This document shows positions 1 through 64,000 of a stretch of 64,000 nucleotides of DNA, in pieces; positions within the stretch are counted from its first letter, which is position 1; every line of letters begins with the position of its first letter. The translations under genes and the position numbers were made by a program. The DNA is from Dyella sp. BiH032. Lineage in GTDB: Bacteria; Pseudomonadota; Gammaproteobacteria; Xanthomonadales; Rhodanobacteraceae. Location: positions 4,464,001-4,528,000 of the forward strand of contig NZ_CP134867.1 of the NCBI RefSeq assembly GCF_031954525.1. The letters are read 5' to 3'. The notes under the pieces were generated by a model that had not been told where the DNA came from, did no database searches, and saw only the letters and a list, made by a program, of their open reading frames with translations.

Positions 1-457
1 CGATGATCTGGTTGCCCGCGAAAGACCTGGTCACCACCGAGTTGGCGCCGACGATGATGCGATCGCCCAACACCACGCCCTCGCGGATGAACACGTTGTC
101 GCCGATCCAGCAGTCGTCCCCGATCACGATGTCCCGTTCGACGTGCCGCAGCGGCCCGTCCGCATTGGTCGTCGGTTTTTCCGGGTCATGCGTGAGCGCC
201 TTGATCGACACGTTGTAGCCGATCGCGCAGCCGCGCCCGATCACCACGCGCGAGTCGGGCCCGCACGACAGATGCGCCTGGTTGAGATAGGTGTGCTCGC
301 CGATACGGAAGTTTTCCTTGGGCCCGATCAGCTTGCTGCCCAGGCCCACGGTGGCGGACCGCGCCACGCCCGGATAGCCGCGCAGCCGGCGCACGTGGCT
401 GCGGCGCTGGGCCCAGTCCACGGAACCGCTGATGCATCGGGCGAGCAGATCGAGCAC
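1..457 (-). CDS. Hexapeptide-repeat acetyltransferase (partial, 3' end outside window)
   Basis: The last gene of the sugar-nucleotide operon, running off the left edge, so 152 codons are visible. It begins at a GTG at 455-457, eight bases downstream of AGG and just after the stop of the aminotransferase. The protein shows the left-handed beta-helix pattern of CysE/WcaF-type O-acetyltransferases: SKLIGPKENFRIGEHTYLNQ near residue 33, then repeated I/V-G-x-x motifs (IGRGCAIG, IGDDCWIGDNVFI, VGANSVV). It probably O-acetylates a sugar of the surface glycan made by the locus. The acceptor cannot be told from sequence. Confidence 0.8.
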   Translation of the reverse strand, partial: MLDLLARCISGSVDWAQRRSHVRRLRGYPGVARSATVGLGSKLIGPKENFRIGEHTYLNQAHLSCGPDSRVVIGRGCAIGYNVSIKALTHDPEKPTTNADGPLRHVERDIVIGDDCWIGDNVFIREGVVLGDRIIVGANSVVTRSFAGNQII

Positions 458-464
458 GACGGGT

Positions 465-1556
465 CTACCTCGCCGGTACGGCGGCCAGGCTGTCCACGAT
501 CTGCGCGATCTGCGCGTCGGACAGATAGGGATGCATCGGCAGGCTGAGCACTTCGCGCGCCGCGCGATCGCCGACGGGCAGCTTGGCCTGCGCGTCCTCC
601 ACCGCAGGCTGGCGGTTGAGCGGCAGCGGATAGTGCACGGCCGTGGGCACGCCGGCATCGTTCAGCCGCTCGCGCACGGCCTCGCGGTCTTCGACGCGAA
701 TGGTGTATTGGGCGTAGACGCTCAGGTTGTGCGCTTCGACGAACGGCGGCTCGATGCCGGCCTCCGCAAGGCGGCGCCCGTAGTCGGCAGCCACCTGCTG
801 GCGCTGGCGGATCTCCTCGTCCAGGATCGCCAGCTTGGGCAGCAGGATCGCCGCCTGCAGCGTGTCGAGCCGGCTGTTCATGCCCACCCGCACGTGGTGG
901 TAGCGGCGGTCCTGCCCATGTCGCGCGATCTGGCGCATGGCCACGGCCAGCGCATCGTCGTCGGTGAACATCGCCCCGCCGTCCCCGTAGCAGCCCAGCG
1001 GCTTGCTCGGGAAGAAGCTGGTGCACGCGATGGTGCTGAGGTGGCAGGAGCGCCGCCCCTTGTAGGTGGCGCCGAAGCTTTGCGCGGCGTCCTCGATCAC
1101 CGGAATGCCAAGGCGCGCGGCGACCGCGTTGATCGCGTCGAAATCCGCGCACTGGCCGTAGATCGACACGGGCACGATGGCTTTCGTGCGCGGCGTGATC
1201 GCCGCTTCCAGGCCAGCGGGATCGATCAGATAAGTGTGCGGATCGACGTCCACATAGACCGGCTTCGCATGCAGGATGGCCGCGGTCTCCGCCGTGGCGA
1301 TGAAGGTGAAGCCGGGCATGATCACTTCGTCGCCCGGCCCCACGCCCAGCGCCATCAGCGCGATCTGCAGCGCGTCGGTGCCGTTCGCGCAGCTGATGCA
1401 GTGCTTGGCGCCGACGTAGGCGGCCAGCCGCTGCTCCAGTTCCGCCACCTCGGGGCCCAGGATGAACTGCCCATGCGCGAGCACGCGCTGGATGCCGGCG
1501 TCGATCTCGGCCTTGATACGTGCCTGCTGCGCCTTGAGGTCGATAAAGTCGATCAT
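465..1556 (-). CDS. wbpE: DegT/DnrJ/EryC1 aminotransferase, WbpE-like
   Basis: 363-residue PLP-dependent sugar aminotransferase. Family features are the opening [10 protein letters not shown], the [12 protein letters not shown] phosphate-binding segment, [13 protein letters not shown], and the PLP lysine in [15 protein letters not shown]. In the WbpA/B/E/D/I pathway WbpE aminates the 3-keto group of UDP-2-acetamido-3-keto-uronic acid using glutamate. The start ATG overlaps the stop of the WbpD-like gene (ATGA), so the pair is probably translationally coupled. The neighbouring oxidase and acetyltransferase support WbpE over VioA or FdtB type transaminases. Confidence 0.88.
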
Positions 1557-2140
1557 GCCGTGACCTCCTCCCGCGCGACCCTTCCTTCGCGCAGCACGTA
1601 GCGCGCGCCGGTATGCGGGCAGATCGCCTCGCCGGAGCCGCTGAGCGGCAGATCCAGCTGTTCGCCGTACTCGCTCATCCAGCCGATCTGGCGGGCCGGC
1701 ACGCCGACCATCAGGGCATAGGCCGGCACATCCTGCGTGACCACCGCGCCGGCGCCGACGAAGGCGTACTCGCCCACGGTGATGCCGCAGACGATGGTGC
1801 AGTTGGCGCCCAGGGTGGCGCCGCGCTTGACCAGGGTGTCGCGGTATTCCTCTTTGCGTTCGATCAGCGAGCGCGGGTTGTAGACGTTGGTGAACACCAT
1901 GCTCGGACCGCAGAACACGCCCTCTTCGAGGGTGACGTTGTCGTAGACCGACACGTTGTTTTGGACCTTGCAGCGGTCGCCGATGCTGACCCGGTTGCCG
2001 ACGAAGACGTTCTGCCCGAGCGAGACGCCCTTGCCGATGCGCGCGCCGCCGCAGACGTGAACGAAGTGCCATACGCGCGAGTCGTCGCCGATCTGCGCGC
2101 CCTCGTCCACGATCGCGCTGGGATGCTGATAGAAAGCCAT
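1553..2140 (-). CDS. wbpD: UDP-3-amino-sugar N-acetyltransferase, WbpD-like
   Basis: 195-residue left-handed beta-helix acetyltransferase beginning [20 protein letters not shown]. Hexapeptide repeats run from residue about 10 to 120, with the extended loop [20 protein letters not shown] typical of WbpD. In the family it acetylates the C3 amino group installed by WbpE, giving UDP-2,3-diacetamido-2,3-dideoxy-glucuronate. It starts seven bases after the WbpB-like stop and overlaps wbpE by four bases. Confidence 0.88.
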
Positions 2141-2147
2141 GATTGCC

Positions 2148-5418
<3,271 letters not shown>

Positions 5419-5728
5419 CCGATCTTCCAGATAGTGGGGGTCAGGCATCGCGCCTTGTCAAAGGACCGTGAATGGGGAAGTCCTTCGACCCGTCTGCACG
5501 CGACGAGTCGGGTACTGTGGCAATCGCTTCTTTACTGATACCTGAAGCGAACCGAACAGGACATCACGATTCGTTGATACAGCGAAGCGCATCAACGTTT
5601 AGACGTCCAAACGTCCAAATGTTCGCCAATCCTCTTGACAGCCATATGAAGCGGAAACGCGATTTCAAGCGAAATTCACGACGCGCATCGCACTTCCCGC
5701 CCGCGCACGGCTCCGACGGCGATACCGC
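5419..5728. other. Intergenic region between the kinase and sugar operon
   Basis: 310 bases with no supported gene. Presumably holds the promoter of the minus-strand sugar-nucleotide operon. It contains a tandem ACGTCCAA repeat (5603-5610 and 5611-5618) and a loose TTGAT...ATCAA inverted pair close by, either of which could be an operator. I see no rho-independent terminator after the kinase gene, so read-through from it is possible. Confidence 0.5.
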
Positions 5729-7930
5729 TCAGGTGCCGTTCTTGTATTCGTAGTAGCCGTACGAGTAATAGCCGCTGCTCCGGCGCTCCACCGCGTTGAA
5801 GATGGCGCCCCTGATCTCGATACCGTTCTGGGCGAACCGCTGGCGGGCGAGAGCGATTTCGCGCGCCTGATTGAGGCCGAAGCGCACCACGAGCAGAGAG
5901 GTGCCGGCCATATGGCCGATGATGGCCGCATCCGTGACCGCAAGAATCGGCGGCGTGTCGATCAGGACCAGGTCGTACTTCGGCAGCACCTGCTCGATCA
6001 CTTCGGCGAAGCGCGGGCTCATCAGCAGTTCCGAAGGATTGGGCGGGATCTTGCCGCGCGCGATGTAGTGCAGGTTCTCCAGCGACAGTAGCGGGCGGAT
6101 CGCCGCCTGCAGATCGATCTGCCCCGAGATGAGTTCGGACAGGCCGTTGTTCGGCCGGCCACCCATGACCTTGTGCAGGGAGCCCTTGCGCATGTCGCCG
6201 TCGATCACCAGCACGCGCTGCCCGGCCTGGGCTATCACTGCCGCGAGGTTGGCCGACACGAAGGTCTTGCCCGCCTCCGGGCTGGAACCGGAGATCATCA
6301 ACAGGTTGTTCTTCGCCTCCATCCGGGCGAAATGCAGGCTGGTGCGCAGGCTGCGCAACGCCTCGGTGGCCAGGTCGGTGGGCGAGCTGATGGCGAGCAG
6401 ATGATGCCTGCCGTCGCTGCGGGAATGGCCGGACAGGGCGATCTCGCGCTCGGTCGGGCTGACCGGCACCGAGGCATAGACCGGCAGGCCGAGCTGCTCG
6501 ATGACCGAGGGTTCTTCCACGCCGCGGTTGAGCATTTGCCGCACGAACACGAGGCCGAAGGCGAGGAAGGCGCCGACGAAGGTGCCGCCGAACACCACCA
6601 TCGCCTTCTTCGGCTTGACCGGATTGGTGACGTCGACCTGCGCATTGTCGACGATGTGCACGTTGCCGACCTTGCCCGCGCGCGCGATGTCGAGCTGCTG
6701 CGCCTGATTGAGCAGGCCGGTGTAGGTCTGGTTGCTCACTTCCACGTCGCGGGTGAGCTTGAGCAATTCCTGCTGCGTATCCGGCAGATCGCCGACCTGC
6801 TTGTCCATCTCGCCCTTCTTCTGCTCCAGCTGTCCGAGCTGGTCCATCAGCGCGCGATAGGCCGGATGCTTCGGCGTGAAGCGGCGCTCGATGTCCGCCT
6901 GCTGCATGCGCAGCTGCTGGATGTTGGCCTCGACCGCAACGCTCTGGTCCAGCAGGGCCTTGGTCTGCATGGTGATGTCCACCGACCTGGCCTGGATCTG
7001 GAATGCATTCAGCGCCGCCTGCGCGCGGTCCAGGTCCTGCCGCACCTTGGGCAGCTGTTCCTGCACGAACTTCAGGCTGTTGGCGGCCTCCGCGGCGTTC
7101 CACTCGACGTTCTGCCGCACGTACCACTCGCTCACGCGGTCCAGCAGCGCCACGGCCATCTTCGGGCTGGCGTGCTGGTAGGACAGGCCGATGATGCCGG
7201 AGTCCTTGCCCTTCTCCGTGGCCTGGATGGCCTGCTGCAGCTGGTTGATGGTGGTCAGGGCGCGTTCGCGGCGCACATCGAAGCGCGTACCGGGGTTGGC
7301 CTTGAGCGAGCCCACCTGGAATGTCACTCCATGGCCGGTGGCGACTTGGCCGACCGCGCCCTGCAGCACTTCGTCGCCTTCAGGATCGAACAGCGTATAG
7401 CTGCCGTTCTCGCCGGCGACGAGGGACAAGGTCTTGCCCAGCAGATGATCGGGCACCTCGATGCGCTGCAGGTCGAGCTTGGCGCCGCCCCAGTCATAAC
7501 GGCTCATGCCCAGCCAGGGGCTGGCGACCTCGCCCGGATTCGCCTGGGTGAAACGCCTGGCGATGCCGGTGCCGATCACTGGGAAGCGGCGCGGAGATAC
7601 GTTGATATCGAGCTTGAGATCATCGACTGCACGCCCGATCACGGCGCGCGAGGTGATCAGCGCGATCTCCGTGTTCGCCTGCGAGTTCGAGGCGCCCAGG
7701 GTCTGACTCAACGCGCTGATGCCGGGCAGTTCCGGCACCTTCTGCTCCACCTGCACCATCGCGTCGGCCTGGTAGATCGGCGTGGCGAGCAGCGCATAAG
7801 CGAGGCTGCAGATCAGGAACAGGCCGGTGATCGAGAGGATGGTCCACTTGTTGTCGACAACCGTACCGAGGATCGCACCCAGGTCGAGTTCGTCGTCGTT
7901 GCGTTGAGTGACTGGACGGGGATCGGTCAT
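5729..7930 (-). CDS. wzc: Polysaccharide co-polymerase / tyrosine autokinase (Wzc-like)
   Basis: 733-residue inner-membrane protein that controls chain length and export of capsule or exopolysaccharide. Order: Wzz domain with a first membrane segment near residues 32-52, a long periplasmic coiled-coil region (about 230-430), a second membrane segment near 448-468, then a cytoplasmic BY-kinase domain. Kinase motifs are SGSSPEAGKT (Walker A), VLVIDGDMRKG (Walker A') and DLVLIDTPP (Walker B). The C-terminus SSGYYSYGYYEYKNGT is a short tyrosine cluster, the usual autophosphorylation site. The start overlaps the phosphatase stop by four bases. Confidence 0.93.
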   Translation of the reverse strand: MTDPRPVTQRNDDELDLGAILGTVVDNKWTILSITGLFLICSLAYALLATPIYQADAMVQVEQKVPELPGISALSQTLGASNSQANTEIALITSRAVIGRAVDDLKLDINVSPRRFPVIGTGIARRFTQANPGEVASPWLGMSRYDWGGAKLDLQRIEVPDHLLGKTLSLVAGENGSYTLFDPEGDEVLQGAVGQVATGHGVTFQVGSLKANPGTRFDVRRERALTTINQLQQAIQATEKGKDSGIIGLSYQHASPKMAVALLDRVSEWYVRQNVEWNAAEAANSLKFVQEQLPKVRQDLDRAQAALNAFQIQARSVDITMQTKALLDQSVAVEANIQQLRMQQADIERRFTPKHPAYRALMDQLGQLEQKKGEMDKQVGDLPDTQQELLKLTRDVEVSNQTYTGLLNQAQQLDIARAGKVGNVHIVDNAQVDVTNPVKPKKAMVVFGGTFVGAFLAFGLVFVRQMLNRGVEEPSVIEQLGLPVYASVPVSPTEREIALSGHSRSDGRHHLLAISSPTDLATEALRSLRTSLHFARMEAKNNLLMISGSSPEAGKTFVSANLAAVIAQAGQRVLVIDGDMRKGSLHKVMGGRPNNGLSELISGQIDLQAAIRPLLSLENLHYIARGKIPPNPSELLMSPRFAEVIEQVLPKYDLVLIDTPPILAVTDAAIIGHMAGTSLLVVRFGLNQAREIALARQRFAQNGIEIRGAIFNAVERRSSGYYSYGYYEYKNGT

Positions 7931-8391
7931 GACGAGGCCGCTTTGGAAAGGGAGGGAGTGAGGTACGCGAGCCAGCGCGCGACTGCCTGGTCGATCAGTC
8001 CGTAGACGTGCTCGAAGGCCGGCCGCGACTGCCGGTACGGATCAGGAATCTCCTTTTCCCCCAGCCATTTGCCGAGCAGCAGTACTTTGCCGCTTGCTTC
8101 CGGCGCGAGGCGGGCGATGCGCGAGGCATGCGCCTTTTCCATGACCAGCACGAGGTCCGCGTCGTGCAGCATGGCGGTGGACAACTGACGTCCGCGGTGC
8201 GCGCTCGCGTCGATGCCATGCTCGAGCAGGAGCGACGCCGCGGTGGCGTCCATGGGATGGTCTTCGAGTGCGCCGAGGCCGGCGCTCGATATGTGGAGCG
8301 AGGCGTCGCCCAGGCGATGCCTCAGCAAATACTCGGCGGTGGGACTGCGGCAAATATTGCCCACGCACACCAGCAGGATACGTTGGAACAC
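7927..8391 (-). CDS. wzb: Low-molecular-weight protein tyrosine phosphatase (Wzb-like)
   Basis: 154 residues with the active-site loop CVGNICRS (CX5R) at residues 9-16 and the general-acid aspartate in IPDPYRQSRPAFEHVY. In this family it dephosphorylates the tyrosine tail of the partner autokinase, which is encoded immediately downstream with a four-base overlap. The start codon is GTG at 8389-8391. There is no outer-membrane Wza gene between it and the next gene upstream, which is unusual for a complete wza-wzb-wzc set. Confidence 0.92.
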   Translation of the reverse strand: MFQRILLVCVGNICRSPTAEYLLRHRLGDASLHISSAGLGALEDHPMDATAASLLLEHGIDASAHRGRQLSTAMLHDADLVLVMEKAHASRIARLAPEASGKVLLLGKWLGEKEIPDPYRQSRPAFEHVYGLIDQAVARWLAYLTPSLSKAASS

Positions 8392-8617
8392 AGCGCTGCC
8401 TGACTCTGCAAAAGAATGTGGAGGCCGCGTGCAGCGAGCCTGAAACCGACATCCCCCTGTTTCGTCAAACCAACTCTGCCGGACGAAAACCAGACCGATG
8501 GTAGAGAAAATTCCGACGCGATGGCGAGATTCGCGTCGCGATTGGCCATGCTCGTACAGCCCACGTTAGGGGACGAGCGATAACTCTCGACTTTTCCTAA
8601 ACATACGCACAGACGAA

Positions 8618-8640
8618 AAGAGCCTGCGATGCAGGCTCTT
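8618..8640 (-). terminator. Rho-independent terminator after the FAH gene
   Basis: Perfect ten-base stem (AAGAGCCTGC / GCAGGCTCTT) with a three-base loop, followed on the minus strand by a short T run. It lies 33 bases beyond the stop of the fumarylacetoacetate hydrolase gene and isolates it from wzb. Confidence 0.85.
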
Positions 8641-8672
8641 GCGTGAAGGTTTTGTGTCGATGGTGTGTCGCG

Positions 8673-9659
8673 TCAGCGCGAGAGTGGCGCGATGCGCTGT
8701 TCGATCGCGCCGAAGATCGACGCGCCACTGGCATCGGTGACGTCGATGCGGATGGTGTCGCCGTACTTGAGGAACGGCGTGCTCGGCTTGCCGTCGCGCA
8801 GCGTCTCGACGGTGCGCTGCTCCGCCAGGCACGAGGCGCCTTTGCTGGTGTCCTCGTTGGCGATGGTGCCGGAGCCGACGATGGTGCCGGCGGTGAGCGG
8901 ACGCGTCTTCGCCGCATGCGCGACGAGCTGCGCGAAGTTGAATTGCATGTCGACGCCGCATTCGGCTTCGCCGAACCACACGCCGTTGATCCATGTCCGC
9001 ATCGGCAGATGCAGCTTGTCGTCCCGCCACACGTCACCGAGTTCGTCGGGCGTAACGAAGACCGGCGACAGCGCCGAGCGCGGCTTGGACTGCAGGAAGC
9101 CGAAGCCCTTCGCCAGCTCGGCGGGGATCAGCCCGCGCAGGGAGACGTCGTTGATCAGCCCGATGAGCTGAATGTGGGCCGCGGCCTGCTCCGAGGTGAC
9201 GGCCATCGGCACATCGTCCGTGATCACGATCACTTCGGCTTCGAGATCGATGCCGTAATCCTCGCTCGGCACCACCACCGGATCGCGCGGCGCGAGGAAA
9301 CCGGCGCTGGTGGCCTGATACATCAGCGGATCGACATAGAACGACTCCGGCACCTCGGCGCCGCGCGCCCGGCGCACGCGCTCGACGTGCGGCAGGTAGG
9401 CACTGCCATCGACAAACTCGTACGCGCGCGGCAGCGGTGCGGCCAGTGCATCCATGTCCAGCGGGAAAGCGCCTGCGGCCTGGCCGGCGTTGAGCTGGTC
9501 ATAAAGAGCATTGAGACGCGGCGCGGCATTGGACCAGTCGTCCAGCGCGGCCTGCAGGGTCGGCGCGATGCCGGTGGCCTTCGCGGCCCAGCTCAATTCG
9601 CGGTTGACCACCACCAGCGTGCCGTCGCGGCCGCCTTCCTTAAGACTGCCAAGCTTCAT
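8673..9659 (-). CDS. Fumarylacetoacetate hydrolase family protein
   Basis: 328-residue FAH-fold hydrolase predicted to split fumarylacetoacetate to fumarate and acetoacetate, the last step of tyrosine/homogentisate degradation. Metal-binding acidic residues are visible in DLEAEVIVITDD, and the typical SGTIANEDTSKGASCLAEQR near residue 257-276. The gene is last in a minus-strand set headed by 4-hydroxyphenylpyruvate dioxygenase, which supports this substrate over other FAH-family ones. No maleylacetoacetate isomerase is in the window. Confidence 0.88.
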   Translation of the reverse strand: MKLGSLKEGGRDGTLVVVNRELSWAAKATGIAPTLQAALDDWSNAAPRLNALYDQLNAGQAAGAFPLDMDALAAPLPRAYEFVDGSAYLPHVERVRRARGAEVPESFYVDPLMYQATSAGFLAPRDPVVVPSEDYGIDLEAEVIVITDDVPMAVTSEQAAAHIQLIGLINDVSLRGLIPAELAKGFGFLQSKPRSALSPVFVTPDELGDVWRDDKLHLPMRTWINGVWFGEAECGVDMQFNFAQLVAHAAKTRPLTAGTIVGSGTIANEDTSKGASCLAEQRTVETLRDGKPSTPFLKYGDTIRIDVTDASGASIFGAIEQRIAPLSR

Positions 9660-9681
9660 TCTGCGCTCCGTGTGCTGCGAT

Positions 9682-10281
9682 TCATTGGCAGCCTTCGACG
9701 TAATCGACCTGCGGGGGCACGCCCACGCGCCATTTGCTTACCTTGCCGTCGGTGCCGATCGCGAAGACGGCGGCCGCTCCTTCCTCACCGCGCACGCGGA
9801 AGGTGCTCGCAGCGGGATCGTACTTGTCCGGGAATGTCTCGCCCTTGTCGCCATAGAGGCGAACGAGCTCGCTCTTGTCCATGCCCACCTTGCCGCCGCC
9901 CGGCGCCGCCTGCTTTGCGGTGGCGACGTCGTAGCGGACGAACTTGCCCTGCTCGAACATGAAGCCGAGGTCCGGCGGCGTCTTCGACCATGTCGGATAG
10001 AAATATGCGCAGGTAGAACCCTTCGCCGGCGGCTGCGTCTTCAGTTCGCCGCCCCAGGCCTGCCGGAACGCCGCCTCGTCCATGCCGAAACGCATGTCGC
10101 CGAATCCCGCGAACGTCGCCTGCTCCGTCGGGGCCGCGGGCGCCGGCGCAGCGGGAATGGCGGGAGCCGCAGCCGTGGATGCGGCGGGAGCCTGGGCGAC
10201 CGGAGCGGCGGGCTCGTTGCCGCCGCAGGCCGCCAGTCCGGCGGCCAGGAAAACACTGAGCAGGGGGCGATGCAGCGTCAT
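9682..10281 (-). CDS. Putative lipoprotein of unknown function
   Basis: 199 residues. The N-terminus MTLHRPLLSVFLAAGLAACG is a lipoprotein signal peptide with lipobox LAAC, followed by an Ala/Pro-rich linker to about residue 50. The remaining domain (FGDMRFGMDEAAFRQAWGGE and following) resembles periplasmic substrate-sensing folds but I do not recognise the family. It sits four bases after hmgA and 22 bases before the FAH gene, so it is probably cotranscribed with tyrosine catabolism. Confidence 0.75.
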   Translation of the reverse strand: MTLHRPLLSVFLAAGLAACGGNEPAAPVAQAPAASTAAAPAIPAAPAPAAPTEQATFAGFGDMRFGMDEAAFRQAWGGELKTQPPAKGSTCAYFYPTWSKTPPDLGFMFEQGKFVRYDVATAKQAAPGGGKVGMDKSELVRLYGDKGETFPDKYDPAASTFRVRGEEGAAAVFAIGTDGKVSKWRVGVPPQVDYVEGCQ

Positions 10282-10285
10282 GGCG

Positions 10286-11578
10286 TCAGTCCTTGTGGAA
10301 GTGTTTCCGTATACCTTGCCAGCACTCGTAGTAACCGCGCTGCAACTGCGGCGCCTCCAGCGCCTGGCGGGTCGGACGGATCACCTTACGCGTTTCGAAC
10401 ATGAAGGCCATGGTGCCGGTCAGGTGATCGGGCTTATCCAATACCGCGTTCGTCGCTTTCTCAAAGCTCGCTGCATCGGGGCCATGCCCGCTCATGCAGT
10501 TGTGCAGGCTGGCGCCGCCGGGCACGAAGCCGCCTTCCTTCGCATCGTAGGCGCCTTCGATCAGCCCCATGAACTCGCTGGCCACGTTGCGGTGGAAGTA
10601 CGGCGGGCGGAAGGTGTGCTCGGCCACCAGCCAGCGCGGCGGGAAGATCACGAAGTCGATGTTGGCCGTGCCCGGCGTATCGCTGGGCGAGGTGAGCACG
10701 GTGAAGATCGACGGGTCCGGATGGTCGACGCTGATCGAACCGACGGTGTTGTACTTGGCGAGGTCGTACTTGTACGGCGCATAGTTGCCATGCCAGGCCA
10801 CCACGTCGAGCGGCGAGTGGCCGATCTTCGCCGTCCACAGAGAGCCCTGGAACTTGGCGATCAGTTCGAAGTCGCCCTCGATCTCCTCATAGGAGGCATG
10901 CGGCGTGAGGAAATCCCGCGGCAGCGCCATCGAGTTGGCACCGATCGGGCCCAGGTCCGGCAGGCGCAAAAGCGCGCCGAAGTTTTCGCACACGTAGCCG
11001 CGGGCCTCGCCATCGGGCAGTTCCACGCGGAAGCGCACGCCCCGGGGAATCACCGCGATCTCCAGCGGACTCACCTCGAGCACGCCCAGCTCGGTGCACA
11101 GGCGCAGGCGCCCCTGCTGGGGGACGATCAGCAGCTCGCCATCGGCGTCGTAGAAGAAGCGGCCCTGCATGGAGCGGTTCGCCGCATATATATGTATGCC
11201 GCACCCGCCCTGCTCGGCCGGGCCGCCATTGCCCGCGAGAGTGACCAGCCCCTCGACGAAGTCCGCCGGCGCCGCCGGCATCGGCCAGGGGTCCCAGCGC
11301 AGCTGGTTCGGCGTGGCGGGCGCCTCGTCGAAGCGGTTGTGGAAATGCGCATGTGCGCGCGGCTCGAACGGCTGGTGCACTGCCGCCGGCCGGATGCGGT
11401 ACAGCCAGCTGCGCCGGTTGCTGTGCCGCGGCGCGGTGAAGGCCGTGCCGGAGAGCTGCTCGGCATACAGCCCGTGCGCCACCCGCTGCGGCGAGTTCTG
11501 CCCTGAGGGAAGCACGCCGGGGACGGCTTCGCTGGCGAACTCATTGCCGAAGCCGGATTGATAGCCTTGGGTTTCCAT
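10286..11578 (-). CDS. hmgA: Homogentisate 1,2-dioxygenase
   Basis: 430 residues beginning [21 protein letters not shown], a hallmark opening of HmgA. Iron ligands are expected in the C-terminal half, within [20 protein letters not shown] and [12 protein letters not shown], both clearly present. It opens the ring of homogentisate to maleylacetoacetate in tyrosine catabolism. It lies between Hpd and FAH on the minus strand. Confidence 0.96.
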
Positions 11579-11642
11579 CGCGCTTCACTCTTGGCGGTTC
11601 CTCCCCCTCCCATCGGGAGAGGGCCAGGATGAGTAGGGGTCG

Positions 11643-11664
11643 CCCAAGGCGCCGGCGCCTTGGG
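11643..11664. repeat. 22-bp perfect palindrome between hpd and hmgA
   Basis: CCCAAGGCGCC followed by its exact reverse complement with no loop. It sits in the 107-base gap after the Hpd stop. A second weaker stem (CCCTCCC/GGGAGAGGG, about 11603-11621) lies beside it. No T run follows on the minus strand, so it is more likely a dispersed repeat or transcript-end stabilising element than a strong terminator. Confidence 0.6.
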
Positions 11665-11685
11665 CCCATGGCACGCCGCTCCGGC

Positions 11686-12780
11686 TTACAGCACGCCGCG
11701 ACGCATCTGGTCGCGTTCGATCGACTCGAACAGCGCCTGGAAGTTGCCTTCGCCGAAGCCCTCGTTGCCCTTGCGCTGGATGATCTCGAAAAAGATCGGT
11801 CCGATATTGTTCTCGGTGAAGATCTGCAGCAGCTTGCGCTGCTTGGTCTCTGGGTCGGCGTCGATCAGGATCTTGTTCTTCGCCAGGCGCGGGACGTCCT
11901 CGCCGTGGTTGGGGATGCGCAGGTCGATCACATCGAAGTAGGTGTCCGGCGTGTCGAGGAACTGCACACCTTTGGCGCGCATCGCCTCCACCGTGTCGTA
12001 GATGTTGTCGGTGAAGCAGGCGATGTGCTGGATGCCTTCGCCGTGATAGGCGTCGAGGTACTCGTTGATCTGCGACTTCGGATCGCTCGATTCGTTGAGC
12101 GGGATGCGCACGATGCCGTCCGGCGCGGTCATGGCCTTGGATACCAGGCCGGTCTTGGCGCCCTTGATGTCGAAGTAGCGGATCTCGCGGAAGTTGAACA
12201 GGCGCTCGTAGTAGTCGGACCACTTCTGCATGTTGCCGAAGTAGAGGTTGTGCGTGAGGTGGTCGATGAAGGTGAGGCCGAAACCCTTGGGGTTGAGGTC
12301 GGCGCCGGGAACCGGCACGAAGTCGCCATCGTAGATGCTGCCCTTGTCGCCATAGCGGTCGACCAGATACAGCATGCAATCGCCGATGCCCTTCACCACC
12401 GGCGCGTTCACCGCCTTGGTCGCTTCCTTCACGCCCACGGCCTCACCGCCGTTGGCGAGCACCTTGCCGTAGACCTCGGCTGCCGGCTGCTTGAAACGGA
12501 TGGCGAAGCCGGCGGCGCAGGGACCATGCTGGGCCGCGAAGTCGGCAGCGAAGGAATCCGGGTCCTCGTTGACCAGGAAGTTCACCCCACCCTGGCGGTA
12601 CACCGTGATCGGGCGGGTCTTGTGCCTGAGCACCGCGGTGAAGCCCATGCGGCCGAACAGGTCGTGCAGCTCGGCGCCGCGACCGGCCGGGGCCGCGAAC
12701 TCGACGAATTCGAAACCGTCGATACCCATCGGGTTCTCGAAAGTGGTCACCTGCATGCCAAGATTGGGCTGCGCGCTCAT
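11686..12780 (-). CDS. hpd: 4-hydroxyphenylpyruvate dioxygenase
   Basis: 364-residue non-heme iron dioxygenase converting 4-hydroxyphenylpyruvate to homogentisate. Two vicinal-oxygen-chelate domains are visible: N-terminal NPMGIDGFEFVEFAAP and C-terminal FGLTFIDHLTHNL (iron His), QHIACFTDNIY (second His) and NNIGPIFFEIIQRKGNEGFGEGNFQALFESIE (iron Glu within the helix). The start ATG at 12778-12780 was chosen because AGGAGA precedes it at seven bases. It is first in the hpd-hmgA-lipoprotein-FAH set and divergent from a MarR regulator. Confidence 0.95.
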   Translation of the reverse strand: MSAQPNLGMQVTTFENPMGIDGFEFVEFAAPAGRGAELHDLFGRMGFTAVLRHKTRPITVYRQGGVNFLVNEDPDSFAADFAAQHGPCAAGFAIRFKQPAAEVYGKVLANGGEAVGVKEATKAVNAPVVKGIGDCMLYLVDRYGDKGSIYDGDFVPVPGADLNPKGFGLTFIDHLTHNLYFGNMQKWSDYYERLFNFREIRYFDIKGAKTGLVSKAMTAPDGIVRIPLNESSDPKSQINEYLDAYHGEGIQHIACFTDNIYDTVEAMRAKGVQFLDTPDTYFDVIDLRIPNHGEDVPRLAKNKILIDADPETKQRKLLQIFTENNIGPIFFEIIQRKGNEGFGEGNFQALFESIERDQMRRGVL

Positions 12781-12877
12781 GGGGATCTCCTGGGTCAACG
12801 CCTGGGGGTGTGAAGCCTGGTGATAAAGCGTGTCCCGCCGTCGCCTAGCCTGCGACCGGCGGCATCATCCCAGCGTT

Positions 12878-12897
12878 ATAGTTACACATGAAACCAT
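12878..12897. promoter_or_regulatory. Candidate operator of the MarR-type regulator
   Basis: Imperfect palindrome with nine-base arms ATAGTTACA and TGAAACCAT (7 of 9 positions pair) around a two-base centre. It lies in the divergent hpd/marR gap, an ideal place to control both. It overlaps the first in-frame ATG of the regulator ORF, which argues that translation starts further down. Confidence 0.5.
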
Positions 12898-12917
12898 TTG
12901 CAAGGAGTGGTGCAGCA

Positions 12918-13427
12918 GTGCCCGCCAACCCCCGACACCCCCCCCGGCCCGACCACGCCCCGCTGGAGCTGGAAAGCTTCCTGCCCTACCGCCTTTCGAT
13001 CCTGTCCAATACGGTCAGCCAGGCGATCGCCAACGACTACCAGGCACGCTTTGACCTGAGCGTGACCGAATGGCGCGTGATGGCGGTGCTGGCGCGGTTC
13101 GAGGGCCTGTCCGCCAGGGAAGTGGCCGAACGCACCGCGATGGACAAGGTGGCGGTGAGCCGCGCCTTGGCCCGGCTGGTGGAGGCCGGCCGGGTGAACC
13201 GCGGCACCCACGAGGGCGACAAGCGCCGGTCGGTGCTCAGCCTGAGCGAGACCGGCTGGCAGGTCCACGACGTGGTGGCGCCCATGGCACGCGCTCGCGA
13301 ACGCGAAGTGCTGGACAAGCTGGACGCCGAGGAACGCGTCTGGCTCGTGCGCATCCTGGACAAGCTGATGGGCCCGCCCGTGCCCCCGCGCAGCACGGCG
13401 TCCGAGGAACAGGCCACCGCGGCCTGA
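12918..13427 (+). CDS. MarR-family transcriptional regulator
   Basis: 169 residues from a GTG at 12918, which has AAGGAG ten bases upstream; an in-frame ATG at 12888 lacks a ribosome site and overlaps the likely operator. The winged helix is clear: TEWRVMAVLARFEGLSAREVAERTAMDKVAVSRALARLVEAG and the wing RGTHEGDKRRSVLSLSETG. Its divergent position beside hpd suggests an HmgR/HpdR-like repressor responding to homogentisate or hydroxyphenylpyruvate. That ligand assignment is an inference. Confidence 0.88.
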   Translation: MPANPRHPPRPDHAPLELESFLPYRLSILSNTVSQAIANDYQARFDLSVTEWRVMAVLARFEGLSAREVAERTAMDKVAVSRALARLVEAGRVNRGTHEGDKRRSVLSLSETGWQVHDVVAPMARAREREVLDKLDAEERVWLVRILDKLMGPPVPPRSTASEEQATAA

Positions 13428-13433
13428 AAACGA

Positions 13434-13457
13434 AAGAGGCGGCTCGCGCCGCCTCTT
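13434..13457. terminator. Bidirectional terminator between marR and the peptide transporter
   Basis: Perfect ten-base stem AAGAGGCGGC / GCCGCCTCTT with a TCGC loop, six bases after the marR stop. The converging transporter gene ends 22 bases beyond, so the hairpin can serve both strands. Confidence 0.85.
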
Positions 13458-13478
13458 CGGTTCTACCTGGCCTGGCGC

Positions 13479-15002
13479 TTATTTCACGCCGTGCATCAGG
13501 CGGTTGATTAGCGGAGCCACCAGCAGCAGCAGCACCGCCGCGCCGGCCAGCAGCCAGAAGCTGAAGGTGAAGCCGCTCAGCGCAGAGGCGACCGTCATGC
13601 CGGTTTCGCCGCTGACGTGGCTGGCGAAGATGCCGGACAGGTTGTTGCCGATGCCGGTCGACAGGAACCAGCCACCCATGGCCAGGCCCACCAGGCGGCT
13701 GGGCGCCAGCTTGGTCACCATCGACAGGCCGATCGGCGACAGGCACAGCTCGCCCACGGTCTGCAGCACGTACACCAGCACCAGCGGCCAGAACGGAATC
13801 AGGCCGGCGCTGTCGACCAGGCTCGACAGGGCGTACATCAGCACCACGAAGGCCAGCGCATTGCCCAGCAGGCCGAAACCGAACTTGCGCGGAATCGATG
13901 GCTCCAGCTGCCGCTTGTCCAGCCAGCCCCACACCATCGACATCACGGGCGCCAGCAGAACGAGGGCGAGCGGCGCGACGGACTGGAACCAGCCGACCGG
14001 GAACTCCCAGCCGCCGAACATCTTGCGGTCCACGATGTTCTCGGCCAGGAAGTTGAACGAGCTGCCGGCCTGTTCGTAGAACATCCAGAACAGCACGTTG
14101 AACACGAAGATCACCAGCATCGCGATCACGCGATCGCGCTGCACCTTGCCCTCGCGGATACCGTCGACCATCAGCAGCACGCACAGGCCCACGAACAGGA
14201 TGCTCAGCAGCCACTGCAGCACCACCGCGCCGGCCTTGGCCATCACCAGGTACACCAGCGGAATCGCCACCAGGCAGCCGATCAGCACGTAGACCACGCG
14301 CATGCGATTGGCCTGGTCCGGCAGCGGGCGACCCACGCCCTTGAGCTGGCGCCGGCCGAACCAGAACCACAGCAGGCTCAGCAGCATGCCGATGCCCGAG
14401 GCCAGGAACACCAGCTTGTAGTTCTGCTGCATCGGGGTGTCGGTGAAATAGCTGGCCAGCCAGCCGGTGAGCAGCGGCGAGGCCAGCGCGCCGGCATTGA
14501 TGCCCATGTAGAACAAGGTGAAGCCGCGGTCGCGGCGCGGGTCGCCCACGCCGTAGAGCTGGCCCACCATCGAAGAAATGTTCGGCTTGAACAGGCCATT
14601 GCCCACGATCACCGTGGACAGGCCCAGCAGGAAGATCTGCTCGTTCGGCAGCATGATCATGAACAGGCCGGCCGACATCACCACCGCGCCGACTAGGATC
14701 GAGCGCTGGTAGCCGATGACCTTGTCCGCCACGTAGCCGCCGAAGACTGCCGCGGCATAGACCAGCGCCAGATAGGCGCCGTAGGTGCGGCTGGCGAAGG
14801 CCTGGCCAGTGGGACTGCCGCCGAAGAACTCTGCCACGATGTACAGCGTGAGCGCCCAGCGCATGCCGTAGAAGGCAAAGCGCTCCCAGAACTCCGTCAT
14901 GAACAGCATCCACAAGGGACGCGGATGGCCCAGCGTCTGCGGGTAATCCGGTACCGCGGGCGCCGAGGGCCCAGGAGTAGCGGTCGTGGTGGTGTCGGTC
15001 AT
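13479..15002 (-). CDS. POT-family proton-dependent oligopeptide transporter
   Basis: 507 residues with about 12-14 membrane segments. Family signatures are FMTEFWERFAFYGMRWALTLYI near the N-terminus (E-x-x-E-R-F-x-x-Y) and the FTLFYMGINAGALASPLLTGW segment in TM5. It imports di- and tripeptides with protons. Start at ATG 15000-15002 is backed by AAGGGGA a few bases upstream, instead of an ATG 13 codons earlier. It stands alone between terminators. Confidence 0.92.
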   Translation of the reverse strand: MTDTTTTATPGPSAPAVPDYPQTLGHPRPLWMLFMTEFWERFAFYGMRWALTLYIVAEFFGGSPTGQAFASRTYGAYLALVYAAAVFGGYVADKVIGYQRSILVGAVVMSAGLFMIMLPNEQIFLLGLSTVIVGNGLFKPNISSMVGQLYGVGDPRRDRGFTLFYMGINAGALASPLLTGWLASYFTDTPMQQNYKLVFLASGIGMLLSLLWFWFGRRQLKGVGRPLPDQANRMRVVYVLIGCLVAIPLVYLVMAKAGAVVLQWLLSILFVGLCVLLMVDGIREGKVQRDRVIAMLVIFVFNVLFWMFYEQAGSSFNFLAENIVDRKMFGGWEFPVGWFQSVAPLALVLLAPVMSMVWGWLDKRQLEPSIPRKFGFGLLGNALAFVVLMYALSSLVDSAGLIPFWPLVLVYVLQTVGELCLSPIGLSMVTKLAPSRLVGLAMGGWFLSTGIGNNLSGIFASHVSGETGMTVASALSGFTFSFWLLAGAAVLLLLVAPLINRLMHGVK

Positions 15003-15225
15003 GCGTTCCCCTTGTCGTGCTGGGTGGGTGCTGATCGGCACGTCGCGTGCGGATCGCGGCTCAAAACGGTCGACATGTAACCGGGCAATACGGCGCGCGT
15101 CAAATGCGGCGCAATATCCTACGAATCGGCGCTGCCGCGGCGGCCGAAGGCCCCGGGCGCGAAAAAAGCGGCATGTCCGCTTATTTGCGCCGCCCAGCCT
15201 TCGTTAAACCAGGGCGTTGGGCGGG

Positions 15226-16074
15226 TCAGGTGCCCAGCACCGTGCGCACATCCAACAATTCCGGAAAGAACTCCAGCTCCAGCGCCTTTTTCAGGAAGGC
15301 CACGCCCGACGAGCCGCCGGTGCCGCGCCGATGGCCGATGATCCGCTCGACTGTCTTCATGTGGCGGAAGCGCCACAGCTGGAACTGGCCTTCGACGTCC
15401 ACCAGCTGCTCGCACAGGTGGTACTCGGTCCAGAATTCGCCGCGGTTCTCATAGATGCGCTTGAACACCGGCAGCAGCCCCTCGTGGCGGTGATGCGGCT
15501 GGGTCCAGTCGCGCGCCAGCAGCTCGGGCGGCACGGCGTGCCCGCGGCGGGCCAGATAGGCGAGGAATTCGTCGTACAGACCCGGCGCTTCCAGTACCTC
15601 GCGCAGCGCCGCCTGGGCCGCGGGATCGTGAGCGAACACGCTGAGCATCTGCTCGTTCTTGTTGCCCAGCAGGAACTCGATCTGCCGGTACTGCAGCGAC
15701 TGAAAGCCCGAGGAAGGCCCCAGAATGTCGCGGAATCCCAGGTATTCGGAGGGCGTGAGGGTTTCCAGCACGCCCCACTGCTCGAACAGCTGGCGCTGCA
15801 CCTGTTTGACCCGGGCGAGAATTTTCAGGCACGGATCGATGTCATCCCTTCTCAGATGATCGATCGCCGCCTTCAACTCGTGAATGATCAGCTTCATCCA
15901 CAGCTCCGCGACCTGGTGCTGCACGATGAACAGCATTTCGTCGTGGTGCGGCGGCTGGCTCAACGGCTGCTGGGCAGAGAGTAAGACATCCAGCCGCAGG
16001 TAGCCCCCGTAGGTGAGGCGGCCGTGCAGGTCGACCTCGATGCCGGCTTCCAGGTCGCGCCGATTGTCGGTCAT
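15226..16074 (-). CDS. kynA: Tryptophan 2,3-dioxygenase
   Basis: 282-residue heme dioxygenase that opens the indole ring of tryptophan to N-formylkynurenine. Visible are [40 protein letters not shown] (substrate-site His and surrounding helix) and [20 protein letters not shown] with the heme-ligand histidine. No other kynurenine pathway genes are adjacent. Confidence 0.95.
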
Positions 16075-16292
16075 GGCATTCCGAAGGCGGGAAAAGCAGC
16101 CATATTACCTGCCTTTAACGCAAGCCCCCTAACCCTTGCGCATGCTGCACCGTGCCTTGCGGCGCAACATGCCGCCCTGCTTCAATTGCCGTCTTGTCAG
16201 GGCCCTACGCGCGTGCTTGACCCCACTGGATGGGTCGCCGCCGGCTCCACTCCCTCATCCGCTTTCGCCTTAACTCACTCCCGGAGCGAGTC

Positions 16293-17378
16293 GTGTCCAT
16301 CGCCGCCAAGTTCGAAATCGAATACCTGCAGTATCTCGATGCCGAAGGCAAACAGGTCCGTGACGACCTGCCCGCCTTCGCCAAAGACCTCGACCACATG
16401 GTCGAGCTGTACAAGCTGATGATGTCCACCCGCGTGTTCGACGCGAAGTCGGTGGCCCTGCAGCGCACCGGCAAACTGGGCACCTATGCCAGCTGCCTGG
16501 GCCACGAGGCCGCGCACGTGGGCATCGGCAGCGCGATGAAACCGGAAGACGTGTTCGCACCCAGCTATCGCGAGTACGGCGCGCAGCTGTACCGCGGCGT
16601 GCAGCCGCGCGAGGTGTACATGTACTGGGGCGGCGACGAGCGCGGCAACGACTACCAGAAGGAACCGGCGCGCCACGATTTCGCGTGGTCGGTGCCGATC
16701 GCCACGCAGTGCCTGCATGCCGCCGGCTCCGCGCTGGCGTTCAAGATCCGCAACGAGAAGCGCGTGGCCGTGTGCACGATCGGCGACGGCGGTTCGTCCA
16801 AGGGCGACTTCTACGGCGCCATCAACATCGCCGGCGCGCAGAACCTGCCGCTGGTGGCGGTGATCGTCAACAACCAGTGGGCGATCTCGGTACCGCGCAA
16901 GATCCAGTCCGGCGCGCCGACGCTGGCGCAAAAGGGCATCGCCGCCGGCCTGTTCTCCATCCAGGTGGACGGCAACGACATCATCGCCGTGCGCAAGGCG
17001 ATGGAGGACGCGCTCGAGCGCGCCCGCAACGGCCAGGGCGGCAGCGTGCTGGAACTGGTCACCTATCGCCTGTCCGACCACACCACCGCCGACGACGCCC
17101 GCCGCTACCGCGGCGAGCAGGAAGTGAAGGACGCCTGGGCGAAGGAGCCGATGAAGCGCCTGCGCGCCTGGCTGGTTGGCAAGGGCGTATGGGACGACGC
17201 GAAGGAAGAAGCCTGGAAGGCAGAGTGCGACGAGTGGATGGACAACGAGGTGAATGCCTACCTCGAGACCAAGACCCAGCCCGTCACCGCGATGTTCGAC
17301 TACACGTTCGCGGAAGTCCCCGCGGACCTCGCCAAGCAGCGCGACCTCGCCCTTTCGCTCGACAAGAAGGCCCACTAA
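16293..17378 (+). CDS. pdhA: Pyruvate dehydrogenase E1 component, alpha subunit
   Basis: 361 residues. Thiamine diphosphate-binding motif GDGGSSKGDFYGAINIAGAQ, then NNQWAISVPRK, and the phosphorylation-loop-like YRLSDHTTADDARRY. It forms the alpha2beta2 E1 of the branched-chain type architecture and decarboxylates pyruvate. The start is GTG at 16293 with GGAG at 16282, giving VSIAAKFEIEYLQY; an earlier ATG adds 21 unlikely residues. The beta gene follows after three bases. Confidence 0.93.
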   Translation: MSIAAKFEIEYLQYLDAEGKQVRDDLPAFAKDLDHMVELYKLMMSTRVFDAKSVALQRTGKLGTYASCLGHEAAHVGIGSAMKPEDVFAPSYREYGAQLYRGVQPREVYMYWGGDERGNDYQKEPARHDFAWSVPIATQCLHAAGSALAFKIRNEKRVAVCTIGDGGSSKGDFYGAINIAGAQNLPLVAVIVNNQWAISVPRKIQSGAPTLAQKGIAAGLFSIQVDGNDIIAVRKAMEDALERARNGQGGSVLELVTYRLSDHTTADDARRYRGEQEVKDAWAKEPMKRLRAWLVGKGVWDDAKEEAWKAECDEWMDNEVNAYLETKTQPVTAMFDYTFAEVPADLAKQRDLALSLDKKAH

Positions 17379-17381
17379 GCC

Positions 17382-18362
17382 ATGGCACAGATCACCCTTA
17401 TCGAAGCCGTCACCCAGGCGCTTGCGTATGAGATGGCCCACGACCCGAGCGTCGTGGTGCTGGGCGAGGACGTCGGCGTCAACGGCGGCGTGTTCCGCGC
17501 CACCCAGGGCCTGCAGGAGAAGTTCGGCGAGCTGCGCGTGCTGGACACCCCGCTGGACGAAACCACCATCGCCGGCGTCACCGTCGGCATGGCCGCGCAG
17601 GGCATGAAGCCGGTGGCCGAGGCGCAGTTCGAAGGCTTCATCTATCCGATGATGGAGCAGATCGCCTGCCACGCCGCGCGCCTGCGCAACCGTACCCGTG
17701 GCCGCATCACCGTGCCGGCCGTGTGGCGCGCTCCGTGGGGCGGCGGCATCCGCGCGCCGGAGCACCACTCGGAAGCCAACGAACATCTGTTCACCAACAT
17801 CCCGGGCCTGCGCGTGGTGATGCCCTCCTCGCCGGCGCGTGCGTACGGCCTGCTGCTGGCGGCGATCCGCGATCCGGATCCGGTGATGTTCTTCGAACCC
17901 AAGCGCATCTACCGCCAGTACAAGGAAGAGGTGCCGGACGACGGCGAGGCGCTGCCGCTGGACGTGTGCTTCGTGCTGCGCGACGGCACCGACGTCACCA
18001 TCGTCACCTGGGGCGCCCAGGTGAAGGAGGCGCTGGAAGCCGCCGACGCGCTGGCCGCCGAAGGCATCAGCGCGGAAGTGATCGACGTGGCCACGCTGAC
18101 CCCGCTGGATTTCGACACCATCGCCGAATCGGTGCAGAAGACCGGCCGCTGCGTGATCGTGCACGAGGCCCCCAAGACCGCGGGCTTCGGTGCCGAGATC
18201 GCCGCGCGCCTGGCCGAGGAATGCATGTACGACCTGCTGGCGCCCGTCGAGCGCGTTACCGGCTTCGACACGCACATTCCGCTGTTCCGTCTCGAGATGA
18301 AGTACCTGCCGAGCACCGAGCGCGTGGTCGAGGCGGCCAAGCGCACGCTGGCGGCGAGCTGA
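17382..18362 (+). CDS. pdhB: Pyruvate dehydrogenase E1 component, beta subunit
   Basis: 326-residue transketolase-like beta subunit beginning MAQITLIEAVTQALAYEM. Motifs are VVLGEDVGVNGGVFRATQGL, DTPLDETTIAGVTVGMAAQG and VPAVWRAPWGGGIRAPEHHS. It supplies the second half of the thiamine diphosphate active site of E1. It is three bases downstream of pdhA. Confidence 0.95.
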   Translation: MAQITLIEAVTQALAYEMAHDPSVVVLGEDVGVNGGVFRATQGLQEKFGELRVLDTPLDETTIAGVTVGMAAQGMKPVAEAQFEGFIYPMMEQIACHAARLRNRTRGRITVPAVWRAPWGGGIRAPEHHSEANEHLFTNIPGLRVVMPSSPARAYGLLLAAIRDPDPVMFFEPKRIYRQYKEEVPDDGEALPLDVCFVLRDGTDVTIVTWGAQVKEALEAADALAAEGISAEVIDVATLTPLDFDTIAESVQKTGRCVIVHEAPKTAGFGAEIAARLAEECMYDLLAPVERVTGFDTHIPLFRLEMKYLPSTERVVEAAKRTLAAS

Positions 18363-18373
18363 CGCTCGCCTGC

Positions 18374-18478
18374 CGGGGAATATAGGGAATGGAGAATAGG
18401 GAATAGAAAAAGCAGGCCGCTGCATGCTTGCGGGCCGCCGCTTTCACTATTCTCGATTCCCCAGTCCCAATTCCCATA
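18374..18478. repeat. Dispersed-type imperfect inverted repeat between pdhB and E2
   Basis: The left arm (about 18375-18412) is built from GGGAAT/GAGAAT units and ends AGAAAAAGC. The right arm (about 18442-18477) is its imperfect reverse complement (GCTTTC, CTATTCTCGATTCCC, then CAATTCCC). GGCCGC and GCGGGCC form an inner stem. Such GGGAAT-rich hairpins recur in Xanthomonadales genomes and may modulate mRNA stability between the genes. Confidence 0.65.
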
Positions 18479-18514
18479 CACCACACCCTTTCAAGCATTC
18501 CGGACCTCACACCC

Positions 18515-19909
18515 ATGGCCGACATCAAGACATTCCACCTGCCCGACCTCGGCGAAGGCCTGCCCGACGCGACCATCGTCGAGTGGCACGTGAAGGAAGG
18601 CGACTACATCAAGCTCGACGCACCGCTGTGCTCGATGGAAACCGCCAAGGCGGTGGTCGACGTGCCGTCGCCCTACACCGGCACCGTGAAGAAGCTCTAC
18701 GGCGCACCCGGCGACATCATCGAGACTGGCGCTGCGCTCGCGGACTTCGAGCCCGATCCGAACGCCAAGCAGCGCGCCGAGGCCGAAGCCACCGGCCACC
18801 ACCATGGTCCGAAGAAGAGCGTGGGCAGCCCCGCGCCCGACGACAGCAACAAGGTCGTCGCGTCCGACGAAGGCGGCGAAGTGGCCCAGGCCGGCAAGTC
18901 GGCCGACCGCGAAGACGAAGGCACCGTGGTTGGCGCGATGATCAGCGGCAACCAGGTGCACGTCGAGCAGGTCAGCAGCGCCGGCGGCGTGAAAGCCGTG
19001 CCGGCCGTGCGTGCGCTCGCCAAGAAGCTGAAGGTGGACCTGGCCCGCGTGCGCCCGACCGGCGCCGACGGCGTGGTCACCATGCAGGACGTGAAAAACG
19101 CCGCCGCCAACGGTTCCGCCCCGCTCGGCGCCGCAGCGGCGCGCGCAGTGCCGGCCTCCGCCGGCCGCCACCTGGCGCCGGAACTGCCGGAGCCGGGCCC
19201 CGCCCCGTCGCGCACGGCCGTGTCGCTGTCGGGCAAGGCCGTTCGTACCGCGCCGCCGAGCGTGCAGGCCAGCGGCCAGCCGGAGCAGCTCAAGGGCGTG
19301 CGCCGGAACATGGCGCGCGTGATGGCCGAAGCCCACGCCAACGTGGTACCGACCACGCTCGTGGACGACGCCGACCTGCACGCCTGGATCGGCAAGCAGG
19401 ACATCACCGCCCGCCTGATCCGCGCCCTCGTTGCCGCCTGCAAAGCGGTGCCGGCGCTCAACGCCTGGTTCGACGGCAAGAACCTGACCCGCACGCTGCA
19501 CCCGCACGTGGACATCGGCATCGCCGTGGACACCGAGGATGGCCTGTTCGTGCCCGCGCTGCGCAATGCCGACGTGCTCGATGGCGCCGGCGTGCGCGCA
19601 GCCATCAAGCGCCTGCGCTCGCAGGTGGAGGATCGCTCCATCCCGGCGTCGGAACTGAGCGGCTACACCATCAGCCTGTCCAACTTCGGCATGTTCGCCG
19701 GCCGCTACGCCACGCCGGTGGTGGTGCCTCCGACCGTCGCCATCATCGGCGCCGGCAAGCTGTGCCACGACGTGGTGGCAGTGATGGGCGGCATCGAAGT
19801 GCATCGCCGCATGCCGATCAGCCTCACCTTCGACCACCGCGCCGCCACCGGCGGCGAAGCTGCACGCTTCCTCAAGGCGCTGCTCGACGATCTGGCGCAG
19901 CCGAACTGA
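18515..19909 (+). CDS. pdhC: Dihydrolipoamide acetyltransferase (E2) of pyruvate dehydrogenase
   Basis: 464 residues. One lipoyl domain (1-80) with the lipoylated lysine in SMETAKAVVD, a linker to about 160, a peripheral-subunit-binding domain (VPAVRALAKKLKVDLARVRPTG), and a catalytic core from about 255. The core ends SLTFDHRAATGGEAARFLKAL: the active-site histidine is present, but the aspartate of the usual DHRxxDG is threonine. Start at ATG 18515 gives the canonical MADIKTFHLPDLGEGL. No E3 gene adjoins. Confidence 0.92.
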   Translation: MADIKTFHLPDLGEGLPDATIVEWHVKEGDYIKLDAPLCSMETAKAVVDVPSPYTGTVKKLYGAPGDIIETGAALADFEPDPNAKQRAEAEATGHHHGPKKSVGSPAPDDSNKVVASDEGGEVAQAGKSADREDEGTVVGAMISGNQVHVEQVSSAGGVKAVPAVRALAKKLKVDLARVRPTGADGVVTMQDVKNAAANGSAPLGAAAARAVPASAGRHLAPELPEPGPAPSRTAVSLSGKAVRTAPPSVQASGQPEQLKGVRRNMARVMAEAHANVVPTTLVDDADLHAWIGKQDITARLIRALVAACKAVPALNAWFDGKNLTRTLHPHVDIGIAVDTEDGLFVPALRNADVLDGAGVRAAIKRLRSQVEDRSIPASELSGYTISLSNFGMFAGRYATPVVVPPTVAIIGAGKLCHDVVAVMGGIEVHRRMPISLTFDHRAATGGEAARFLKALLDDLAQPN

Positions 19910-19929
19910 TCGGCAATCCAGGTTGCAAA

Positions 19930-19958
19930 GAAAGGCGCCGCGAGGCGCCTTTCTTTTT
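19930..19958 (+). terminator. Rho-independent terminator of the pdh locus
   Basis: Ten-base perfect stem GAAAGGCGCC / GGCGCCTTTC with a GCGA loop and a following T run, 20 bases after the E2 stop. It also lies just before the end of the converging MHYT gene. Confidence 0.9.
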
Positions 19959-19975
19959 GGGCACCTGCGTTGCGC

Positions 19976-20683
19976 TCAACGCAACAACGCCGACCACTGC
20001 GACAAGCTCACCACCGCAGTGGCCGCGATGACCAACCCCAGGATCGTCCAGGCTTCGCTCAGGCCATTGGCCGGCGAACAGAACGCACCGGGCGAGAACA
20101 TGGCTGCAGCCATGCCGGTGTAATGCATGCCGGTTACCGCCAGGCCCATCACCAGCGCCGCTCCCAGCCTGGCCAGGATGCCCGTCCAGCGCTCGCTGTC
20201 GCGCAACCAGGTCATGATCAGCAAGGCGGCCGCGCTCGCGCCGAACGCGATGCCGACGGAGATCCAGAACAGCAACGGCCGATAGGTGAGGCCGTCGCCC
20301 ATGCGCATGGCATACATGCCGCCGTAGTGCATCAGGCATACGCCCGCTGCCATCAGAGCCGACGCCAACAGCCAGGAGCCGATGCGCACGCCATCGCGGA
20401 TGACGTAGAAACCGATGCCGCTGACCAGCACGGCGACCAGCCACGAGCCGAGCGTGACCCAGCCGTCGAACGTGATCGGCACCGGCAGCATCAACGCGAC
20501 CATGCCCATGAAGTGCATACCCCATACGCCCGTGCCGAAGGCCAGCGCCGCCGCGATGATCCACACGCCCTTGTGTTCCACCGCGCGGCGCACGCGCGAG
20601 GTCATCTCGATGCCGCAGTAGCCGGTAAGCGAGGCGATCACGAAGGAATAGGCGACCAGCAGCAGGTCGTAGTGCTTGTCCAT
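19976..20683 (-). CDS. Stand-alone MHYT-domain membrane protein
   Basis: 235 residues with about seven membrane helices and three MHYT-type motifs: GMHFMGM, LMHYGGMYAM and GMHYTGMAAAM. MHYT sensors are proposed to bind copper and sense oxygen, CO or NO, usually fused to GGDEF/EAL or histidine kinase domains. Here no output domain is present, so it may signal through a partner. It is 34 bases downstream of a chemoreceptor gene on the same strand, which is a candidate partner. Confidence 0.88.
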   Translation of the reverse strand: MDKHYDLLLVAYSFVIASLTGYCGIEMTSRVRRAVEHKGVWIIAAALAFGTGVWGMHFMGMVALMLPVPITFDGWVTLGSWLVAVLVSGIGFYVIRDGVRIGSWLLASALMAAGVCLMHYGGMYAMRMGDGLTYRPLLFWISVGIAFGASAAALLIMTWLRDSERWTGILARLGAALVMGLAVTGMHYTGMAAAMFSPGAFCSPANGLSEAWTILGLVIAATAVVSLSQWSALLR

Positions 20684-20717
20684 GCGCGGGGATCCTTGCT
20701 TGGTGGAAGTGGAAGGC

Positions 20718-22199
20718 TCAGGCCTCGGCCCGCGGGGTGCCGTCCGCGAAGCGGAAGTACTCCACTTCGCCGGCCAGCATGCGTGCCTGATCGAGCAGTG
20801 CCTGACTGGCTCGTCGCACGCCTTGAACCTGATCGTGATGACGACGGGTGTGGTCGTCCATCCGCGTCACGGTGGTGCTCACCTGGCCGATGTCCGCGGC
20901 CTGGTGTTCGCTGGCCGCGGCGATCTCGGCCATCACATCGCTGAGCTTGCGCACGCTTCGCGCGATGCGCTGGAAATCGTCGCTGGACTGTTGCACCAGC
21001 CCCGCACCTTCGGCCACGGTGGACTGGCTTTCGCCGATCAGCCGCTTGACCTCGCGCGCAGCGGCGGCGCTGCGTTGGGCCAGCGCCCGCACCTCGCCGG
21101 CCACTACCGCGAAACCTCGGCCCTGCTCGCCGGCGCGCGCGGCTTCCACGGCGGCGTTGAGCGCGAGCAGATTGGTCTGGAAAGCGATGCCGTCGATTTC
21201 GCCGCTGATGTCGGCGATGCGGTGGCTTGACGCGTCGATCGCGGCGATCGCATGCATCATGCGTTCGATCGATTCGCCGCCGCGCTCGGCCTGTTCGCGC
21301 GCGGACGCGGCGAGCCGGTCGGCCTCGCCGGCGCTGTCGGCGGTGCGGCGCACGTGCTGGGCCATCTGCTCCATGCTCGCCGCGGTCTGGCCTAGCGAAG
21401 CGACCTGGTCCTGCATGGCCGATGCGAGTACGCCATTGCCTGAGGCCAGCTCACGGGACGCGGCATTGACTGCTTCGGCGCTGCCGCGCACGCGGCGGAT
21501 GACGTTGGACAAATGCTCGTCCATCTCACGGAAGGCCGTGCGCAACTCGCCGATCTCGTCGCTGTAGAGCGTGGGGATGCGATTGTCGAGGCGGCCGCTC
21601 GCCACGGTACGCGCCAGCTCCAGGGCCGCGCGGATGCGCGCCGTCATCGTGCGCACGAATACGCCGTCGCTGATCACTGCCAACAGCAAACCGAACAGCA
21701 CCACGCCGAGCGCCGCATTGCGTATCTCGCGCCCTTGCGCGAGGACTTGCGCATGGTGCGCGTCGGCCAGCTCGAGGCGTTGAGTCCAGGCGTCGCGCAC
21801 GGCTTCGCCATAGGTGTGCAGCAAAGGCAGCGCCTGAGCCGCAAGATCGGCCTTCGCGGCACGGTCCCCCTTGGCCTGGACCGCAGTCAGTCGCTCTTCG
21901 AGCGCTTCGAGCGGGGCCGCGAGTGGAACGAAGGATGAGGCCGCCGGCGCTTCCTCTGCCCTGCGATCCTGGATCGGCGCGCCTGTAGCGACCGCAAGCC
22001 ATCGTTCCTCGCTCGACTCCAGCCCGGCCCGCAGGCGGCCTAGCGTCGCCAGCTCCCGCACGTCCTCCCGGTACAGGCGCTCCGCGCCTTGGTTGGCCTG
22101 CTCGATGCCGTAGATGCCGACCAACCCTATCGCGATGAGAAACAGCAGCAGCAACCCCAGCCTGGCGCCCATGCGCAGCTTGATGGTGTAGCGAATCAT
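20718..22199 (-). CDS. Methyl-accepting chemotaxis protein
   Basis: 493 residues: TM1 about 13-31, a periplasmic four-helix-bundle-type sensor with low similarity, TM2 about 163-183, HAMP about 184-237, and a signalling coiled coil. The conserved hairpin tip reads GIAFQTNLLALNAAVEAARA followed by GEQGRGFAVVAGEVRALAQR. There is no C-terminal NWETF-like pentapeptide for CheR docking. Ligand unknown. Confidence 0.92.
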   Translation of the reverse strand: MIRYTIKLRMGARLGLLLLFLIAIGLVGIYGIEQANQGAERLYREDVRELATLGRLRAGLESSEERWLAVATGAPIQDRRAEEAPAASSFVPLAAPLEALEERLTAVQAKGDRAAKADLAAQALPLLHTYGEAVRDAWTQRLELADAHHAQVLAQGREIRNAALGVVLFGLLLAVISDGVFVRTMTARIRAALELARTVASGRLDNRIPTLYSDEIGELRTAFREMDEHLSNVIRRVRGSAEAVNAASRELASGNGVLASAMQDQVASLGQTAASMEQMAQHVRRTADSAGEADRLAASAREQAERGGESIERMMHAIAAIDASSHRIADISGEIDGIAFQTNLLALNAAVEAARAGEQGRGFAVVAGEVRALAQRSAAAAREVKRLIGESQSTVAEGAGLVQQSSDDFQRIARSVRKLSDVMAEIAAASEHQAADIGQVSTTVTRMDDHTRRHHDQVQGVRRASQALLDQARMLAGEVEYFRFADGTPRAEA

Positions 22200-22332
22200 G
22201 AGCTCCCCTACTCGTGAGTCGACGAGGAGCTATCGACCACGGCCCTGCAAGCTTGAGGAAAGCTCCACATGGCGTCGCTTAGAGTGTGATAGGCATCACG
22301 CGAATGTGCCTTTTCCCAGCGGAGAACACGCC

Positions 22333-22716
22333 ATGCACCACAGCCGCCTCAGCACCCTGGTCATTGACTGCCAATCCGTCGATCTCAAGCAGGCCACCGA
22401 TTTCTGGAGCAAAGCCCTGGGCAAGCCCGTGGTCACCTACGACTCGGAAGGCGACGGCAAGTACGCCGAACTGGCCACGCTGGCCGACGAGCCGATCATC
22501 CTGTTGCAGCGGGTGGAGCATGAAAGCCGCGTGCACCTGGACATCGAGACCGACGACATCGAAGCCGAAGCTTCACGCCTGGAACAACTCGGCGCCAAAC
22601 GCCTCGAATGCGTGCGCGGACGGTGGTGGGTGATGCTGGCACCGAGCGGACATCGCTTCTGCGTAGTGAAGAAGCAGCGTGAGCAGTTCGGGCCGCATTT
22701 GAACAAGTGGGAGTGA
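22333..22716 (+). CDS. VOC (glyoxalase-like) family protein
   Basis: 127 residues. The beta-alpha-beta-beta-beta pattern of VOC proteins is seen: LVIDCQSVDLKQATDFWSKALG, then HLDIETDDIEAEASRLEQLGAKR and MLAPSGHRFCVV. This is the small Glyoxalase_6 type with unknown substrate. Start at ATG 22333 is supported by GGAG eight bases upstream; longer upstream reading has no ribosome site. Confidence 0.8.
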   Translation: MHHSRLSTLVIDCQSVDLKQATDFWSKALGKPVVTYDSEGDGKYAELATLADEPIILLQRVEHESRVHLDIETDDIEAEASRLEQLGAKRLECVRGRWWVMLAPSGHRFCVVKKQREQFGPHLNKWE

Positions 22717-23053
22717 AGTGATGGGTGGCGCTTTAGAAGCGTTCCCGCAAGCACCCGCCCCTCATCCCGCCTTCTCCCCGGAGGGGAGAAGGAGAAGTGC
22801 GGTACCGCGGCAAGCAAAAGCAAAAACAAGAGCGAGCGAAGCGACGCATCCGTGATGCTCTTGATCTGCCGGGTTCCCTTCGCGGCGGTGAGGGCTGGAC
22901 GATCAGGCCGCCGAAGGCGGGCGGGGACAGGACGTCCCCGCCTTTTCGATCAGGGCATGGATGCCCTGTCGAAAAGCCCGGCCAGCCCTCAACGCACCCG
23001 GAGCAGCATAGGCTGCGGAGGGCGCCGCGCAGGGGGCCCTCTCTTTTTGGTTA
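22717..23053. repeat. Composite hairpin-rich intergenic repeat, left part
   Basis: No gene here. Serial stem-loops: 22770-22792 (ten-base stem CCTTCTCCCC/GGGGAGAAGG), an outer pair 22890-22898 with 22982-22990 (GAGGGCTGG/CCAGCCCTC) that encloses 22921-22941 (GCGGGGAC/GTCCCCGC) and 22942-22976 (CTTTTCGA and CAGGGCAT paired with ATGCCCTG and TCGAAAAG). A terminator-like stem closes the series at 23018-23050. The order resembles a large repeat common in Xanthomonadales intergenic DNA. The IS30 copy interrupts it. Confidence 0.7.
23018..23050 (+). terminator. Terminator-like hairpin ending in a T run
   Basis: GAGGGC (23018-23023) pairs with GCCCTC (23036-23041), with extra GC-rich internal bases, and is followed by TCTTTTTGG. 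No plus-strand gene directly upstream depends on it except the VOC gene 300 bases away. It is part of the composite repeat. Confidence 0.5.
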
Positions 23054-24171
23054 GGCGGTGTCAATCTAGAAGTGCATCATCGATGGCCTGAGCGAGGTCA
23101 TCGTGCCCCATGGCACGCATGAACATCTCCGCCGGACAGTGGTAGCCCAAGGTGGCTCGGGGCCGAAGGTTCATCTCCTGAGCGATGGCATCCAGCGCTC
23201 GCTGGCTATGCACGGACAGATCGGTGCCTTTAGGGAGGTACTGCCGCAGCAGGCCGTTGGTGTTTTCGCAGATGCCCCGCTGCCAGGGGCTGCGCGGATC
23301 GGCGAAATAAATGCTCAAGCCGGTACGTTCGGACAAGGTCTTGTACAGCGCCATTTCCTTGCCCTGGTCATAGGTCAGTGTCTGGCGAAGCTCCGGCGGC
23401 ACGCCCTGGAAGGCGCGACTGAAGCCCTCCAGCGCCTCCTGGGCCGAACACCCCTTCATCTTGACCAGCTTCAGGAACAAAGTGCGTCGATCCACCAGCA
23501 CCCCCACCGACGATCGGTTACGCGCCCCCTTGAGGAAGTCGCCTTCCCAATGGCCTGGTAACAGGCGCTCGTTGGCCTCCGGCGGGCGGTCATGAATACT
23601 CGGCAGATCCTGCATGCGGCCGCGCCGGTTCGCCCCTTGGCCACGCGGACGGCGTGCGCACTTGTGTTGGCGCAGCAAGGCCACCAGCTCACGCCGCAGT
23701 TCGCCACGCGGCATGGCATAAATCGCGGTGTAGATCGTCTCATGGGACACGTGTTTGGCCGGCTCGTCAGGATGCTGCCGGCGCAGTGTGCGGCTCACTT
23801 CTTGCGGTGACCAGCGGCGCGCTAACAGCTGGCGCACCAGGGGCCACAAGACCCCATCACGATGTAGCTTGCGCCGTCGGCGTGCCTTGCGCGCGAGCCG
23901 TCGAGCCCGCGCACCGGCACGGCGGGCGTCATAGCCAAGTGTCGGACGACCCATGCGCGGACGCTCCGCCGGTTCGCGGTGCCCATTACGCGCCAATTCC
24001 CGGGAAATCGTGCTAGCCGAACGGCCTAGCAGCCGTGCCAGCTGCCGAGCGCTCTCGCCGCGTGCCTTGCCCACCATGATCGCGCCCCGTTCTTCGGCGC
24101 TCAGATGGCTGTAATGCTGTCCCATGCATCACCGTGTCGTGGGGGTGGTGCACTTGATGTTAGAGACCGCC
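23054..24171 (-). mobile_element. IS30-family insertion sequence, intact
   Basis: 1118 bp with imperfect terminal inverted repeats of about 29 bases (23054-23082 and 24143-24171; both ends read GGCGGT inward and share AAGTGCA; 20 of 29 positions match). Flanking TTA at 23051-23053 and 24172-24174 is a three-base target duplication. The insertion lies in the left arm of a palindrome whose full arms would read GTTACTTTTTCTCT / AGAGAAAAAGTAAC, matching the known IS30 preference for symmetric targets. Confidence 0.92.
23061..24125 (-). CDS. IS30-family transposase
   Basis: 354 residues. An N-terminal helix-turn-helix (HLSAEERGAIMVGKARGESARQLARLLGRSASTISRELARNG) precedes the DDE catalytic domain: HWEGDFLKG (first Asp), TYDQGKEMA (second Asp) and CENTNGLLRQYLPKG (Glu). 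Full length with no frameshift, so probably active. The stop codon lies inside the left terminal repeat. Confidence 0.96.
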   Translation of the reverse strand: MGQHYSHLSAEERGAIMVGKARGESARQLARLLGRSASTISRELARNGHREPAERPRMGRPTLGYDARRAGARARRLARKARRRRKLHRDGVLWPLVRQLLARRWSPQEVSRTLRRQHPDEPAKHVSHETIYTAIYAMPRGELRRELVALLRQHKCARRPRGQGANRRGRMQDLPSIHDRPPEANERLLPGHWEGDFLKGARNRSSVGVLVDRRTLFLKLVKMKGCSAQEALEGFSRAFQGVPPELRQTLTYDQGKEMALYKTLSERTGLSIYFADPRSPWQRGICENTNGLLRQYLPKGTDLSVHSQRALDAIAQEMNLRPRATLGYHCPAEMFMRAMGHDDLAQAIDDALLD

Positions 24172-24245
24172 TTACTTTTTCTCTGGGCAAGCAGAGAAAA
24201 AGTAACTCGCTCTCCGGCAGGAGAGCGAAACCCTCGCCCCGCAAG
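24172..24245. repeat. Composite hairpin-rich intergenic repeat, right part
   Basis: Continuation of the element cut by the IS. It holds the remainder of the CTTTTTCTCT palindrome, then hairpins TCGCTCTCC/GGAGAGCGA and CTCGCCCC/GGGGCGAG, each with a four-base loop. The following bases to the next gene show nothing recognisable. Confidence 0.65.
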
Positions 24246-24410
24246 GGGCGAGACAAGACTGGCGACACACGCGACAACCGAGCCATGTCGCCCCTAGATT
24301 CCGGCTACGCCAGAATGACGGCCAAATAAGAGGCCGAGGCGCCCCCCAGCATCCACTGGAGCCAGCGAAGTAACAATGGCAAGCACCCACCAGCGGTAAA
24401 CACGAAGCGC

Positions 24411-24740
24411 TCAGCGAGCGCCCCCGCGCCCCCACACCAGCGCCCGCACCCCAAGCGCCACCACCAACACCACCACACACGCCCCATACCCATAAAGCGC
24501 CGGCAACACCTGCTGCCAGATCGCCCCGCTGGAAGGCCCGTACTCCCCCACCGAAGGCACCACCGCCGCCTCATAACCCATCACAGCGGCCTGCGCGGCC
24601 GCCGCGGCGGCGAGCGCCAAAGCAATGAGGTCAAAGGCGCGGCGCCCCTTCGTACGCGGCAGGCTCTTCGGGTAAGCCCAGTACGCCCACGCCAGAATCA
24701 ACAGCCACGGCGCCAGTAGCAGAATCGCGAGATAACGCAT
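24411..24740 (-). CDS. Small membrane protein of unknown function
   Basis: 109 residues with three likely membrane helices: residues 2-22, 40-58 and 83-104. The start is MRYLAILLLAPWLLILAWAY. No family is recognised. It is separated from trpS by 52 bases on the same strand and precedes it, so the two could be cotranscribed. Confidence 0.6.
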   Translation of the reverse strand: MRYLAILLLAPWLLILAWAYWAYPKSLPRTKGRRAFDLIALALAAAAAAQAAVMGYEAAVVPSVGEYGPSSGAIWQQVLPALYGYGACVVVLVVALGVRALVWGRGGAR

Positions 24741-24792
24741 CGGTCAGGTCACTCCAGGAAACGGTTCCGCGCCTCCGCACGACCCGCCGCGC

Positions 24793-26163
24793 TCACTCCT
24801 GCGAGGAGAGCTGGTCGAGCGCTTCGCGCAGGCGCGCCAAGGCTTCGTCGCGGGCCTGTTCGTCGGCGTACTCGGGCGTGCTGCCGACGAGCTCGCCGTC
24901 CAGTTCCAGCTGCAACGCATGCGGCTGCACCTGCAGCACGGCGGACGTCGCGCCAGAACCTTTCAACCGCTTCTGATACGCGCCAGCCGCCTTCGGATCC
25001 GCGAACGGCTTGGACAGCAGCAGCTCTTCGCCCTCGGCGGAGAACAGGCGGAAACGGAAGCTACCATCGGCCTCGCGGAAACTGGCGAAGCGCGGCAATT
25101 TGCCCGCCCGACCCTCGGCCTTGCCCACCGCCGGCGCGGGTGCCGCGGCCACCATGGTGCCCGAGCGCAAGCCGATCGCATCGCGCAGCACGGCGATCTT
25201 CGGCGCGGCGATGGCGCGGGCCTTGCGCGCGCCTTCGCGCAGGATCGCTTCGATGCGCTCCGGCTTCGACATCAGCTCGTCGTAACGCTCGCGCATCGGG
25301 GCGACGTCAGCCTCGATCCGTTCGAACAGCACCTGCTTCGCCTCGCCCCAGCCGATACCGTCCAGCAGCGCCTGGCGGAATGCGCTGGCTTCCGCCTCAG
25401 TGGCAAAGGCGCGAAAAATGGTGAACAGCGAAGAGCTGTCCGGATCCTTCGGCTCACCCGGCAGGCGCGAGTCGGTGACGATGCGCATGATGCTGTCGCG
25501 CAGGTGCTTCTTGCCGCCGGAGAACAGCGGGATGGTGTTGTCGTAGCTCTTGGACATCTTGCGGCCGTCCAGGCCCGGCAAGGTGGCGACCTGCTCCTCG
25601 ATCACTACTTCCGGCAGCACGAAGTATTCCTTGCCGTAGATGTGATTGAAGCGCTGCCCGATATCGCGCGCCATCTCGATGTGCTGGATCTGGTCGCGGC
25701 CCACCGGCACCTTGTGCGCGTCGAAGGCCAGGATGTCGGCTGCCATCAGCACCGGGTACATGTACAGGCCGGCGGTGACGCCCGCATCGGCGTCCTCGCC
25801 CGCCTCGGTGTTCTTGTCCACCGCCGCCTTGTAGGCATGCGCGCGATTGAGCAGACCCTTGGCGGTGACGCAGGTGAGGAACCACGTCAGCTCGGGAATC
25901 TCCGGGATATCGGACTGGCGATAGAACGTCACCCGGTCCGGATCCAGCCCCGCGGCCAGCCACGTCGCGGCAATCTCCAGGCGCGAACGCTCGATACGCG
26001 CCGGATCGTCGCTCTTGATCAGCGCGTGGTAGTCGGCCATGAAATAGAAGGCGTCCACCTCCGGACGGAGGCTGGCAGCCACGGCGGGGCGGATCGCGCC
26101 GACGTAGTTGCCCAGGTGCGGCGTGCCGGTGGTGGTGATGCCAGTCAGTACACGGGTTCGCAT
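24793..26163 (-). CDS. trpS: Tryptophanyl-tRNA synthetase with C-terminal extension
   Basis: 456 residues. Class I signatures: [14 protein letters not shown] (HIGH-type) and [10 protein letters not shown] (KMSKS). The canonical enzyme ends near residue 335. About 100 further residues follow, including [20 protein letters not shown] and then a stretch like the DUF1508/YegP fold ([23 protein letters not shown]). Start at ATG 26161-26163 follows the long open frame inherited from upstream. The extra domain may affect tRNA binding or regulation; unknown. Confidence 0.93.
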
Positions 26164-26201
26164 GTCGTTTCTGCTTGTTGTCGTTATGGCGTGTCGGGGC
26201 G

Positions 26202-27116
26202 TCAGCGGATCAGCGTGGATTTGCCGAACAGCGATTCCACCAGGTCCACCGCGAGCTTGGCGGTCTGGTTGCGCTTGTCGAAGGCCGGATTGAGTTCCAC
26301 GATGTCCAGCGAGGCGAGACGGCCGGTGTCGGCGATCATCTCCATGCACAGCTGCGCCTCGCGGTAGTTCGGGCCGCCACGCACGGTGGTGCCCACGCCC
26401 GGCGCAATGGTCGGATCGAGGAAATCCACGTCGAAGCTGACGTGCAGGTGCGTGTCGGCGTCCACACCTTCCAGCGCCGTCTCCATCACGCGCTTCATAC
26501 CGGACTCGTCGATCTGGCGCATGTCGAAGATGCTCACCTGGGCCTCGCGTACCAGACGCTTTTCGCCCTCGTCGACCGAGCGGATGCCGATCTGGCGGAA
26601 CACGTCCGGCGAGGTTGCCGGCTTGCTGCCACCGAGCGTGGTGAGTTCTTCCGGACCCATGCCGCACAGGCAAGCCACTGGCATGCCGTGAATGTTGCCG
26701 GAGGGCGTGATCTGCGCGGTATTGAAATCGGCATGCGCGTCCAGCCACAGCACGCGTAGCTGCTTGCCGTTCTCGCGGCAGTGGCGCGCAACGGCGGTAA
26801 TGGAGCCGATCGCGAGGCAATGATCGCCGCCCAGCATCACCGGCAGGCGACCCGCGCCCAGTTCGGCATACACCGCCTCGTACACGGCGCGATTCCACTC
26901 CACCACGGCGGGCAGATGGCGATAGCCGTCGTGCGGCGGCTGCCACGGGTTCATCGGACCCTGCAGATTGCCGCGGTCGGCGACATCCAGCCCGCGTGCG
27001 GCCAGCCGCGCCACGAGATTGGCCACGCGCAGGGCCTCCGGCCCCATCGAGGCGCCGCGATGTCCGGCGCCGATATCGGTAGGTACACCGATCAGGGATA
27101 CAGCCTGATTACCCAT
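26202..27116 (-). CDS. rocF: Arginase
   Basis: 304 residues of the ureohydrolase family, hydrolysing arginine to ornithine and urea. The two-manganese site is seen in [19 protein letters not shown] and [14 protein letters not shown]. The opening [20 protein letters not shown] is typical of arginases rather than agmatinases. Followed 38 bases later by trpS on the same strand. Confidence 0.94.
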
Positions 27117-27137
27117 GCTTCCTCGGTCGTTGCGATG

Positions 27138-27587
27138 TCAGGGATGAGAGGCGCCTTCGCGCACCAGCGGCAGCTGCTCGCGACGCCAGGCGTCGACGCT
27201 GCCGTCGAGCAGGCGCACGTGGCTGTAGCCTTGCGCCGCCAGCAGTGCCTGGGCGCGCGCAGCGCGGCGCCCGGACGCGCAATACACCACGATCTCCCGT
27301 TCGCGCGGCACGCCCAGCGCGGTGTAGCGCTCGGCCAGATGTTCCACGGGAATGTTCAGCGCGCCGGCGATGTGGCCATCGCGGTACTCGTCGGCGCGGC
27401 GCACGTCCAGCAGCAGCGGCGCCTGTCCCGCCTGCTGCAGGCGCAGCAGCTCGGGGCGCGTCAGCGGTGCCTCCTGCGCCGGTGCGGCACCGGCCAACGC
27501 GAGCAGGAAGCAAACGGCCGCACGACGGAACCACGTCCGTCCGGCGTGGACGGAAAGCTGGGCGGGAATGGGGCGGTGGGATGGCAT
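27138..27587 (-). CDS. Exported rhodanese-like protein
   Basis: 149 residues from ATG 27585-27587. An N-terminal signal peptide with a hydrophobic stretch RAAVCFLLALAGAAPAQ is followed by one rhodanese domain: LLLDVRRADEYRDGHIAGALNIP and active-site loop CASGRRA. Such single-domain periplasmic rhodaneses carry sulfane sulfur; the partner is unknown. An upstream in-frame start would add 21 residues before the signal peptide and is less likely. Confidence 0.8.
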   Translation of the reverse strand: MPSHRPIPAQLSVHAGRTWFRRAAVCFLLALAGAAPAQEAPLTRPELLRLQQAGQAPLLLDVRRADEYRDGHIAGALNIPVEHLAERYTALGVPREREIVVYCASGRRAARAQALLAAQGYSHVRLLDGSVDAWRREQLPLVREGASHP

Positions 27588-27701
27588 CTCGTCGGGCAAT
27601 ACGCTGAGAAACGGGAAGAATGTCGCCGGCTCGCCGGCGATATCGCCCAAGTCTACAAGATCGCTCCCTAGCGGTTTGCTGGCGGCACGCCGCCGCCTGA
27701 C

Positions 27702-28667
27702 TCAATCCGCCCCAGCGGCGTTCAGTGCGAAGGTGCCGCGTACGCCCAGGTCCCCGCCATGCCGGGCCAGCCACCGGTCGGCCGCCTCCCACCCCAGATC
27801 GTGAAGGGCCCGCAGCTGGTTGCTGCGTGTGTCCGCGGCGGAATGCCCCAGCGCGGCCAGTCCCTCTTCCGGCGCCACCACGTGCAGGCGCAGGTCGCGC
27901 AGCTTGCGCTCGGCGGCGCTGGGCCACAGATGGTGCGCCGCCCGCCCGCGTGCCGCGGCGAGATCGCGCAGTTCGCGCGCGAAGGCGGCGCCGAAGGAAA
28001 ACTCCGCCGAGAGCATGAGCGCCTCGCGCGCCGTACGGGGCATCGCCTGGCGCTGGAGCGGTTGCAGCAGGATGCACAGCACCTCGTCGCCGCCCGCGTA
28101 GAGCAACGGTTCCAGCGCGGGATTGCCGGCGAAGCCGCCGTCCCAATAGGTCTCGCCGTCGATCTCGGTGGGCGGAAACCACGGCGGAAGGCTTGCCGAG
28201 GCCAGCAGGGCGTCATGGCTGAGGCGCGCGCCGGAGAACACCGCCAGCGCGCCGTCCCGCATGCGGGTGGCAGCGACATGCAAGGCCACCGGGCCGTGGC
28301 GCAGCGTTTCTTCGTCGAAGAACTCCTCGACCAGCGAGCGCAGAGGATTGATGCCGCCTTGGCTCGGCGGCGCCACCGCCGGCCAGGGCAAGGCATCGGC
28401 GAACGGCAGCGAATGCGCTCGCCACCAGTCGGCCACGGCATTGCGTCCAGCCAGCGTGGTCCAGAACGCCTCCAGCGACGCCCGCGCGGCAGGCGCGCCG
28501 CCGTGCGCCCAGCCCTGCGCGAGCGCCGCGGCGTTCATGCCGCCGCTGCTGGTGCCGCTGATCGACTCCACGGCAAGGCCCGGCAGCTCGAGCAAACGGT
28601 CCAGGGCTCCCCAGGTGAAGGCGCCGTGCGCACCGCCTCCCTGCAGCGCCAGCTTTACCGAGATCAT
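27702..28667 (-). CDS. Patatin-like phospholipase
   Basis: 321 residues. Patatin motifs are the oxyanion loop GGGAHG at 10-15, nucleophile GTSSGG (GxSxG) near 39-44, and the Asp of the catalytic dyad in DGGFAGNPALEPL. No signal peptide, so probably cytoplasmic or type VI-like delivered; family members hydrolyse acyl lipids. Confidence 0.9.
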   Translation of the reverse strand: MISVKLALQGGGAHGAFTWGALDRLLELPGLAVESISGTSSGGMNAAALAQGWAHGGAPAARASLEAFWTTLAGRNAVADWWRAHSLPFADALPWPAVAPPSQGGINPLRSLVEEFFDEETLRHGPVALHVAATRMRDGALAVFSGARLSHDALLASASLPPWFPPTEIDGETYWDGGFAGNPALEPLLYAGGDEVLCILLQPLQRQAMPRTAREALMLSAEFSFGAAFARELRDLAAARGRAAHHLWPSAAERKLRDLRLHVVAPEEGLAALGHSAADTRSNQLRALHDLGWEAADRWLARHGGDLGVRGTFALNAAGAD

Positions 28668-28740
28668 GGCCGGATCCGTTTGTTGCGTCGCATCATCCGA
28701 TCTTCGGAGGGCCGTCCGGAAGCGTCAAGTGGCTATGCTT

Positions 28741-30909
28741 CTACAACCCGTCCACTTTGAGCCGGAAACAGGCGCGCCCCGCTTCCTTGGCCTCGTAGAG
28801 GGCTTCGTCCGCTTTCTGCAGCAAGGCGTCCAGCGACGCCGGATCGCGGCACAACGCGGCGCCCACGCTCAGCGTCACGTTCAGGCGCGCGGCATCCAGC
28901 GCGACCGACGGCGCCATCGACGCGACGACTTTCGCGGCAAGTCCTTCGGCGGCATACGTGGCGTCCACGTCGTCGCACAGGATCACGAACTCGTCGCCGC
29001 CCAGGCGCGCCACCAGGTCGGATTTGCGTACGGACGACTTCAATCGTCGCGCCACTTCGCGCAGCACCGCGTCGCCGGCGGCGTGGCCGTGGCCGTCGTT
29101 GATCTCCTTGAAATAATCCACGTCGATCAGCATCAGCAGCATGGGCGTGCGCGTGATCGCGGCCCGCTCGAACGCGGCCTGGGCGCATTCGGTGAAATAG
29201 CGCCGGTTGGCCAGATTGGTCAGCGGATCGTAATGCGCGAGGAAAGCGAGCTTCTGCTCGGCCAGCTTGATCCGCGTGACGTCGGTGGTCAGCGCATAGA
29301 AGCCGATGCTCTCGCCGGTGACGGACAGCGCCGGCATGTACGTGGTCTGCAGATAGAAATACCGGCCGTCGCGCTCCAGTTCGTATTCGAACGTGGTTTC
29401 GCGCCCTTGCAGCGCGGTCGCGATGTGCGGCTTGAGCATGCCGTAGAGCAGCGCGCCGCGCACGTCGCGCACGGTGCGGCCGACCATGGCGGCGGGATCC
29501 TGCCCGGTGATCTCCCGCGCGTAGCCGTTGACGAAGATGTAGCGCTCGTCCGCGCCGACGTGGGCGATCAGCGCGGGCACCTTGTCGGTGATGCTGCGCA
29601 GGCGCGCTTCGCTGTCGGCCAGCGCCTGCTCGGCCACGATGCTTTCGGTAATGTCGCGGCCCGTATAGATCAACTCCATGTCGCCCGGCCGTTCGGGGCT
29701 GGGCATCACCCGCACCAGCGCTTCGATCCAGATGTAATAGCCCTTCTTGTGGCGCAGACGGTATCGCGTCAGCGATATCCTGCTCTCCGCCCAGAGTTGC
29801 TCCACCGCGGCAGCCACGCGCTCGCGGTCGTCCGGATGGATCAGGTCCTGCCGCGCCTGCACGAATTCGGCCACGTCCCAGCCGAGTAGATCCTTGATGG
29901 ACGGCGAGACGTAGCGCCGCGTGCCATCGCGCGCGATGCGCATCACCAGGTCGCTGGCGTAGTCGGCCAGTAGGCGATAGCGCAGCTCGCTGTCGCGCAC
30001 GCGCCGCGCGAGCCGCCGGCGATCGGCCTGGCCAAGCGCGACCGGCACGGCCACCAGGCACACCACGCCCAGGAATACCTGGCCCAGCACCGCGCGCTCC
30101 ACCGGACCGGCGCCAGGGATCAGTTCCAACGGCCCCCGGCCCAGCCCCATGGCGATGTTGGTGATCAATGTCACCAGCGCCACGCCGATCACCAGGCCGG
30201 GAAAACGATGCCGCATCACCACGTACAGCAGCGGCGCGAAGATCACGAACAGCAGGGGATAGCGCGATTGCGCGAAGACCGCGCCGGTGGTCGCGCCGAG
30301 CAGGAGCAGATCGCGCAGCAGTGCCAGGCGGTAGCCCGGGTGGCCGAGCATGCGGGAGCGCTGGATCAGCAGCACCAGCGTGAGCGTGGCCACGATCACC
30401 ATGCCCAGCAGGTGCGCGCGGAACCACCAGTCGTAGGTTTCCCAGAACGAGGTATTGGCCGTGGCGTAGAAAACGAAAGCCGCCAACCCCGCGGAGACCA
30501 TCACGGCAATCACCGTGGACATCATGGCGACCTGTCCCAGGCGCAGGAACGGCGTATCGTCCTGGACGCTCGGGAAACGCTGGCGCACGCCCCGCGCGAC
30601 GATCATCACCTCCACGCCGTTGACCAGACCCAGCAGCACGCCGGCGAACCAGGGATCGCCCAGCAATATCTTGCCGGTGAAGTAGCCTGCGAACGCCGCT
30701 GCCAGATACGACGGCCAGCGCTCGCTCGGCACGCGCAGCAGCGCACCGACCACCACGCCATTGGCGATCCACATGGTGACGTTGCTGCCGCTGGGGCGCG
30801 TGAGCAGGAGCGAATACGCCGTGGACGCGAGCACGGCGGCGAACAGCGCCGAGACCTCGGCCCCGCGCGTCCAGCGCAAGTTCGTTCGTGACGGGTCCGG
30901 CAACGGCAT
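28741..30909 (-). CDS. MASE1-PAS-PAS-GGDEF diguanylate cyclase
   Basis: 722 residues. An N-terminal MASE1 region with about eight membrane helices (to about residue 300) is followed by two PAS domains (about 320-440 and 445-560) and a GGDEF domain. The active site is RLGGDEF, and an RKSD inhibitory site stands exactly five residues before GGDEF, so product feedback is expected. Start at ATG 30907-30909 has GAGGAG five bases upstream. It makes cyclic di-GMP at the inner membrane. Confidence 0.92.
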   Translation of the reverse strand: MPLPDPSRTNLRWTRGAEVSALFAAVLASTAYSLLLTRPSGSNVTMWIANGVVVGALLRVPSERWPSYLAAAFAGYFTGKILLGDPWFAGVLLGLVNGVEVMIVARGVRQRFPSVQDDTPFLRLGQVAMMSTVIAVMVSAGLAAFVFYATANTSFWETYDWWFRAHLLGMVIVATLTLVLLIQRSRMLGHPGYRLALLRDLLLLGATTGAVFAQSRYPLLFVIFAPLLYVVMRHRFPGLVIGVALVTLITNIAMGLGRGPLELIPGAGPVERAVLGQVFLGVVCLVAVPVALGQADRRRLARRVRDSELRYRLLADYASDLVMRIARDGTRRYVSPSIKDLLGWDVAEFVQARQDLIHPDDRERVAAAVEQLWAESRISLTRYRLRHKKGYYIWIEALVRVMPSPERPGDMELIYTGRDITESIVAEQALADSEARLRSITDKVPALIAHVGADERYIFVNGYAREITGQDPAAMVGRTVRDVRGALLYGMLKPHIATALQGRETTFEYELERDGRYFYLQTTYMPALSVTGESIGFYALTTDVTRIKLAEQKLAFLAHYDPLTNLANRRYFTECAQAAFERAAITRTPMLLMLIDVDYFKEINDGHGHAAGDAVLREVARRLKSSVRKSDLVARLGGDEFVILCDDVDATYAAEGLAAKVVASMAPSVALDAARLNVTLSVGAALCRDPASLDALLQKADEALYEAKEAGRACFRLKVDGL

Positions 30910-31290
30910 CACGGCTCCTCGAAAAAGAGGTTTGCCAACTTCCCTGCGCTGCTTATAGCCAGCGCACGCCAAAAAAAATGTCGACTGCTTTTCGTTGCCG
31001 CACCGGCGGCCTGCGCGCCTACCATGCCCCAGATACGCGACATCCCGCCAGAGGGCGGGATGTCGGAGGGCGCACCTGCGCAGGAAAAATGGTGCCGACA
31101 GTCTGACTCGAACAGACGACCTACCGCTTACAAGCGCGTTGGTGACGTTTCGTTGCGTCCCATTGAATTTGCATCAACCCTACGTTGAACCTAGTATTTG
31201 CAAGGCCTCGCGCCCCAACAATGCGACTTAAGGCAACAGACCGAAATTGAACGAGACGGCCACTTTTGTTGCCTAGGGTTGCCTATATCC
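30910..31290. other. Gap spanning left element boundary
   Basis: 381 bases without a gene. It holds the promoter side of the diguanylate cyclase, a perfect 12-base hairpin at 31038-31065 (CGACATCCCGCC and its complement, AGAG loop), the attL repeat at 31090-31134, and an integrase leader with three GTTGCC/GGCAAC copies (31232-31237 inverted, 31268-31273, 31278-31283) that could be arm-type integrase sites. Confidence 0.6.
31090..31134. repeat. attL: displaced 3' end of tRNA-Thr
   Basis: 45 bases identical to 45353-45397. They encode, on the minus strand, the CCA end, acceptor 3' strand, T arm and variable loop back into the anticodon stem-loop. The identity stops abruptly at 31135. Being only a fragment, it is not a tRNA gene; it marks the original 3' end displaced on integration. 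Confidence 0.95.
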
Positions 31291-32727
31291 ATGACCAAAA
31301 CAGCCACCCGCACAAGCCTCACACAACGCACTATCGATTCAATCAAGCCCACCGAAAAGCAGATCGACTATGCCGATAGCGTGGTCCGCGGACTGGCCTT
31401 GCGCGTATCGCCAGGCGGAGCGATGACTTGGGTGCTCATCAAGCGCCTGCCCGATGTTGGCGTGCGCCGCATTCGTTTGGGGCGCTACGTGCGCGGCGGC
31501 GAGCATTCCGCAGCTCCCTACCAGCCCGAGGACGGTTTCCCCTCCGGCAACCGGGCGTTGAGCCTGAAGCACGCACGCGAGGAAGCGACGCGTGTGCTGG
31601 CTCTCGTCAACGCTGGCCGGAGCCCGGCCAAGGAACGGATCCTGGCGGCCACCAAGCGAGCCAAGGAGGCTAGCCGCGGTACGTTCCGGGACCTCCTGCA
31701 GGACTATGTCGCCTGGCGTAAGGAAGGGACCGAGAAACGGGCGCCAGCCAGCGCCCGGCAGACCGATGAGTGGGTCAGGCTTATCGATCGCTTGGACAAG
31801 CTATCGCCAGGTATGCTCGACCTGAAAGCCGGCGAGATCGAACCGGCCCACATCGTTGCCCTGCTCCGCCCAGTGTTCCATTCGGGCATCCCCCGCCCGG
31901 CCAAGGGCAGAGGCAGCAAGGGGCGGCGGAGCACCGGAGGCGCCCAGGGTGGCGCCGACAAGCTGCAGACGTTCCTGCGCGCCGCTTTTGCCTACGGCCT
32001 GTCCTCTGAGCACTCCGTCGCCAGACGGGCAGTCCGCACGTATGGGCTTGTCCACAATCCGGTCGCGCCAATCCCTCGGGAAGCGAAGTCGACCCCAGTC
32101 ACCCGGGTGCTTTCTGCGGACGAACTGCGGCAGTTCTGGAACACGATTGGGCTAGCGCCCAACGTAGGGGAAGTCATGGCCCGCCTGCTCCGCTTCACGA
32201 TCGCCAGCGGCGGCCAACGTACCCATCAACTAGCCCGCGAGCCGTGGGCCTCGTACGACCTGGAGAACAAAGTCATTTCTCTTGTCGACAGGAAGGGCCG
32301 CGGCGGCCAACCCCGCGTGCATCTGGTCCCAATGACCAGCCGCATGGTGAAGATCCTCAAAGAGCTGCAGCCGTTGACGGGCAAACATGCCTACCCATGG
32401 TCTACCAATGAACGTACTCACATCGATATCGCGTCGCCCGCTGGCGCGGTGAGGTACTGGCTCGGGTCAGAACACGCGATGCTCTATGGGAGGCGGATTG
32501 CGCCGTTCACCCCGCGCGATCTGCGTCGCACCTGCGCACAAATGATGCAGGCGGCCGGCGTCCCTGACATCTCCGCGGACCGGCTGCAGAGCCATGGCAT
32601 CACCGGCGTGACCGGACTGCATTACCGAAACGCGGCGGCGCTCTACCTGCCGGAGAAGCTGGCCGCGTTAAAGGCGTTCGACAAGGCGCTCGCAAAAGCG
32701 CTCCGCAACTCGGATGCGACCCAATGA
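31291..32727 (+). CDS. int: Tyrosine-recombinase integrase
   Basis: 478 residues of the P4-like site-specific recombinase family. An N-terminal DUF4102-type arm-binding region is visible (SLTQRTIDSIKPTEKQIDYAD, GLALRVSPGGAMTWVLIKRL). The catalytic part has box I IASGGQRTHQLARE, box II PRDLRRTC (Arg for the usual His at the first position, as seen in some P4-like integrases), LQSHGITG and the nucleophile tyrosine in HYRNAA. Start ATG 31291 is 156 bases from attL, the usual arrangement for element-borne integrases targeting tRNA. Confidence 0.92.
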   Translation: MTKTATRTSLTQRTIDSIKPTEKQIDYADSVVRGLALRVSPGGAMTWVLIKRLPDVGVRRIRLGRYVRGGEHSAAPYQPEDGFPSGNRALSLKHAREEATRVLALVNAGRSPAKERILAATKRAKEASRGTFRDLLQDYVAWRKEGTEKRAPASARQTDEWVRLIDRLDKLSPGMLDLKAGEIEPAHIVALLRPVFHSGIPRPAKGRGSKGRRSTGGAQGGADKLQTFLRAAFAYGLSSEHSVARRAVRTYGLVHNPVAPIPREAKSTPVTRVLSADELRQFWNTIGLAPNVGEVMARLLRFTIASGGQRTHQLAREPWASYDLENKVISLVDRKGRGGQPRVHLVPMTSRMVKILKELQPLTGKHAYPWSTNERTHIDIASPAGAVRYWLGSEHAMLYGRRIAPFTPRDLRRTCAQMMQAAGVPDISADRLQSHGITGVTGLHYRNAAALYLPEKLAALKAFDKALAKALRNSDATQ

Positions 32728-33047
32728 CCGAGAACCGCCCGGAACCCGCATAGCAGAGCCATCGGCCAATTGATTTTTGTCTTCAATGCACTGTTTTTGT
32801 TGATGATTTACCATCGAGAGCGTTGACAATTCGGCATCATAAGCTACGATGTGATCGTCTTCGCTCGCTCTCCGGAAGGCGTTTACAAGGTTCCCCTGCA
32901 AAAAGCGTTGGCCAATCGATGGCCACCCGAGCGAAGGGAAACGCAGATAAGGATCCTTGTTCCCGCCCTCTGAATCCCCACTAGGCCGTGGGATTCAGGG
33001 GCGTGCATCTCCTCCGGCTATCGGCCACCTCTTAATCCAGGTGTCCC
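32728..33047. other. Long leader between integrase and AlpA
   Basis: 320 bases with no gene. It contains a good sigma-70 promoter (listed separately) and, about 120 bases after the predicted start site, a stem of about ten bases at 32971-32998 (TGAATCCCCAC with GTGGGATTCA, one bulge). The long untranslated leader with a hairpin suggests regulation of the alpA-led operon by attenuation or repressor binding. Confidence 0.5.
32823..32850 (+). promoter_or_regulatory. Sigma-70 promoter candidate for the alpA-led operon
   Basis: TTGACA (32823-32828), a 16-base spacer, and TACGAT (32845-32850), in the otherwise gene-free leader before alpA. This would drive alpA, the unknown gene and the replication protein as one transcript. 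Confidence 0.55.
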
Positions 33048-33281
33048 ATGACCGATTCCATTTCCCAGATCGAGCAGTCTCACGACCGCGTCGTCCCCTA
33101 TTCGTCGCTGAAAACCGAGTACGGGGTGCCCTACACCCGCGTGCACCTTCTTCGGCTAGAGAAAGCGGGCAAGTTTCCAAAACGGTTCCGAGTCGGTGGC
33201 CGGAAGGTGGCTTGGTTTGCGCGCGAGCTTCGCGCGTGGCTCGAAGAGCGCTCCGCTTCTCGCACGGAGAATGGGGCATGA
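33048..33281 (+). CDS. alpA: AlpA-family transcriptional activator
   Basis: 77 residues. Winged-helix excisionase/AlpA fold: VVPYSSLKTEYGVPYTRVHLLRLEKAGKFPKRFRVGGRKVAWFARELRAWL. In P4 and in gram-negative PICIs, AlpA-type proteins turn on the excision and replication genes. It overlaps the next gene by four bases (ATGA), so it heads a three-gene operon with the replication protein. Confidence 0.9.
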   Translation: MTDSISQIEQSHDRVVPYSSLKTEYGVPYTRVHLLRLEKAGKFPKRFRVGGRKVAWFARELRAWLEERSASRTENGA

Positions 33282-33784
33282 AGGCCGCCGCTCGCGCGCT
33301 CCCTGCCAATGTCCCCATTCGGATCCGGGACCAAGAAACCATTTCCGAAGTGAAAGGGCTGATCAACGACCGCATTGAAGGTCGACTGCCGGAAGATCCC
33401 GGCATTGAAATTAGCCTTCTGTCGAACTCGGATTCGGATGCTCCTGAAGACTTGGCGCCCGCACTCCCCGGTGAGCGGATATTTCAAGTCGACCTGTACG
33501 TCGATGGTGGACACGTTCGCTTCATCGTAAGCACGCTCGGCCGCCCCGGTAGCGAACTGATCGGCTACACGTCGGATGAGCTGCGGAAGGGAGAAACGCA
33601 ACTGCGCAAAGTCATCGCGACCGCACGCCGAGAGGGCCGCGTCTCAGCGGACTCGCTCGGCGTGCTGTGGGATTACGAAGCCATGCTAGGCGCCCCCGCG
33701 GATTCTCCGGAGCGCTGGCAGCCCATTTCCCCTACGGATGAGATCATCGCGCATGCCATCTTTTGGCCGGAGGGCGGCAAGTGA
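33278..33784 (+). CDS. Unknown protein of the satellite replication operon
   Basis: 168 residues, acidic in the middle (SLLSNSDSDAPEDLAPALPGE). No family recognised. Its start overlaps alpA and its stop overlaps the replication gene by one base (TGATG), so it is translationally coupled to both and is probably needed with them. Longer upstream reading in the same frame is out of register with alpA and lacks a ribosome site. Confidence 0.75.
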   Translation: MKAAARALPANVPIRIRDQETISEVKGLINDRIEGRLPEDPGIEISLLSNSDSDAPEDLAPALPGERIFQVDLYVDGGHVRFIVSTLGRPGSELIGYTSDELRKGETQLRKVIATARREGRVSADSLGVLWDYEAMLGAPADSPERWQPISPTDEIIAHAIFWPEGGK

Positions 33785-35694
33785 TGTCGACTCCCCAGGA
33801 ACTGGCGGCCCAGGGCTTCAATGTCTTTCCATTGCGCCCCAACTCCAAACTGCCGGCCATATCGAACTGGCAGACGAGGGCCTCACGCGATGCCGCGCAA
33901 ATTGAGCGCTGGCTTGCCGCACATCCAGGCGCCAACTGGGGCATTGCGACTGGCCGGTTTGGCGAGGGTGACGCGCTGGTTGTCGTAGACATCGACAATA
34001 AGGGCGGCAAGAGCGGCGACGCCGCGCTGCTGGGGCTCGAACTGGAGGGGTGCGAGTTTCCCTCCACTCTAGAAAGCAGCACGCCGTCGGGTGGTCGGCA
34101 CCTGATCTACCGCGCTCCCGTGCCGGTCAAGCAAGGCGTGGACACGCTAGGCCCGGGGCTCGATATACGCAGTGCTGGCGGCTTCATCGTAGCCCCCGGC
34201 AGCATGATCGACGGCAAGTCGTATTCGGCCAACGAAGCCGAAACGCCTACGCCTGCGCCTCAATGGCTGATCGACCGGTGCGGCGCGCCACGTCCGAAGG
34301 CCGTCGACCGTACACCCCTGCCCGGCATTGACCCGCAGCGGGCGCGCGCTCGTGCGATCGAGTACCTCGCCCACCAGGCGCCGGAAGCCATCGAAGGCGC
34401 AGGTGGGGATGCCACCACTTTCCGTGTGGCAGCGAAACTGAAGGATCTGGGCATTGTCGATCCAGCGGACGCTTGCGCCCTGATGCTTGAGCATTGGCAC
34501 GATGGGTGCGGCTGGGCGCCGGACGACCTCGCCGTAAAGGTCAATAATGCTTACCTATACGGCACCAACCCTGCTGGATCGGATGCACCAGAGGCCCAGT
34601 TTCAGCCTGTCGAGACACCAGCCGCAGAAGCCAAGGCCCGGTACACACTGGAGACCATCGACGCGCTCCTAAGCAAACCGATCCCACCATGGCTCGTGCG
34701 CGGCATTCTGCCCAAGACTGGTCTTGGGGTGATCTACGGCCAGCCACGCTCCGGCAAGACCTTCCTCGTGCTCGATATAGCCATGGCAGTGGCCAAGGGA
34801 GAGCCGTGGGCCGGGAAACGGGTTACGCAGGGGAACGTGCTCTACATCGGCCTGGAGGGCCAGGTACGCACTCGCATCGATGCTTACAAGCGGCACCACG
34901 GCGGTGACTATTCCGGCTTCCGCGCAATCACAGGCGCAGGGCTGAGCGTGCTCGACTCGCGGGACATCAAAGATCTAATAGACGTCCTTCGTACCGAGAG
35001 CTTCTCGCCGTCACTTATCGTGATCGACACGCTCAATCGCGCCATGCCAGCCGGCGACGAAAATTCATCCGTCGATATGGGCGCCGCGATCGCTCAAGCC
35101 GGCCGGCTATCGCGCGCCTTCGGGTGCCTTGTCCTCTATATACACCACGCGTCCAAGGACCTAACCAAGGGTGCACGCGGTCACTCATCGCTACTCGGCG
35201 CCACCGACGCGGAGCTGCTCGTTACCGCGGAAGCTTCGGGCGCCCGTCGACTGAAGATCACAAAGGCAAAGGATGCAGAGGATGGGCTGGAGTTCGGCTT
35301 TAACCTCTCCGTGGTGGATCTAGGCCCGGCGCCCGATGCTCCAGATGAGCGAATCACCTCGTGTGTCGTGACTGACCTCGCGTCTTGCGCACCCGCTCGC
35401 GGAGGTAAGACGCTCAACTGGACGCCCGATCGCACGCTCGTGCGCAACGCATTTGTTACCGCGCTAGCTTCGGCTAGCGGGGCGGACTTCGACGCGCCAG
35501 CCCAGTGCACCACGGCGCAATGGCGGGCCGCTTTCTTCGAGCAGAACCCGCTGGGCGATGATCTTCGCGGTGCCGAGGCAAAGGCTGCGGCAAAGGTGCG
35601 GCAAAAGAAGTTCGAGCGGGGGAAAGACTGGCTGGTATCGGAACGTATCGTGCGTCAGTTCGAGGGGAAGGATCTGTACGAAGCTCCATCTTGA
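33784..35694 (+). CDS. PrimPol / AAA ATPase replication protein
   Basis: 636 residues in two parts. N-terminal bifunctional primase-polymerase domain (1-200): catalytic DxD in VVVDIDNKGG and the TPSGGRHLIY motif. C-terminal RepA/RAD55-like helicase ATPase (290-520): Walker A GQPRSGKT and Walker B LIVIDTLNRAMPAG. Such PrimPol-helicase fusions start replication of satellites and plasmids at iteron origins. The only origin-like sequence is 745 bases downstream (36439-36540). Confidence 0.9.
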   Translation: MSTPQELAAQGFNVFPLRPNSKLPAISNWQTRASRDAAQIERWLAAHPGANWGIATGRFGEGDALVVVDIDNKGGKSGDAALLGLELEGCEFPSTLESSTPSGGRHLIYRAPVPVKQGVDTLGPGLDIRSAGGFIVAPGSMIDGKSYSANEAETPTPAPQWLIDRCGAPRPKAVDRTPLPGIDPQRARARAIEYLAHQAPEAIEGAGGDATTFRVAAKLKDLGIVDPADACALMLEHWHDGCGWAPDDLAVKVNNAYLYGTNPAGSDAPEAQFQPVETPAAEAKARYTLETIDALLSKPIPPWLVRGILPKTGLGVIYGQPRSGKTFLVLDIAMAVAKGEPWAGKRVTQGNVLYIGLEGQVRTRIDAYKRHHGGDYSGFRAITGAGLSVLDSRDIKDLIDVLRTESFSPSLIVIDTLNRAMPAGDENSSVDMGAAIAQAGRLSRAFGCLVLYIHHASKDLTKGARGHSSLLGATDAELLVTAEASGARRLKITKAKDAEDGLEFGFNLSVVDLGPAPDAPDERITSCVVTDLASCAPARGGKTLNWTPDRTLVRNAFVTALASASGADFDAPAQCTTAQWRAAFFEQNPLGDDLRGAEAKAAAKVRQKKFERGKDWLVSERIVRQFEGKDLYEAPS

Positions 35695-35703
35695 AGCGCG
35701 GCC

Positions 35704-36396
35704 CTAGTCCAACAAGCGCCCCTTCTTGGTGGTCATTGCCGCAAAGTCAAAAGTACCGTGCTTGTAGCCGGTAGACGAAGTGCCCAGGTTTACGCCGCCG
35801 TACAAGCGGACCTGCCACGCAGATACTTGTGAATCATCGGCGGCCACAAACCCCCTGTATGCCAGCGCCCCACCGGCAAGACTATTACTCACCATGCTTG
35901 CCACGTGGCGGAGATGCTCGAACATGACGTCAAAGCGCCGTTGTCCCAGCGCATCGATAGCCAGGCCTTTCGCTTCATGCTCCGGGCCGAGCACCGTACC
36001 AAAGTGGTGATACAGAAGGCCGCGGCCAACGTAGGCCGCATATTGGATTAACTGCGATCCTCGAAAAAAGGTGGCGTGGGCATCCTCCGTGGATACGGGC
36101 GAGTACACCTCAAAGCCTTTGGCCATTTCACGCATCAATCGCGCGTTTTTCTGGATGCGCCGCCGTGCATCATCGAACAGGCGATTGGCAGCGGCGTGAT
36201 TGCCGGCAATGGGGAGCACGGCAACCAAATAGGTTTCGAGATCCGATTTCTTGTTATTGCAAGAAAGACAGGCCGGTACTTGCGGCAAATCTCCCCGCAG
36301 TTCTTCAGGGAAAAAAGCACGTGCCACGACGTGATCGCCAGTGGACGACGACCCTCCACAGTAAACACATGTTTTGCCCTTGAACTTCTTTCCCAT
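35704..36396 (-). CDS. HNH endonuclease-like protein
   Basis: 230 residues from ATG 36394-36396 with GGGGGCG upstream. The N-terminal HNH zinc-type motif is complete: CVYCGG, then GDHVVARAFFP, then CLSCNNKKSDLE. The C-terminal 170 residues are unassigned. HNH proteins assist cos cleavage in HK97-like phages but also act in defence; here the gene is convergent with the replication gene (nine bases apart) and not adjacent to terS, so its role is open. Confidence 0.85.
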   Translation of the reverse strand: MGKKFKGKTCVYCGGSSSTGDHVVARAFFPEELRGDLPQVPACLSCNNKKSDLETYLVAVLPIAGNHAAANRLFDDARRRIQKNARLMREMAKGFEVYSPVSTEDAHATFFRGSQLIQYAAYVGRGLLYHHFGTVLGPEHEAKGLAIDALGQRRFDVMFEHLRHVASMVSNSLAGGALAYRGFVAADDSQVSAWQVRLYGGVNLGTSSTGYKHGTFDFAAMTTKKGRLLD

Positions 36397-36438
36397 GACC
36401 GCGCCCCCTGTTTCCTCAGGGAAAGCATTCCATCGATT

Positions 36439-36540
36439 GGCGACAAAGGCGACAACTAAGCGACATGTCGCCTCTGTCTCCAAGCCATAGGGAAGGCGAC
36501 ACAGGCGACACCCCCCTTATAAGGGTGTCGCCTTGTCGCC
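36439..36540. repeat. GGCGACA iteron-like array, candidate replication origin
   Basis: Eight copies in 102 bases: direct at 36439-36445, 36448-36454, 36495-36501 and 36504-36510, one near-copy at 36459-36465, and inverted TGTCGCC at 36466-36472, 36526-36532 and 36534-36540. Spacing within pairs is eight or nine bases. GCGACATGTCGC at 36460-36471 is a perfect palindrome, and the second half is a long inverted repeat around CCCTTATAA. No coding potential. It lies between hnh and an HTH gene. Confidence 0.75.
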
Positions 36541-36546
36541 ATGGGG

Positions 36547-36735
36547 TCATCCTCTGGTTTGCACCAACTGGTCTTTCTCCCAAGCCTCCAGCTTGTCGAG
36601 TGGATACAGCACTCGCTTGCCGAACTTCTGGTACGGCGGACCCTTGCGCCTATTGCGCCAGCCTTCCAACGTTTTGACCTTCAGCCGCAGGCGGGCGGCG
36701 ACTTCTTCAGGGGTGAGGTGCATAACCGCCCCCAT
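36547..36735 (-). CDS. Small helix-turn-helix (HTH_17 type) protein
   Basis: 62 residues, MerR/excisionase-like: MHLTPEEVAARLRLKVKTLEGWRNRRKGPPYQKFGKRVLYPLDKLEAWE. Probably binds DNA as a regulator, or as a recombination directionality factor for the integrase. A GGAGG eight bases before ATG 36735 supports the start. It ends seven bases from the iteron array, which could be its target. Confidence 0.85.
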   Translation of the reverse strand: MGAVMHLTPEEVAARLRLKVKTLEGWRNRRKGPPYQKFGKRVLYPLDKLEAWEKDQLVQTRG

Positions 36736-36738
36736 GGT

Positions 36739-37056
36739 CTACGCCTCCGCACACGCCGCGATGAAGTCCGCATGCTGCTCCGGCCTTAGCTGTCGGAGGC
36801 TGTCGACGCCGAACCGCTCGAGCAAAGCGACAGGGACGCCCACGTTGGATATCCCATGTTTGGCCTGCAGGGCAGACATAGCCCGGCGCACGTCATCGGG
36901 CACGGGATGCTCTGGCAGGCGGATCGCCGGATGAGGGCTCTCCGTGGCGCAATCCTTTTTCGAATCTGCCGCGCCCTGTAAGGCAACTGCTCTGAGTGTG
37001 TCGAGAATCCGTTCGCCGTCTTCGATGCTGTCGACTTCGATCTGAAGAATAAACAT
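36739..37056 (-). CDS. Unknown phage-type protein
   Basis: 105 residues starting MFILQIEVDSIEDGERILDTL, with AGGAGG upstream. The C-terminal part (HGISNVGVPVALLERFGVDSLRQLRPEQHADFIAACAEA) looks like a helical tail seen on phage recombination or single-strand binding helpers, but I cannot name the family. It is three bases upstream of the HTH gene on the minus strand. Confidence 0.75.
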   Translation of the reverse strand: MFILQIEVDSIEDGERILDTLRAVALQGAADSKKDCATESPHPAIRLPEHPVPDDVRRAMSALQAKHGISNVGVPVALLERFGVDSLRQLRPEQHADFIAACAEA

Positions 37057-37179
37057 GGCCTTCCCTCCTGTTGGTGGCAGATGCCACAGCGCGCATCCTG
37101 CGTCGCCAAAAAAAACCAGTCAAATCAATTATTTATGTTGATAAAACCACATCACCCCAATCGATTAGGGGGCGCAGTG

Positions 37180-37302
37180 ATGCCAAAACCTCATCGCCGC
37201 CCCGGCGAAAGCGCGGCGGAGTTGGCTTTCCGGGAGTCGGTGATGTCGAAGGGGGTGTTGTCGCTTTGTCAGCACCGCGGTTTAGCCCAAAGAAAAACAT
37301 AA
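37180..37302 (+). CDS. Possible 40-residue small protein
   Basis: Starts ATG 37180 after AGGGGG; basic and hydrophilic, MPKPHRRPGESAAELAFRES onward. It lies in a 503-base stretch with AT-rich segments between divergent gene groups. No family. It may be spurious. Confidence 0.3.
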   Translation: MPKPHRRPGESAAELAFRESVMSKGVLSLCQHRGLAQRKT

Positions 37303-37559
37303 ACAGCAACTAAACGCAGAGCCTCCTTCGCCCGTTTGCTGCCAGCTACTCCAGCCCACCGCTCGCGCGCACGCGCGAGGAACTGGTCCGGCCGCAGCCG
37401 CCTTCAAGCCCCCATCTACTGCTATGTATGCAGTAGGTCTTACCTCTTTCAGTCGGTCGAAATTCAGCAATTACATGAGACAATTCAATCGCTTATCGAC
37501 TATGACATCGCCCCGCAAGACAACACTAGGCAACATTGGCGCACAACTCAGGACATCGA
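37303..37559. other. Leader upstream of the packaging genes
   Basis: AT-richer than its neighbours at both ends. The divergent minus (36547-37056) and plus (37560 onward) transcripts probably start around here. I see no confident promoter hexamers or structured element. Confidence 0.35.
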
Positions 37560-38174
37560 ATGTTCAAACGGAGCCCGTCCGCCGCCGTAGTTACGCAGGT
37601 ACAGAGCCAGCACGAGGCCGCCAAAGCCCGGCTGGAGGCCGCCCGCACGACGTACGCCGTCACGGTCCAGGAGCTGACCCAGGAAGGCGCAGTCGATCTT
37701 CAGGCCATCGCCAAGGCGCGCGCCAAGGTCGATGCCGCAGAGGCCGAGGAACGCGCCGCTCGCGACGCGCTGGGCACCGTGCAGGCCCGCCAATCGGCAG
37801 CGGAAGCCGAAGCCGCACGTAAAGCGACTGAAGCCCGCTACGACGAGGCCATCCGCGCCGCAAAGGCCCGCGCCGAGACTTCGCGGACCATCGCTCGCCT
37901 CCTTGGCGAATTGGCCGCGGCCTACGAACAGATGAACGCTCAGACCGCGACCATCGCTCGCGCTCTCCCCGACGCCAAAGATGCTGACGGCGCGGTTCTG
38001 CGCCAGCCACAAGTCGACGGCCTGCTGAGGCTGGAGATGTACCGCATTGGCTTGCCAGGCTTCATAGGGATGCAGCCGCGGCACGAAGTTGCGCCGATCG
38101 ACGACCGATTTGCAGAGACTGCCGGCCTGCTCCTGAGCTGGAAGCAGTGGACTTTGGGGGCGATGCATGGATGA
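37560..38174 (+). CDS. Coiled-coil phage protein of unknown function
   Basis: 204 residues from ATG 37560 with AGGAC seven bases upstream. Residues about 15-125 form an almost continuous Ala/Glu/Arg/Lys-rich coiled coil, with a less ordered C-terminal domain. It overlaps the next gene by eight bases and stands first in the plus-strand packaging/tail block. Confidence 0.7.
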   Translation: MFKRSPSAAVVTQVQSQHEAAKARLEAARTTYAVTVQELTQEGAVDLQAIAKARAKVDAAEAEERAARDALGTVQARQSAAEAEAARKATEARYDEAIRAAKARAETSRTIARLLGELAAAYEQMNAQTATIARALPDAKDADGAVLRQPQVDGLLRLEMYRIGLPGFIGMQPRHEVAPIDDRFAETAGLLLSWKQWTLGAMHG

Positions 38175-38715
38175 GAATGCCGCTGCATCGACTACGGCCG
38201 AGGCGCTTGGCGTTCCGAGCGCCCCAGCCAGCACTCCCGAGGCCGAAACCAAGGCCGCCCTGCCCCTGGCCCAAACGGATCCCGTGGCCGACGCCATGGA
38301 AGCATCGTTCTGGGACGAAAGCGCTCACCCCGGACGCTACAGCTTCGATCAGCCGCCGCCCGGCGTTCAGCACAGCCCCCAGCAAGAACTGCAGGTTCGC
38401 CAGCTGTTCGCAGAAGAAAGGTTGCCGCCCGAGATCGGCCGGCACATCACTACCCTGTGGAATCGCGCCCTGCTGAATCCCCCCTCTCATGAAAGCAATC
38501 TGGCCGCGATGCAGCAGGTCACCGCAGATATCTCCCGTCACGATCCAGTGCGCGGTGCCGAAACCATTCGCTTGGCACAAGCGGAGATCCAAGCGATTGC
38601 CAAGCGCAATCCCGCGATCCTCGACATGCTCGAACAGAGCGGTCTAGGTAACGATCGTTGGCTTATCGAGCACTTGGCCAATCGAGCGCGTGCCCGCGCT
38701 AACCGCGGCAAATAA
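38167..38715 (+). CDS. Unknown phage protein, possibly scaffold-like
   Basis: 182 residues. A disordered Ala/Pro/Glu-rich N-terminus is followed by helices and a C-terminus ending ILDMLEQSGLGNDRWLIEHL then a basic tail. That ending recalls phage head-scaffold or internal proteins, but the likeness is weak. It overlaps terS by one base (TAATG), so it probably works with packaging. Confidence 0.65.
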   Translation: MDENAAASTTAEALGVPSAPASTPEAETKAALPLAQTDPVADAMEASFWDESAHPGRYSFDQPPPGVQHSPQQELQVRQLFAEERLPPEIGRHITTLWNRALLNPPSHESNLAAMQQVTADISRHDPVRGAETIRLAQAEIQAIAKRNPAILDMLEQSGLGNDRWLIEHLANRARARANRGK

Positions 38716-39245
38716 TGGCTCGTCAGCTCAACCCGCAGCAGCGTCGATTCATCGCCGCTTACCAAACGGGCATCACGGCTACGCAAGCAGCCATCGAAGC
38801 CGGCTACTCCGCTAAGTCCGCCAAGTACATCGCGCACAAACTGCTGCACGAGAACCCGCTCGTCCGCGAGGAACTCGATCGCATCAGCGGTAAGTGGGCT
38901 GACGAAGCGGAATACAACCTTCAGCGCTTTATGCAGGACTTGGCTAGAGCCGAAGCGCACGCAGTGCGCACCAATAACGCCAACGCCTTGGTCAAAGTCA
39001 TCGAGCTAAGAGGCAAGGCGGCCAATCTGCTGCGCGAAAAGGTGGACATCACCGTCGAGCGCGTCGACGTAAACGGCGCTCTGGCAGAGGCAAAAGCGCG
39101 GCTGTTGCGACCTATGTGCGACTCGGCGCCAGCCATAGAAGGCGAGTTTGTTGCGCTGCCTGGCGTTGAGCGTGGTCGCTCAGTTGATAACGAATCAGTT
39201 GAACCGCCCTCCAGCATTTACGGCCAGCGGCTTTTCGAGCACTGA
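38715..39245 (+). CDS. terS: Small terminase subunit (TerS)
   Basis: 176 residues. The N-terminal helix-turn-helix is the Terminase_2 signature: LNPQQRRFIAAYQTGITATQAAIEAGYSAKSAKYIAHKLLHENPLVREEL. The middle is helical, consistent with an oligomerisation core. TerS recognises the packaging site and recruits the large subunit. No large subunit gene follows, which fits a satellite that redirects a helper's terminase. Confidence 0.85.
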   Translation: MARQLNPQQRRFIAAYQTGITATQAAIEAGYSAKSAKYIAHKLLHENPLVREELDRISGKWADEAEYNLQRFMQDLARAEAHAVRTNNANALVKVIELRGKAANLLREKVDITVERVDVNGALAEAKARLLRPMCDSAPAIEGEFVALPGVERGRSVDNESVEPPSSIYGQRLFEH

Positions 39246-39387
39246 CGGCAATGGGGCCCCTCCTTTCGCCGCGACCGGGGGCCGGGTGGCGGGGTACCCC
39301 CGGGAATTGGCGCGCGAGTTCCACCCGGGGCCAGGGCTAGGCCGGACTTTTAATTTTTTCGCGTGAGGCTCTAAGGGGGGCCGCCGC
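39246..39387. other. GC-rich spacer between terS and tailspike
   Basis: 142 bases with runs of C and G and several inverted CCCGGG/GGTACC elements. It then turns AT-rich (TTTTAATTTTTTCGC) before the tailspike ribosome site. Candidate location of a packaging site, but unproven. Confidence 0.3.
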
Positions 39388-41430
39388 ATGACCGTCAACA
39401 CCAGCACAGCACAAGCGCAGTACACGGGTAACGGCGTAACCCACATATTCGCCATCCCCTTCTATTTCCTCGTCGATACTGACATCAAGATCAGCAAAAA
39501 GGCCGCAGCTACGGGTGTGGTCACCGTACTGGTGTTGAATAGCGATTACACCCTAACGGGTGCTGGCAACGGTGCGGGCGGGAGCGCCACCCTGGTTGCA
39601 GCCCCGGCCAGCGGCGATCAAGTCCTGATCGAGCGCAATGTTGCCGCTGTCCAGCAGACGGCGTACCCGTCCAACAGTGTTTTCCCTTCTGCCAGTCACG
39701 AAATGGCGTTGGATCGCCTGACCATGCTGGTGCAGCAGTTGCAGGTGGCGGACGGCCGCACCCTGACGCGTGGCGGCTTGGCGACCTCGTACGACATTAC
39801 CCCTTACGGCTTAACGGGTATTCCCACAGCGGTCAACCCGACAGACGCCGTGAGTCTGAGCCAGGCGCAGACGATAGCGGCCGGCGCAGCCGGCGGTATT
39901 GTCCCTAGCCTTATTGTCACCTACCCCGGCCTGGCCGCCGCAGGCGGTGCCGGGTATGTAGGTTTCCAGTTGGCGGATACGGGATCGGTCGCGCGCACCG
40001 CGCAGACCAAGATGCGGGATTACGTATCCCTGAAAGATTTCGGTGCGGTGGGCAACGGCACTACCGACGATACGGCAGCTATCCAGGCCGCGGTCAATGC
40101 CTGTGTGACTAGCGGAAAAACGTTGCTGGTCCCCGCCGGCAAATACCGAACCACTTCCGTCATCAGTGTAGGCGGCAAGCTGGACATGGTCGGTGAAGGT
40201 ACTTCTGTCGATCGAGGCACGGGTGTACCCGGTACGGGTTCGTGGTTCTACTTGAATCACAGCGGCCAAGGGTTCTTCCTGGTGACAACCCAACAGGGCG
40301 GTATCTTCCAGAAGTTCGGCACCTATCGCAGCCATCCGGCCCCTGGTGTGGGTTGGACGCCTACGGTTTACGACTACGACTTTTTCATGTCGCCGGCCGC
40401 GAACGAGTGGACGTTCAAAGACATGATGCTCTTGAACCCCTACAAGGGCATCAAGTGTTCAAATCGTCCCACGATCGATAATGTGAAAATGCACGCCTTC
40501 GTGGAAGGCATCTGCATCGATGACTGCCGCGACACCGCGCGTCTGCAGAACGTCCATATGTGGCCGTTCTGGTCTGAGGACACGAACGTCACTGCGTATA
40601 CGCTCAGCAACCTTAAGGCGTATCGGTTCCTTCGCGTTGATAACCCGACCATGGTTGGCTGCTTCTGCATCTTTGCCAATAAGGGTTTGTCGATCGAGAA
40701 TGGTGCCACCGGTACAACGTACGCACTGCGCGCAAGCTGCATCAACTTCGATGGTGTTGTGAACGGCCTTGTTGTGGATGCTGCCGCCACCGGCGCGACC
40801 ATGCAGGTTTCGAACATCATCGTTCAGAACAAGTACGACAGTGTGTCTGTCGGCGCGGGCGTCCAGATTGCAGGCACCAACTGCCAGGCCATCATTACCG
40901 GCCTGTCTGGCTACGATTTCCCGCAAGGCATTGTGCGCGTGGATGGCACGAGCAATACGGTCGTCGTCAGCAGCGCCTCGTTCTTCAACTGGGACCGCGC
41001 TAGCGCGGGTGTTCCCGCCGTTGTCTGCGGTGCCGGTAATTACTGCAGCGTGATCGATTACAGCGCGAGCAACACATTCAGCACGGTCGCCGCTCGATTC
41101 AGCGACAACGTAAAGACCAAGCACAATGACATCATCACAACCTCGGCCGTAGACGTACAGGCCGGCATGCAGCACGCCGGCAACATCGTGTTGATGAGCG
41201 CAACTCGGTTCCTATATCTACCCGGCCTGGTTTCCGGCACTGCGCAAAATCTACCCAATGGCACCCGCATAACCGTGGTCAATGCCCAGGGCTCAGGCGG
41301 CAACGTTACTGTCGCCCCCGTGTCCGGCGTTACCCTTTACCGTGGCGGCACGTCAACCAATATCGTCCTTTCCGCTGGAAGTGCTGTGACCGTGCTCAAG
41401 ACAGGTGATAACGCATGGATTGGACTGTGA
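39388..41430 (+). CDS. Phage tailspike, T7-like anchor plus beta-helix
   Basis: 680 residues. The N-terminal 110 residues (TAQAQYTGNGVTHIFAIPF through SHEMALDRLTMLVQQL) match the head-binding domain of podovirus tail fibres. A pectate-lyase-3 beta-helix follows from about residue 210 (VSLKDFGAVGNGTTDDTAAI), then a C-terminal trimerisation/beta-sandwich domain. Such spikes bind or cut capsular or O-antigen polysaccharide. It is the largest gene of the element and has no adjoining tail genes. Confidence 0.9.
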   Translation: MTVNTSTAQAQYTGNGVTHIFAIPFYFLVDTDIKISKKAAATGVVTVLVLNSDYTLTGAGNGAGGSATLVAAPASGDQVLIERNVAAVQQTAYPSNSVFPSASHEMALDRLTMLVQQLQVADGRTLTRGGLATSYDITPYGLTGIPTAVNPTDAVSLSQAQTIAAGAAGGIVPSLIVTYPGLAAAGGAGYVGFQLADTGSVARTAQTKMRDYVSLKDFGAVGNGTTDDTAAIQAAVNACVTSGKTLLVPAGKYRTTSVISVGGKLDMVGEGTSVDRGTGVPGTGSWFYLNHSGQGFFLVTTQQGGIFQKFGTYRSHPAPGVGWTPTVYDYDFFMSPAANEWTFKDMMLLNPYKGIKCSNRPTIDNVKMHAFVEGICIDDCRDTARLQNVHMWPFWSEDTNVTAYTLSNLKAYRFLRVDNPTMVGCFCIFANKGLSIENGATGTTYALRASCINFDGVVNGLVVDAAATGATMQVSNIIVQNKYDSVSVGAGVQIAGTNCQAIITGLSGYDFPQGIVRVDGTSNTVVVSSASFFNWDRASAGVPAVVCGAGNYCSVIDYSASNTFSTVAARFSDNVKTKHNDIITTSAVDVQAGMQHAGNIVLMSATRFLYLPGLVSGTAQNLPNGTRITVVNAQGSGGNVTVAPVSGVTLYRGGTSTNIVLSAGSAVTVLKTGDNAWIGL

Positions 41431-41530
41431 GGGCAAACCAAGTCCTAAAGGCACATTGCGCAGGCTTCGCCTATGCGAGTCAACAGGAAGCAGTCCGAAA
41501 GTCGGCTGAGCATCCAGCACTCTCCAGCCA

Positions 41531-41905
41531 ATGAGATTTCCAGTGCGTACAGCTGTCGCCCTCTGGTCGGATGTCGATCTCAATGGCTCGCCAGCCACGC
41601 CACAGCGCAGGCTGGTCGCGGCCATGCTTTGCGTTGCGATCAGTGACATCCAACGGTACGTCAGGCGCCGTCGAAAATCCCCTCTGGCGTCACCCAGGCC
41701 ATACGAGCTACAGGCGATCGCCTGGGTGGCCGATGATCGAAACACCGCGCCCTTTAGTTTTCGCTGGTGCTGTGATGTGCTGGATATCAATGTGCGCAAG
41801 GTCCGTAGCGCGTTCGCATATCAACCGAAGGGCTCTCCTAATCCAGCTACATACGTAGCGCACAGGTATGACGCAACGCCAGGGCCGAGGATAGCCACCG
41901 GGTAA
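41531..41905 (+). CDS. Unknown phage-type protein
   Basis: 124 residues from ATG 41531. The middle, RRLVAAMLCVAISDIQRYVRR and AIAWVADDRNTAPFSFRWCCDVLDINVRKVRSAF, matches a pattern I recall in phage proteins of unknown role with an HTH-like C-terminus. It could regulate late genes. No firm family call. Confidence 0.6.
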   Translation: MRFPVRTAVALWSDVDLNGSPATPQRRLVAAMLCVAISDIQRYVRRRRKSPLASPRPYELQAIAWVADDRNTAPFSFRWCCDVLDINVRKVRSAFAYQPKGSPNPATYVAHRYDATPGPRIATG

Positions 41906-42050
41906 ATATGGAGCGCCTAAAGGCGCAGCTCGGCGTACTTTCAGAAGCATTTGGACGCTCGACATCCCTTCATAGTGGTAGCTGGTACTCAATGCACTGG
42001 CGTCCCATCCGAATGGGATGGCAGGATCGGGGCTTGGCATGGAGACACTC

Positions 42051-42842
42051 ATGGAAGCGAACGTCGAAATTGCTGGAAAGTCTTTCACCCTTCAATCTGA
42101 TGATGCTTATCTAGAAGCAGTCGGCCCGGTGTTCGAACCGGAGATGGTTGCCCTCTTTCGCTGTTTTGCGCAAGGCACGGTTCTCGACATAGGCGCCAAC
42201 ATCGGGTGCACAGCTTTGGCGCTTTCATCGATGGCCGACGTTGTGCATGCATTCGAGCCGTCACCGAGCACATTCAGGTTACTCAGAACTAACACGTCGG
42301 TGGCTCCGAATATTGTGCTTCACAACTATGGACTCGGAGCCGAGAAGGGGGCATTCGAGCTGACGTTTGCACCAAACAATCGATCAGGCGGCTATGTTTC
42401 AAATCAGCTGAGGGCGAGCGAGGGTCACACGGTAGAGAGCATCGCTATCGACGAGCTTGATAACGTAGCTGGGCTGCTCAACCTAGACGCAATCGACTTC
42501 ATAAAAATCGATGTCGAAGGCTTCGAAGGAAGCGTCATAAAAGGGGGTACCAGAACCCTGAAGAAATTTAGGCCCGTCGTTGCGCTTGAGCTTAATCACT
42601 GGTGCCTCAACGCCTTTCAGCGCATAACGGTGCCGGACTTTCTAGATTCGCTGCGAGCGACGTTCCCGATTCTCTACGCTGTTCACGACGACACGTACCA
42701 GGATCTGCATGACTCTGACGAGAGCTACATCGTCATGCACCGCCATATCGTGATGATGAAATACCCCACGCTTGTGGGAGCATTCCATCCGAATCAAATG
42801 GCGCGGTTCCACGAACATTTCCGCCATGAGGCCGTGGCGTAA
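42051..42842 (+). CDS. FkbM-family methyltransferase
   Basis: 263 residues from ATG 42051, chosen for GGAGA at 42041-42045. SAM-binding motif VLDIGANIGCTALALSSM, then AFEPSPSTFRLLRTN, IDFIKIDVEGFEGSVIKGG and VVALELNHWCLN, all typical of FkbM. Members O-methylate sugars of glycans, glycolipids or natural products. On a phage satellite it may alter the host or lysogen surface glycan and block phage adsorption, or modify phage DNA/glycans; target unknown. Confidence 0.85.
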   Translation: MEANVEIAGKSFTLQSDDAYLEAVGPVFEPEMVALFRCFAQGTVLDIGANIGCTALALSSMADVVHAFEPSPSTFRLLRTNTSVAPNIVLHNYGLGAEKGAFELTFAPNNRSGGYVSNQLRASEGHTVESIAIDELDNVAGLLNLDAIDFIKIDVEGFEGSVIKGGTRTLKKFRPVVALELNHWCLNAFQRITVPDFLDSLRATFPILYAVHDDTYQDLHDSDESYIVMHRHIVMMKYPTLVGAFHPNQMARFHEHFRHEAVA

Positions 42843-42939
42843 AGTAGTTGATGATTTCTTGCCAAGCGGACCTCGGTAGCCGTAACTAGCCATACGTCCG
42901 GTCTCCAATGCCGAGACTGCTGAGGCATACCCTGGCCCC

Positions 42940-43329
42940 ATGGGGGCAGTCGAAGTTCAGTGGGTGCAACTCGGGATGCGGGGAGGCACTCCGCTATCCC
43001 GCTGGCACGCACACCTAGTGAGACCCTTCGTGTCTAGGGAGTTCGCCTGGCTGATCCGCCGTAACGGCGTCTGGCACCTTGAAATCATGCTGGGCGTTTC
43101 CCGTATCCGGGAGGTAGCGACCTACCAGCGCGAGGCGACAGCCATGAAGCACTTGGAGCGATGGATCGCTGCGAGGTCTCGCTGGGAGCGAACTGTGCTG
43201 GCGCGAGGTGCAGAAGATCCACGGGGCAAGTTTGATCGGTTTGCGCCGAACGCGTTCAAGCACCACTTAGCAGTGCAACTGCGCGAGATGTGGCGGGGAA
43301 AGCCGGAACCGTTCGACCACTTCGACTAG
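42940..43329 (+). CDS. Unknown tryptophan-rich protein
   Basis: 129 residues, rich in Trp and Arg (SREFAWLIRRNGVWHLEIML, WIAARSRWERTVLARG). No family seen. Start at ATG 42940 has a poor ribosome site, and a GTG or ATG slightly downstream (near 42975) is possible. The composition suggests real coding but the call is tentative. Confidence 0.5.
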   Translation: MGAVEVQWVQLGMRGGTPLSRWHAHLVRPFVSREFAWLIRRNGVWHLEIMLGVSRIREVATYQREATAMKHLERWIAARSRWERTVLARGAEDPRGKFDRFAPNAFKHHLAVQLREMWRGKPEPFDHFD

Positions 43330-43865
43330 AAGTGTGCCCCGGTCATCGGCTGCCGCGCGCGGGGTGTGCGCCGCCAGGACTCGCGGGGCGTTGCAACTAT
43401 AGGAGGGCGAGGTGGGAGGGCCAATCGGCAGAATCTGATTCTCTAACGACGGCGCCACGGCCGGACAGGTCGCTGCGGAATTATGGGCCACAGACCGTCG
43501 CAGGCTGACCGATGATTACCGCTGCGTACCGTTCAGCTTCCACCGGCATCGCTACGGGCGCCGGCTGGTTGCCGACGAAACACGTAATACCTGTCTTGCG
43601 CGGATCAGGAGCAGCAGACACCCGCTGTCGCGGCCTATGAGAGCTAGAAGCGGTATACATCAAATCATTGAATTGAAGCGATATTTTTCACCCGAGCACG
43701 GTCTCTTAACCTATCAGAAAGGCCGGTGCATAAACCTGTGGATAAATTGTAGACATCTGGGCAAAATGGCGCTCGTCCAGTGCAGTGGACGCACGGAATT
43801 TGTGTTGGCTGCAAGTCGTCCAGATACTTGCTATGGCCACCGGGCTAAGCCCGAAGGAAGGCGTT
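43330..43865. other. Gene-poor stretch before the toxin-antitoxin genes
   Basis: 536 bases. The first half is GC-rich with short incoherent frames; the second half (43650-43800) is AT-rich and probably carries the promoter of the Panacea gene. I see no RNA gene or strong hairpin. Confidence 0.4.
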
Positions 43866-44417
43866 GTGTTCAAGCCAGAGAAAGTCGCTCAGGTAGCGGC
43901 TTACCTGCTCAGAAAAGAAGGCCGTCCGGCCCCCTACATGAAGTTGCTCAAACTCATGTATTTGGCGGATCGGGAGAGTGTGCGCCTCTATGGAGATACC
44001 TTATCTGGGGATCGACTTGTATCGATGCCCCACGGACCGGTGCTATCGCTCGTTTACGAACTAATGAACGGCGCGCGAGAGGACGACCATTGGTCGCGAT
44101 GGATAGCAGCGCGCACGGCGTATGACATCAACACCACCGCTCAAAGTAACCACTGGGATTTGGACGAGTTGTCTGGACCGGATCGCGAAATCCTCGACCA
44201 GACTTATGCACGCTTCGGCGCGATGTCCCAGTGGGATCTTCGGGACTGGACGCATAAAAATTGTCAGGAGTGGGAAGATCCCAACGGTTCCAGCTTCGAT
44301 ATTAAGCCCGAGAAGCTTTTCTTAGCCCTCGGCGTTGAAGAGAAAGAAGCCAGCGAGCGGGCTGAGAAATATCGCGAGAGGCGGTCCCTCGATCGAGTGC
44401 TGAGCCGGTACAGGTAG
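43866..44417 (+). CDS. Panacea-domain protein (SocA-like antitoxin)
   Basis: 183 residues starting at GTG 43866 after AAGGAAGG, giving MFKPEKVAQVAAYLLRKEG, the usual Panacea opening. Core motifs: PYMKLLKLMYLADRESVRLYG and DRLVSMPHGPVLSLVYELM. Panacea (DUF4065) proteins are chaperone-like antitoxins paired with diverse toxins in PanAT systems. A short gene follows five bases later, the expected layout. An upstream ATG (43785) is in frame but lacks a ribosome site. Confidence 0.85.
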   Translation: MFKPEKVAQVAAYLLRKEGRPAPYMKLLKLMYLADRESVRLYGDTLSGDRLVSMPHGPVLSLVYELMNGAREDDHWSRWIAARTAYDINTTAQSNHWDLDELSGPDREILDQTYARFGAMSQWDLRDWTHKNCQEWEDPNGSSFDIKPEKLFLALGVEEKEASERAEKYRERRSLDRVLSRYR

Positions 44418-44422
44418 ATCCA

Positions 44423-44839
44423 ATGGCTGCATGGACGCACGTCATTCAAAGGGGCACGATCTATGTCCTCACCGATCAGGGTAAGGAACACCTCCACTTT
44501 GTAATGAATGACCCCGCAGACGATATCGTCTATGGAAAGGGCGCGGTTCTACTTGTGCCCCTATGCAGCATCACTGCGTACGCGCGCGTTGACAGAACAT
44601 GCGTATTGCAACCTGGCTGCGGATTGAACTTTGTAAGACACGACTCTTACGTGTCCTATAGACACGCAGAAGTGTTGCGCGCCGAACCTCTTGAGATAGA
44701 TGTGAAGTCCGGCTTCATTCGAACCGGGCAGAAAGTGCCTGCGCCCCTCTTCCAATCGATAAGCGGGGGTTTCTATAAATCCCCACACACATCTACTCAC
44801 CAGAAGCTGATGGGGTTTTGTAAGCGCAACGGCATCTAG
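44423..44839 (+). CDS. Candidate toxin partner of the Panacea antitoxin
   Basis: 138 residues. RGTIYVLTDQGKEHLHFVMNDP, VLLVPLCSI, then GLNFVRHDSYVSYRHAEVLRAE looks like a small beta-barrel protein of the PemK/MazF-like group, in which H-x-SY-Y-R-A motifs are common. Five bases downstream of the Panacea gene, as expected of a PanT toxin. The toxin call rests on position and this weak likeness. Confidence 0.6.
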   Translation: MAAWTHVIQRGTIYVLTDQGKEHLHFVMNDPADDIVYGKGAVLLVPLCSITAYARVDRTCVLQPGCGLNFVRHDSYVSYRHAEVLRAEPLEIDVKSGFIRTGQKVPAPLFQSISGGFYKSPHTSTHQKLMGFCKRNGI

Positions 44840-44864
44840 ATAGATCACAAACTGAGGATAGGCC

Positions 44865-45296
44865 GTGCTTAACTGGATTGCCCGACAGCTAAGAGGAAAT
44901 TCTCAGCCTCAAAGTCAGTCATCCGACACACTTCGCTTCCGCGATGCTGACTCAGCGTTCGCCACGGAGTGCAAGTACACCGATAATCGAGTAGCGGAGA
45001 GAGTGGCGTTAGTAGCCATCATCCGAACTCTGAAGGTCAAGGAGGGCGAGGAGCCAGTCATCCTCGTCCAAGTGGCTGATGCCGATGGCCCGTTCGCTGC
45101 GTTCGCAATTGACCCTGCGGGTAAGCTTCCCGACCTCCGCGAGGGTGATTTGGTCGCTTGGCTTGCATTCTCGTACTCCGATACCTTGTCCCTCGTACTG
45201 GGAGATAAGCGCTCGGGCTGGATGGGCGTCCTAACTGCAAAACTCTCCCTTACCTACGACTCCCATCGCGGCTTCATTCCCGAATCCGTTGCCTAG
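44865..45296 (+). CDS. Unknown third gene of the toxin-antitoxin locus
   Basis: 143 residues, starting at GTG 44865 after AGGATAGG. The middle alternates strands and short helices (ERVALVAIIRTLKVKEGEEP, DLREGDLVAWLAFSYSD). No family known. It follows the putative toxin by 25 bases and ends 56 bases before attR, so it is the terminal cargo gene of the element. Confidence 0.65.
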   Translation: MLNWIARQLRGNSQPQSQSSDTLRFRDADSAFATECKYTDNRVAERVALVAIIRTLKVKEGEEPVILVQVADADGPFAAFAIDPAGKLPDLREGDLVAWLAFSYSDTLSLVLGDKRSGWMGVLTAKLSLTYDSHRGFIPESVA

Positions 45297-45318
45297 CAGT
45301 TGCCTTATCGAACAACAA

Positions 45319-45344
45319 AAAAGCCCGCGTCTCCGCAGGCTTTT
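45319..45344 (-). terminator. Terminator downstream of tRNA-Thr
   Basis: Stem AAAAGCC, mismatch, GCG against CGC, mismatch, GGCTTTT; T run on both sides, so it can end tRNA-Thr (minus) and the last cargo gene (plus). It lies inside the element, meaning the element brings its own terminator for the tRNA it targets. Confidence 0.8.
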
Positions 45345-45352
45345 GATTTCCT

Positions 45353-45397
45353 TGGTGCCGACAGTCTGACTCGAACAGACGACCTACCGCTTACAAG
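45353..45397. repeat. attR: 3' part of intact tRNA-Thr
   Basis: The right copy of the 45-bp direct repeat (see 31090-31134). It coincides with the 3' half of a functional tRNA, so the incoming element restores the gene it entered. Confidence 0.95.
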
Positions 45398-45428
45398 GCG
45401 GTTGCTCTACCAACTGAGCTATGCCGGC
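45353..45428 (-). tRNA. tRNA-Thr (anticodon TGT)
   Basis: 76 bases including encoded CCA. 5' acceptor GCCGGCA pairs with TGTCGGC at the 3' end (one G-T), D-loop AGCTCAGTTGGTAGAGC, anticodon arm ACCGC-CTTGTAA-GCGGT with anticodon TGT, T arm with TTCGAGTC. Discriminator A. It is the integration site of the 14.3 kb element. Confidence 0.97.
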
Positions 45429-45485
45429 GAAGGACGCGAAGTCTAGCAGGTCGCCCCCCGCGCCTGCAGGCGCGGGGCCGCGCGA

Positions 45486-46226
45486 TCAGAAGCATCCGGT
45501 GCTGTGCGAACCCACGCTGGCGTTGCGCAGGCGGCTGCGCCAGTCGAAGCGCGCGCCGTCGGCCACGGCGAGATCCAGCCAATATTCGGGCACCGTCTCG
45601 GTGCGCTCGGTCATCTGCGCGGGGAAGCCGGCGGCTGCCACTTCGTCGCGCCGCTTGCGGGCGTTGGCCGGGTCCTTGAACAGGCCCAGCGAGATGGTGT
45701 TCGGCTGGCCACCGGAGCCGACCACGAAGTAGTCGCCGATGTTGGCCGCGCTCAACCGCCGCGCCTGCGCCAGCGCCTGGTCCCGGCTCGGGCTGGCGGG
45801 CAGGTAGACCCACCAGCCGCGCGTCTGGGTGGTCTGCTCCTGGCGAGAACGCATGCGCGCAGCCTGCGAGGCCAGCGCGCCGCGCGCGCTATGCATGTCC
45901 GCCGGCGTGGCGAAGGGGCCGATCGAGATACAGGTGTAGCTGTTGGGACGCGCAGGCGCAGGGGCGGGAGCCTCGGGCTGGGCCTTGGCCACGCTCGCCG
46001 TCGCGACCGGTGCGGCAGTCAACGACGCCACGGCCTGCGGAACCGGCGCGCTGGCCGCCGCGGAGATGCTCGCCGGCGGTGGCGGACGTTCGGACAGCAA
46101 ATGCAGCGTCGGCACCCCCGGGTCACTCGCGCTACGGCCGTGCGCGTCGTCCTGCCCCAACCATAGCCATGCACCGACAGCGATGTTGAGCGCGATCAGC
46201 AGAACGAACAACAGGCGCAGAACCAT
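45486..46226 (-). CDS. SPOR-domain protein
   Basis: 246 residues from ATG 46224-46226. One N-terminal membrane helix (VLRLLFVLLIALNIAVGAWLW), an Ala/Pro-rich linker, then a C-terminal part with SPOR-type units (CISIGPFATPADMHSARGAL, NTISLGLFKDPANARKRRDE). SPOR domains bind denuded septal peptidoglycan. Downstream of coaX on the same strand with a 39-base gap. Confidence 0.8.
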   Translation of the reverse strand: MVLRLLFVLLIALNIAVGAWLWLGQDDAHGRSASDPGVPTLHLLSERPPPPASISAAASAPVPQAVASLTAAPVATASVAKAQPEAPAPAPARPNSYTCISIGPFATPADMHSARGALASQAARMRSRQEQTTQTRGWWVYLPASPSRDQALAQARRLSAANIGDYFVVGSGGQPNTISLGLFKDPANARKRRDEVAAAGFPAQMTERTETVPEYWLDLAVADGARFDWRSRLRNASVGSHSTGCF

Positions 46227-46265
46227 GCAACGACCTAGACGGAGGGAAAGCGGCAAACTGCCATT

Positions 46266-47024
46266 CTAGAGAGGGCGGACGGACGGCGGATGCGCACTCG
46301 CCCACACGGCCAGACCGTGGAGCACGCCGTCCTCCGCCAGCTCTGCCGGATATTCGAGCAGCGACAGCAACGCCTGGGCATCGCCCCCGCCCAGCCGCAG
46401 GGCCGGCGAACCGCCCAGCGCGGGCGCCATGCGCCGCGCGAAGCGCTCGATCAGCGCGGCGGCGGCCTGCCAGCAACCGGACGCCACGGCATCGGCCGTG
46501 TTGGCCGCCGCATCCAGCACCACGCCCGGCCGTTCCGGCCGCACGCGCGCGGTGGCGCCGACCAGCGATTGCTGCATCAGCTGCGGCCCCGGCGCGATCA
46601 GCCCGCCGAGATGGCGGCCATCCGCAGCCAGTGCATCCAGGGTCAGCGCCGTGCCCACGCCCGCCAGCACGCAGGGCCCATGTCCGCCAGCGTGCGCAGC
46701 CACCATGGCGAGGAAACGATCGACCCCGAGACGCTGCGGTTGGTCGTAGGCATTGCGTACGCCGCAGGCTTCCGCTGGCGTGCGCACCCAATAAGTGTCG
46801 CGCTTCCAGCCGGCCTGTACTGCCTCGGCCACGATGGCTTCGCGCGCGGCGTCCACCACGGAAGCACCGAGCACGTCGTCCGGCGTGGCGAGTGCGCGCC
46901 AGGCGTCGCGCAGACCACCGGCGACGTCGCTATCCCAGCCGAGTGCGCCGCGTTCGCGCCAGCCCGCGTCATCTTGCAGGACCCACTTCAGGCGGGTGTT
47001 GCCCAAGTCCAGCAACAGCCTCAT
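46266..47024 (-). CDS. coaX: Type III pantothenate kinase
   Basis: 252 residues. Opening MRLLLDLGNTRLKWVL with the phosphate loop D-x-G-N-T, RLGVDRFLAMVAAHA with catalytic Asp, and AGVGTALTLDALAADGRHLGG. First step of coenzyme A synthesis. Its ATG overlaps the birA stop (ATGA), the usual birA-coaX pair. Confidence 0.93.
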   Translation of the reverse strand: MRLLLDLGNTRLKWVLQDDAGWRERGALGWDSDVAGGLRDAWRALATPDDVLGASVVDAAREAIVAEAVQAGWKRDTYWVRTPAEACGVRNAYDQPQRLGVDRFLAMVAAHAGGHGPCVLAGVGTALTLDALAADGRHLGGLIAPGPQLMQQSLVGATARVRPERPGVVLDAAANTADAVASGCWQAAAALIERFARRMAPALGGSPALRLGGGDAQALLSLLEYPAELAEDGVLHGLAVWASAHPPSVRPL

Positions 47025-47992
47025 GCGCGACGCACCGAGACGTCCGCGCTATCGATCCGGTGCAAGCCGTCGGCGGCCTGCACCAGCAGCGCACCGCGTT
47101 CGTCCACACCGGCGCCGAGGCCTTCCAGCGTGCCCTGCGCGCCCTGGACGCGCAGCGGCACCTCCTTGAGCAGATCGCGGGCCGCGTAGTCGTCCACGAA
47201 ACCGGCGAAGCCTTCGCGTTCGAACTGGGTCAGCCCCTCGGCCAGGGCGGTGATCAGCGCCGCCGCCACCCGGTTGCGGTCGGGCAGCTCGCCCGGCGCG
47301 AGGGTGGCCAGGTCGCAGGTTGGCTGGCCGGCTTGGTCGCGCAACGCCTCGGTGAGGCGAAGGTTGAGGCCGATGCCGATCACCGCGGCGCACGGTCCCT
47401 GATATTCCCCGCTGAGCTCGACCAGGATGCCGGCCAGCTTGCCGCCGCGGGCGAGCACGTCGTTGGGCCATTTCAGGCCCGCCTCGTCGATGCCCAGCGA
47501 TTTCAGCGCGCGCAGCAGGACCACCCCGACGGCCAGCGACAGCCCGGAGAGCGCGGCGAAACCGCCGTCGAAGCGCTTGAGGCAGGACAGATAGAGATTG
47601 AGACCCGGCGGCGAAAGCCAGGTGCGGCCGCGGCGCCCGCGTCCGGCGCTCTGCGTCTCCGCGATCACCACGCTCAGGTCCGCCGCGCCCGAGCCGCGGC
47701 GCTGCAGCTCGCTGGAGGTGGAATCCAGCTCCCAATGCACCTCCAGCTCACCCAGGCGCTTGCGCGAGGCGGCCGGCACGGCGGCGCGGATGCGCTTGGC
47801 GTCCAGCATCTGCAAAGGCCATGGCAGGCGGTAGCCGGCGGCGCCGCGCGCCTCGATCGGCACGCCGCGCGAACGCAGCGCCTGGATCTGCTTCCAGATC
47901 GCCGCCCGCGTCACGCCGGCCTGTTCGGCCAGGCGTTCGCCGGAAAGCGGTTCTCCCGGCGCCAGCAGGGCGAGCAGGTGCTGCGCCTGCAT
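47021..47992 (-). CDS. birA: Biotin ligase / biotin operon repressor
   Basis: 323 residues. N-terminal winged helix (SGERLAEQAGVTRAAIWKQIQALRSRG) and catalytic domain with ETQSAGRGRRGRTWLSPPG (GRGRRG biotinyl-AMP loop) and LKWPNDVL. Attaches biotin to acetyl-CoA carboxylase and represses biotin genes. Start set at ATG 47990-47992 because the helix begins right after it; the open frame extends 63 codons further up with no homology. Confidence 0.92.
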   Translation of the reverse strand: MQAQHLLALLAPGEPLSGERLAEQAGVTRAAIWKQIQALRSRGVPIEARGAAGYRLPWPLQMLDAKRIRAAVPAASRKRLGELEVHWELDSTSSELQRRGSGAADLSVVIAETQSAGRGRRGRTWLSPPGLNLYLSCLKRFDGGFAALSGLSLAVGVVLLRALKSLGIDEAGLKWPNDVLARGGKLAGILVELSGEYQGPCAAVIGIGLNLRLTEALRDQAGQPTCDLATLAPGELPDRNRVAAALITALAEGLTQFEREGFAGFVDDYAARDLLKEVPLRVQGAQGTLEGLGAGVDERGALLVQAADGLHRIDSADVSVRRA

Positions 47993-48232
47993 CAGTGCGG
48001 GCCGCCAAGGCGGGAGGGCCGGCGGGCGGCGGGCCTCGTCGGGGATGGGTCGATCGCATGCATCGGGGCATCTTAGAGCCTGCGCCGGAAGCCGAGTAGC
48101 CGACATCCGGCCGCCTCGACTAGTACTTGTGGGACTGGCGCGCCCTGCCCGTGCCGGGCTCGGCACTAGTATCCCTTTCACAATTCTGAGACGATCCGGA
48201 CCTTGGTTTGCGGATCAAGGGGTTGAGCCGCC

Positions 48233-48553
48233 ATGGGTATCAGGCAGTTCCTGTTCGCGTGTGTTCTGGGCGTCGGCGCCATCGGTGCCGCTTCGGCCAT
48301 GGACGCCGATACCCAGGAATTGGGCTCCATGCAGCGCGCCGGCGTCGACAGCGCCGTCAACCACGAGGTCAGCGGCAACGGGGGCGACGTCCTCGGCGTG
48401 CCGCGCGACGGCAACCCGACCAGCAATCCCGCCTCCGGCTCCTCCTCCAGCGAGAACTGCCCGCCCGGTAACGGCGGCGGCTCCTCCGGCTCGCAGCGCA
48501 GTCGGCGCATCAGCCTCGGCTGGCAGTCCCTGCTGCCGGGCTCCATCCAGTAA
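48233..48553 (+). CDS. Small secreted Gly/Ser-rich protein
   Basis: 106 residues. A signal peptide (MGIRQFLFACVLGVGAIGAASA) is followed by a low-complexity mature region with a single cysteine (SENCPPGNGGGSSGSQRSRR). It ends eight bases before mtfA and may be cotranscribed. Function unknown. Confidence 0.65.
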   Translation: MGIRQFLFACVLGVGAIGAASAMDADTQELGSMQRAGVDSAVNHEVSGNGGDVLGVPRDGNPTSNPASGSSSSENCPPGNGGGSSGSQRSRRISLGWQSLLPGSIQ

Positions 48554-48560
48554 GCCGTTC

Positions 48561-49328
48561 GTGGCGGGGCCCTGGTGGCGACAGTGGCTGTCGCGCTTCG
48601 ACCCGCCCACGGTTCCCGACCCGCTTTGGCGCCGTGCGCTGGCCGCCTGTCCGCTGGCCCGCCGCCTCGATGAAGGTCGCCAGCAGCAACTGCGCCGCCT
48701 CGCCAGCCACTTCCTCGCGCGCAAGCGCTTCCACCCTCTGGCCGGCGCGGAGCTGGACGACCGGCTGCGCCTGCTGATCGCGATGCAGGCCTGCCTGCCG
48801 GCCCTGCAGCAAGGCGCGGGCGGCCTGCGCGGCTGGCGCGAAATCCTGGTCTACCCCGGCGAGTTCAAGGTGCGGCGCAGCCACCACGACGAGCACAGCG
48901 GCGTGGTGAGCGAGGCGGACGACGTGCTCATCGGCGAAGCCTGGGAGCGCGGCCCCCTGATCCTGTCCCTGGCCGACGTGCAGCTGGACCTCGAACAGCC
49001 ATGGGATGGCTACAACGTGGTCGTGCACGAGATGGCGCACAAGTTCGACATGCTCGACGGCGCCCCCGACGGCGTGCCGCCGCTCCCGGACGACATCAGC
49101 CGGCGCGACTGGATCGTGGCCTTCCAGCGTGCCTACGACCATCTGTCGGACGCCGTGGCGCGCGACCGCGACACGTTGATCGATCCCTACGCCGCCGAAG
49201 GCCCGGACGAATTCTTCGCCGTGGTGAGCGAGATGCACTGGTCGCAGCCGGGCGTGCTCCGCCGCGCCGATCCGGCGGTGGCCGCGCTGCTTGACGCCTA
49301 CTACGGCCCTTCGCCCGCGCCCCACTGA
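48561..49328 (+). CDS. mtfA: MtfA-family zinc peptidase
   Basis: 255 residues from GTG 48561 with no strong ribosome site. The M90 peptidase signature is clear: VVVHEMAHKFDMLDG (HExxH) with the third ligand region in DPYAAEGPDEFFAVVSE. In E. coli MtfA binds Mlc and affects the glucose PTS. The start is uncertain because the frame is open further upstream, overlapping the preceding gene. Confidence 0.85.
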   Translation: MAGPWWRQWLSRFDPPTVPDPLWRRALAACPLARRLDEGRQQQLRRLASHFLARKRFHPLAGAELDDRLRLLIAMQACLPALQQGAGGLRGWREILVYPGEFKVRRSHHDEHSGVVSEADDVLIGEAWERGPLILSLADVQLDLEQPWDGYNVVVHEMAHKFDMLDGAPDGVPPLPDDISRRDWIVAFQRAYDHLSDAVARDRDTLIDPYAAEGPDEFFAVVSEMHWSQPGVLRRADPAVAALLDAYYGPSPAPH

Positions 49329-49377
49329 GCTCGCGCCTTGCTGAAACCCGGCGCACGAAACAGACGGCGATGCCGGA

Positions 49378-50814
49378 TCAGCTGGGCGGCAACCGCACGC
49401 TGAAGCGCGCGCCGTTGAATTCGGGCGAGCGATCCACGGTCAACTCGCCGCGATAGGCCTTGATGATGTCCTGGACGATCGACAGGCCGATGCCGTGGCC
49501 TTGCACGCGCTCGTCGCCGCGCACGCCGCGCTGGAGCACCTTCTCGATCTTGTCGTCGTCGATGCCCGGGCCGTCGTCTTCCACGCTCATCCACAGGCCC
49601 GGACGCTGGCGTCCGGCGACCGGCTCCATCTTCACCACCAGCAGCACGCGGTGACCAGCCCACTTGAAGGCGTTCTCCAGCAGGTTGCCCATCAGTTCCA
49701 GCAGGTCGCCCTGCTCGCCGTAGAACGCGGCGCCTTCGTCGATATCGAATTCGCACAGCACGTTCTTCGCCGCGTAGACCTTTTCGAGGCTCTGCACGAG
49801 ATCTTCCGCATGGCCAGCGATCGGAATCGCGGAGGCGAACATCTGCCGGCCCGTGGTCGCTGCGCGCGCCAGCTGGTAGGCCACCAGCTCATCCATGCGG
49901 CGCACCTGGTCCAGCACGTCGTTGCGCAGCGGCGAAAGACTGCCGTCGGTGGATTCCAGGCGCGAGCGGATCACCGCCAGCGGCGTCTTCAGGCTGTGCG
50001 CCAGGTCCGCCAGCGTGTTGCGGTAACGCGTGCGCTGCTCGCGCTCGGTGTCGATGAAGGCGTTGATGCGTTCGGTAAGGCCGGTGAGCTCCAGCGGATA
50101 GCGGCTGTCCAGGTGCTCCGCCTCGCCGCGTTCCACGCGGCTCATGTCGCTGGCCACCCTGCGCAGCGGCGTCAGGCTCCAGCGCAACAGCAGCAACTGC
50201 AGCAGGATCAGCATCACGCCCAGCGTGGCGAGCCAGAAGATCAGGCTGCGCCGGAACACCGCGTTCTGGCCTTCGAGCTGGTCCTCGGCCTGCGCCACCA
50301 TGAAGGTGACCTTCACCGATTTCTTTTCGGACGTGTCCAGCGCCGCGCCGTAGGCGTAGTAATAGAGGCGCCCCATGCGCGTGTCGATCGGGCCGACGAA
50401 TTGGCCCTGCCCGGTTTCCAGCGGCTTGAGGAAGTCGAAATCGCGCCCGATCGCCGAAGGCGACTTCAGCACGACGCCGTTCTCGCCCAACGCAATGGCG
50501 TACAGGCCGGAGCCCGGCTGGGAGAAACGCGGATCGGGCGGCGTATCGGGAAGCAGCACCTTGCCGGAGCGCCCCACTTCGGTGCCGGCCAGATACGCCA
50601 CAAAGTAGTTCTGCAGGCGGTCCTGCAATTCCTTCAGCGCGGTTTCGGCGCTGGTGCGGGAAAGCGTGAGGCCGACGACGCCCAGGAAGGCCGCCAGCAC
50701 GAAGCCGGTGGCCAGGGCCGCGCGCGCCGCCAGTGAGAACGGGCGGCGCGGCGGGTCGGGATCATTCGCCTTCGCTTTCGCTGCGGGGGATGGCAAAGCG
50801 GTATCCGCGTCCAC
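49378..50814 (-). CDS. PhoQ-like sensor histidine kinase
   Basis: 478 residues from GTG 50812-50814 overlapping the regulator gene by 53 bases. TM helices near 36-54 and 205-225 flank a periplasmic domain; HAMP follows. The H-box LADLAHSLKTPLAVIRS is the HSLKTPLAV form of PhoQ-type kinases; ATP-binding N-box LLENAFKWAG and G-boxes DDGPGIDDD, HGIGLSIVQ are intact. Senses an unknown periplasmic signal and phosphorylates the adjacent regulator. Confidence 0.88.
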   Translation of the reverse strand: MDADTALPSPAAKAKANDPDPPRRPFSLAARAALATGFVLAAFLGVVGLTLSRTSAETALKELQDRLQNYFVAYLAGTEVGRSGKVLLPDTPPDPRFSQPGSGLYAIALGENGVVLKSPSAIGRDFDFLKPLETGQGQFVGPIDTRMGRLYYYAYGAALDTSEKKSVKVTFMVAQAEDQLEGQNAVFRRSLIFWLATLGVMLILLQLLLLRWSLTPLRRVASDMSRVERGEAEHLDSRYPLELTGLTERINAFIDTEREQRTRYRNTLADLAHSLKTPLAVIRSRLESTDGSLSPLRNDVLDQVRRMDELVAYQLARAATTGRQMFASAIPIAGHAEDLVQSLEKVYAAKNVLCEFDIDEGAAFYGEQGDLLELMGNLLENAFKWAGHRVLLVVKMEPVAGRQRPGLWMSVEDDGPGIDDDKIEKVLQRGVRGDERVQGHGIGLSIVQDIIKAYRGELTVDRSPEFNGARFSVRLPPS

Positions 50815-51454
50815 GTACCGTCTCGATGGGCTTGAGGGTGCCTTCCGGGTCGAGCTTCCTGCGCAGACGGCCGATGAAGACCTCCAGCACATTGGAGTCG
50901 CGGTCGAAATCCTGCTGGTAGATGTGCTCGGTGAGGTCGGCCTTCGAGACCAGCTCACCCGCATGCAGCATCAGGTATTCCAGCACCTTGTACTCATAGC
51001 TGGTGAGGTCCACCAGCTTGCCTTCCACCGAGACGGTCTGCGCGGTGGTATCCAGCTTGATCGGGCCACAGGCCAGCACCGGCTTGGACCAGCCGCTGGC
51101 GCGGCGCACCAGCGCGTTGATGCGCGCCAGCAGTTCTTCCACGTGGAAGGGCTTGACCAGGTAATCGTCGGCGCCGTGCTTCAGGCCCTCGACCTTGTCC
51201 TGCCAGCTGCCGCGCGCCGTGAGGATCAGGATGGGATAACGCTGGCCGACCTCACGCAGCGCCTTGACCAGGTCCATGCCGGACATCTTGGGCAGGCCCA
51301 GATCGATGATCGCCAGGTCGAACGGCACTTCGCGGCCGAGGTAGAGACCCTCTTCGCCGTCCTGTGCCGCGTCGACGGCGAAGCCATCGCGCTTCAGGCG
51401 TGCGGCGAGGGTTTCGCGCAGCGGCGCCTCGTCCTCTACCAAAAGGATGCGCAT
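50762..51454 (-). CDS. PhoP-like response regulator
   Basis: 230 residues. Receiver domain with EDE at 7-9, phospho-acceptor Asp in LAIIDLGLPKMSG, and LTARG, KPF switch residues. C-terminal OmpR/PhoB winged helix (LTSYEYKVLEYLMLHAGELVSK, RRKLDPEGTLKPIETVRGRGYRF). It starts one base overlapping the PepSY gene (TGATG) and overlaps the kinase gene. Confidence 0.93.
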   Translation of the reverse strand: MRILLVEDEAPLRETLAARLKRDGFAVDAAQDGEEGLYLGREVPFDLAIIDLGLPKMSGMDLVKALREVGQRYPILILTARGSWQDKVEGLKHGADDYLVKPFHVEELLARINALVRRASGWSKPVLACGPIKLDTTAQTVSVEGKLVDLTSYEYKVLEYLMLHAGELVSKADLTEHIYQQDFDRDSNVLEVFIGRLRRKLDPEGTLKPIETVRGRGYRFAIPRSESEGE

Positions 51455-51768
51455 CAGTGTTTCTCCTTAATGCCCTCGCCGTCGCCGGCAGGGTTCTTGG
51501 TGGAATCCGAGGAAGCCGGGGCCCTGCCCGCTTCCGTGTTCACGGTGACCACGCGCACATGCCCGGAGGGGGTAAGCACCTTGATCCGGTGCTCGAACGC
51601 GTTGCGGCCGCGCCGCACAGTGCTGGCCGACAGCACCTTGCCGCCGGTCTCCTGCTGCACCTGGTTCACCGCCTGCTCGAGCGTCATGGACGGCTCCTGC
51701 GCCTGCGCGGCCACCGAGGCGGTCGCCAGGAGCAACAAAAGAGCCGATATACGCAGGATTGTCTTCAT
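51454..51768 (-). CDS. Small periplasmic PepSY-like protein
   Basis: 104 residues with a signal peptide (MKTILRISALLLLLATASVAAQA). The mature part MTLEQAVNQVQQETGGKVLSASTVRRG...HRIKVLTPSGHVRVVTVN follows the PepSY strand-helix pattern. It is first in the operon with the PhoP/PhoQ-like genes and may be a periplasmic modulator of that kinase. Confidence 0.8.
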   Translation of the reverse strand: MKTILRISALLLLLATASVAAQAQEPSMTLEQAVNQVQQETGGKVLSASTVRRGRNAFEHRIKVLTPSGHVRVVTVNTEAGRAPASSDSTKNPAGDGEGIKEKH

Positions 51769-51855
51769 TTCGCCAACAAAACCCCGGGGAACGGAGGCTA
51801 TCCTCGTTCAGACTATGGAACCGGGCCTGAATACTGACCCGATCGCCCCCGGCTG

Positions 51856-52839
51856 TCACGCCGCTACAGCCCGCCCGGGCGCCATGGCCCGTTCCAGCAG
51901 ATCCCAGCCCGCCCCGGGCAGATGCGCCCCCTCGCTCAGCATCCGGCGGAAGCCCCGTGCGCCCGGCTCGCCCTGGTAGAGCCCGAGCAGGTGGCGGGTG
52001 ATGTGCTTGAGCCCCGTGCCGCGTGCCAATTCAGCCTCGATGTACGGCCGCATGTGGCGCAGCACATCGTCGCGCTCCGGCAGCGGCTCGCCATAGAGGG
52101 CAGCCTCCACGCGGGCCAGGATGTAGGGGTCGTGGTACGCCGCGCGCCCGAGCATCACGCCATCCACCTGGGCCAGATGCGCCTGCACCTGCTCCACGGT
52201 GGTAACGCCGCCGTTGATGACGACCACCAGCTGCGGAAACTCCCGCTTGAGGCGATACACGCGCTCGTAATCCAGCGGCGGAATCTCGCGGTTCTCCTTC
52301 GGACTCAGCCCCTGCAGCCACGCCTTGCGCGCGTGCACCACCAGGATCTCCACGCCTGCGGCGATCATGGTTTCGGTGAAGTGCTGCAGGTCCGCGTAGT
52401 CGTCCTGGTCGTCCACGCCGATGCGGCACTTCACCGTCACCGGCACGTCCACCGCATCGCGCATCGCCTTCACGCAATCGCCCACCAGCGCCGGTTCGCG
52501 CATCAGGCAGGCGCCGAACTTGCCCGACTGCACGCGATCGGACGGGCAACCCACGTTGAGGTTGATTTCGTCGTACCCCGCCTCCGCGCCATGCCGCGCC
52601 GCCTCCGCCAGCTCGGCCGGATCGCTCCCGCCCAGCTGCAGCGCTACCGGATGTTCCTGCTGGCTGTGCTCCAGCAGGCGCAGCTGCTTCCCACGCACCA
52701 GCGCCGCACTGGTCACCATCTCGGTGTACAGGCGGGCATGGGGGGAGAGCAGACGGTGGAAGTACCGGCAGTGACGGTCGGTCCAGTCCATCATGGGGGC
52801 GACCGAAAGCCGGAAATCTTCGCGATGAGGTTTGAACAT
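51856..52839 (-). CDS. dusA: tRNA-dihydrouridine synthase A
   Basis: 327-residue flavoenzyme reducing U20/U20a of tRNA. Visible: LSVAPMMDWTDRHCRYFHRLL, EINLNVGCPSDRVQSGKFGACLM with the catalytic cysteine in CPSDRV, and VINGGVTTVEQV, GVMLGRAAYHDPYILA. The first 20 codons coincide with a direct repeat found again at 53721-53752, so the 5' end seems to have been rebuilt by an integration event. Confidence 0.95.
   Translation of the reverse strand: MFKPHREDFRLSVAPMMDWTDRHCRYFHRLLSPHARLYTEMVTSAALVRGKQLRLLEHSQQEHPVALQLGGSDPAELAEAARHGAEAGYDEINLNVGCPSDRVQSGKFGACLMREPALVGDCVKAMRDAVDVPVTVKCRIGVDDQDDYADLQHFTETMIAAGVEILVVHARKAWLQGLSPKENREIPPLDYERVYRLKREFPQLVVVINGGVTTVEQVQAHLAQVDGVMLGRAAYHDPYILARVEAALYGEPLPERDDVLRHMRPYIEAELARGTGLKHITRHLLGLYQGEPGARGFRRMLSEGAHLPGAGWDLLERAMAPGRAVAA
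52787..52818. repeat. Direct repeat copy in the 5' end of dusA
   Basis: 32 bases that match 53721-53752 at 29 positions, including a 19-base identical core (52797-52815). It encodes the region DFRLSVAPMMD of DusA. The similarity extends further into dusA with scattered mismatches (GGTCCAGTCCATCAT versus GATCCAATCCATCAT). Confidence 0.85.
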
Positions 52840-53079
52840 GCCGCGGATTGTACCCGGCCGACCGAAATGGCGTGCCCGACGTGATCGACGGGCGCGTTTG
52901 TGCCAGGTCCGTTACGGGCCGAAAGCAATGCTCCTGACCTCGAACTCAGCCGCCAATGCGGGCACGAGCCATGCCCGCAACGGTACCCAGCCAATCATCG
53001 ATGGATAGACTGATACCGTGTTCAATCCGGCGGCCTGATGGCCGGCCGATTGCCGCGATCGCCTCAAAGGGGGAGGCCA

Positions 53080-53706
53080 ATGACCAAATTCAATGTTCGT
53101 TTCAACGTTGCCGATATGGACGGAATGGCCGTTCTCGTTTTTATCAGGCCAGAATCTCCCCAGCGGAACAGCCGTATCCATGCGTGGCGAGTACTGACCG
53201 GAGCGGAAGGATCGGCCGACGCCTTCCTCTACGAAAACGATATCCAGGTGAATGTGACGCCCACGGATAGCGAACCGAGCACGCCACGCATCCCCAATAC
53301 CGTCGCCATCGCACCCGGCCAACTGTATCGAACAGCTTTAATCGATGGGCGCCGTTTGGTCTTGCACCTGAGCTCGCCGGCTGAAGCCCAGGAGAGGCTG
53401 TCCCCTAAACAATGTGGCGTCATAAACACGGTAACGCCGTTCATGGAGTTCGATTGCCACTGGTTAGTTGCGGGCCGGCCGGTAGTCACCATGCCGCGTG
53501 TAGACACGAATATGGCTGTCAGCTTCGAGCATCTGAACCACTTGTATTTCACGATGGCTAAGCCACCCACGGCCGGCCAGACCTACTCGATCAGGGACTT
53601 CTCCGATATGACCCGTTACACCGTGCCGGTCGGCGCACAAACCATCGATATCGATCTCACACGTGAAAACGGACTGTGGGCATTCGACTTTTCGAGCAAC
53701 CGCTGA
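53080..53706 (+). CDS. Unknown protein in the dusA-flanked segment
   Basis: 208 residues starting MTKFNVRFNVADMDGMAVLV with GGGGGAGG upstream. Predicted beta-rich; includes a lone HLNHLYFTMAKPP segment. No family recognised. It is the only gene between the two dusA-derived repeats, so it is a candidate cargo gene of a decayed element. Confidence 0.65.
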   Translation: MTKFNVRFNVADMDGMAVLVFIRPESPQRNSRIHAWRVLTGAEGSADAFLYENDIQVNVTPTDSEPSTPRIPNTVAIAPGQLYRTALIDGRRLVLHLSSPAEAQERLSPKQCGVINTVTPFMEFDCHWLVAGRPVVTMPRVDTNMAVSFEHLNHLYFTMAKPPTAGQTYSIRDFSDMTRYTVPVGAQTIDIDLTRENGLWAFDFSSNR

Positions 53707-53720
53707 CACGGCTGATCCAA

Positions 53721-53752
53721 TCCATCATCAGGGCGACCGAAAGCCGGAAGTC
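53721..53752. repeat. Second, decayed copy of the dusA 5' repeat
   Basis: Counterpart of 52787-52818. Read on the minus strand it codes DFRLSVALMMDWIS, but upstream there is an in-frame stop and no start, so it is not a functional dusA end. Its presence 0.93 kb from dusA marks an old duplication or integration boundary. Confidence 0.8.
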
Positions 53753-53931
53753 GATGGGCGGCGGCCTGCATCAACGATGATCCAGCCGCCTGGCGAGGCC
53801 GGCGTTTCGCGCTGCCTGCAGCCCTCTCGCAAGCCTGCCTCCCCTAACGGACTCGATGTCTCCCTTTCCCTCTCGTCTTCGTGACTTCCGGCGCCTTATC
53901 GGCATGCTCCGTTTCTGAAAAGATCTTGCGA

Positions 53932-54993
53932 ATGACACCTTCCATCGCATTACGCCTCCCGCTGTTCGAAGCGCAAACCCTGACCGATGACGACCGCGGT
54001 TATCTGAAAGGCCTTCATCCGCTCGCCGACGGCACGGCGGTCGTCCACCTCACGACGTATGCCAATGACGAGTTCGAGACGTCCCTCATCCATGCGGGAA
54101 GCGGCTTTCGACGCCCCCTGGCAGTCCCCGATGCGATGCGAGCGCGCATGGCCCAATGCCGCGAGGACGATACGACCAAGCACGCCAGCTTCGGCGCGCC
54201 GCATTCATTCCGGATAGGCGAGCGCGTGGGGCTGCTGGTCGCCGACCGTTGGCTATGGATCTTCGACCCCTATGGCGACGCGCCGCCTACGGAAATCGCC
54301 CTCGCACCGCTTCCGCTGGCAGCCTGCATCACCGGCAAACGCGCTTACATCCCGGAGCGGGCAGGGGTGACCGGCAACGACCGGGTACCCGTCATCTTCC
54401 GCCATCCCGACGCGAGCCCCGACTATCCGGCCTACCTGGCCACGCTCCACGTCGACGTGGAAGCCGGTACGGCCCGATGGGACGAGCGCGCGCTCTCCGA
54501 CGGACCGACCATCGTGCCCTACCGCGTCGATCCCGAGGGCATCAATGGTGTTCCCGAATATGCCGGCTCGACCCTGGGCGATGCCGTCCAGCTGGGCGAT
54601 CGGCTGCGCGTGTTCACCATGGGCAACCACACGCACTACGGCCGTCTGGGCATGCGGCATCCTTCGGCGCTCGAAACGGCTTCCGATGGATCAGACCCGC
54701 GGTGCCTGCGCGAGATCGACGAGAGCAGTCACGGCCTGTTCTCGCCCGATGGACAGCACATGCTGCTGCTCCCGTTCTTCAAGAGCGGCCCGCGTAAAGG
54801 CAAGCCTTCGCTGGTCGATCTGCACTCCGGCGTCGAAACCCCACTGTCGGTTCGCGGACTCGCCACGTACCGGCCACTGGCTTATCGCGATGGACGCATC
54901 TGGTTCGCAGGCAAAGGCGATTGGGCGGACTGGGATTCGCTCGTGCTAGACGAGAGCAAGCCCGGCGAACTCGTGGCCTGCCGAGTCGAATGA
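53932..54993 (+). CDS. Unknown, possibly beta-propeller protein
   Basis: 353 residues from ATG 53932 (a GTG 51 bases earlier is in frame). The repeated strand pattern (RVGLLVADRWLWIFDPYGD, LRVFTMGNHTHYGRLG, HGLFSPDGQHMLLLPF, GRIWFAGKGDWADWDSL) suggests a beta-propeller. No signal peptide, no named family. Confidence 0.6.
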   Translation: MTPSIALRLPLFEAQTLTDDDRGYLKGLHPLADGTAVVHLTTYANDEFETSLIHAGSGFRRPLAVPDAMRARMAQCREDDTTKHASFGAPHSFRIGERVGLLVADRWLWIFDPYGDAPPTEIALAPLPLAACITGKRAYIPERAGVTGNDRVPVIFRHPDASPDYPAYLATLHVDVEAGTARWDERALSDGPTIVPYRVDPEGINGVPEYAGSTLGDAVQLGDRLRVFTMGNHTHYGRLGMRHPSALETASDGSDPRCLREIDESSHGLFSPDGQHMLLLPFFKSGPRKGKPSLVDLHSGVETPLSVRGLATYRPLAYRDGRIWFAGKGDWADWDSLVLDESKPGELVACRVE

Positions 54994-55060
54994 ACTAAGC
55001 CCACCCGCGAATGCGGAGCCTGCTTTCTCGCTGCACTAAAGATCACCGCACGACAGACAA

Positions 55061-55091
55061 AAGGCCGGAGCTGCTGAACCAGCCCGGCCTT
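55061..55091 (+). terminator. Rho-independent terminator-like hairpin
   Basis: AAGGCCGG and GCTG pair with CAGC and CCGGCCTT around a short loop; the region lies 68 bases after the preceding stop. It separates the plus-strand gene from the converging membrane protein gene. Confidence 0.7.
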
Positions 55092-55149
55092 CGTTCATCC
55101 GTGCGACGACAGCGACGACGTTTCAACTTGCTGTGCCGGGGCTGCGACC

Positions 55150-55659
55150 TCAGCCCGAAGTCTCCACGGACGCTGAAGCCGAGACCGCGACACGGCGCTT
55201 GTAAAGCGCACGCACCTGCAGCGCGATGCCGATCACCAGCGCAAGAAAGAGGAAGCCTTGCGCGCCAAGCAGAATGGGATCGTTGAGGCCCTTCGCGATG
55301 GGATTCCCCACGGGAAGCCTCCGCAAGGTCTCGCTCACCGAAGGGACGAGCAGCAGGAACACCGTAATGCTCAGCGAAATAGTCTCGACATATTTCACCG
55401 CCCTGCTGGCCCGAGCCAGCCTGGAAGCGCCATAGCCCACCAGCAACAGCACAAGCGTGATCGTCGCGATGACCGAACTAGCCGGCTGGTGCGCGATCGG
55501 ATACACGGTGAGTACGCCGAGCAGCATGAAGACGAAATACGCGCGACCTGCAGTAGTTTCAGGCGCGATCTGGCCGTGCTTGACCAGCATGTAAATCGCG
55601 AAGGGGATGGCAGGCAGGCTGCCGAGCGTGTGAAGCCAACCGATGGGTGAAATGCCCAT
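55150..55659 (-). CDS. Small integral membrane protein of unknown function
   Basis: 169 residues with four membrane helices (IGWLHTLGSLPAIPFAIYMLV, residues about 40-58, 61-80 and 131-150). Family not identified; DUF2306-like by topology only. It is divergent from the AraC regulator with a 167-base gap, so it may be its target. Confidence 0.65.
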   Translation of the reverse strand: MGISPIGWLHTLGSLPAIPFAIYMLVKHGQIAPETTAGRAYFVFMLLGVLTVYPIAHQPASSVIATITLVLLLVGYGASRLARASRAVKYVETISLSITVFLLLVPSVSETLRRLPVGNPIAKGLNDPILLGAQGFLFLALVIGIALQVRALYKRRVAVSASASVETSG

Positions 55660-55826
55660 GAGAGTGTTCGCCTTGGATGGAGGAAAGGGGGCCTACCCGC
55701 GTGCAGGCAGCGTTCGAAGGGTCCCGGCGGCGGATGAAGCGACGCCCAGGCCGGCGAGCACACTTTGCACGCCCCCGGATGACTTTAGGTGACGTATAGT
55801 CGCCAAAACTTGATCAGGAGTACGCC

Positions 55827-56657
55827 ATGACCGATCGGCTGGAGGTCCTGCTGAGCCGATTCAGCGTCCGCGCGGAGGTCTTCAATACCGGCCTGGTATG
55901 CGGTGCCGGCACCCTCACACCAGCGCCGGGCATGGGACAGATGCACCTCATACGGCGCGGCCCGCTCCGCGTGACTTACGGCGGCACGAAGCTCGAAATC
56001 ACCGAACCCAGCCTGCTGCTCTACCCGCGGGCCGTCTCCCACCACCTCGAAACCGACCCCATCCTGGGCGCGGAGCTGGCGTGCGCCAACCTCGTGTTCG
56101 AAGGCGGCGAGCGCAATCCCATCGGCCTGGGTCTCCCGGACGCGACCTGCCTGCCGCTCGCCCAGCTCTTCGGTGCCTCGCCGGTACTCAGTGTGTTATT
56201 CGAAGAAGCCTTCGCCGACCGCTGCGGCCGCATGGCGCTGGTCAATCGCCTGTTCGAAGTGCTGATCATCCAGGTCCTGCGCCAGTTGATGGAAACCGGC
56301 GACGTGCGCGGCGGCATGCTCAGCGGCCTGGGCCACGCGCGCCTGCGCCACGCCATCGTCGCCATGCACGAGGCGCCGGCGCACCCTTGGACGCTGGAAG
56401 AGCTTTCCAAGGCGGCGGGCATGTCGCGCAGCGCCTTTGCTTCTACGTTTCGCGATGTACTGGGGCAAACACCAGGACAGTATCTGCAGGCATGGCGCAT
56501 CACGCTGGCGCAGCAGGCGCTGCTCGCCGGCAAGCCGATCAAGGTGGTGGCATCCGATGTGGGCTATGGAAGTGAAGCCGCGTTGTCGCGCGCGTTCTCG
56601 GCTTACACCGGCCAGTCGCCACGAGCCTGGAAGCGCGCGCAGGCGGAGATGGCTTGA
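55827..56657 (+). CDS. AraC-family transcriptional regulator
   Basis: 276 residues. N-terminal cupin_6 (AraC-like ligand pocket, residues 10-180) and C-terminal double helix-turn-helix: WTLEELSKAAGMSRSAFASTF and IKVVASDVGYGSEAALSRAFSAYTGQSPRAWKR. Divergent to a membrane protein and 73 bases upstream of a RidA-like gene; either may be regulated. Confidence 0.88.
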   Translation: MTDRLEVLLSRFSVRAEVFNTGLVCGAGTLTPAPGMGQMHLIRRGPLRVTYGGTKLEITEPSLLLYPRAVSHHLETDPILGAELACANLVFEGGERNPIGLGLPDATCLPLAQLFGASPVLSVLFEEAFADRCGRMALVNRLFEVLIIQVLRQLMETGDVRGGMLSGLGHARLRHAIVAMHEAPAHPWTLEELSKAAGMSRSAFASTFRDVLGQTPGQYLQAWRITLAQQALLAGKPIKVVASDVGYGSEAALSRAFSAYTGQSPRAWKRAQAEMA

Positions 56658-56730
56658 GAAACGATCGCTCACCAACTCGGTAACGTTCTACGCTACATCA
56701 CACCGTCCCCACAGCAAGGAAACGCGACCC

Positions 56731-57126
56731 ATGACGCTTGAATGCATCAACCCCAATACCCTGCCGACTCCGCAGACATACACGCAGGTCGTCGTAGCGA
56801 CGGGGAGCAAGCTGGTGTTCGTCTCGGGCCAGGAACCCGAAGACATCGATGGCAAGCTCGTCGGCCCCGGGGACCTCGCAACCCAGGCCCGCCAGGTGTT
56901 CGCCAACCTCGGCCGCGCCCTGGCAGCCGCGGGCGCGAGGCCCGATCAGGTCGCGAAGATCACCATCTACGTCGTCAACTACAACCGCGACGAATGCCTG
57001 CCCATCATTGAAGAAGCCCGGCAGACGCTGTTCGGCGAGCACAAACCCGCAGACGTATTGCTTGGCGTGACATCGCTGTCGCCGGGTTATCTGATCGAGG
57101 CGGATGCCTATGCGGTGATTGATTGA
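56731..57126 (+). CDS. RidA/YjgF-family protein lacking the deaminase arginine
   Basis: 131 residues. The RidA trimer fold is evident (GSKLVFVSGQEPEDIDGKLVGPGD, ARQVFANLGRALAAAGARPDQV, AKITIYVV). At the position of the catalytic Arg of true RidA (P-x-R-x-x-V near the C-terminus) the sequence is KPADVLLGV, so imine deaminase activity is unlikely. AAGGA stands 11 bases before ATG 56731. Confidence 0.85.
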   Translation: MTLECINPNTLPTPQTYTQVVVATGSKLVFVSGQEPEDIDGKLVGPGDLATQARQVFANLGRALAAAGARPDQVAKITIYVVNYNRDECLPIIEEARQTLFGEHKPADVLLGVTSLSPGYLIEADAYAVID

Positions 57127-57191
57127 CCGCATCATCGAGGGCGAGATCAAGGGTACGGTAGGCATCAAGCCTATCGCCGCCGCCACCGGAC

Positions 57192-57734
57192 TCAGGTCGC
57201 ATTCGACCGCAAGAGGTCGTGGCAAGCGTCCAAAATCTCCGCAACGCACGATTGCGCGGTAAAGCCGAAGCGCTCATGGCCGTTTTGGTCATGAGCGAGT
57301 GCCGTGAACACGTCCAGCTCAGACCGGTATCCAACCTTCTGGTTGATTTCCGCAATCAGCGAGCATCCGAAGTTCGGATCCATATCGCCGTCCAACACTT
57401 GCTGAGCCACACGAAAAGCATCTTCCAGCCAAAACGCGTTTTTCGCCGCCAGAACGTCCTCCGCCTCCAACAAACGATCGGAAAGCGGAGCTGCCGTGCC
57501 AGCTATGACAAACTCTCCCGTAGCTTTTGAGATCACATAAGGCCCGCTGCCAGCGATCGCCTGGGAGAAGTCACCGGTTTCAACCCACGACCGGGATTGG
57601 TAATAGACAACCCAGGTTCTTTCGCGCTCATCCGAGCGCACGACTATCAGCTCGGGTGTATCTGGCCAATCCAACCTTGGCTGATTGATTTCCCGATAGC
57701 AGATGGCTTCTGCTTGCTCTTTGCTGATTCGCAT
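57192..57734 (-). CDS. Imm35/YrhB-like immunity protein
   Basis: 180 residues. The N-terminal half (TWVVYYQSRSWVETGDFSQA, GSGPYVISKATGEFVIAGTA) matches the Imm35/YrhB pattern of polymorphic-toxin immunity proteins; the C-terminal half is unassigned and may be a second domain. No toxin gene is adjacent, so it is an orphan. Start at ATG 57734. Confidence 0.6.
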   Translation of the reverse strand: MRISKEQAEAICYREINQPRLDWPDTPELIVVRSDERERTWVVYYQSRSWVETGDFSQAIAGSGPYVISKATGEFVIAGTAAPLSDRLLEAEDVLAAKNAFWLEDAFRVAQQVLDGDMDPNFGCSLIAEINQKVGYRSELDVFTALAHDQNGHERFGFTAQSCVAEILDACHDLLRSNAT

Positions 57735-57795
57735 CACTAGCCCCGAGACTCGTCCGGACTTCGTATTTCCACGTCACCACCGACCCGGCAACTGC

Positions 57796-58032
57796 TCAAC
57801 GACTTCGCGCGGACTGATAGTAATCAAGCGCACCTTGGACGAGTTCTGCAATGTCCCGGCCATCACGTCGGTAGAAGTCATCCCGGGACAGCCTCCCTCC
57901 AGAGATGACCACCGTATAGACCGCCGGAACGCCGGCAAGCATCCGCTCACCGTCGATTTTCACCGTCACCACTGCACCATCTTCAGCACATTGGTGAACG
58001 CGCCTGATGAGTGCATCAAATACCTCGTCCAT
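57796..58032 (-). CDS. Small unknown protein, possible immunity protein
   Basis: 78 residues, MDEVFDALIRRVHQCAEDGA onward, alpha/beta and acidic at the ends. No family. It ends 61 bases before the Imm35-like gene on the same strand, which suggests a shared cargo origin. Confidence 0.5.
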   Translation of the reverse strand: MDEVFDALIRRVHQCAEDGAVVTVKIDGERMLAGVPAVYTVVISGGRLSRDDFYRRDGRDIAELVQGALDYYQSARSR

Positions 58033-58251
58033 GCGATACCCACTCCTTCGATTGCAGCTTGAAACCCTGGTCAGTCACATTGCCAACTGATCTACCTCGG
58101 ATCGACCTGATACTTCATGAGTCCTTGGATCGACGGCGAACTCTAAAAAAGGGGGCGAGAGACTGGAAGCCCCCCACACCCCTTTTCGCCCGTTCCTCTA
58201 GATAGCTAACGGGCGCCCCATCCTTGCCCAGAGCACGCGGATCAGAGCCTC

Positions 58252-58608
58252 CTATCCAGGCAAACTCACCACCGCCTCGAACCCGCCAAAGATCATCCGC
58301 TTCCCATCGAAAGGACAATCGGCGGCGGCTTCCATGCGCGGATCCTTCATGAATTTCTCCATGCCCGCATTGCGGGTGGCCTTGTCGGGCCATTCCACCC
58401 AGGAGAACACCACGGTCTCGTCCTGCGTCGCCTGCACGGCACGGCGGAAATCGGTGACCTTACCGTCGGGCACGTCGTCGCCCCAGCACTCCACCACCCG
58501 GATGGCACCGTACTCCACGAAGATGGCATCGAAGGTACGGGCGTGCTGGATGAACTTGTCGCGGTTGGCGTTGGGTACGGCGATCACGAAGCCGTCGATA
58601 TAGGACAT
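58252..58608 (-). CDS. DUF1428 family protein
   Basis: 118 residues from ATG 58606-58608 with AAGGAGATAGCC. MSYIDGFVIAVPNANRDKFI, ECWGDDVPDGKVTDFRRAV and GMEKFMKDPRME are typical of DUF1428 (ferredoxin-like dimer fold). Enzymatic role unknown; often near stress genes. Confidence 0.85.
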   Translation of the reverse strand: MSYIDGFVIAVPNANRDKFIQHARTFDAIFVEYGAIRVVECWGDDVPDGKVTDFRRAVQATQDETVVFSWVEWPDKATRNAGMEKFMKDPRMEAAADCPFDGKRMIFGGFEAVVSLPG

Positions 58609-58760
58609 GGCTATCTCCTTGGGGACACGGCGGCCGGGATGGCCGCCTTCACGTAGGCGACGAACGAGGGCCCGCGGAATCGACATGGGAGTTCTGCCGA
58701 GTCCGCTTTGGGTCGAAAGCAGACAAGCGCTTTGCAGAAATTCGTGGGCGCCTTATCGAC

Positions 58761-59156
58761 TCAGCATCCGCCAGGCGGCCCAGGAGGATGAGAGCCCATA
58801 TAGACATCCCTTGGCCCGCGGTCGGAATCACTTGGGTAACCAGTCGGCGGCGCCGAACCACGTTGAGTCCACATGAAAATGCCGATGACCAAGCCGCCCA
58901 GGACAGGAAGAAGCCAGACGACCAATGCTTGTCCGACCTTCTGGCGAAGGAGAAGCCCTTGATCAATGGCTACCGCCCAGGTGACGGCGGCATTCAATGC
59001 CACAAGCCCGTAAAGACCGAGATAGAGATAGGCGCGGACCCGGTCCAGGCTTGGTGATGCAAAAGCAACACAGAACCCGAGCGTGATGCAGATCACGACA
59101 AACCCGAGTAATGCCTGCGGGCTGAACTGGGGTCGCTTGGACGATCTATCGTTCAC
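58761..59156 (-). CDS. Small membrane protein of unknown function
   Basis: 131 residues from GTG 59154-59156 with AGGGGA. Three membrane helices (QALLGFVVICITLGFCVAFA, YLYLGLYGLVALNAAVTWAV, ALVVWLLPVLGGLVIGIFMW) and a Pro/Gly-rich tail. No family. Confidence 0.6.
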   Translation of the reverse strand: MNDRSSKRPQFSPQALLGFVVICITLGFCVAFASPSLDRVRAYLYLGLYGLVALNAAVTWAVAIDQGLLLRQKVGQALVVWLLPVLGGLVIGIFMWTQRGSAPPTGYPSDSDRGPRDVYMGSHPPGPPGGC

Positions 59157-59519
59157 AGAATCCCCTCGAATCCTTAGGCGAGAGCATGGTGCCATGCCAG
59201 TGTCCAAGTGTCCGCAGCCGAAAGCGGATCTTGAAAACGGGCGCTATAAGGGGACGCAAGCAATAAGGAAGCGCGGCGTTAAACGCCCCACGCCCGCAGA
59301 CCACGAAGACACCGACAGCGGCCTGATCGCCAAAAGGTTCAGGTGATCGAACTTATCTTGCTTGCAAGCAACATAATAGTCAGGCCATAAGGCCACCTGT
59401 TGTCCGGCGTCGCTCATGTCGTTCTGCGCGAAGCGCCATGATCTTTGCCGATGCGGTCTTCAAGATAGCGGCGTGTCGACGCTAATGCTGATTGAACGCA
59501 GATCCTCGAGTTCTTCATC
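59157..59519. other. Gene-poor stretch before the hydrolase
   Basis: 363 bases. One weak 50-codon frame (ATG 59194 to 59346) has no ribosome site. The second half is AT-rich (around 59350-59390) and probably holds the promoter of the hydrolase. Nothing else is seen. Confidence 0.4.
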
Positions 59520-60407
59520 ATGCCCTCCGCCAGGACAGACCTCCTCGAAATCCACTACGAGACCGGAGGCGATCCGTCTGCCTCAACGGTGTTGCTGTTG
59601 CACGGATGGCCTGACGACGTCCGTAGCTGGCGGCGCATCACGCCGGTACTTGAAAGCGGCGGTTGTCGGTGGATCGCACCTTGGCTCAGAGGATGTGGGC
59701 CGACCCGCTTTCTTTCGGAGGCGACCCTGCGCGATGGTCGAACCGAGGCGCTGGCGCAAGATGCGATTGACCTTATGGATAGCTTGAACATCGAGCGCTT
59801 CTCCGTGATCGGACATGACTGGGGAGCACGCGTCGCGTATGCGCTTGCCGCGTTGATCCCCCATCGCCTCCTCTCGATCGCCGCGATTTCCTTGGCCTAT
59901 GCGCCGCGCGGCGCTTTCGTTGTTCCGGCATTTCAGCAATCCCGGGCGTGGTGGTATCAGTGGTTCATGTCGGTCGATAAGGGGGCTGAAGCTGTGGCGA
60001 AGGATCCCAACGCATTCGCAAAAATGCAGTGGGAAACTTGGAGTCCACCCGGGTGGTTCGACGAGGCCGAATTCAAAGCCACGGCGCGGAGCTTCGAAAA
60101 CCCGGATTGGCTCGCCATTACCTTGAACGGCTATCGCAGCCGCTGGCGAGACGACGAGGAGCGGGATGCGCGCTACGCCGAACTCTCGCGTCGGGTGGCT
60201 TCAGTGGAACAGCTCGACGTGCCCACGCTCATGGTCCAGGGGGCAACCGACGGCACCGTCCTGGCGTCAAGCTCCGAAGGCCAAGAGAAATGGTTCAGCC
60301 GCGGCTACCAGCGCATCGTGCTGGACGGCATCGGCCATTTCCCGACACGCGAAGCGGCAGATGTCGTCGGACGCAGACTCTTGTCTCACCTTCAAGAGCA
60401 TGATTAA
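59520..60407 (+). CDS. Alpha/beta hydrolase, epoxide-hydrolase type
   Basis: 295 residues. The oxyanion motif HGWPDDVRSW, nucleophile Asp in GHDWGAR, and catalytic His in GIGHFP. This matches soluble epoxide hydrolase / haloalkane dehalogenase-like fold; the substrate is unknown. Stand-alone gene. Confidence 0.88.
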   Translation: MPSARTDLLEIHYETGGDPSASTVLLLHGWPDDVRSWRRITPVLESGGCRWIAPWLRGCGPTRFLSEATLRDGRTEALAQDAIDLMDSLNIERFSVIGHDWGARVAYALAALIPHRLLSIAAISLAYAPRGAFVVPAFQQSRAWWYQWFMSVDKGAEAVAKDPNAFAKMQWETWSPPGWFDEAEFKATARSFENPDWLAITLNGYRSRWRDDEERDARYAELSRRVASVEQLDVPTLMVQGATDGTVLASSSEGQEKWFSRGYQRIVLDGIGHFPTREAADVVGRRLLSHLQEHD

Positions 60408-60516
60408 GCATCTTGACTTGGCCCGTCGCTGGGACCAGCGATGTCGATTCAGTGATAAGGAGACGCGATGCGTCACGACGGCGTTCCGCCCTTAATCGAA
60501 GGCGCCGCGTTCTGTT

Positions 60517-61146
60517 TTAAAGAGTCGAGAGCCCCAGCGAGGCTCTTGCACGTTTAACTGTGTCCATGACTTCAGCCTCAAATCCAGTGCCAAGTTCTAG
60601 GCAGCGCATGAACTCGGCAGATCGCCGCCTGATTTCCGTAGCCCACGGCCTCTCCTCTGGATCAGAGATCACATCAGCAAACGATCGCTTGCTCCGTTCT
60701 ATTGCGCCGGCGAGTCCGGCCGACACGGCTAAATGGTAATGATCCCAAATCGAGGTCCGGGGCTTGGCGGCGATCCAGGCCTGCACATGCGAAGGCGATG
60801 GAAAGCGCTTGCGCAGGGCCATTACCTCATGTCTCGCCCGCTCCGCCAGCTTTTCTGCGACGAGCGCAAACGCTTCATCACCGGTGAACTGATGGAAGCC
60901 CTCAACCCTAGATCCGGCATCAAATGACAAGAAGTCCTTCTCATACCAAAGCCAGCACGCTCCAACGTTCAGATAGCTTCCCTTCGCCCAGGAAGACGGC
61001 TGAAATTCGACAACCCCGAACCACCAAGCTTGGTCATCAAGCCAGATTCTAGATCGGCCCTTTTGGACGCAACCAAGAGGACGAAGCACTACTTTGGCCG
61101 CTGCATTGATTAAACGTGAGTGCTGAGGTGTCGACACTGAAGGCAT
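60517..61146 (-). CDS. DUF4304-like protein, possible immunity
   Basis: 209 residues from ATG 61144-61146. AAKVVLRPLGCVQKGRSRIW and the segment up to YLNVGACWLWYEKDF match the DUF4304-type family that occurs in toxin-immunity neighbourhoods. No toxin nearby; call tentative. Confidence 0.6.
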   Translation of the reverse strand: MPSVSTPQHSRLINAAAKVVLRPLGCVQKGRSRIWLDDQAWWFGVVEFQPSSWAKGSYLNVGACWLWYEKDFLSFDAGSRVEGFHQFTGDEAFALVAEKLAERARHEVMALRKRFPSPSHVQAWIAAKPRTSIWDHYHLAVSAGLAGAIERSKRSFADVISDPEERPWATEIRRRSAEFMRCLELGTGFEAEVMDTVKRARASLGLSTL

Positions 61147-61200
61147 CCTCGCTCTTATAGCGCTAGCCGTGAGGCGTCCACTTCGGGTCAAAAGCAGACC

Positions 61201-61617
61201 TTAGTTGGATTCGATATCACCCGAAGAAAACGGGATTCCATCCCAGCCTCGACGGTCACGAGCAGCAACCACCCGCGTCCACACGGCTTCCTTTATCTCA
61301 TTTCGCCACACGCCACCCAGCAGAAAGGCGAATGTTGGGTTTGCACTTGCCTCAGCCTCGACCCGATCAATCACGGACTCTCCGTAATTCGCCAATAGAT
61401 CTTCCAAGGGACCTGCTGAGAGGTTCTCAGCGACCACCTTGGACTGATCGGCGAGCCAGGCGGCGCCGATAAACGACCATGCCTCGTCTGGTGAGCTTCT
61501 ACATAGCTCACAGACCTCTTCGAATGCCCAAAAGAGCGATTCGTAGTCAGCAGATCCTTGGGGCGCATGCTGAAGCGCTAGCCAAGCCGATACGAGAGGT
61601 GCCTGCGAAGAGTCCAT
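61201..61617 (-). CDS. DUF6869 family protein
   Basis: 138 residues from ATG 61615-61617. AWLALQHAPQGSADYESLFW and VVAENLSAGPLEDLLANYGE with FLLGGVW are typical of this small helical family, known near polymorphic toxins. An upstream GTG start (61677) is possible but adds 20 residues with no family match. Confidence 0.65.
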   Translation of the reverse strand: MDSSQAPLVSAWLALQHAPQGSADYESLFWAFEEVCELCRSSPDEAWSFIGAAWLADQSKVVAENLSAGPLEDLLANYGESVIDRVEAEASANPTFAFLLGGVWRNEIKEAVWTRVVAARDRRGWDGIPFSSGDIESN

Positions 61618-61787
61618 ATCAAGCAATCCGTTGGTAAGAGGTCTCGAATCACGCGTTTCGTAGGCGATGTCTGCCACAGGTCGGAAGCCGTCGAAACGGG
61701 GTCCGGTTTAGTTTCGGGGGATCTGAAAGCCAACCTGACCTTGTTCTTGAAGTCGGTTCTAAAGCGACTCCATCCCGTTCTTCATAC

Positions 61788-62117
61788 TTATCTGGAACCA
61801 TCGAACAGAGGATCGTCCAAATCGTTGGGCCAAACAGACAGCCCAGGTAACTCATCCAGCCACCTGCCGACAAGCTCCGCTTCAGCCTTCGACGCCACGC
61901 ACACATCCCCGCAGGCGTATGAGCTTATGCCTCCATCAAGGGAGAGGACAGAATCGACTACAAGCTGACCGGAGAAGCCAGCCGGCGGAGCGCTCGCGGC
62001 AATGCCCGACAAGTCGATACACGCCCCTGGTCCGCTGGGAACGGCAATGTCGATGTCGCCATTGGCGTGACCATAGGATTCACCCGCGCAAAAAATGCTG
62101 ACGTCAATGCGAACCAT
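61788..62117 (-). CDS. Unknown small protein, possible immunity
   Basis: 109 residues, beta-rich and acidic: HANGDIDIAVPSGPGACIDL, SYACGDVCVASKAEAELVG, ending ELPGLSVWPNDLDDPLF. No family recognised. Size, acidity and neighbours suggest an immunity-type protein. Confidence 0.5.
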   Translation of the reverse strand: MVRIDVSIFCAGESYGHANGDIDIAVPSGPGACIDLSGIAASAPPAGFSGQLVVDSVLSLDGGISSYACGDVCVASKAEAELVGRWLDELPGLSVWPNDLDDPLFDGSR

Positions 62118-62223
62118 CCCTGCCCCCTTTCAATGCCTGCTTTGGATCGAAGGCGAACGTTGCGTAGTTTCTCAGCCGAGTGGTGTCGCCACGCCAAGAG
62201 CATGTCTCAGCTCAATCGTCAGG

Positions 62224-62589
62224 CTACTTGCCTCCGCCATCGGCCCGCCTTTTCCACTTCAACATGATCTGGGCAAAGAGCAGGCGCGTCGGCACGCACG
62301 TCATGTCGTTATCCGTGGATGCCTGCCAACGGGCGTCGTTGCGAATAGCGGCGCTGACGTCCTTCGCGCTTTGTTTGTAGGCTGCGATAAGCGCAGCGTC
62401 TCCATGCAATTCTTCGTCCGCCAGCTGCTTGAATGCTGCAAGCTGCTCCGCGGGGACGCTGCATGCCTCTTTGCCAATCGCATATTGGCCACCAAGCTGC
62501 TTGGCGCGATCAATACCCGTCAACGATTCGCTAGTAAGGCCATACGAACTGAGAAGCGCCAGAGCAAAGGCGATAGCGATATTGCGCAT
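62224..62589 (-). CDS. Exported unknown protein
   Basis: 121 residues from ATG 62587-62589. Signal peptide (MRNIAIAFALALLSSYGLT) then helical mature part with one Cys near residue 43 and another near 101. No family. It is probably periplasmic. Confidence 0.6.
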   Translation of the reverse strand: MRNIAIAFALALLSSYGLTSESLTGIDRAKQLGGQYAIGKEACSVPAEQLAAFKQLADEELHGDAALIAAYKQSAKDVSAAIRNDARWQASTDNDMTCVPTRLLFAQIMLKWKRRADGGGK

Positions 62590-62759
62590 AGTTGATATCC
62601 GTAAGATACGCACGCGAACGAAGTCCCTTAGGTTCTATCCCGTCACCACGGGCACTTCAAAGAAGCCTCGTGTGATGAGTTGACGCAGCTGGACCACCCT
62701 TGATTTCACGGATGGCTAAAAGCGGGCGGCAATTCGCTCTAGTTCTTAGGCGTCACCGC

Positions 62760-63329
62760 TCAGCGACGAACACGATAGCGGATGTGTGTGGCATCCGGCG
62801 TATCGATCACCCGAGCAATCTCCAATTCGACGCGCGACGGAAGCACTTCGAACAGCCGGCGGCCGCCGCCGAACAACACCGGGATCTGGTGGATCTGCAA
62901 CTCGTCCAGCACACCAGCCTCTAGCGCTCGTTGCGCCGTGTACGCGCCAAGCACCAGCACGTCACGATCCCCGGCGGCGGCCTTGGCCTGCGCCATCGCG
63001 CTCTCAATCCCGCCGAGCACGTACTTCACCAGCGGATAGTTCGCCACCGAGGGCCCCGGCGGTCGGTGGCTTGGCACGATGATGGGGACACCGTGATTGT
63101 CGCCACCCCAGTGGTCGATCTGCTCCACGGTACGCCGCCCAGCCAGAATCGCGCCCGGCGAGTTCCACTCGTCCCACAGTTGTGCGACCGCCCCCGATGG
63201 CCGGGAGAAGTCCCCATACCACTCGTGCAGCCGGTCGAAACCGTCGCCGCCGGGGTTGCCTGGTTCGTCATTGGGACCAGCGATGTACCCGTCGAGTGAC
63301 ATGGACATGAATAGTACCGACGCCGACAT
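62760..63329 (-). CDS. Dihydrofolate-reductase-like (RibD C-terminal) protein
   Basis: 189 residues. MSASVLFMSMSLDGYIAGPN, AILAGRRTVEQIDHWGGDN and DVLVLGAYTAQRALEAGVLD match the RibD-C/DHFR-like reductase family (YyaP type). NADPH site likely, substrate unknown. Confidence 0.85.
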   Translation of the reverse strand: MSASVLFMSMSLDGYIAGPNDEPGNPGGDGFDRLHEWYGDFSRPSGAVAQLWDEWNSPGAILAGRRTVEQIDHWGGDNHGVPIIVPSHRPPGPSVANYPLVKYVLGGIESAMAQAKAAAGDRDVLVLGAYTAQRALEAGVLDELQIHQIPVLFGGGRRLFEVLPSRVELEIARVIDTPDATHIRYRVRR

Positions 63330-63668
63330 TTGGGTCTCCTATCGATTCAATGACAAGGGGATGAGGGTGAGTTAGCACCCAGTGCTTGACGCAGCTAACG
63401 GGTTACGTTCCCTTTAGCGCAACCGCGTTCGCCACGATGTACGCGATCTAGAGTACGTGTTTGACTCGAAGGGCGTCCGAGAGGCCGCCCTTCTTCGTTT
63501 ACGCAAGCGCGAAAGCATCATCCATCCAAACTCACCTTTTTGTAGGGGATAACCTACATAACGTGTTCGAAAAACTGTCGCCTCACTTGCGCCATCCTGA
63601 GTGCTATCGTTCGCGGCCTTGCTTTCATCCAGCAGACCATCACGTCGATCAACGGGGAGGACGATTTT
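63330..63668. other. Gene-free stretch before the last gene
   Basis: 339 bases. GAAGGGCG pairs with CGCCCTTC at 63467-63492, without a T run, and no gene precedes it on the plus strand. The rest holds short incoherent frames, and the last 40 bases lead to the ribosome site GGGGAGG of the LprI-like gene. Confidence 0.5.
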
Positions 63669-64000
63669 ATGGACCGATCAGCAAGCGCATTGATAGCAGC
63701 ACTCCTCAATTTAACTCTGTTTATTGGCGACATCGGCGCGACGCCACAAACGCCCGCTAAGCCGTCCACCACGAGCGCTGAGGCAACCAAGTCGAGCCAT
63801 GGCGAGACCATCAACGGTATCGGCATCATGCCCGGCGCAGAGCGGCTCTCCTACATATCGCTGCGGTATTACGGCATACGGCCAAGCTATGACGCGTGCA
63901 TCCAAGCAGCGCAAGGACAAGCGGGGCTAAAGGGCGACTGCGCCGACACCGAGTTCCAGTTCCAAGATGCGCGACTTAACAAGGCCTACAAGGCGTTGCT
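63669..64000 (+). CDS. LprI-like (DUF1311) lysozyme-inhibitor family protein, partial
   Basis: 110 residues visible, cut by the right window edge. ATG 63669 follows GGAGG by nine bases. After a weak signal peptide and an Ala/Thr-rich linker, YDACIQAAQGQAGLKGDCAD and EFQFQDARLNKAYKAL match the DUF1311/LprI motif, whose members inhibit lysozyme or bind cell-wall material. Not reported as a complete frame because the stop lies outside. Confidence 0.7.
   Translation, partial: MDRSASALIAALLNLTLFIGDIGATPQTPAKPSTTSAEATKSSHGETINGIGIMPGAERLSYISLRYYGIRPSYDACIQAAQGQAGLKGDCADTEFQFQDARLNKAYKAL

Follow-up and report, generated by a model that had tools for sequence, protein, structure and literature searches.

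PICIs as described do not carry tailspike or ejection genes. In the sections of PMC6092414 drawn on here, terS is present in some gram-negative PICIs but not all, and a capsid-protein homologue is present in some PICIs. In some PICIs the genome is small and the heads are about a third the size of those of the helper, and CpmB is a scaffold-like size-redirection gene of PICIs, the C-terminus of which matches the helper scaffold (both from parts of PMC6893505 and PMC6092414). A different division is known from cf-PICIs, which bring head and packaging genes (PMC10690885, in part) and, according to the title of a cited paper, take tails only. MiniFlayer and MulchRoom, satellites of Streptomyces, have capsid and packaging genes with no obvious replicase, and MiniFlayer additionally has a tail fibre gene and a putative module for adsorption, with the fibres binding to the neck of the helper virion (PMC10690885, same excerpts). 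EcCIMP1, a PICI with two AlpA genes, is packaged by vB_EcoP_Kapi1, a podovirus as judged by the phage name; the terms terS, tailspike and podovirus are absent from the text of PMC11773190. On the phage side, the Uetakevirus phages epsilon15 and phiV10 hold counterparts of gp14, gp16, gp17, the tailspike N-terminus and gp6 that are discussed below, but each is a complete phage of 39 kb that includes TerL, portal, head, tail and lysis genes.

An element of 14,263 bp, measured from start to start of its flanking repeats, was found inserted at tRNA-Thr(TGT) in the window, by which we mean the whole analysed stretch of 64,000 nucleotides. Its features are as follows.

31090..31134, no strand: att repeat distal to the tRNA, 45-bp perfect copy of 45353-45397
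31291..32727, + strand: tyrosine integrase, 478 aa counted from ATG (PF13356, E 1.1e-11; phrog_1, E 2.4e-28)
33048..33281, + strand: AlpA-type regulator/excisionase (PF05930, E 1.4e-7)
33278..33784, + strand: orfB, 168 aa, without family match, 46% identity in the Dyella element
33784..35694, + strand: PrimPol-AAA_25 replication protein, 636 aa (PF09250, E 5.8e-37; PF13481, E 3.8e-36)
35704..36396, - strand: HNH-like protein, weak matches (phrog_10378, E 1.5e-4; Pfam HNH, E 0.04)
36439..36540, no strand: iteron-like array, putative origin, 7 copies of GGCGACA/TGTCGCC
36739..37056, - strand: orf105, partial identity to helper protein L197:4681-5382
37536..38174, + strand: orf212, coiled-coil look by eye, upstream of orf182
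38167..38715, + strand: orf182, scaffold-like, short relative of the helper scaffold and phiV10 gp6 (phrog_458, weak)
38715..39245, + strand: TerS, chimeric (N-half PF03592, E 8.3e-15, and phrog_51; C-third of helper type)
39251..39359, no strand: noncoding block common to helpers, directly 3' of terS
39388..41430, + strand: tailspike, 680 aa, intact (PF12708, E 1e-11; phrog_13893, E 7e-36; phrog_1640, E 2e-34)
39388..40107, + strand: virion-anchor part of the tailspike, residues 1-240, 56-61% identity to tailspikes of helper loci L109-L112
42018..42842, + strand: FkbM-type methyltransferase, cargo (PF05050, E 3.7e-18)
42940..43329, + strand: o129, open frame only
43785..44417, + strand: Panacea-domain antitoxin-like protein, cargo (PF13274, E 6.7e-22)
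44423..44839, + strand: o138, 5 bp behind the Panacea gene and possibly its partner, without family match
44865..45296, + strand: o143, open frame only
45353..45397, no strand: att repeat within the tRNA gene, 45 bp, 100% identical to 31090-31134
45353..45428, - strand: tRNA-Thr(TGT), integration target, its 3' end being the 45-bp repeat

The boundaries at tRNA-Thr claimed in a preliminary description are borne out by the perfect 45-bp repeats and by an empty site in two of five congeners (G003 and G004), where some 170 bp separate a left-flank gene from the 45-bp site, after which come the tRNA and the right flank. In the other three congeners the 45 bp and the right flank were present, and the left flank was unmatched within the 1.5 kb fetched. 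The GC content of the island is mostly 0.54-0.65 versus 0.66-0.72 in the flanks. The genes listed in that description (integrase, AlpA, PrimPol, iteron array, TerS and a large tailspike) were each recovered by Pfam, PHROG or repeat count. The island resembles PICIs such as SaPI1, PmCI172 and EcCICFT073, as far as their descriptions were available in part, in having its own integrase and a fixed chromosomal site bounded by att repeats, and in a primase, as well as in AlpA, a regulator of gram-negative PICIs found here through PF05930, and in its own TerS, which only some members have. PrimPol-AAA_25 and the seven iterons would make up a PICI-type replication module with a putative origin; the motif GGCGACA/TGTCGCC has 37 copies across the whole 64 kb, 7 of which fall at 36439-36540, and the Frateuria element carries nine copies of the same 7-mer between PrimPol and orf212.

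Relatives of the element, proposed earlier as a check, were found in five other host-family species, where they occupy tRNA-Thr or tmRNA and are of similar size, gene set and gaps: those of G134 (14,802 bp), Frateuria terrea (14,336 bp), G005 (13,886 bp), Dyella ginsengisoli (13,241 bp) and G226 (13,167 bp), which bring the range of the six to 13.2-14.8 kb. Among the carriers, Dyella ginsengisoli LA-4 and Frateuria terrea CGMCC 1.7053 are named strains. Five of the six elements sit at tRNA-Thr(TGT) and that of G005 at tmRNA, with flanking repeats of 83% identity in G226 and up to 99-100% in others. Eight genomes had a TerS match, among which G081 (30% identity, on a 5.4-kb contig) and G140 (a match of 50 residues) were set aside; G012, a PrimPol match fetched as L024, was left out as no TerS was found in it by tblastn. 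An AlpA relative, a PrimPol relative and TerS are present in all six elements, the reading frames of which are intact. AlpA was matched by tblastn in all five relatives, and the window integrase is 62-67% identical to the integrases of four of them. The late virion genes downstream of TerS differ between elements, each having its own subset of tailspike, gp17, gp16 or gp14. The Frateuria element also has a Panacea protein (E 1.7e-17).

The claim that large terminase, portal, head and tail genes are missing was upheld by 15 helper-derived queries (for TerL, portal, scaffold, capsid, two small late proteins, two tail proteins and p18), none of which matched the island below E 0.05 (best 0.052), while every query recovered its source record and one or more further helper records at E < 1e-10. 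The same queries found nothing below E 0.05 in any of the six elements, which, like PICIs, are devoid of terL, portal, head and tail-tube genes. With these helper queries, the island shows neither the capsid, portal and TerL of a cf-PICI nor the TerL, portal, capsid and tail genes of an epsilon15-like prophage. No lysis genes were seen among the Pfam matches of 17 island proteins or the PHROG matches of 10. P4-like satellites are marked by Psu, Sid, delta and epsilon genes, and none of these families appeared among the same general Pfam (17 proteins) and PHROG (10) matches.

The putative helpers are four IMG/VR podovirus contigs of epsilon15/phiV10 type, which were taken at 51% identity or more from 80 gp17 loci kept out of 329 found. 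They carry tail genes, gp14, p18, gp16, gp17 and a spike; TerL and portal are present in all four and TerS in three, the fourth contig beginning inside TerL. An initial view of these phages as virulent, based on their DNA polymerase A, was dropped since a tyrosine integrase is found in three of the four records. PrimPol and orf105 link the elements to the helpers: the N-half of PrimPol is 60-65% identical to that of helper loci L112 and L194, and orf105 shares 39% over 54 aa at its C-end and 59% over 22 aa at its N-end with L197:4681-5382. A helper-type portal was detected in none of 233 host-family genomes, that of the window included, by a model that recovers all four helper records and phiV10, which gives no instance of satellite and helper in one cell. 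The E15-type portal phrog_332 matched 10 of the 233 genomes, none of them among the six carriers, at 28-125 bits compared with 838 for phiV10. The satellite integrase was found on no viral contig, hence no trace of packaged satellite DNA was seen there; both this and the missing portal speak against the satellite reading. A scan of viral contigs with the whole spike gave one partial match. Satellite TerS had 14 matches of 35-37% identity in phage records, from Bacillus and Synechococcus phages, and none in plasmids. On viral contigs TerS was found at 39 loci at least, and L088 alone among the matches listed also has homologues of orf212 and orf182.

TerS of the satellites is built from two parts. 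Their N-halves match one another in 15 of 15 pairs at E 1e-12 or lower, whereas between satellite and helper no pair out of 18 falls below E 0.1 and the PHROG families differ. The C-terminal 72 aa match in all 18 satellite-helper pairs at E of about 1e-3 or lower. Full-length alignment spans the N-half in three of the 18 pairs, in which the N-halves alone are unmatched, and a remote kinship of the N-halves is possible there. Judged by identity, the C-terminus is closer to one of the helper clades in all but one of the six elements: four show 45-54% global identity to G249/G250 versus 27-37% to G251, and G134 shows 52% to G251 versus 40-42% to G249/G250, while G005 has no preference by global identity (42/39/38%) and leans to G251 by BLAST. 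The noncoding block 3' of terS, a candidate packaging or late-control site, occurs in six satellites and three helpers; five of the six satellites match a helper directly, and G226 matches only other satellites. Upstream of terS, orf182 is a candidate for a scaffold-like, size-redirecting protein supplied by the satellite, as suggested by a profile match to helper scaffolds (probability 85%, E 6e-6, 96 columns); many PICIs, though not every one, have a gene for capsid-size redirection. Its predicted model is helical with pLDDT 67.5 and a best viral Foldseek match of E 0.12. For orf212, which comes before orf182 in all six elements, no match to the helper scaffold or phiV10 p08 was obtained, and outside Dyella its assignment relies on place and length, with aligned identities of 22-45%. 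Both frames were identified by position and weak alignment in the elements of Frateuria, G005 and G134, the last of which has them after TerS instead of ahead of it.

The tailspike, matched by the tail protein families phrog_13893 and phrog_1640, also matches, along its residues 1-285, a tailspike of solved structure, 28lx (E 7e-12). Its anchor is of helper type (56-61% identity) and its receptor part is little conserved against helper-type tailspikes, which gives the retargeting idea a concrete basis. An AlphaFold2 model of the spike, with mean pLDDT 33 from 5 alignment rows, was discarded. A model of the anchor matched 26 of the 233 host-family genomes, and its first 133 positions were matched only by the window and G134. 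Since the spike occurs in two of the six elements, it is not a core gene. The ejection-type protein gp17 is 72-80% identical to the nearest helper, and its family phrog_684 matched seven of 233 genomes, at full length (859-1096 aa) only in four satellites and partially in three genomes (G082, G166 and G189). The gp17 tree requires three or more transitions between phages and satellites and places the Dyella and Frateuria satellites in one 100/100 clade. In pairs that include a satellite, pN/pS of gp17 is 0.22-0.42; the spike anchor (0.42-0.55) and TerS (0.46-0.58) are less strict, with synonymous sites near saturation.

In kind, the preliminary term PICI-like fits the logic of the island, and membership is partial. 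The set then named as that of gram-negative PICIs (integrase, AlpA, replication, TerS) stands except that terS is found in some and not all of them, in the part of PMC6092414 that treats it. That an own spike lies outside the usual set agrees with PICIs as described. The island differs from these in its helper-kind tailspike and the gp14, gp16 and gp17 genes of its relatives, in an epsilon15-like helper, and in a TerS that resembles the helper's only in its C-terminal third. Like cf-PICIs, it divides the virion parts between satellite and helper, but the split is reversed, the family bringing spike or ejection-type genes without head genes. MiniFlayer, in the published portion considered, is a satellite with a tail fibre of its own but also its own capsid, which the island does not have, and EcCIMP1 offers a parallel as a PICI whose helper would, by its name, be a podovirus.

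Sequence comparison establishes the element, its family, its gene set and the modules common to helper-type phages, and the island is very probably a satellite of the epsilon15/phiV10-like podovirus group. From these modules we infer a mechanism in which the satellite is induced and packaged, with consequences for the size of the heads, the incorporation of the spike and the tropism. Integrase and AlpA would excise the island, and PrimPol would replicate it from the iterons. The N-terminal domain of satellite TerS would bind satellite DNA while its helper-type C-terminus docks on the helper large terminase, so that through this adaptor helper motors load satellite DNA into helper-made heads. 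The orf182 protein, perhaps with orf212, would compete against the helper scaffold, and small heads might result. The window spike would sit on helper-made tails via its helper-type anchor with the beta-helix part selecting the receptor, and relatives would bring ejection-type proteins (gp14, gp16, gp17), or gp17 plus spike, instead. As a whole, this mechanism, in which the satellite contributes the specificity of packaging, a scaffold-like protein and some of the delivery apparatus, is considered probable; that the spike is built into satellite particles is favoured by a small measure.

An unlikely alternative is that the island is a satellite whose virion genes are weapons or passengers, its particles being built from helper parts only; such proteins could disturb helper assembly or adsorption as dominant negatives, or a free spike could strip receptors from the host surface. 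The variation of virion genes among elements, some with one only, suits interference as well as replacement, and the FkbM methyltransferase adjoining the spike recalls the O-antigen acetyltransferase, annotated for superinfection immunity, beside the phiV10 tailspike. Against it, the spike has both anchor and receptor parts whole, and gp17 is kept at full length and at the low pN/pS given above, while a poison could be shorter. Decay in place of an epsilon15-like prophage, after loss of its TerL, head and tail genes, is improbable. The Dyella order of TerS, shared block, gp16 and gp17 is the helper order minus its middle, PrimPol and orf105 are phage-related, and an origin by reduction is likely. 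All five relatives have the same missing genes; the satellite is preferred over a decayed prophage since six elements of 13.2-14.8 kb in six species share genes and gaps with intact frames. Furthermore, the scaffold-like gene adjoins TerS and is not behind a portal, the N-half of TerS is foreign, gp17 was swapped with phages more than once, and the helper-type portal is missing from the 233 genomes. A genomic island unrelated to phage transmission with phage genes acquired by chance, to which the Panacea and FkbM cargo and a genome without helper-type portal could point, is scarcely credible against a terS with helper-type C-terminus, the shared block, the scaffold-like gene and late genes across six elements.

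For the satellite family, a general model is as apt to hold as to fail: shell, portal and motor would come from the helper, and the satellites would mount their own delivery end (spike, ejection proteins or both) on helper-compatible anchors, so that the destination is set by satellite genes and separable from the helper host range, with TerS as a modular adaptor in which the N-terminus labels satellite DNA and the C-terminus fits the helper clade. Satellites are usually assumed to have the same host range as the phages they exploit. If the model is true, robbing heads and motor while keeping its own spike would uncouple the host range of the satellite from that of its helper, which could explain satellites reaching hosts closed to the helper. 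The family lends itself to testing whether TerS is an adaptor of two parts, DNA marker and motor dock, whether a scaffold homologue acts as a head-size switch in podoviruses, and which self-supplied virion proteins benefit a parasite, and the two named carrier strains, LA-4 and CGMCC 1.7053, make these questions testable.

The element in the window belongs to a family of related elements. The perfect 45-bp copies of the tRNA-Thr 3' end that the preliminary description had placed at its borders were borne out, for tRNA-Thr(TGT), at 14,263 bp from start to start, and the integrase, AlpA, PrimPol, iteron-like array, TerS (small terminase) and tailspike claimed for it are all present between them. 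The integration site is empty in two of five congeners, and GC is lower in the island than in its flanks. The genes are arranged as follows.

Window element, from the tRNA-distal end: integrase, AlpA, orfB, PrimPol-AAA_25, HNH-like gene (opposite strand), seven GGCGACA iterons, orf105, orf212, orf182, TerS, tailspike, cargo, tRNA
Cargo, from tailspike to tRNA: FkbM methyltransferase, Panacea antitoxin-like gene, a frame 5 bp behind the Panacea gene, two more unknown frames

The FkbM methyltransferase (window 42018-42842) adjoins the tailspike; since an O-antigen acetyltransferase gene likewise neighbours the tailspike of phiV10, the window enzyme may by analogy alter the receptor glycan. Panacea antitoxin-like genes occur in two satellites (window 43785-44839 and L020:19142-19726, the Frateuria element) and, with a partner gene, are possibly toxin-antitoxin cargo. 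The HNH-like protein (window 35704-36396) is matched weakly by the PADLOC entries PDC-M01B and PtuB (E 2e-4 to 1e-2) and is a possible defence gene.

TerS matches were found in 8 of 233 host-family genomes, and five elements besides that of the window were analysed: G102 (Dyella ginsengisoli LA-4), G010 (Frateuria terrea), G005, G134 and G226. All five, 13,167-14,802 bp long, are bounded by flanking repeats, 83-99% identical, of the 3' end of tRNA-Thr(TGT) or, in G005, of tmRNA. A similar gene set recurs in them, with one common order and orientation in the window, Dyella, Frateuria and G226 elements. G005 and G134 differ in that the replication module and TerS lie on opposite strands; G134 also has its orf212/orf182 pair behind TerS and its spike ahead of gp17. 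AlpA and PrimPol relatives are present in all five; the G134 and G005 PrimPols carry a DUF5906 domain, like that of one helper-type phage. Integrases are 62-67% identical to the window's in four relatives, and G005 has a different tyrosine integrase. The Dyella element's orf212 and orf182 show 45% and 58% identity to the window's, and the orf182 match in G226 is significant (E 8e-5); the remaining assignments of this pair are by position, size and weak alignment. The G226 satellite also carries an aspartyl-protease-like cargo gene (PF13650; L019:15165-15692).

Downstream of TerS, each of the six elements bears late genes of the epsilon15/phiV10 podovirus type, gp14, gp16 and gp17 being ejection-type virion proteins.

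Window: tailspike
G134: tailspike and gp17 (phrog_684)
Dyella: gp16 (phrog_1145) and gp17
Frateuria: gp17
G226: gp16
G005: gp14 (phrog_418) and gp17

G226, G005 and G134 also retain sequence that matches a small gene sited, in the helpers, just before the first tail gene. The reported lack of large terminase, portal, head and tail-tube genes held, as 15 queries for helper TerL, portal, scaffold, capsid, tail and p18 gave no match below E 0.05 in any of the six. The G134 gp17 (L022:3801-7088) has 1096 aa, about 220 aa more than other gp17, with an insert that looks coiled-coil by eye. Partial gp17-family matches occur in G082, G166 and G189, genomes without a full-length copy.

Scanning IMG/VR with a gp17 alignment gave 329 relatives. 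Among the 80 retained, four contigs are near.

G249: 33.5 kb
G250: 42.3 kb
G251: 25 kb
G252: 34.8 kb

Their gene order is that of phiV10 (TerS, TerL, portal, scaffold, capsid, tail genes, gp14, p18, gp16, gp17, tailspike), although the G252 record begins within TerL and hence shows no TerS. Three of the four encode a tyrosine integrase, which makes a temperate lifestyle probable for them; the G250 integrase gene is divided between the two ends of the record, which suggests a permuted, near-complete genome, about three times as long as a satellite. Judged by sequence, such podoviruses look like the helpers of these satellites. Distant epsilon15-type portal matches (phrog_332) in 10 of 233 host-family genomes probably mark other podovirus prophages. 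One helper protein (L197:4681-5382) matches window orf105 at both ends, its middle being missing from the satellite, and on a 5.1-kb viral contig (L088) homologues of TerS, orf212 and orf182 stand ahead of a TerL gene, which places the module either in a phage or in a TerL-encoding satellite.

The most informative gene is TerS. Its N-terminal half, which PMC9611059 describes as binding DNA in known TerS proteins, belongs to phrog_51/PF03592 in satellites versus phrog_1482 in helpers; compared alone, N-halves match in 15 of 15 satellite pairs, whereas no satellite-helper pair of the 18 gives a match below E 0.1. The C-terminal 72-residue pieces match in all 18 such pairs, and the full-length alignment spans both halves in three despite the non-matching N-halves. 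According to the same source, this end binds TerL in lambda and P22. By global identity, the C-termini of the window, Dyella, G226 and Frateuria are 45-54% identical to G249/G250 and 27-37% to G251. For G134 the figures are 52% with G251 and 40-42% with G249/G250, and G005 stands at 42/39/38% to the three helpers, with BLAST leaning to G251. Satellites and helpers also have in common a noncoding block, about 110 bp long, directly behind terS, a candidate site for packaging or late control. The block matches helper blocks directly in five of six satellites, and the G226 block matches other satellites. Its typed core (within 8 mismatches) occurs once each in four of six satellites and two of three helpers, with no further copy on the helper pieces scanned, and is more diverged in the remaining three sequences. 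In one helper-type phage an HNH_3/NUMOD4 homing-type endonuclease (L192:10252-10776) directly follows the block, between terS and terL.

With the gp17 of G251, the G134 and G005 proteins share 80% and 74% identity; the Dyella and Frateuria proteins share 69-74% with their counterparts in G249, G250 and G252. Between the two groups identity is 51-57%. The gp17 tree places satellites among both groups of phages and requires three or more phage/satellite changes, and the satellites of Dyella and Frateuria group in a clade with 100/100 support. Shuffling the labels gave equally low values in 192 of 500 cases, so the satellite label shows no excess clustering, which is what exchange of gp17 would predict. 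For gp17, in pairs that include a satellite, pN/pS is 0.22-0.42; TerS gives 0.46-0.58 and the spike anchor 0.42-0.55. Synonymous sites are near saturation, and some of the constraint may stem from phage branches. The anchor, residues 1-240 of the window spike, is 56-61% identical to the four helper spikes, and little is conserved past the beta-helix start. The anchor model matches 26 of 233 host-family genomes, its first 133 positions being matched only by the window and G134 elements; the other 24 matches begin at position 134 or later, the common beta-helix start.

Taken together, integrase and AlpA would probably excise the satellite, PrimPol probably replicates it from the iterons, and the chimeric TerS probably lets helper TerL package it, perhaps in heads of reduced size. 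A profile match makes orf182 a short relative of the helper scaffold (probability 85%, E 6e-6, 96 columns), while direct tblastn gave no match between the two; by analogy it could change head size as does SaPI CpmB, which PMC6893505 describes as having its C-terminus in common with the helper scaffold. The helper-type anchor suggests that the satellite's own spike, mounted on helper tails, would deliver the DNA. Counting against such delivery, only two of six elements carry a spike, no co-resident helper was found, and the integrase search returned no viral contig with the satellite integrase. The main rival reading is that the spike and ejection genes damage the helper or keep it out.

According to PMC13376191, structural genes are typically missing from satellites. 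MiniFlayer, as described in PMC10690885, encodes capsid genes as well as a tail fibre. Unlike the window element, cf-PICIs bring heads. Searches of open-licence PubMed Central turned up no paper recognisable as describing a satellite that combines a borrowed head with ejection proteins or a tailspike of its own. Within that literature, a satellite bringing its own delivery parts to a borrowed head would provisionally be new.
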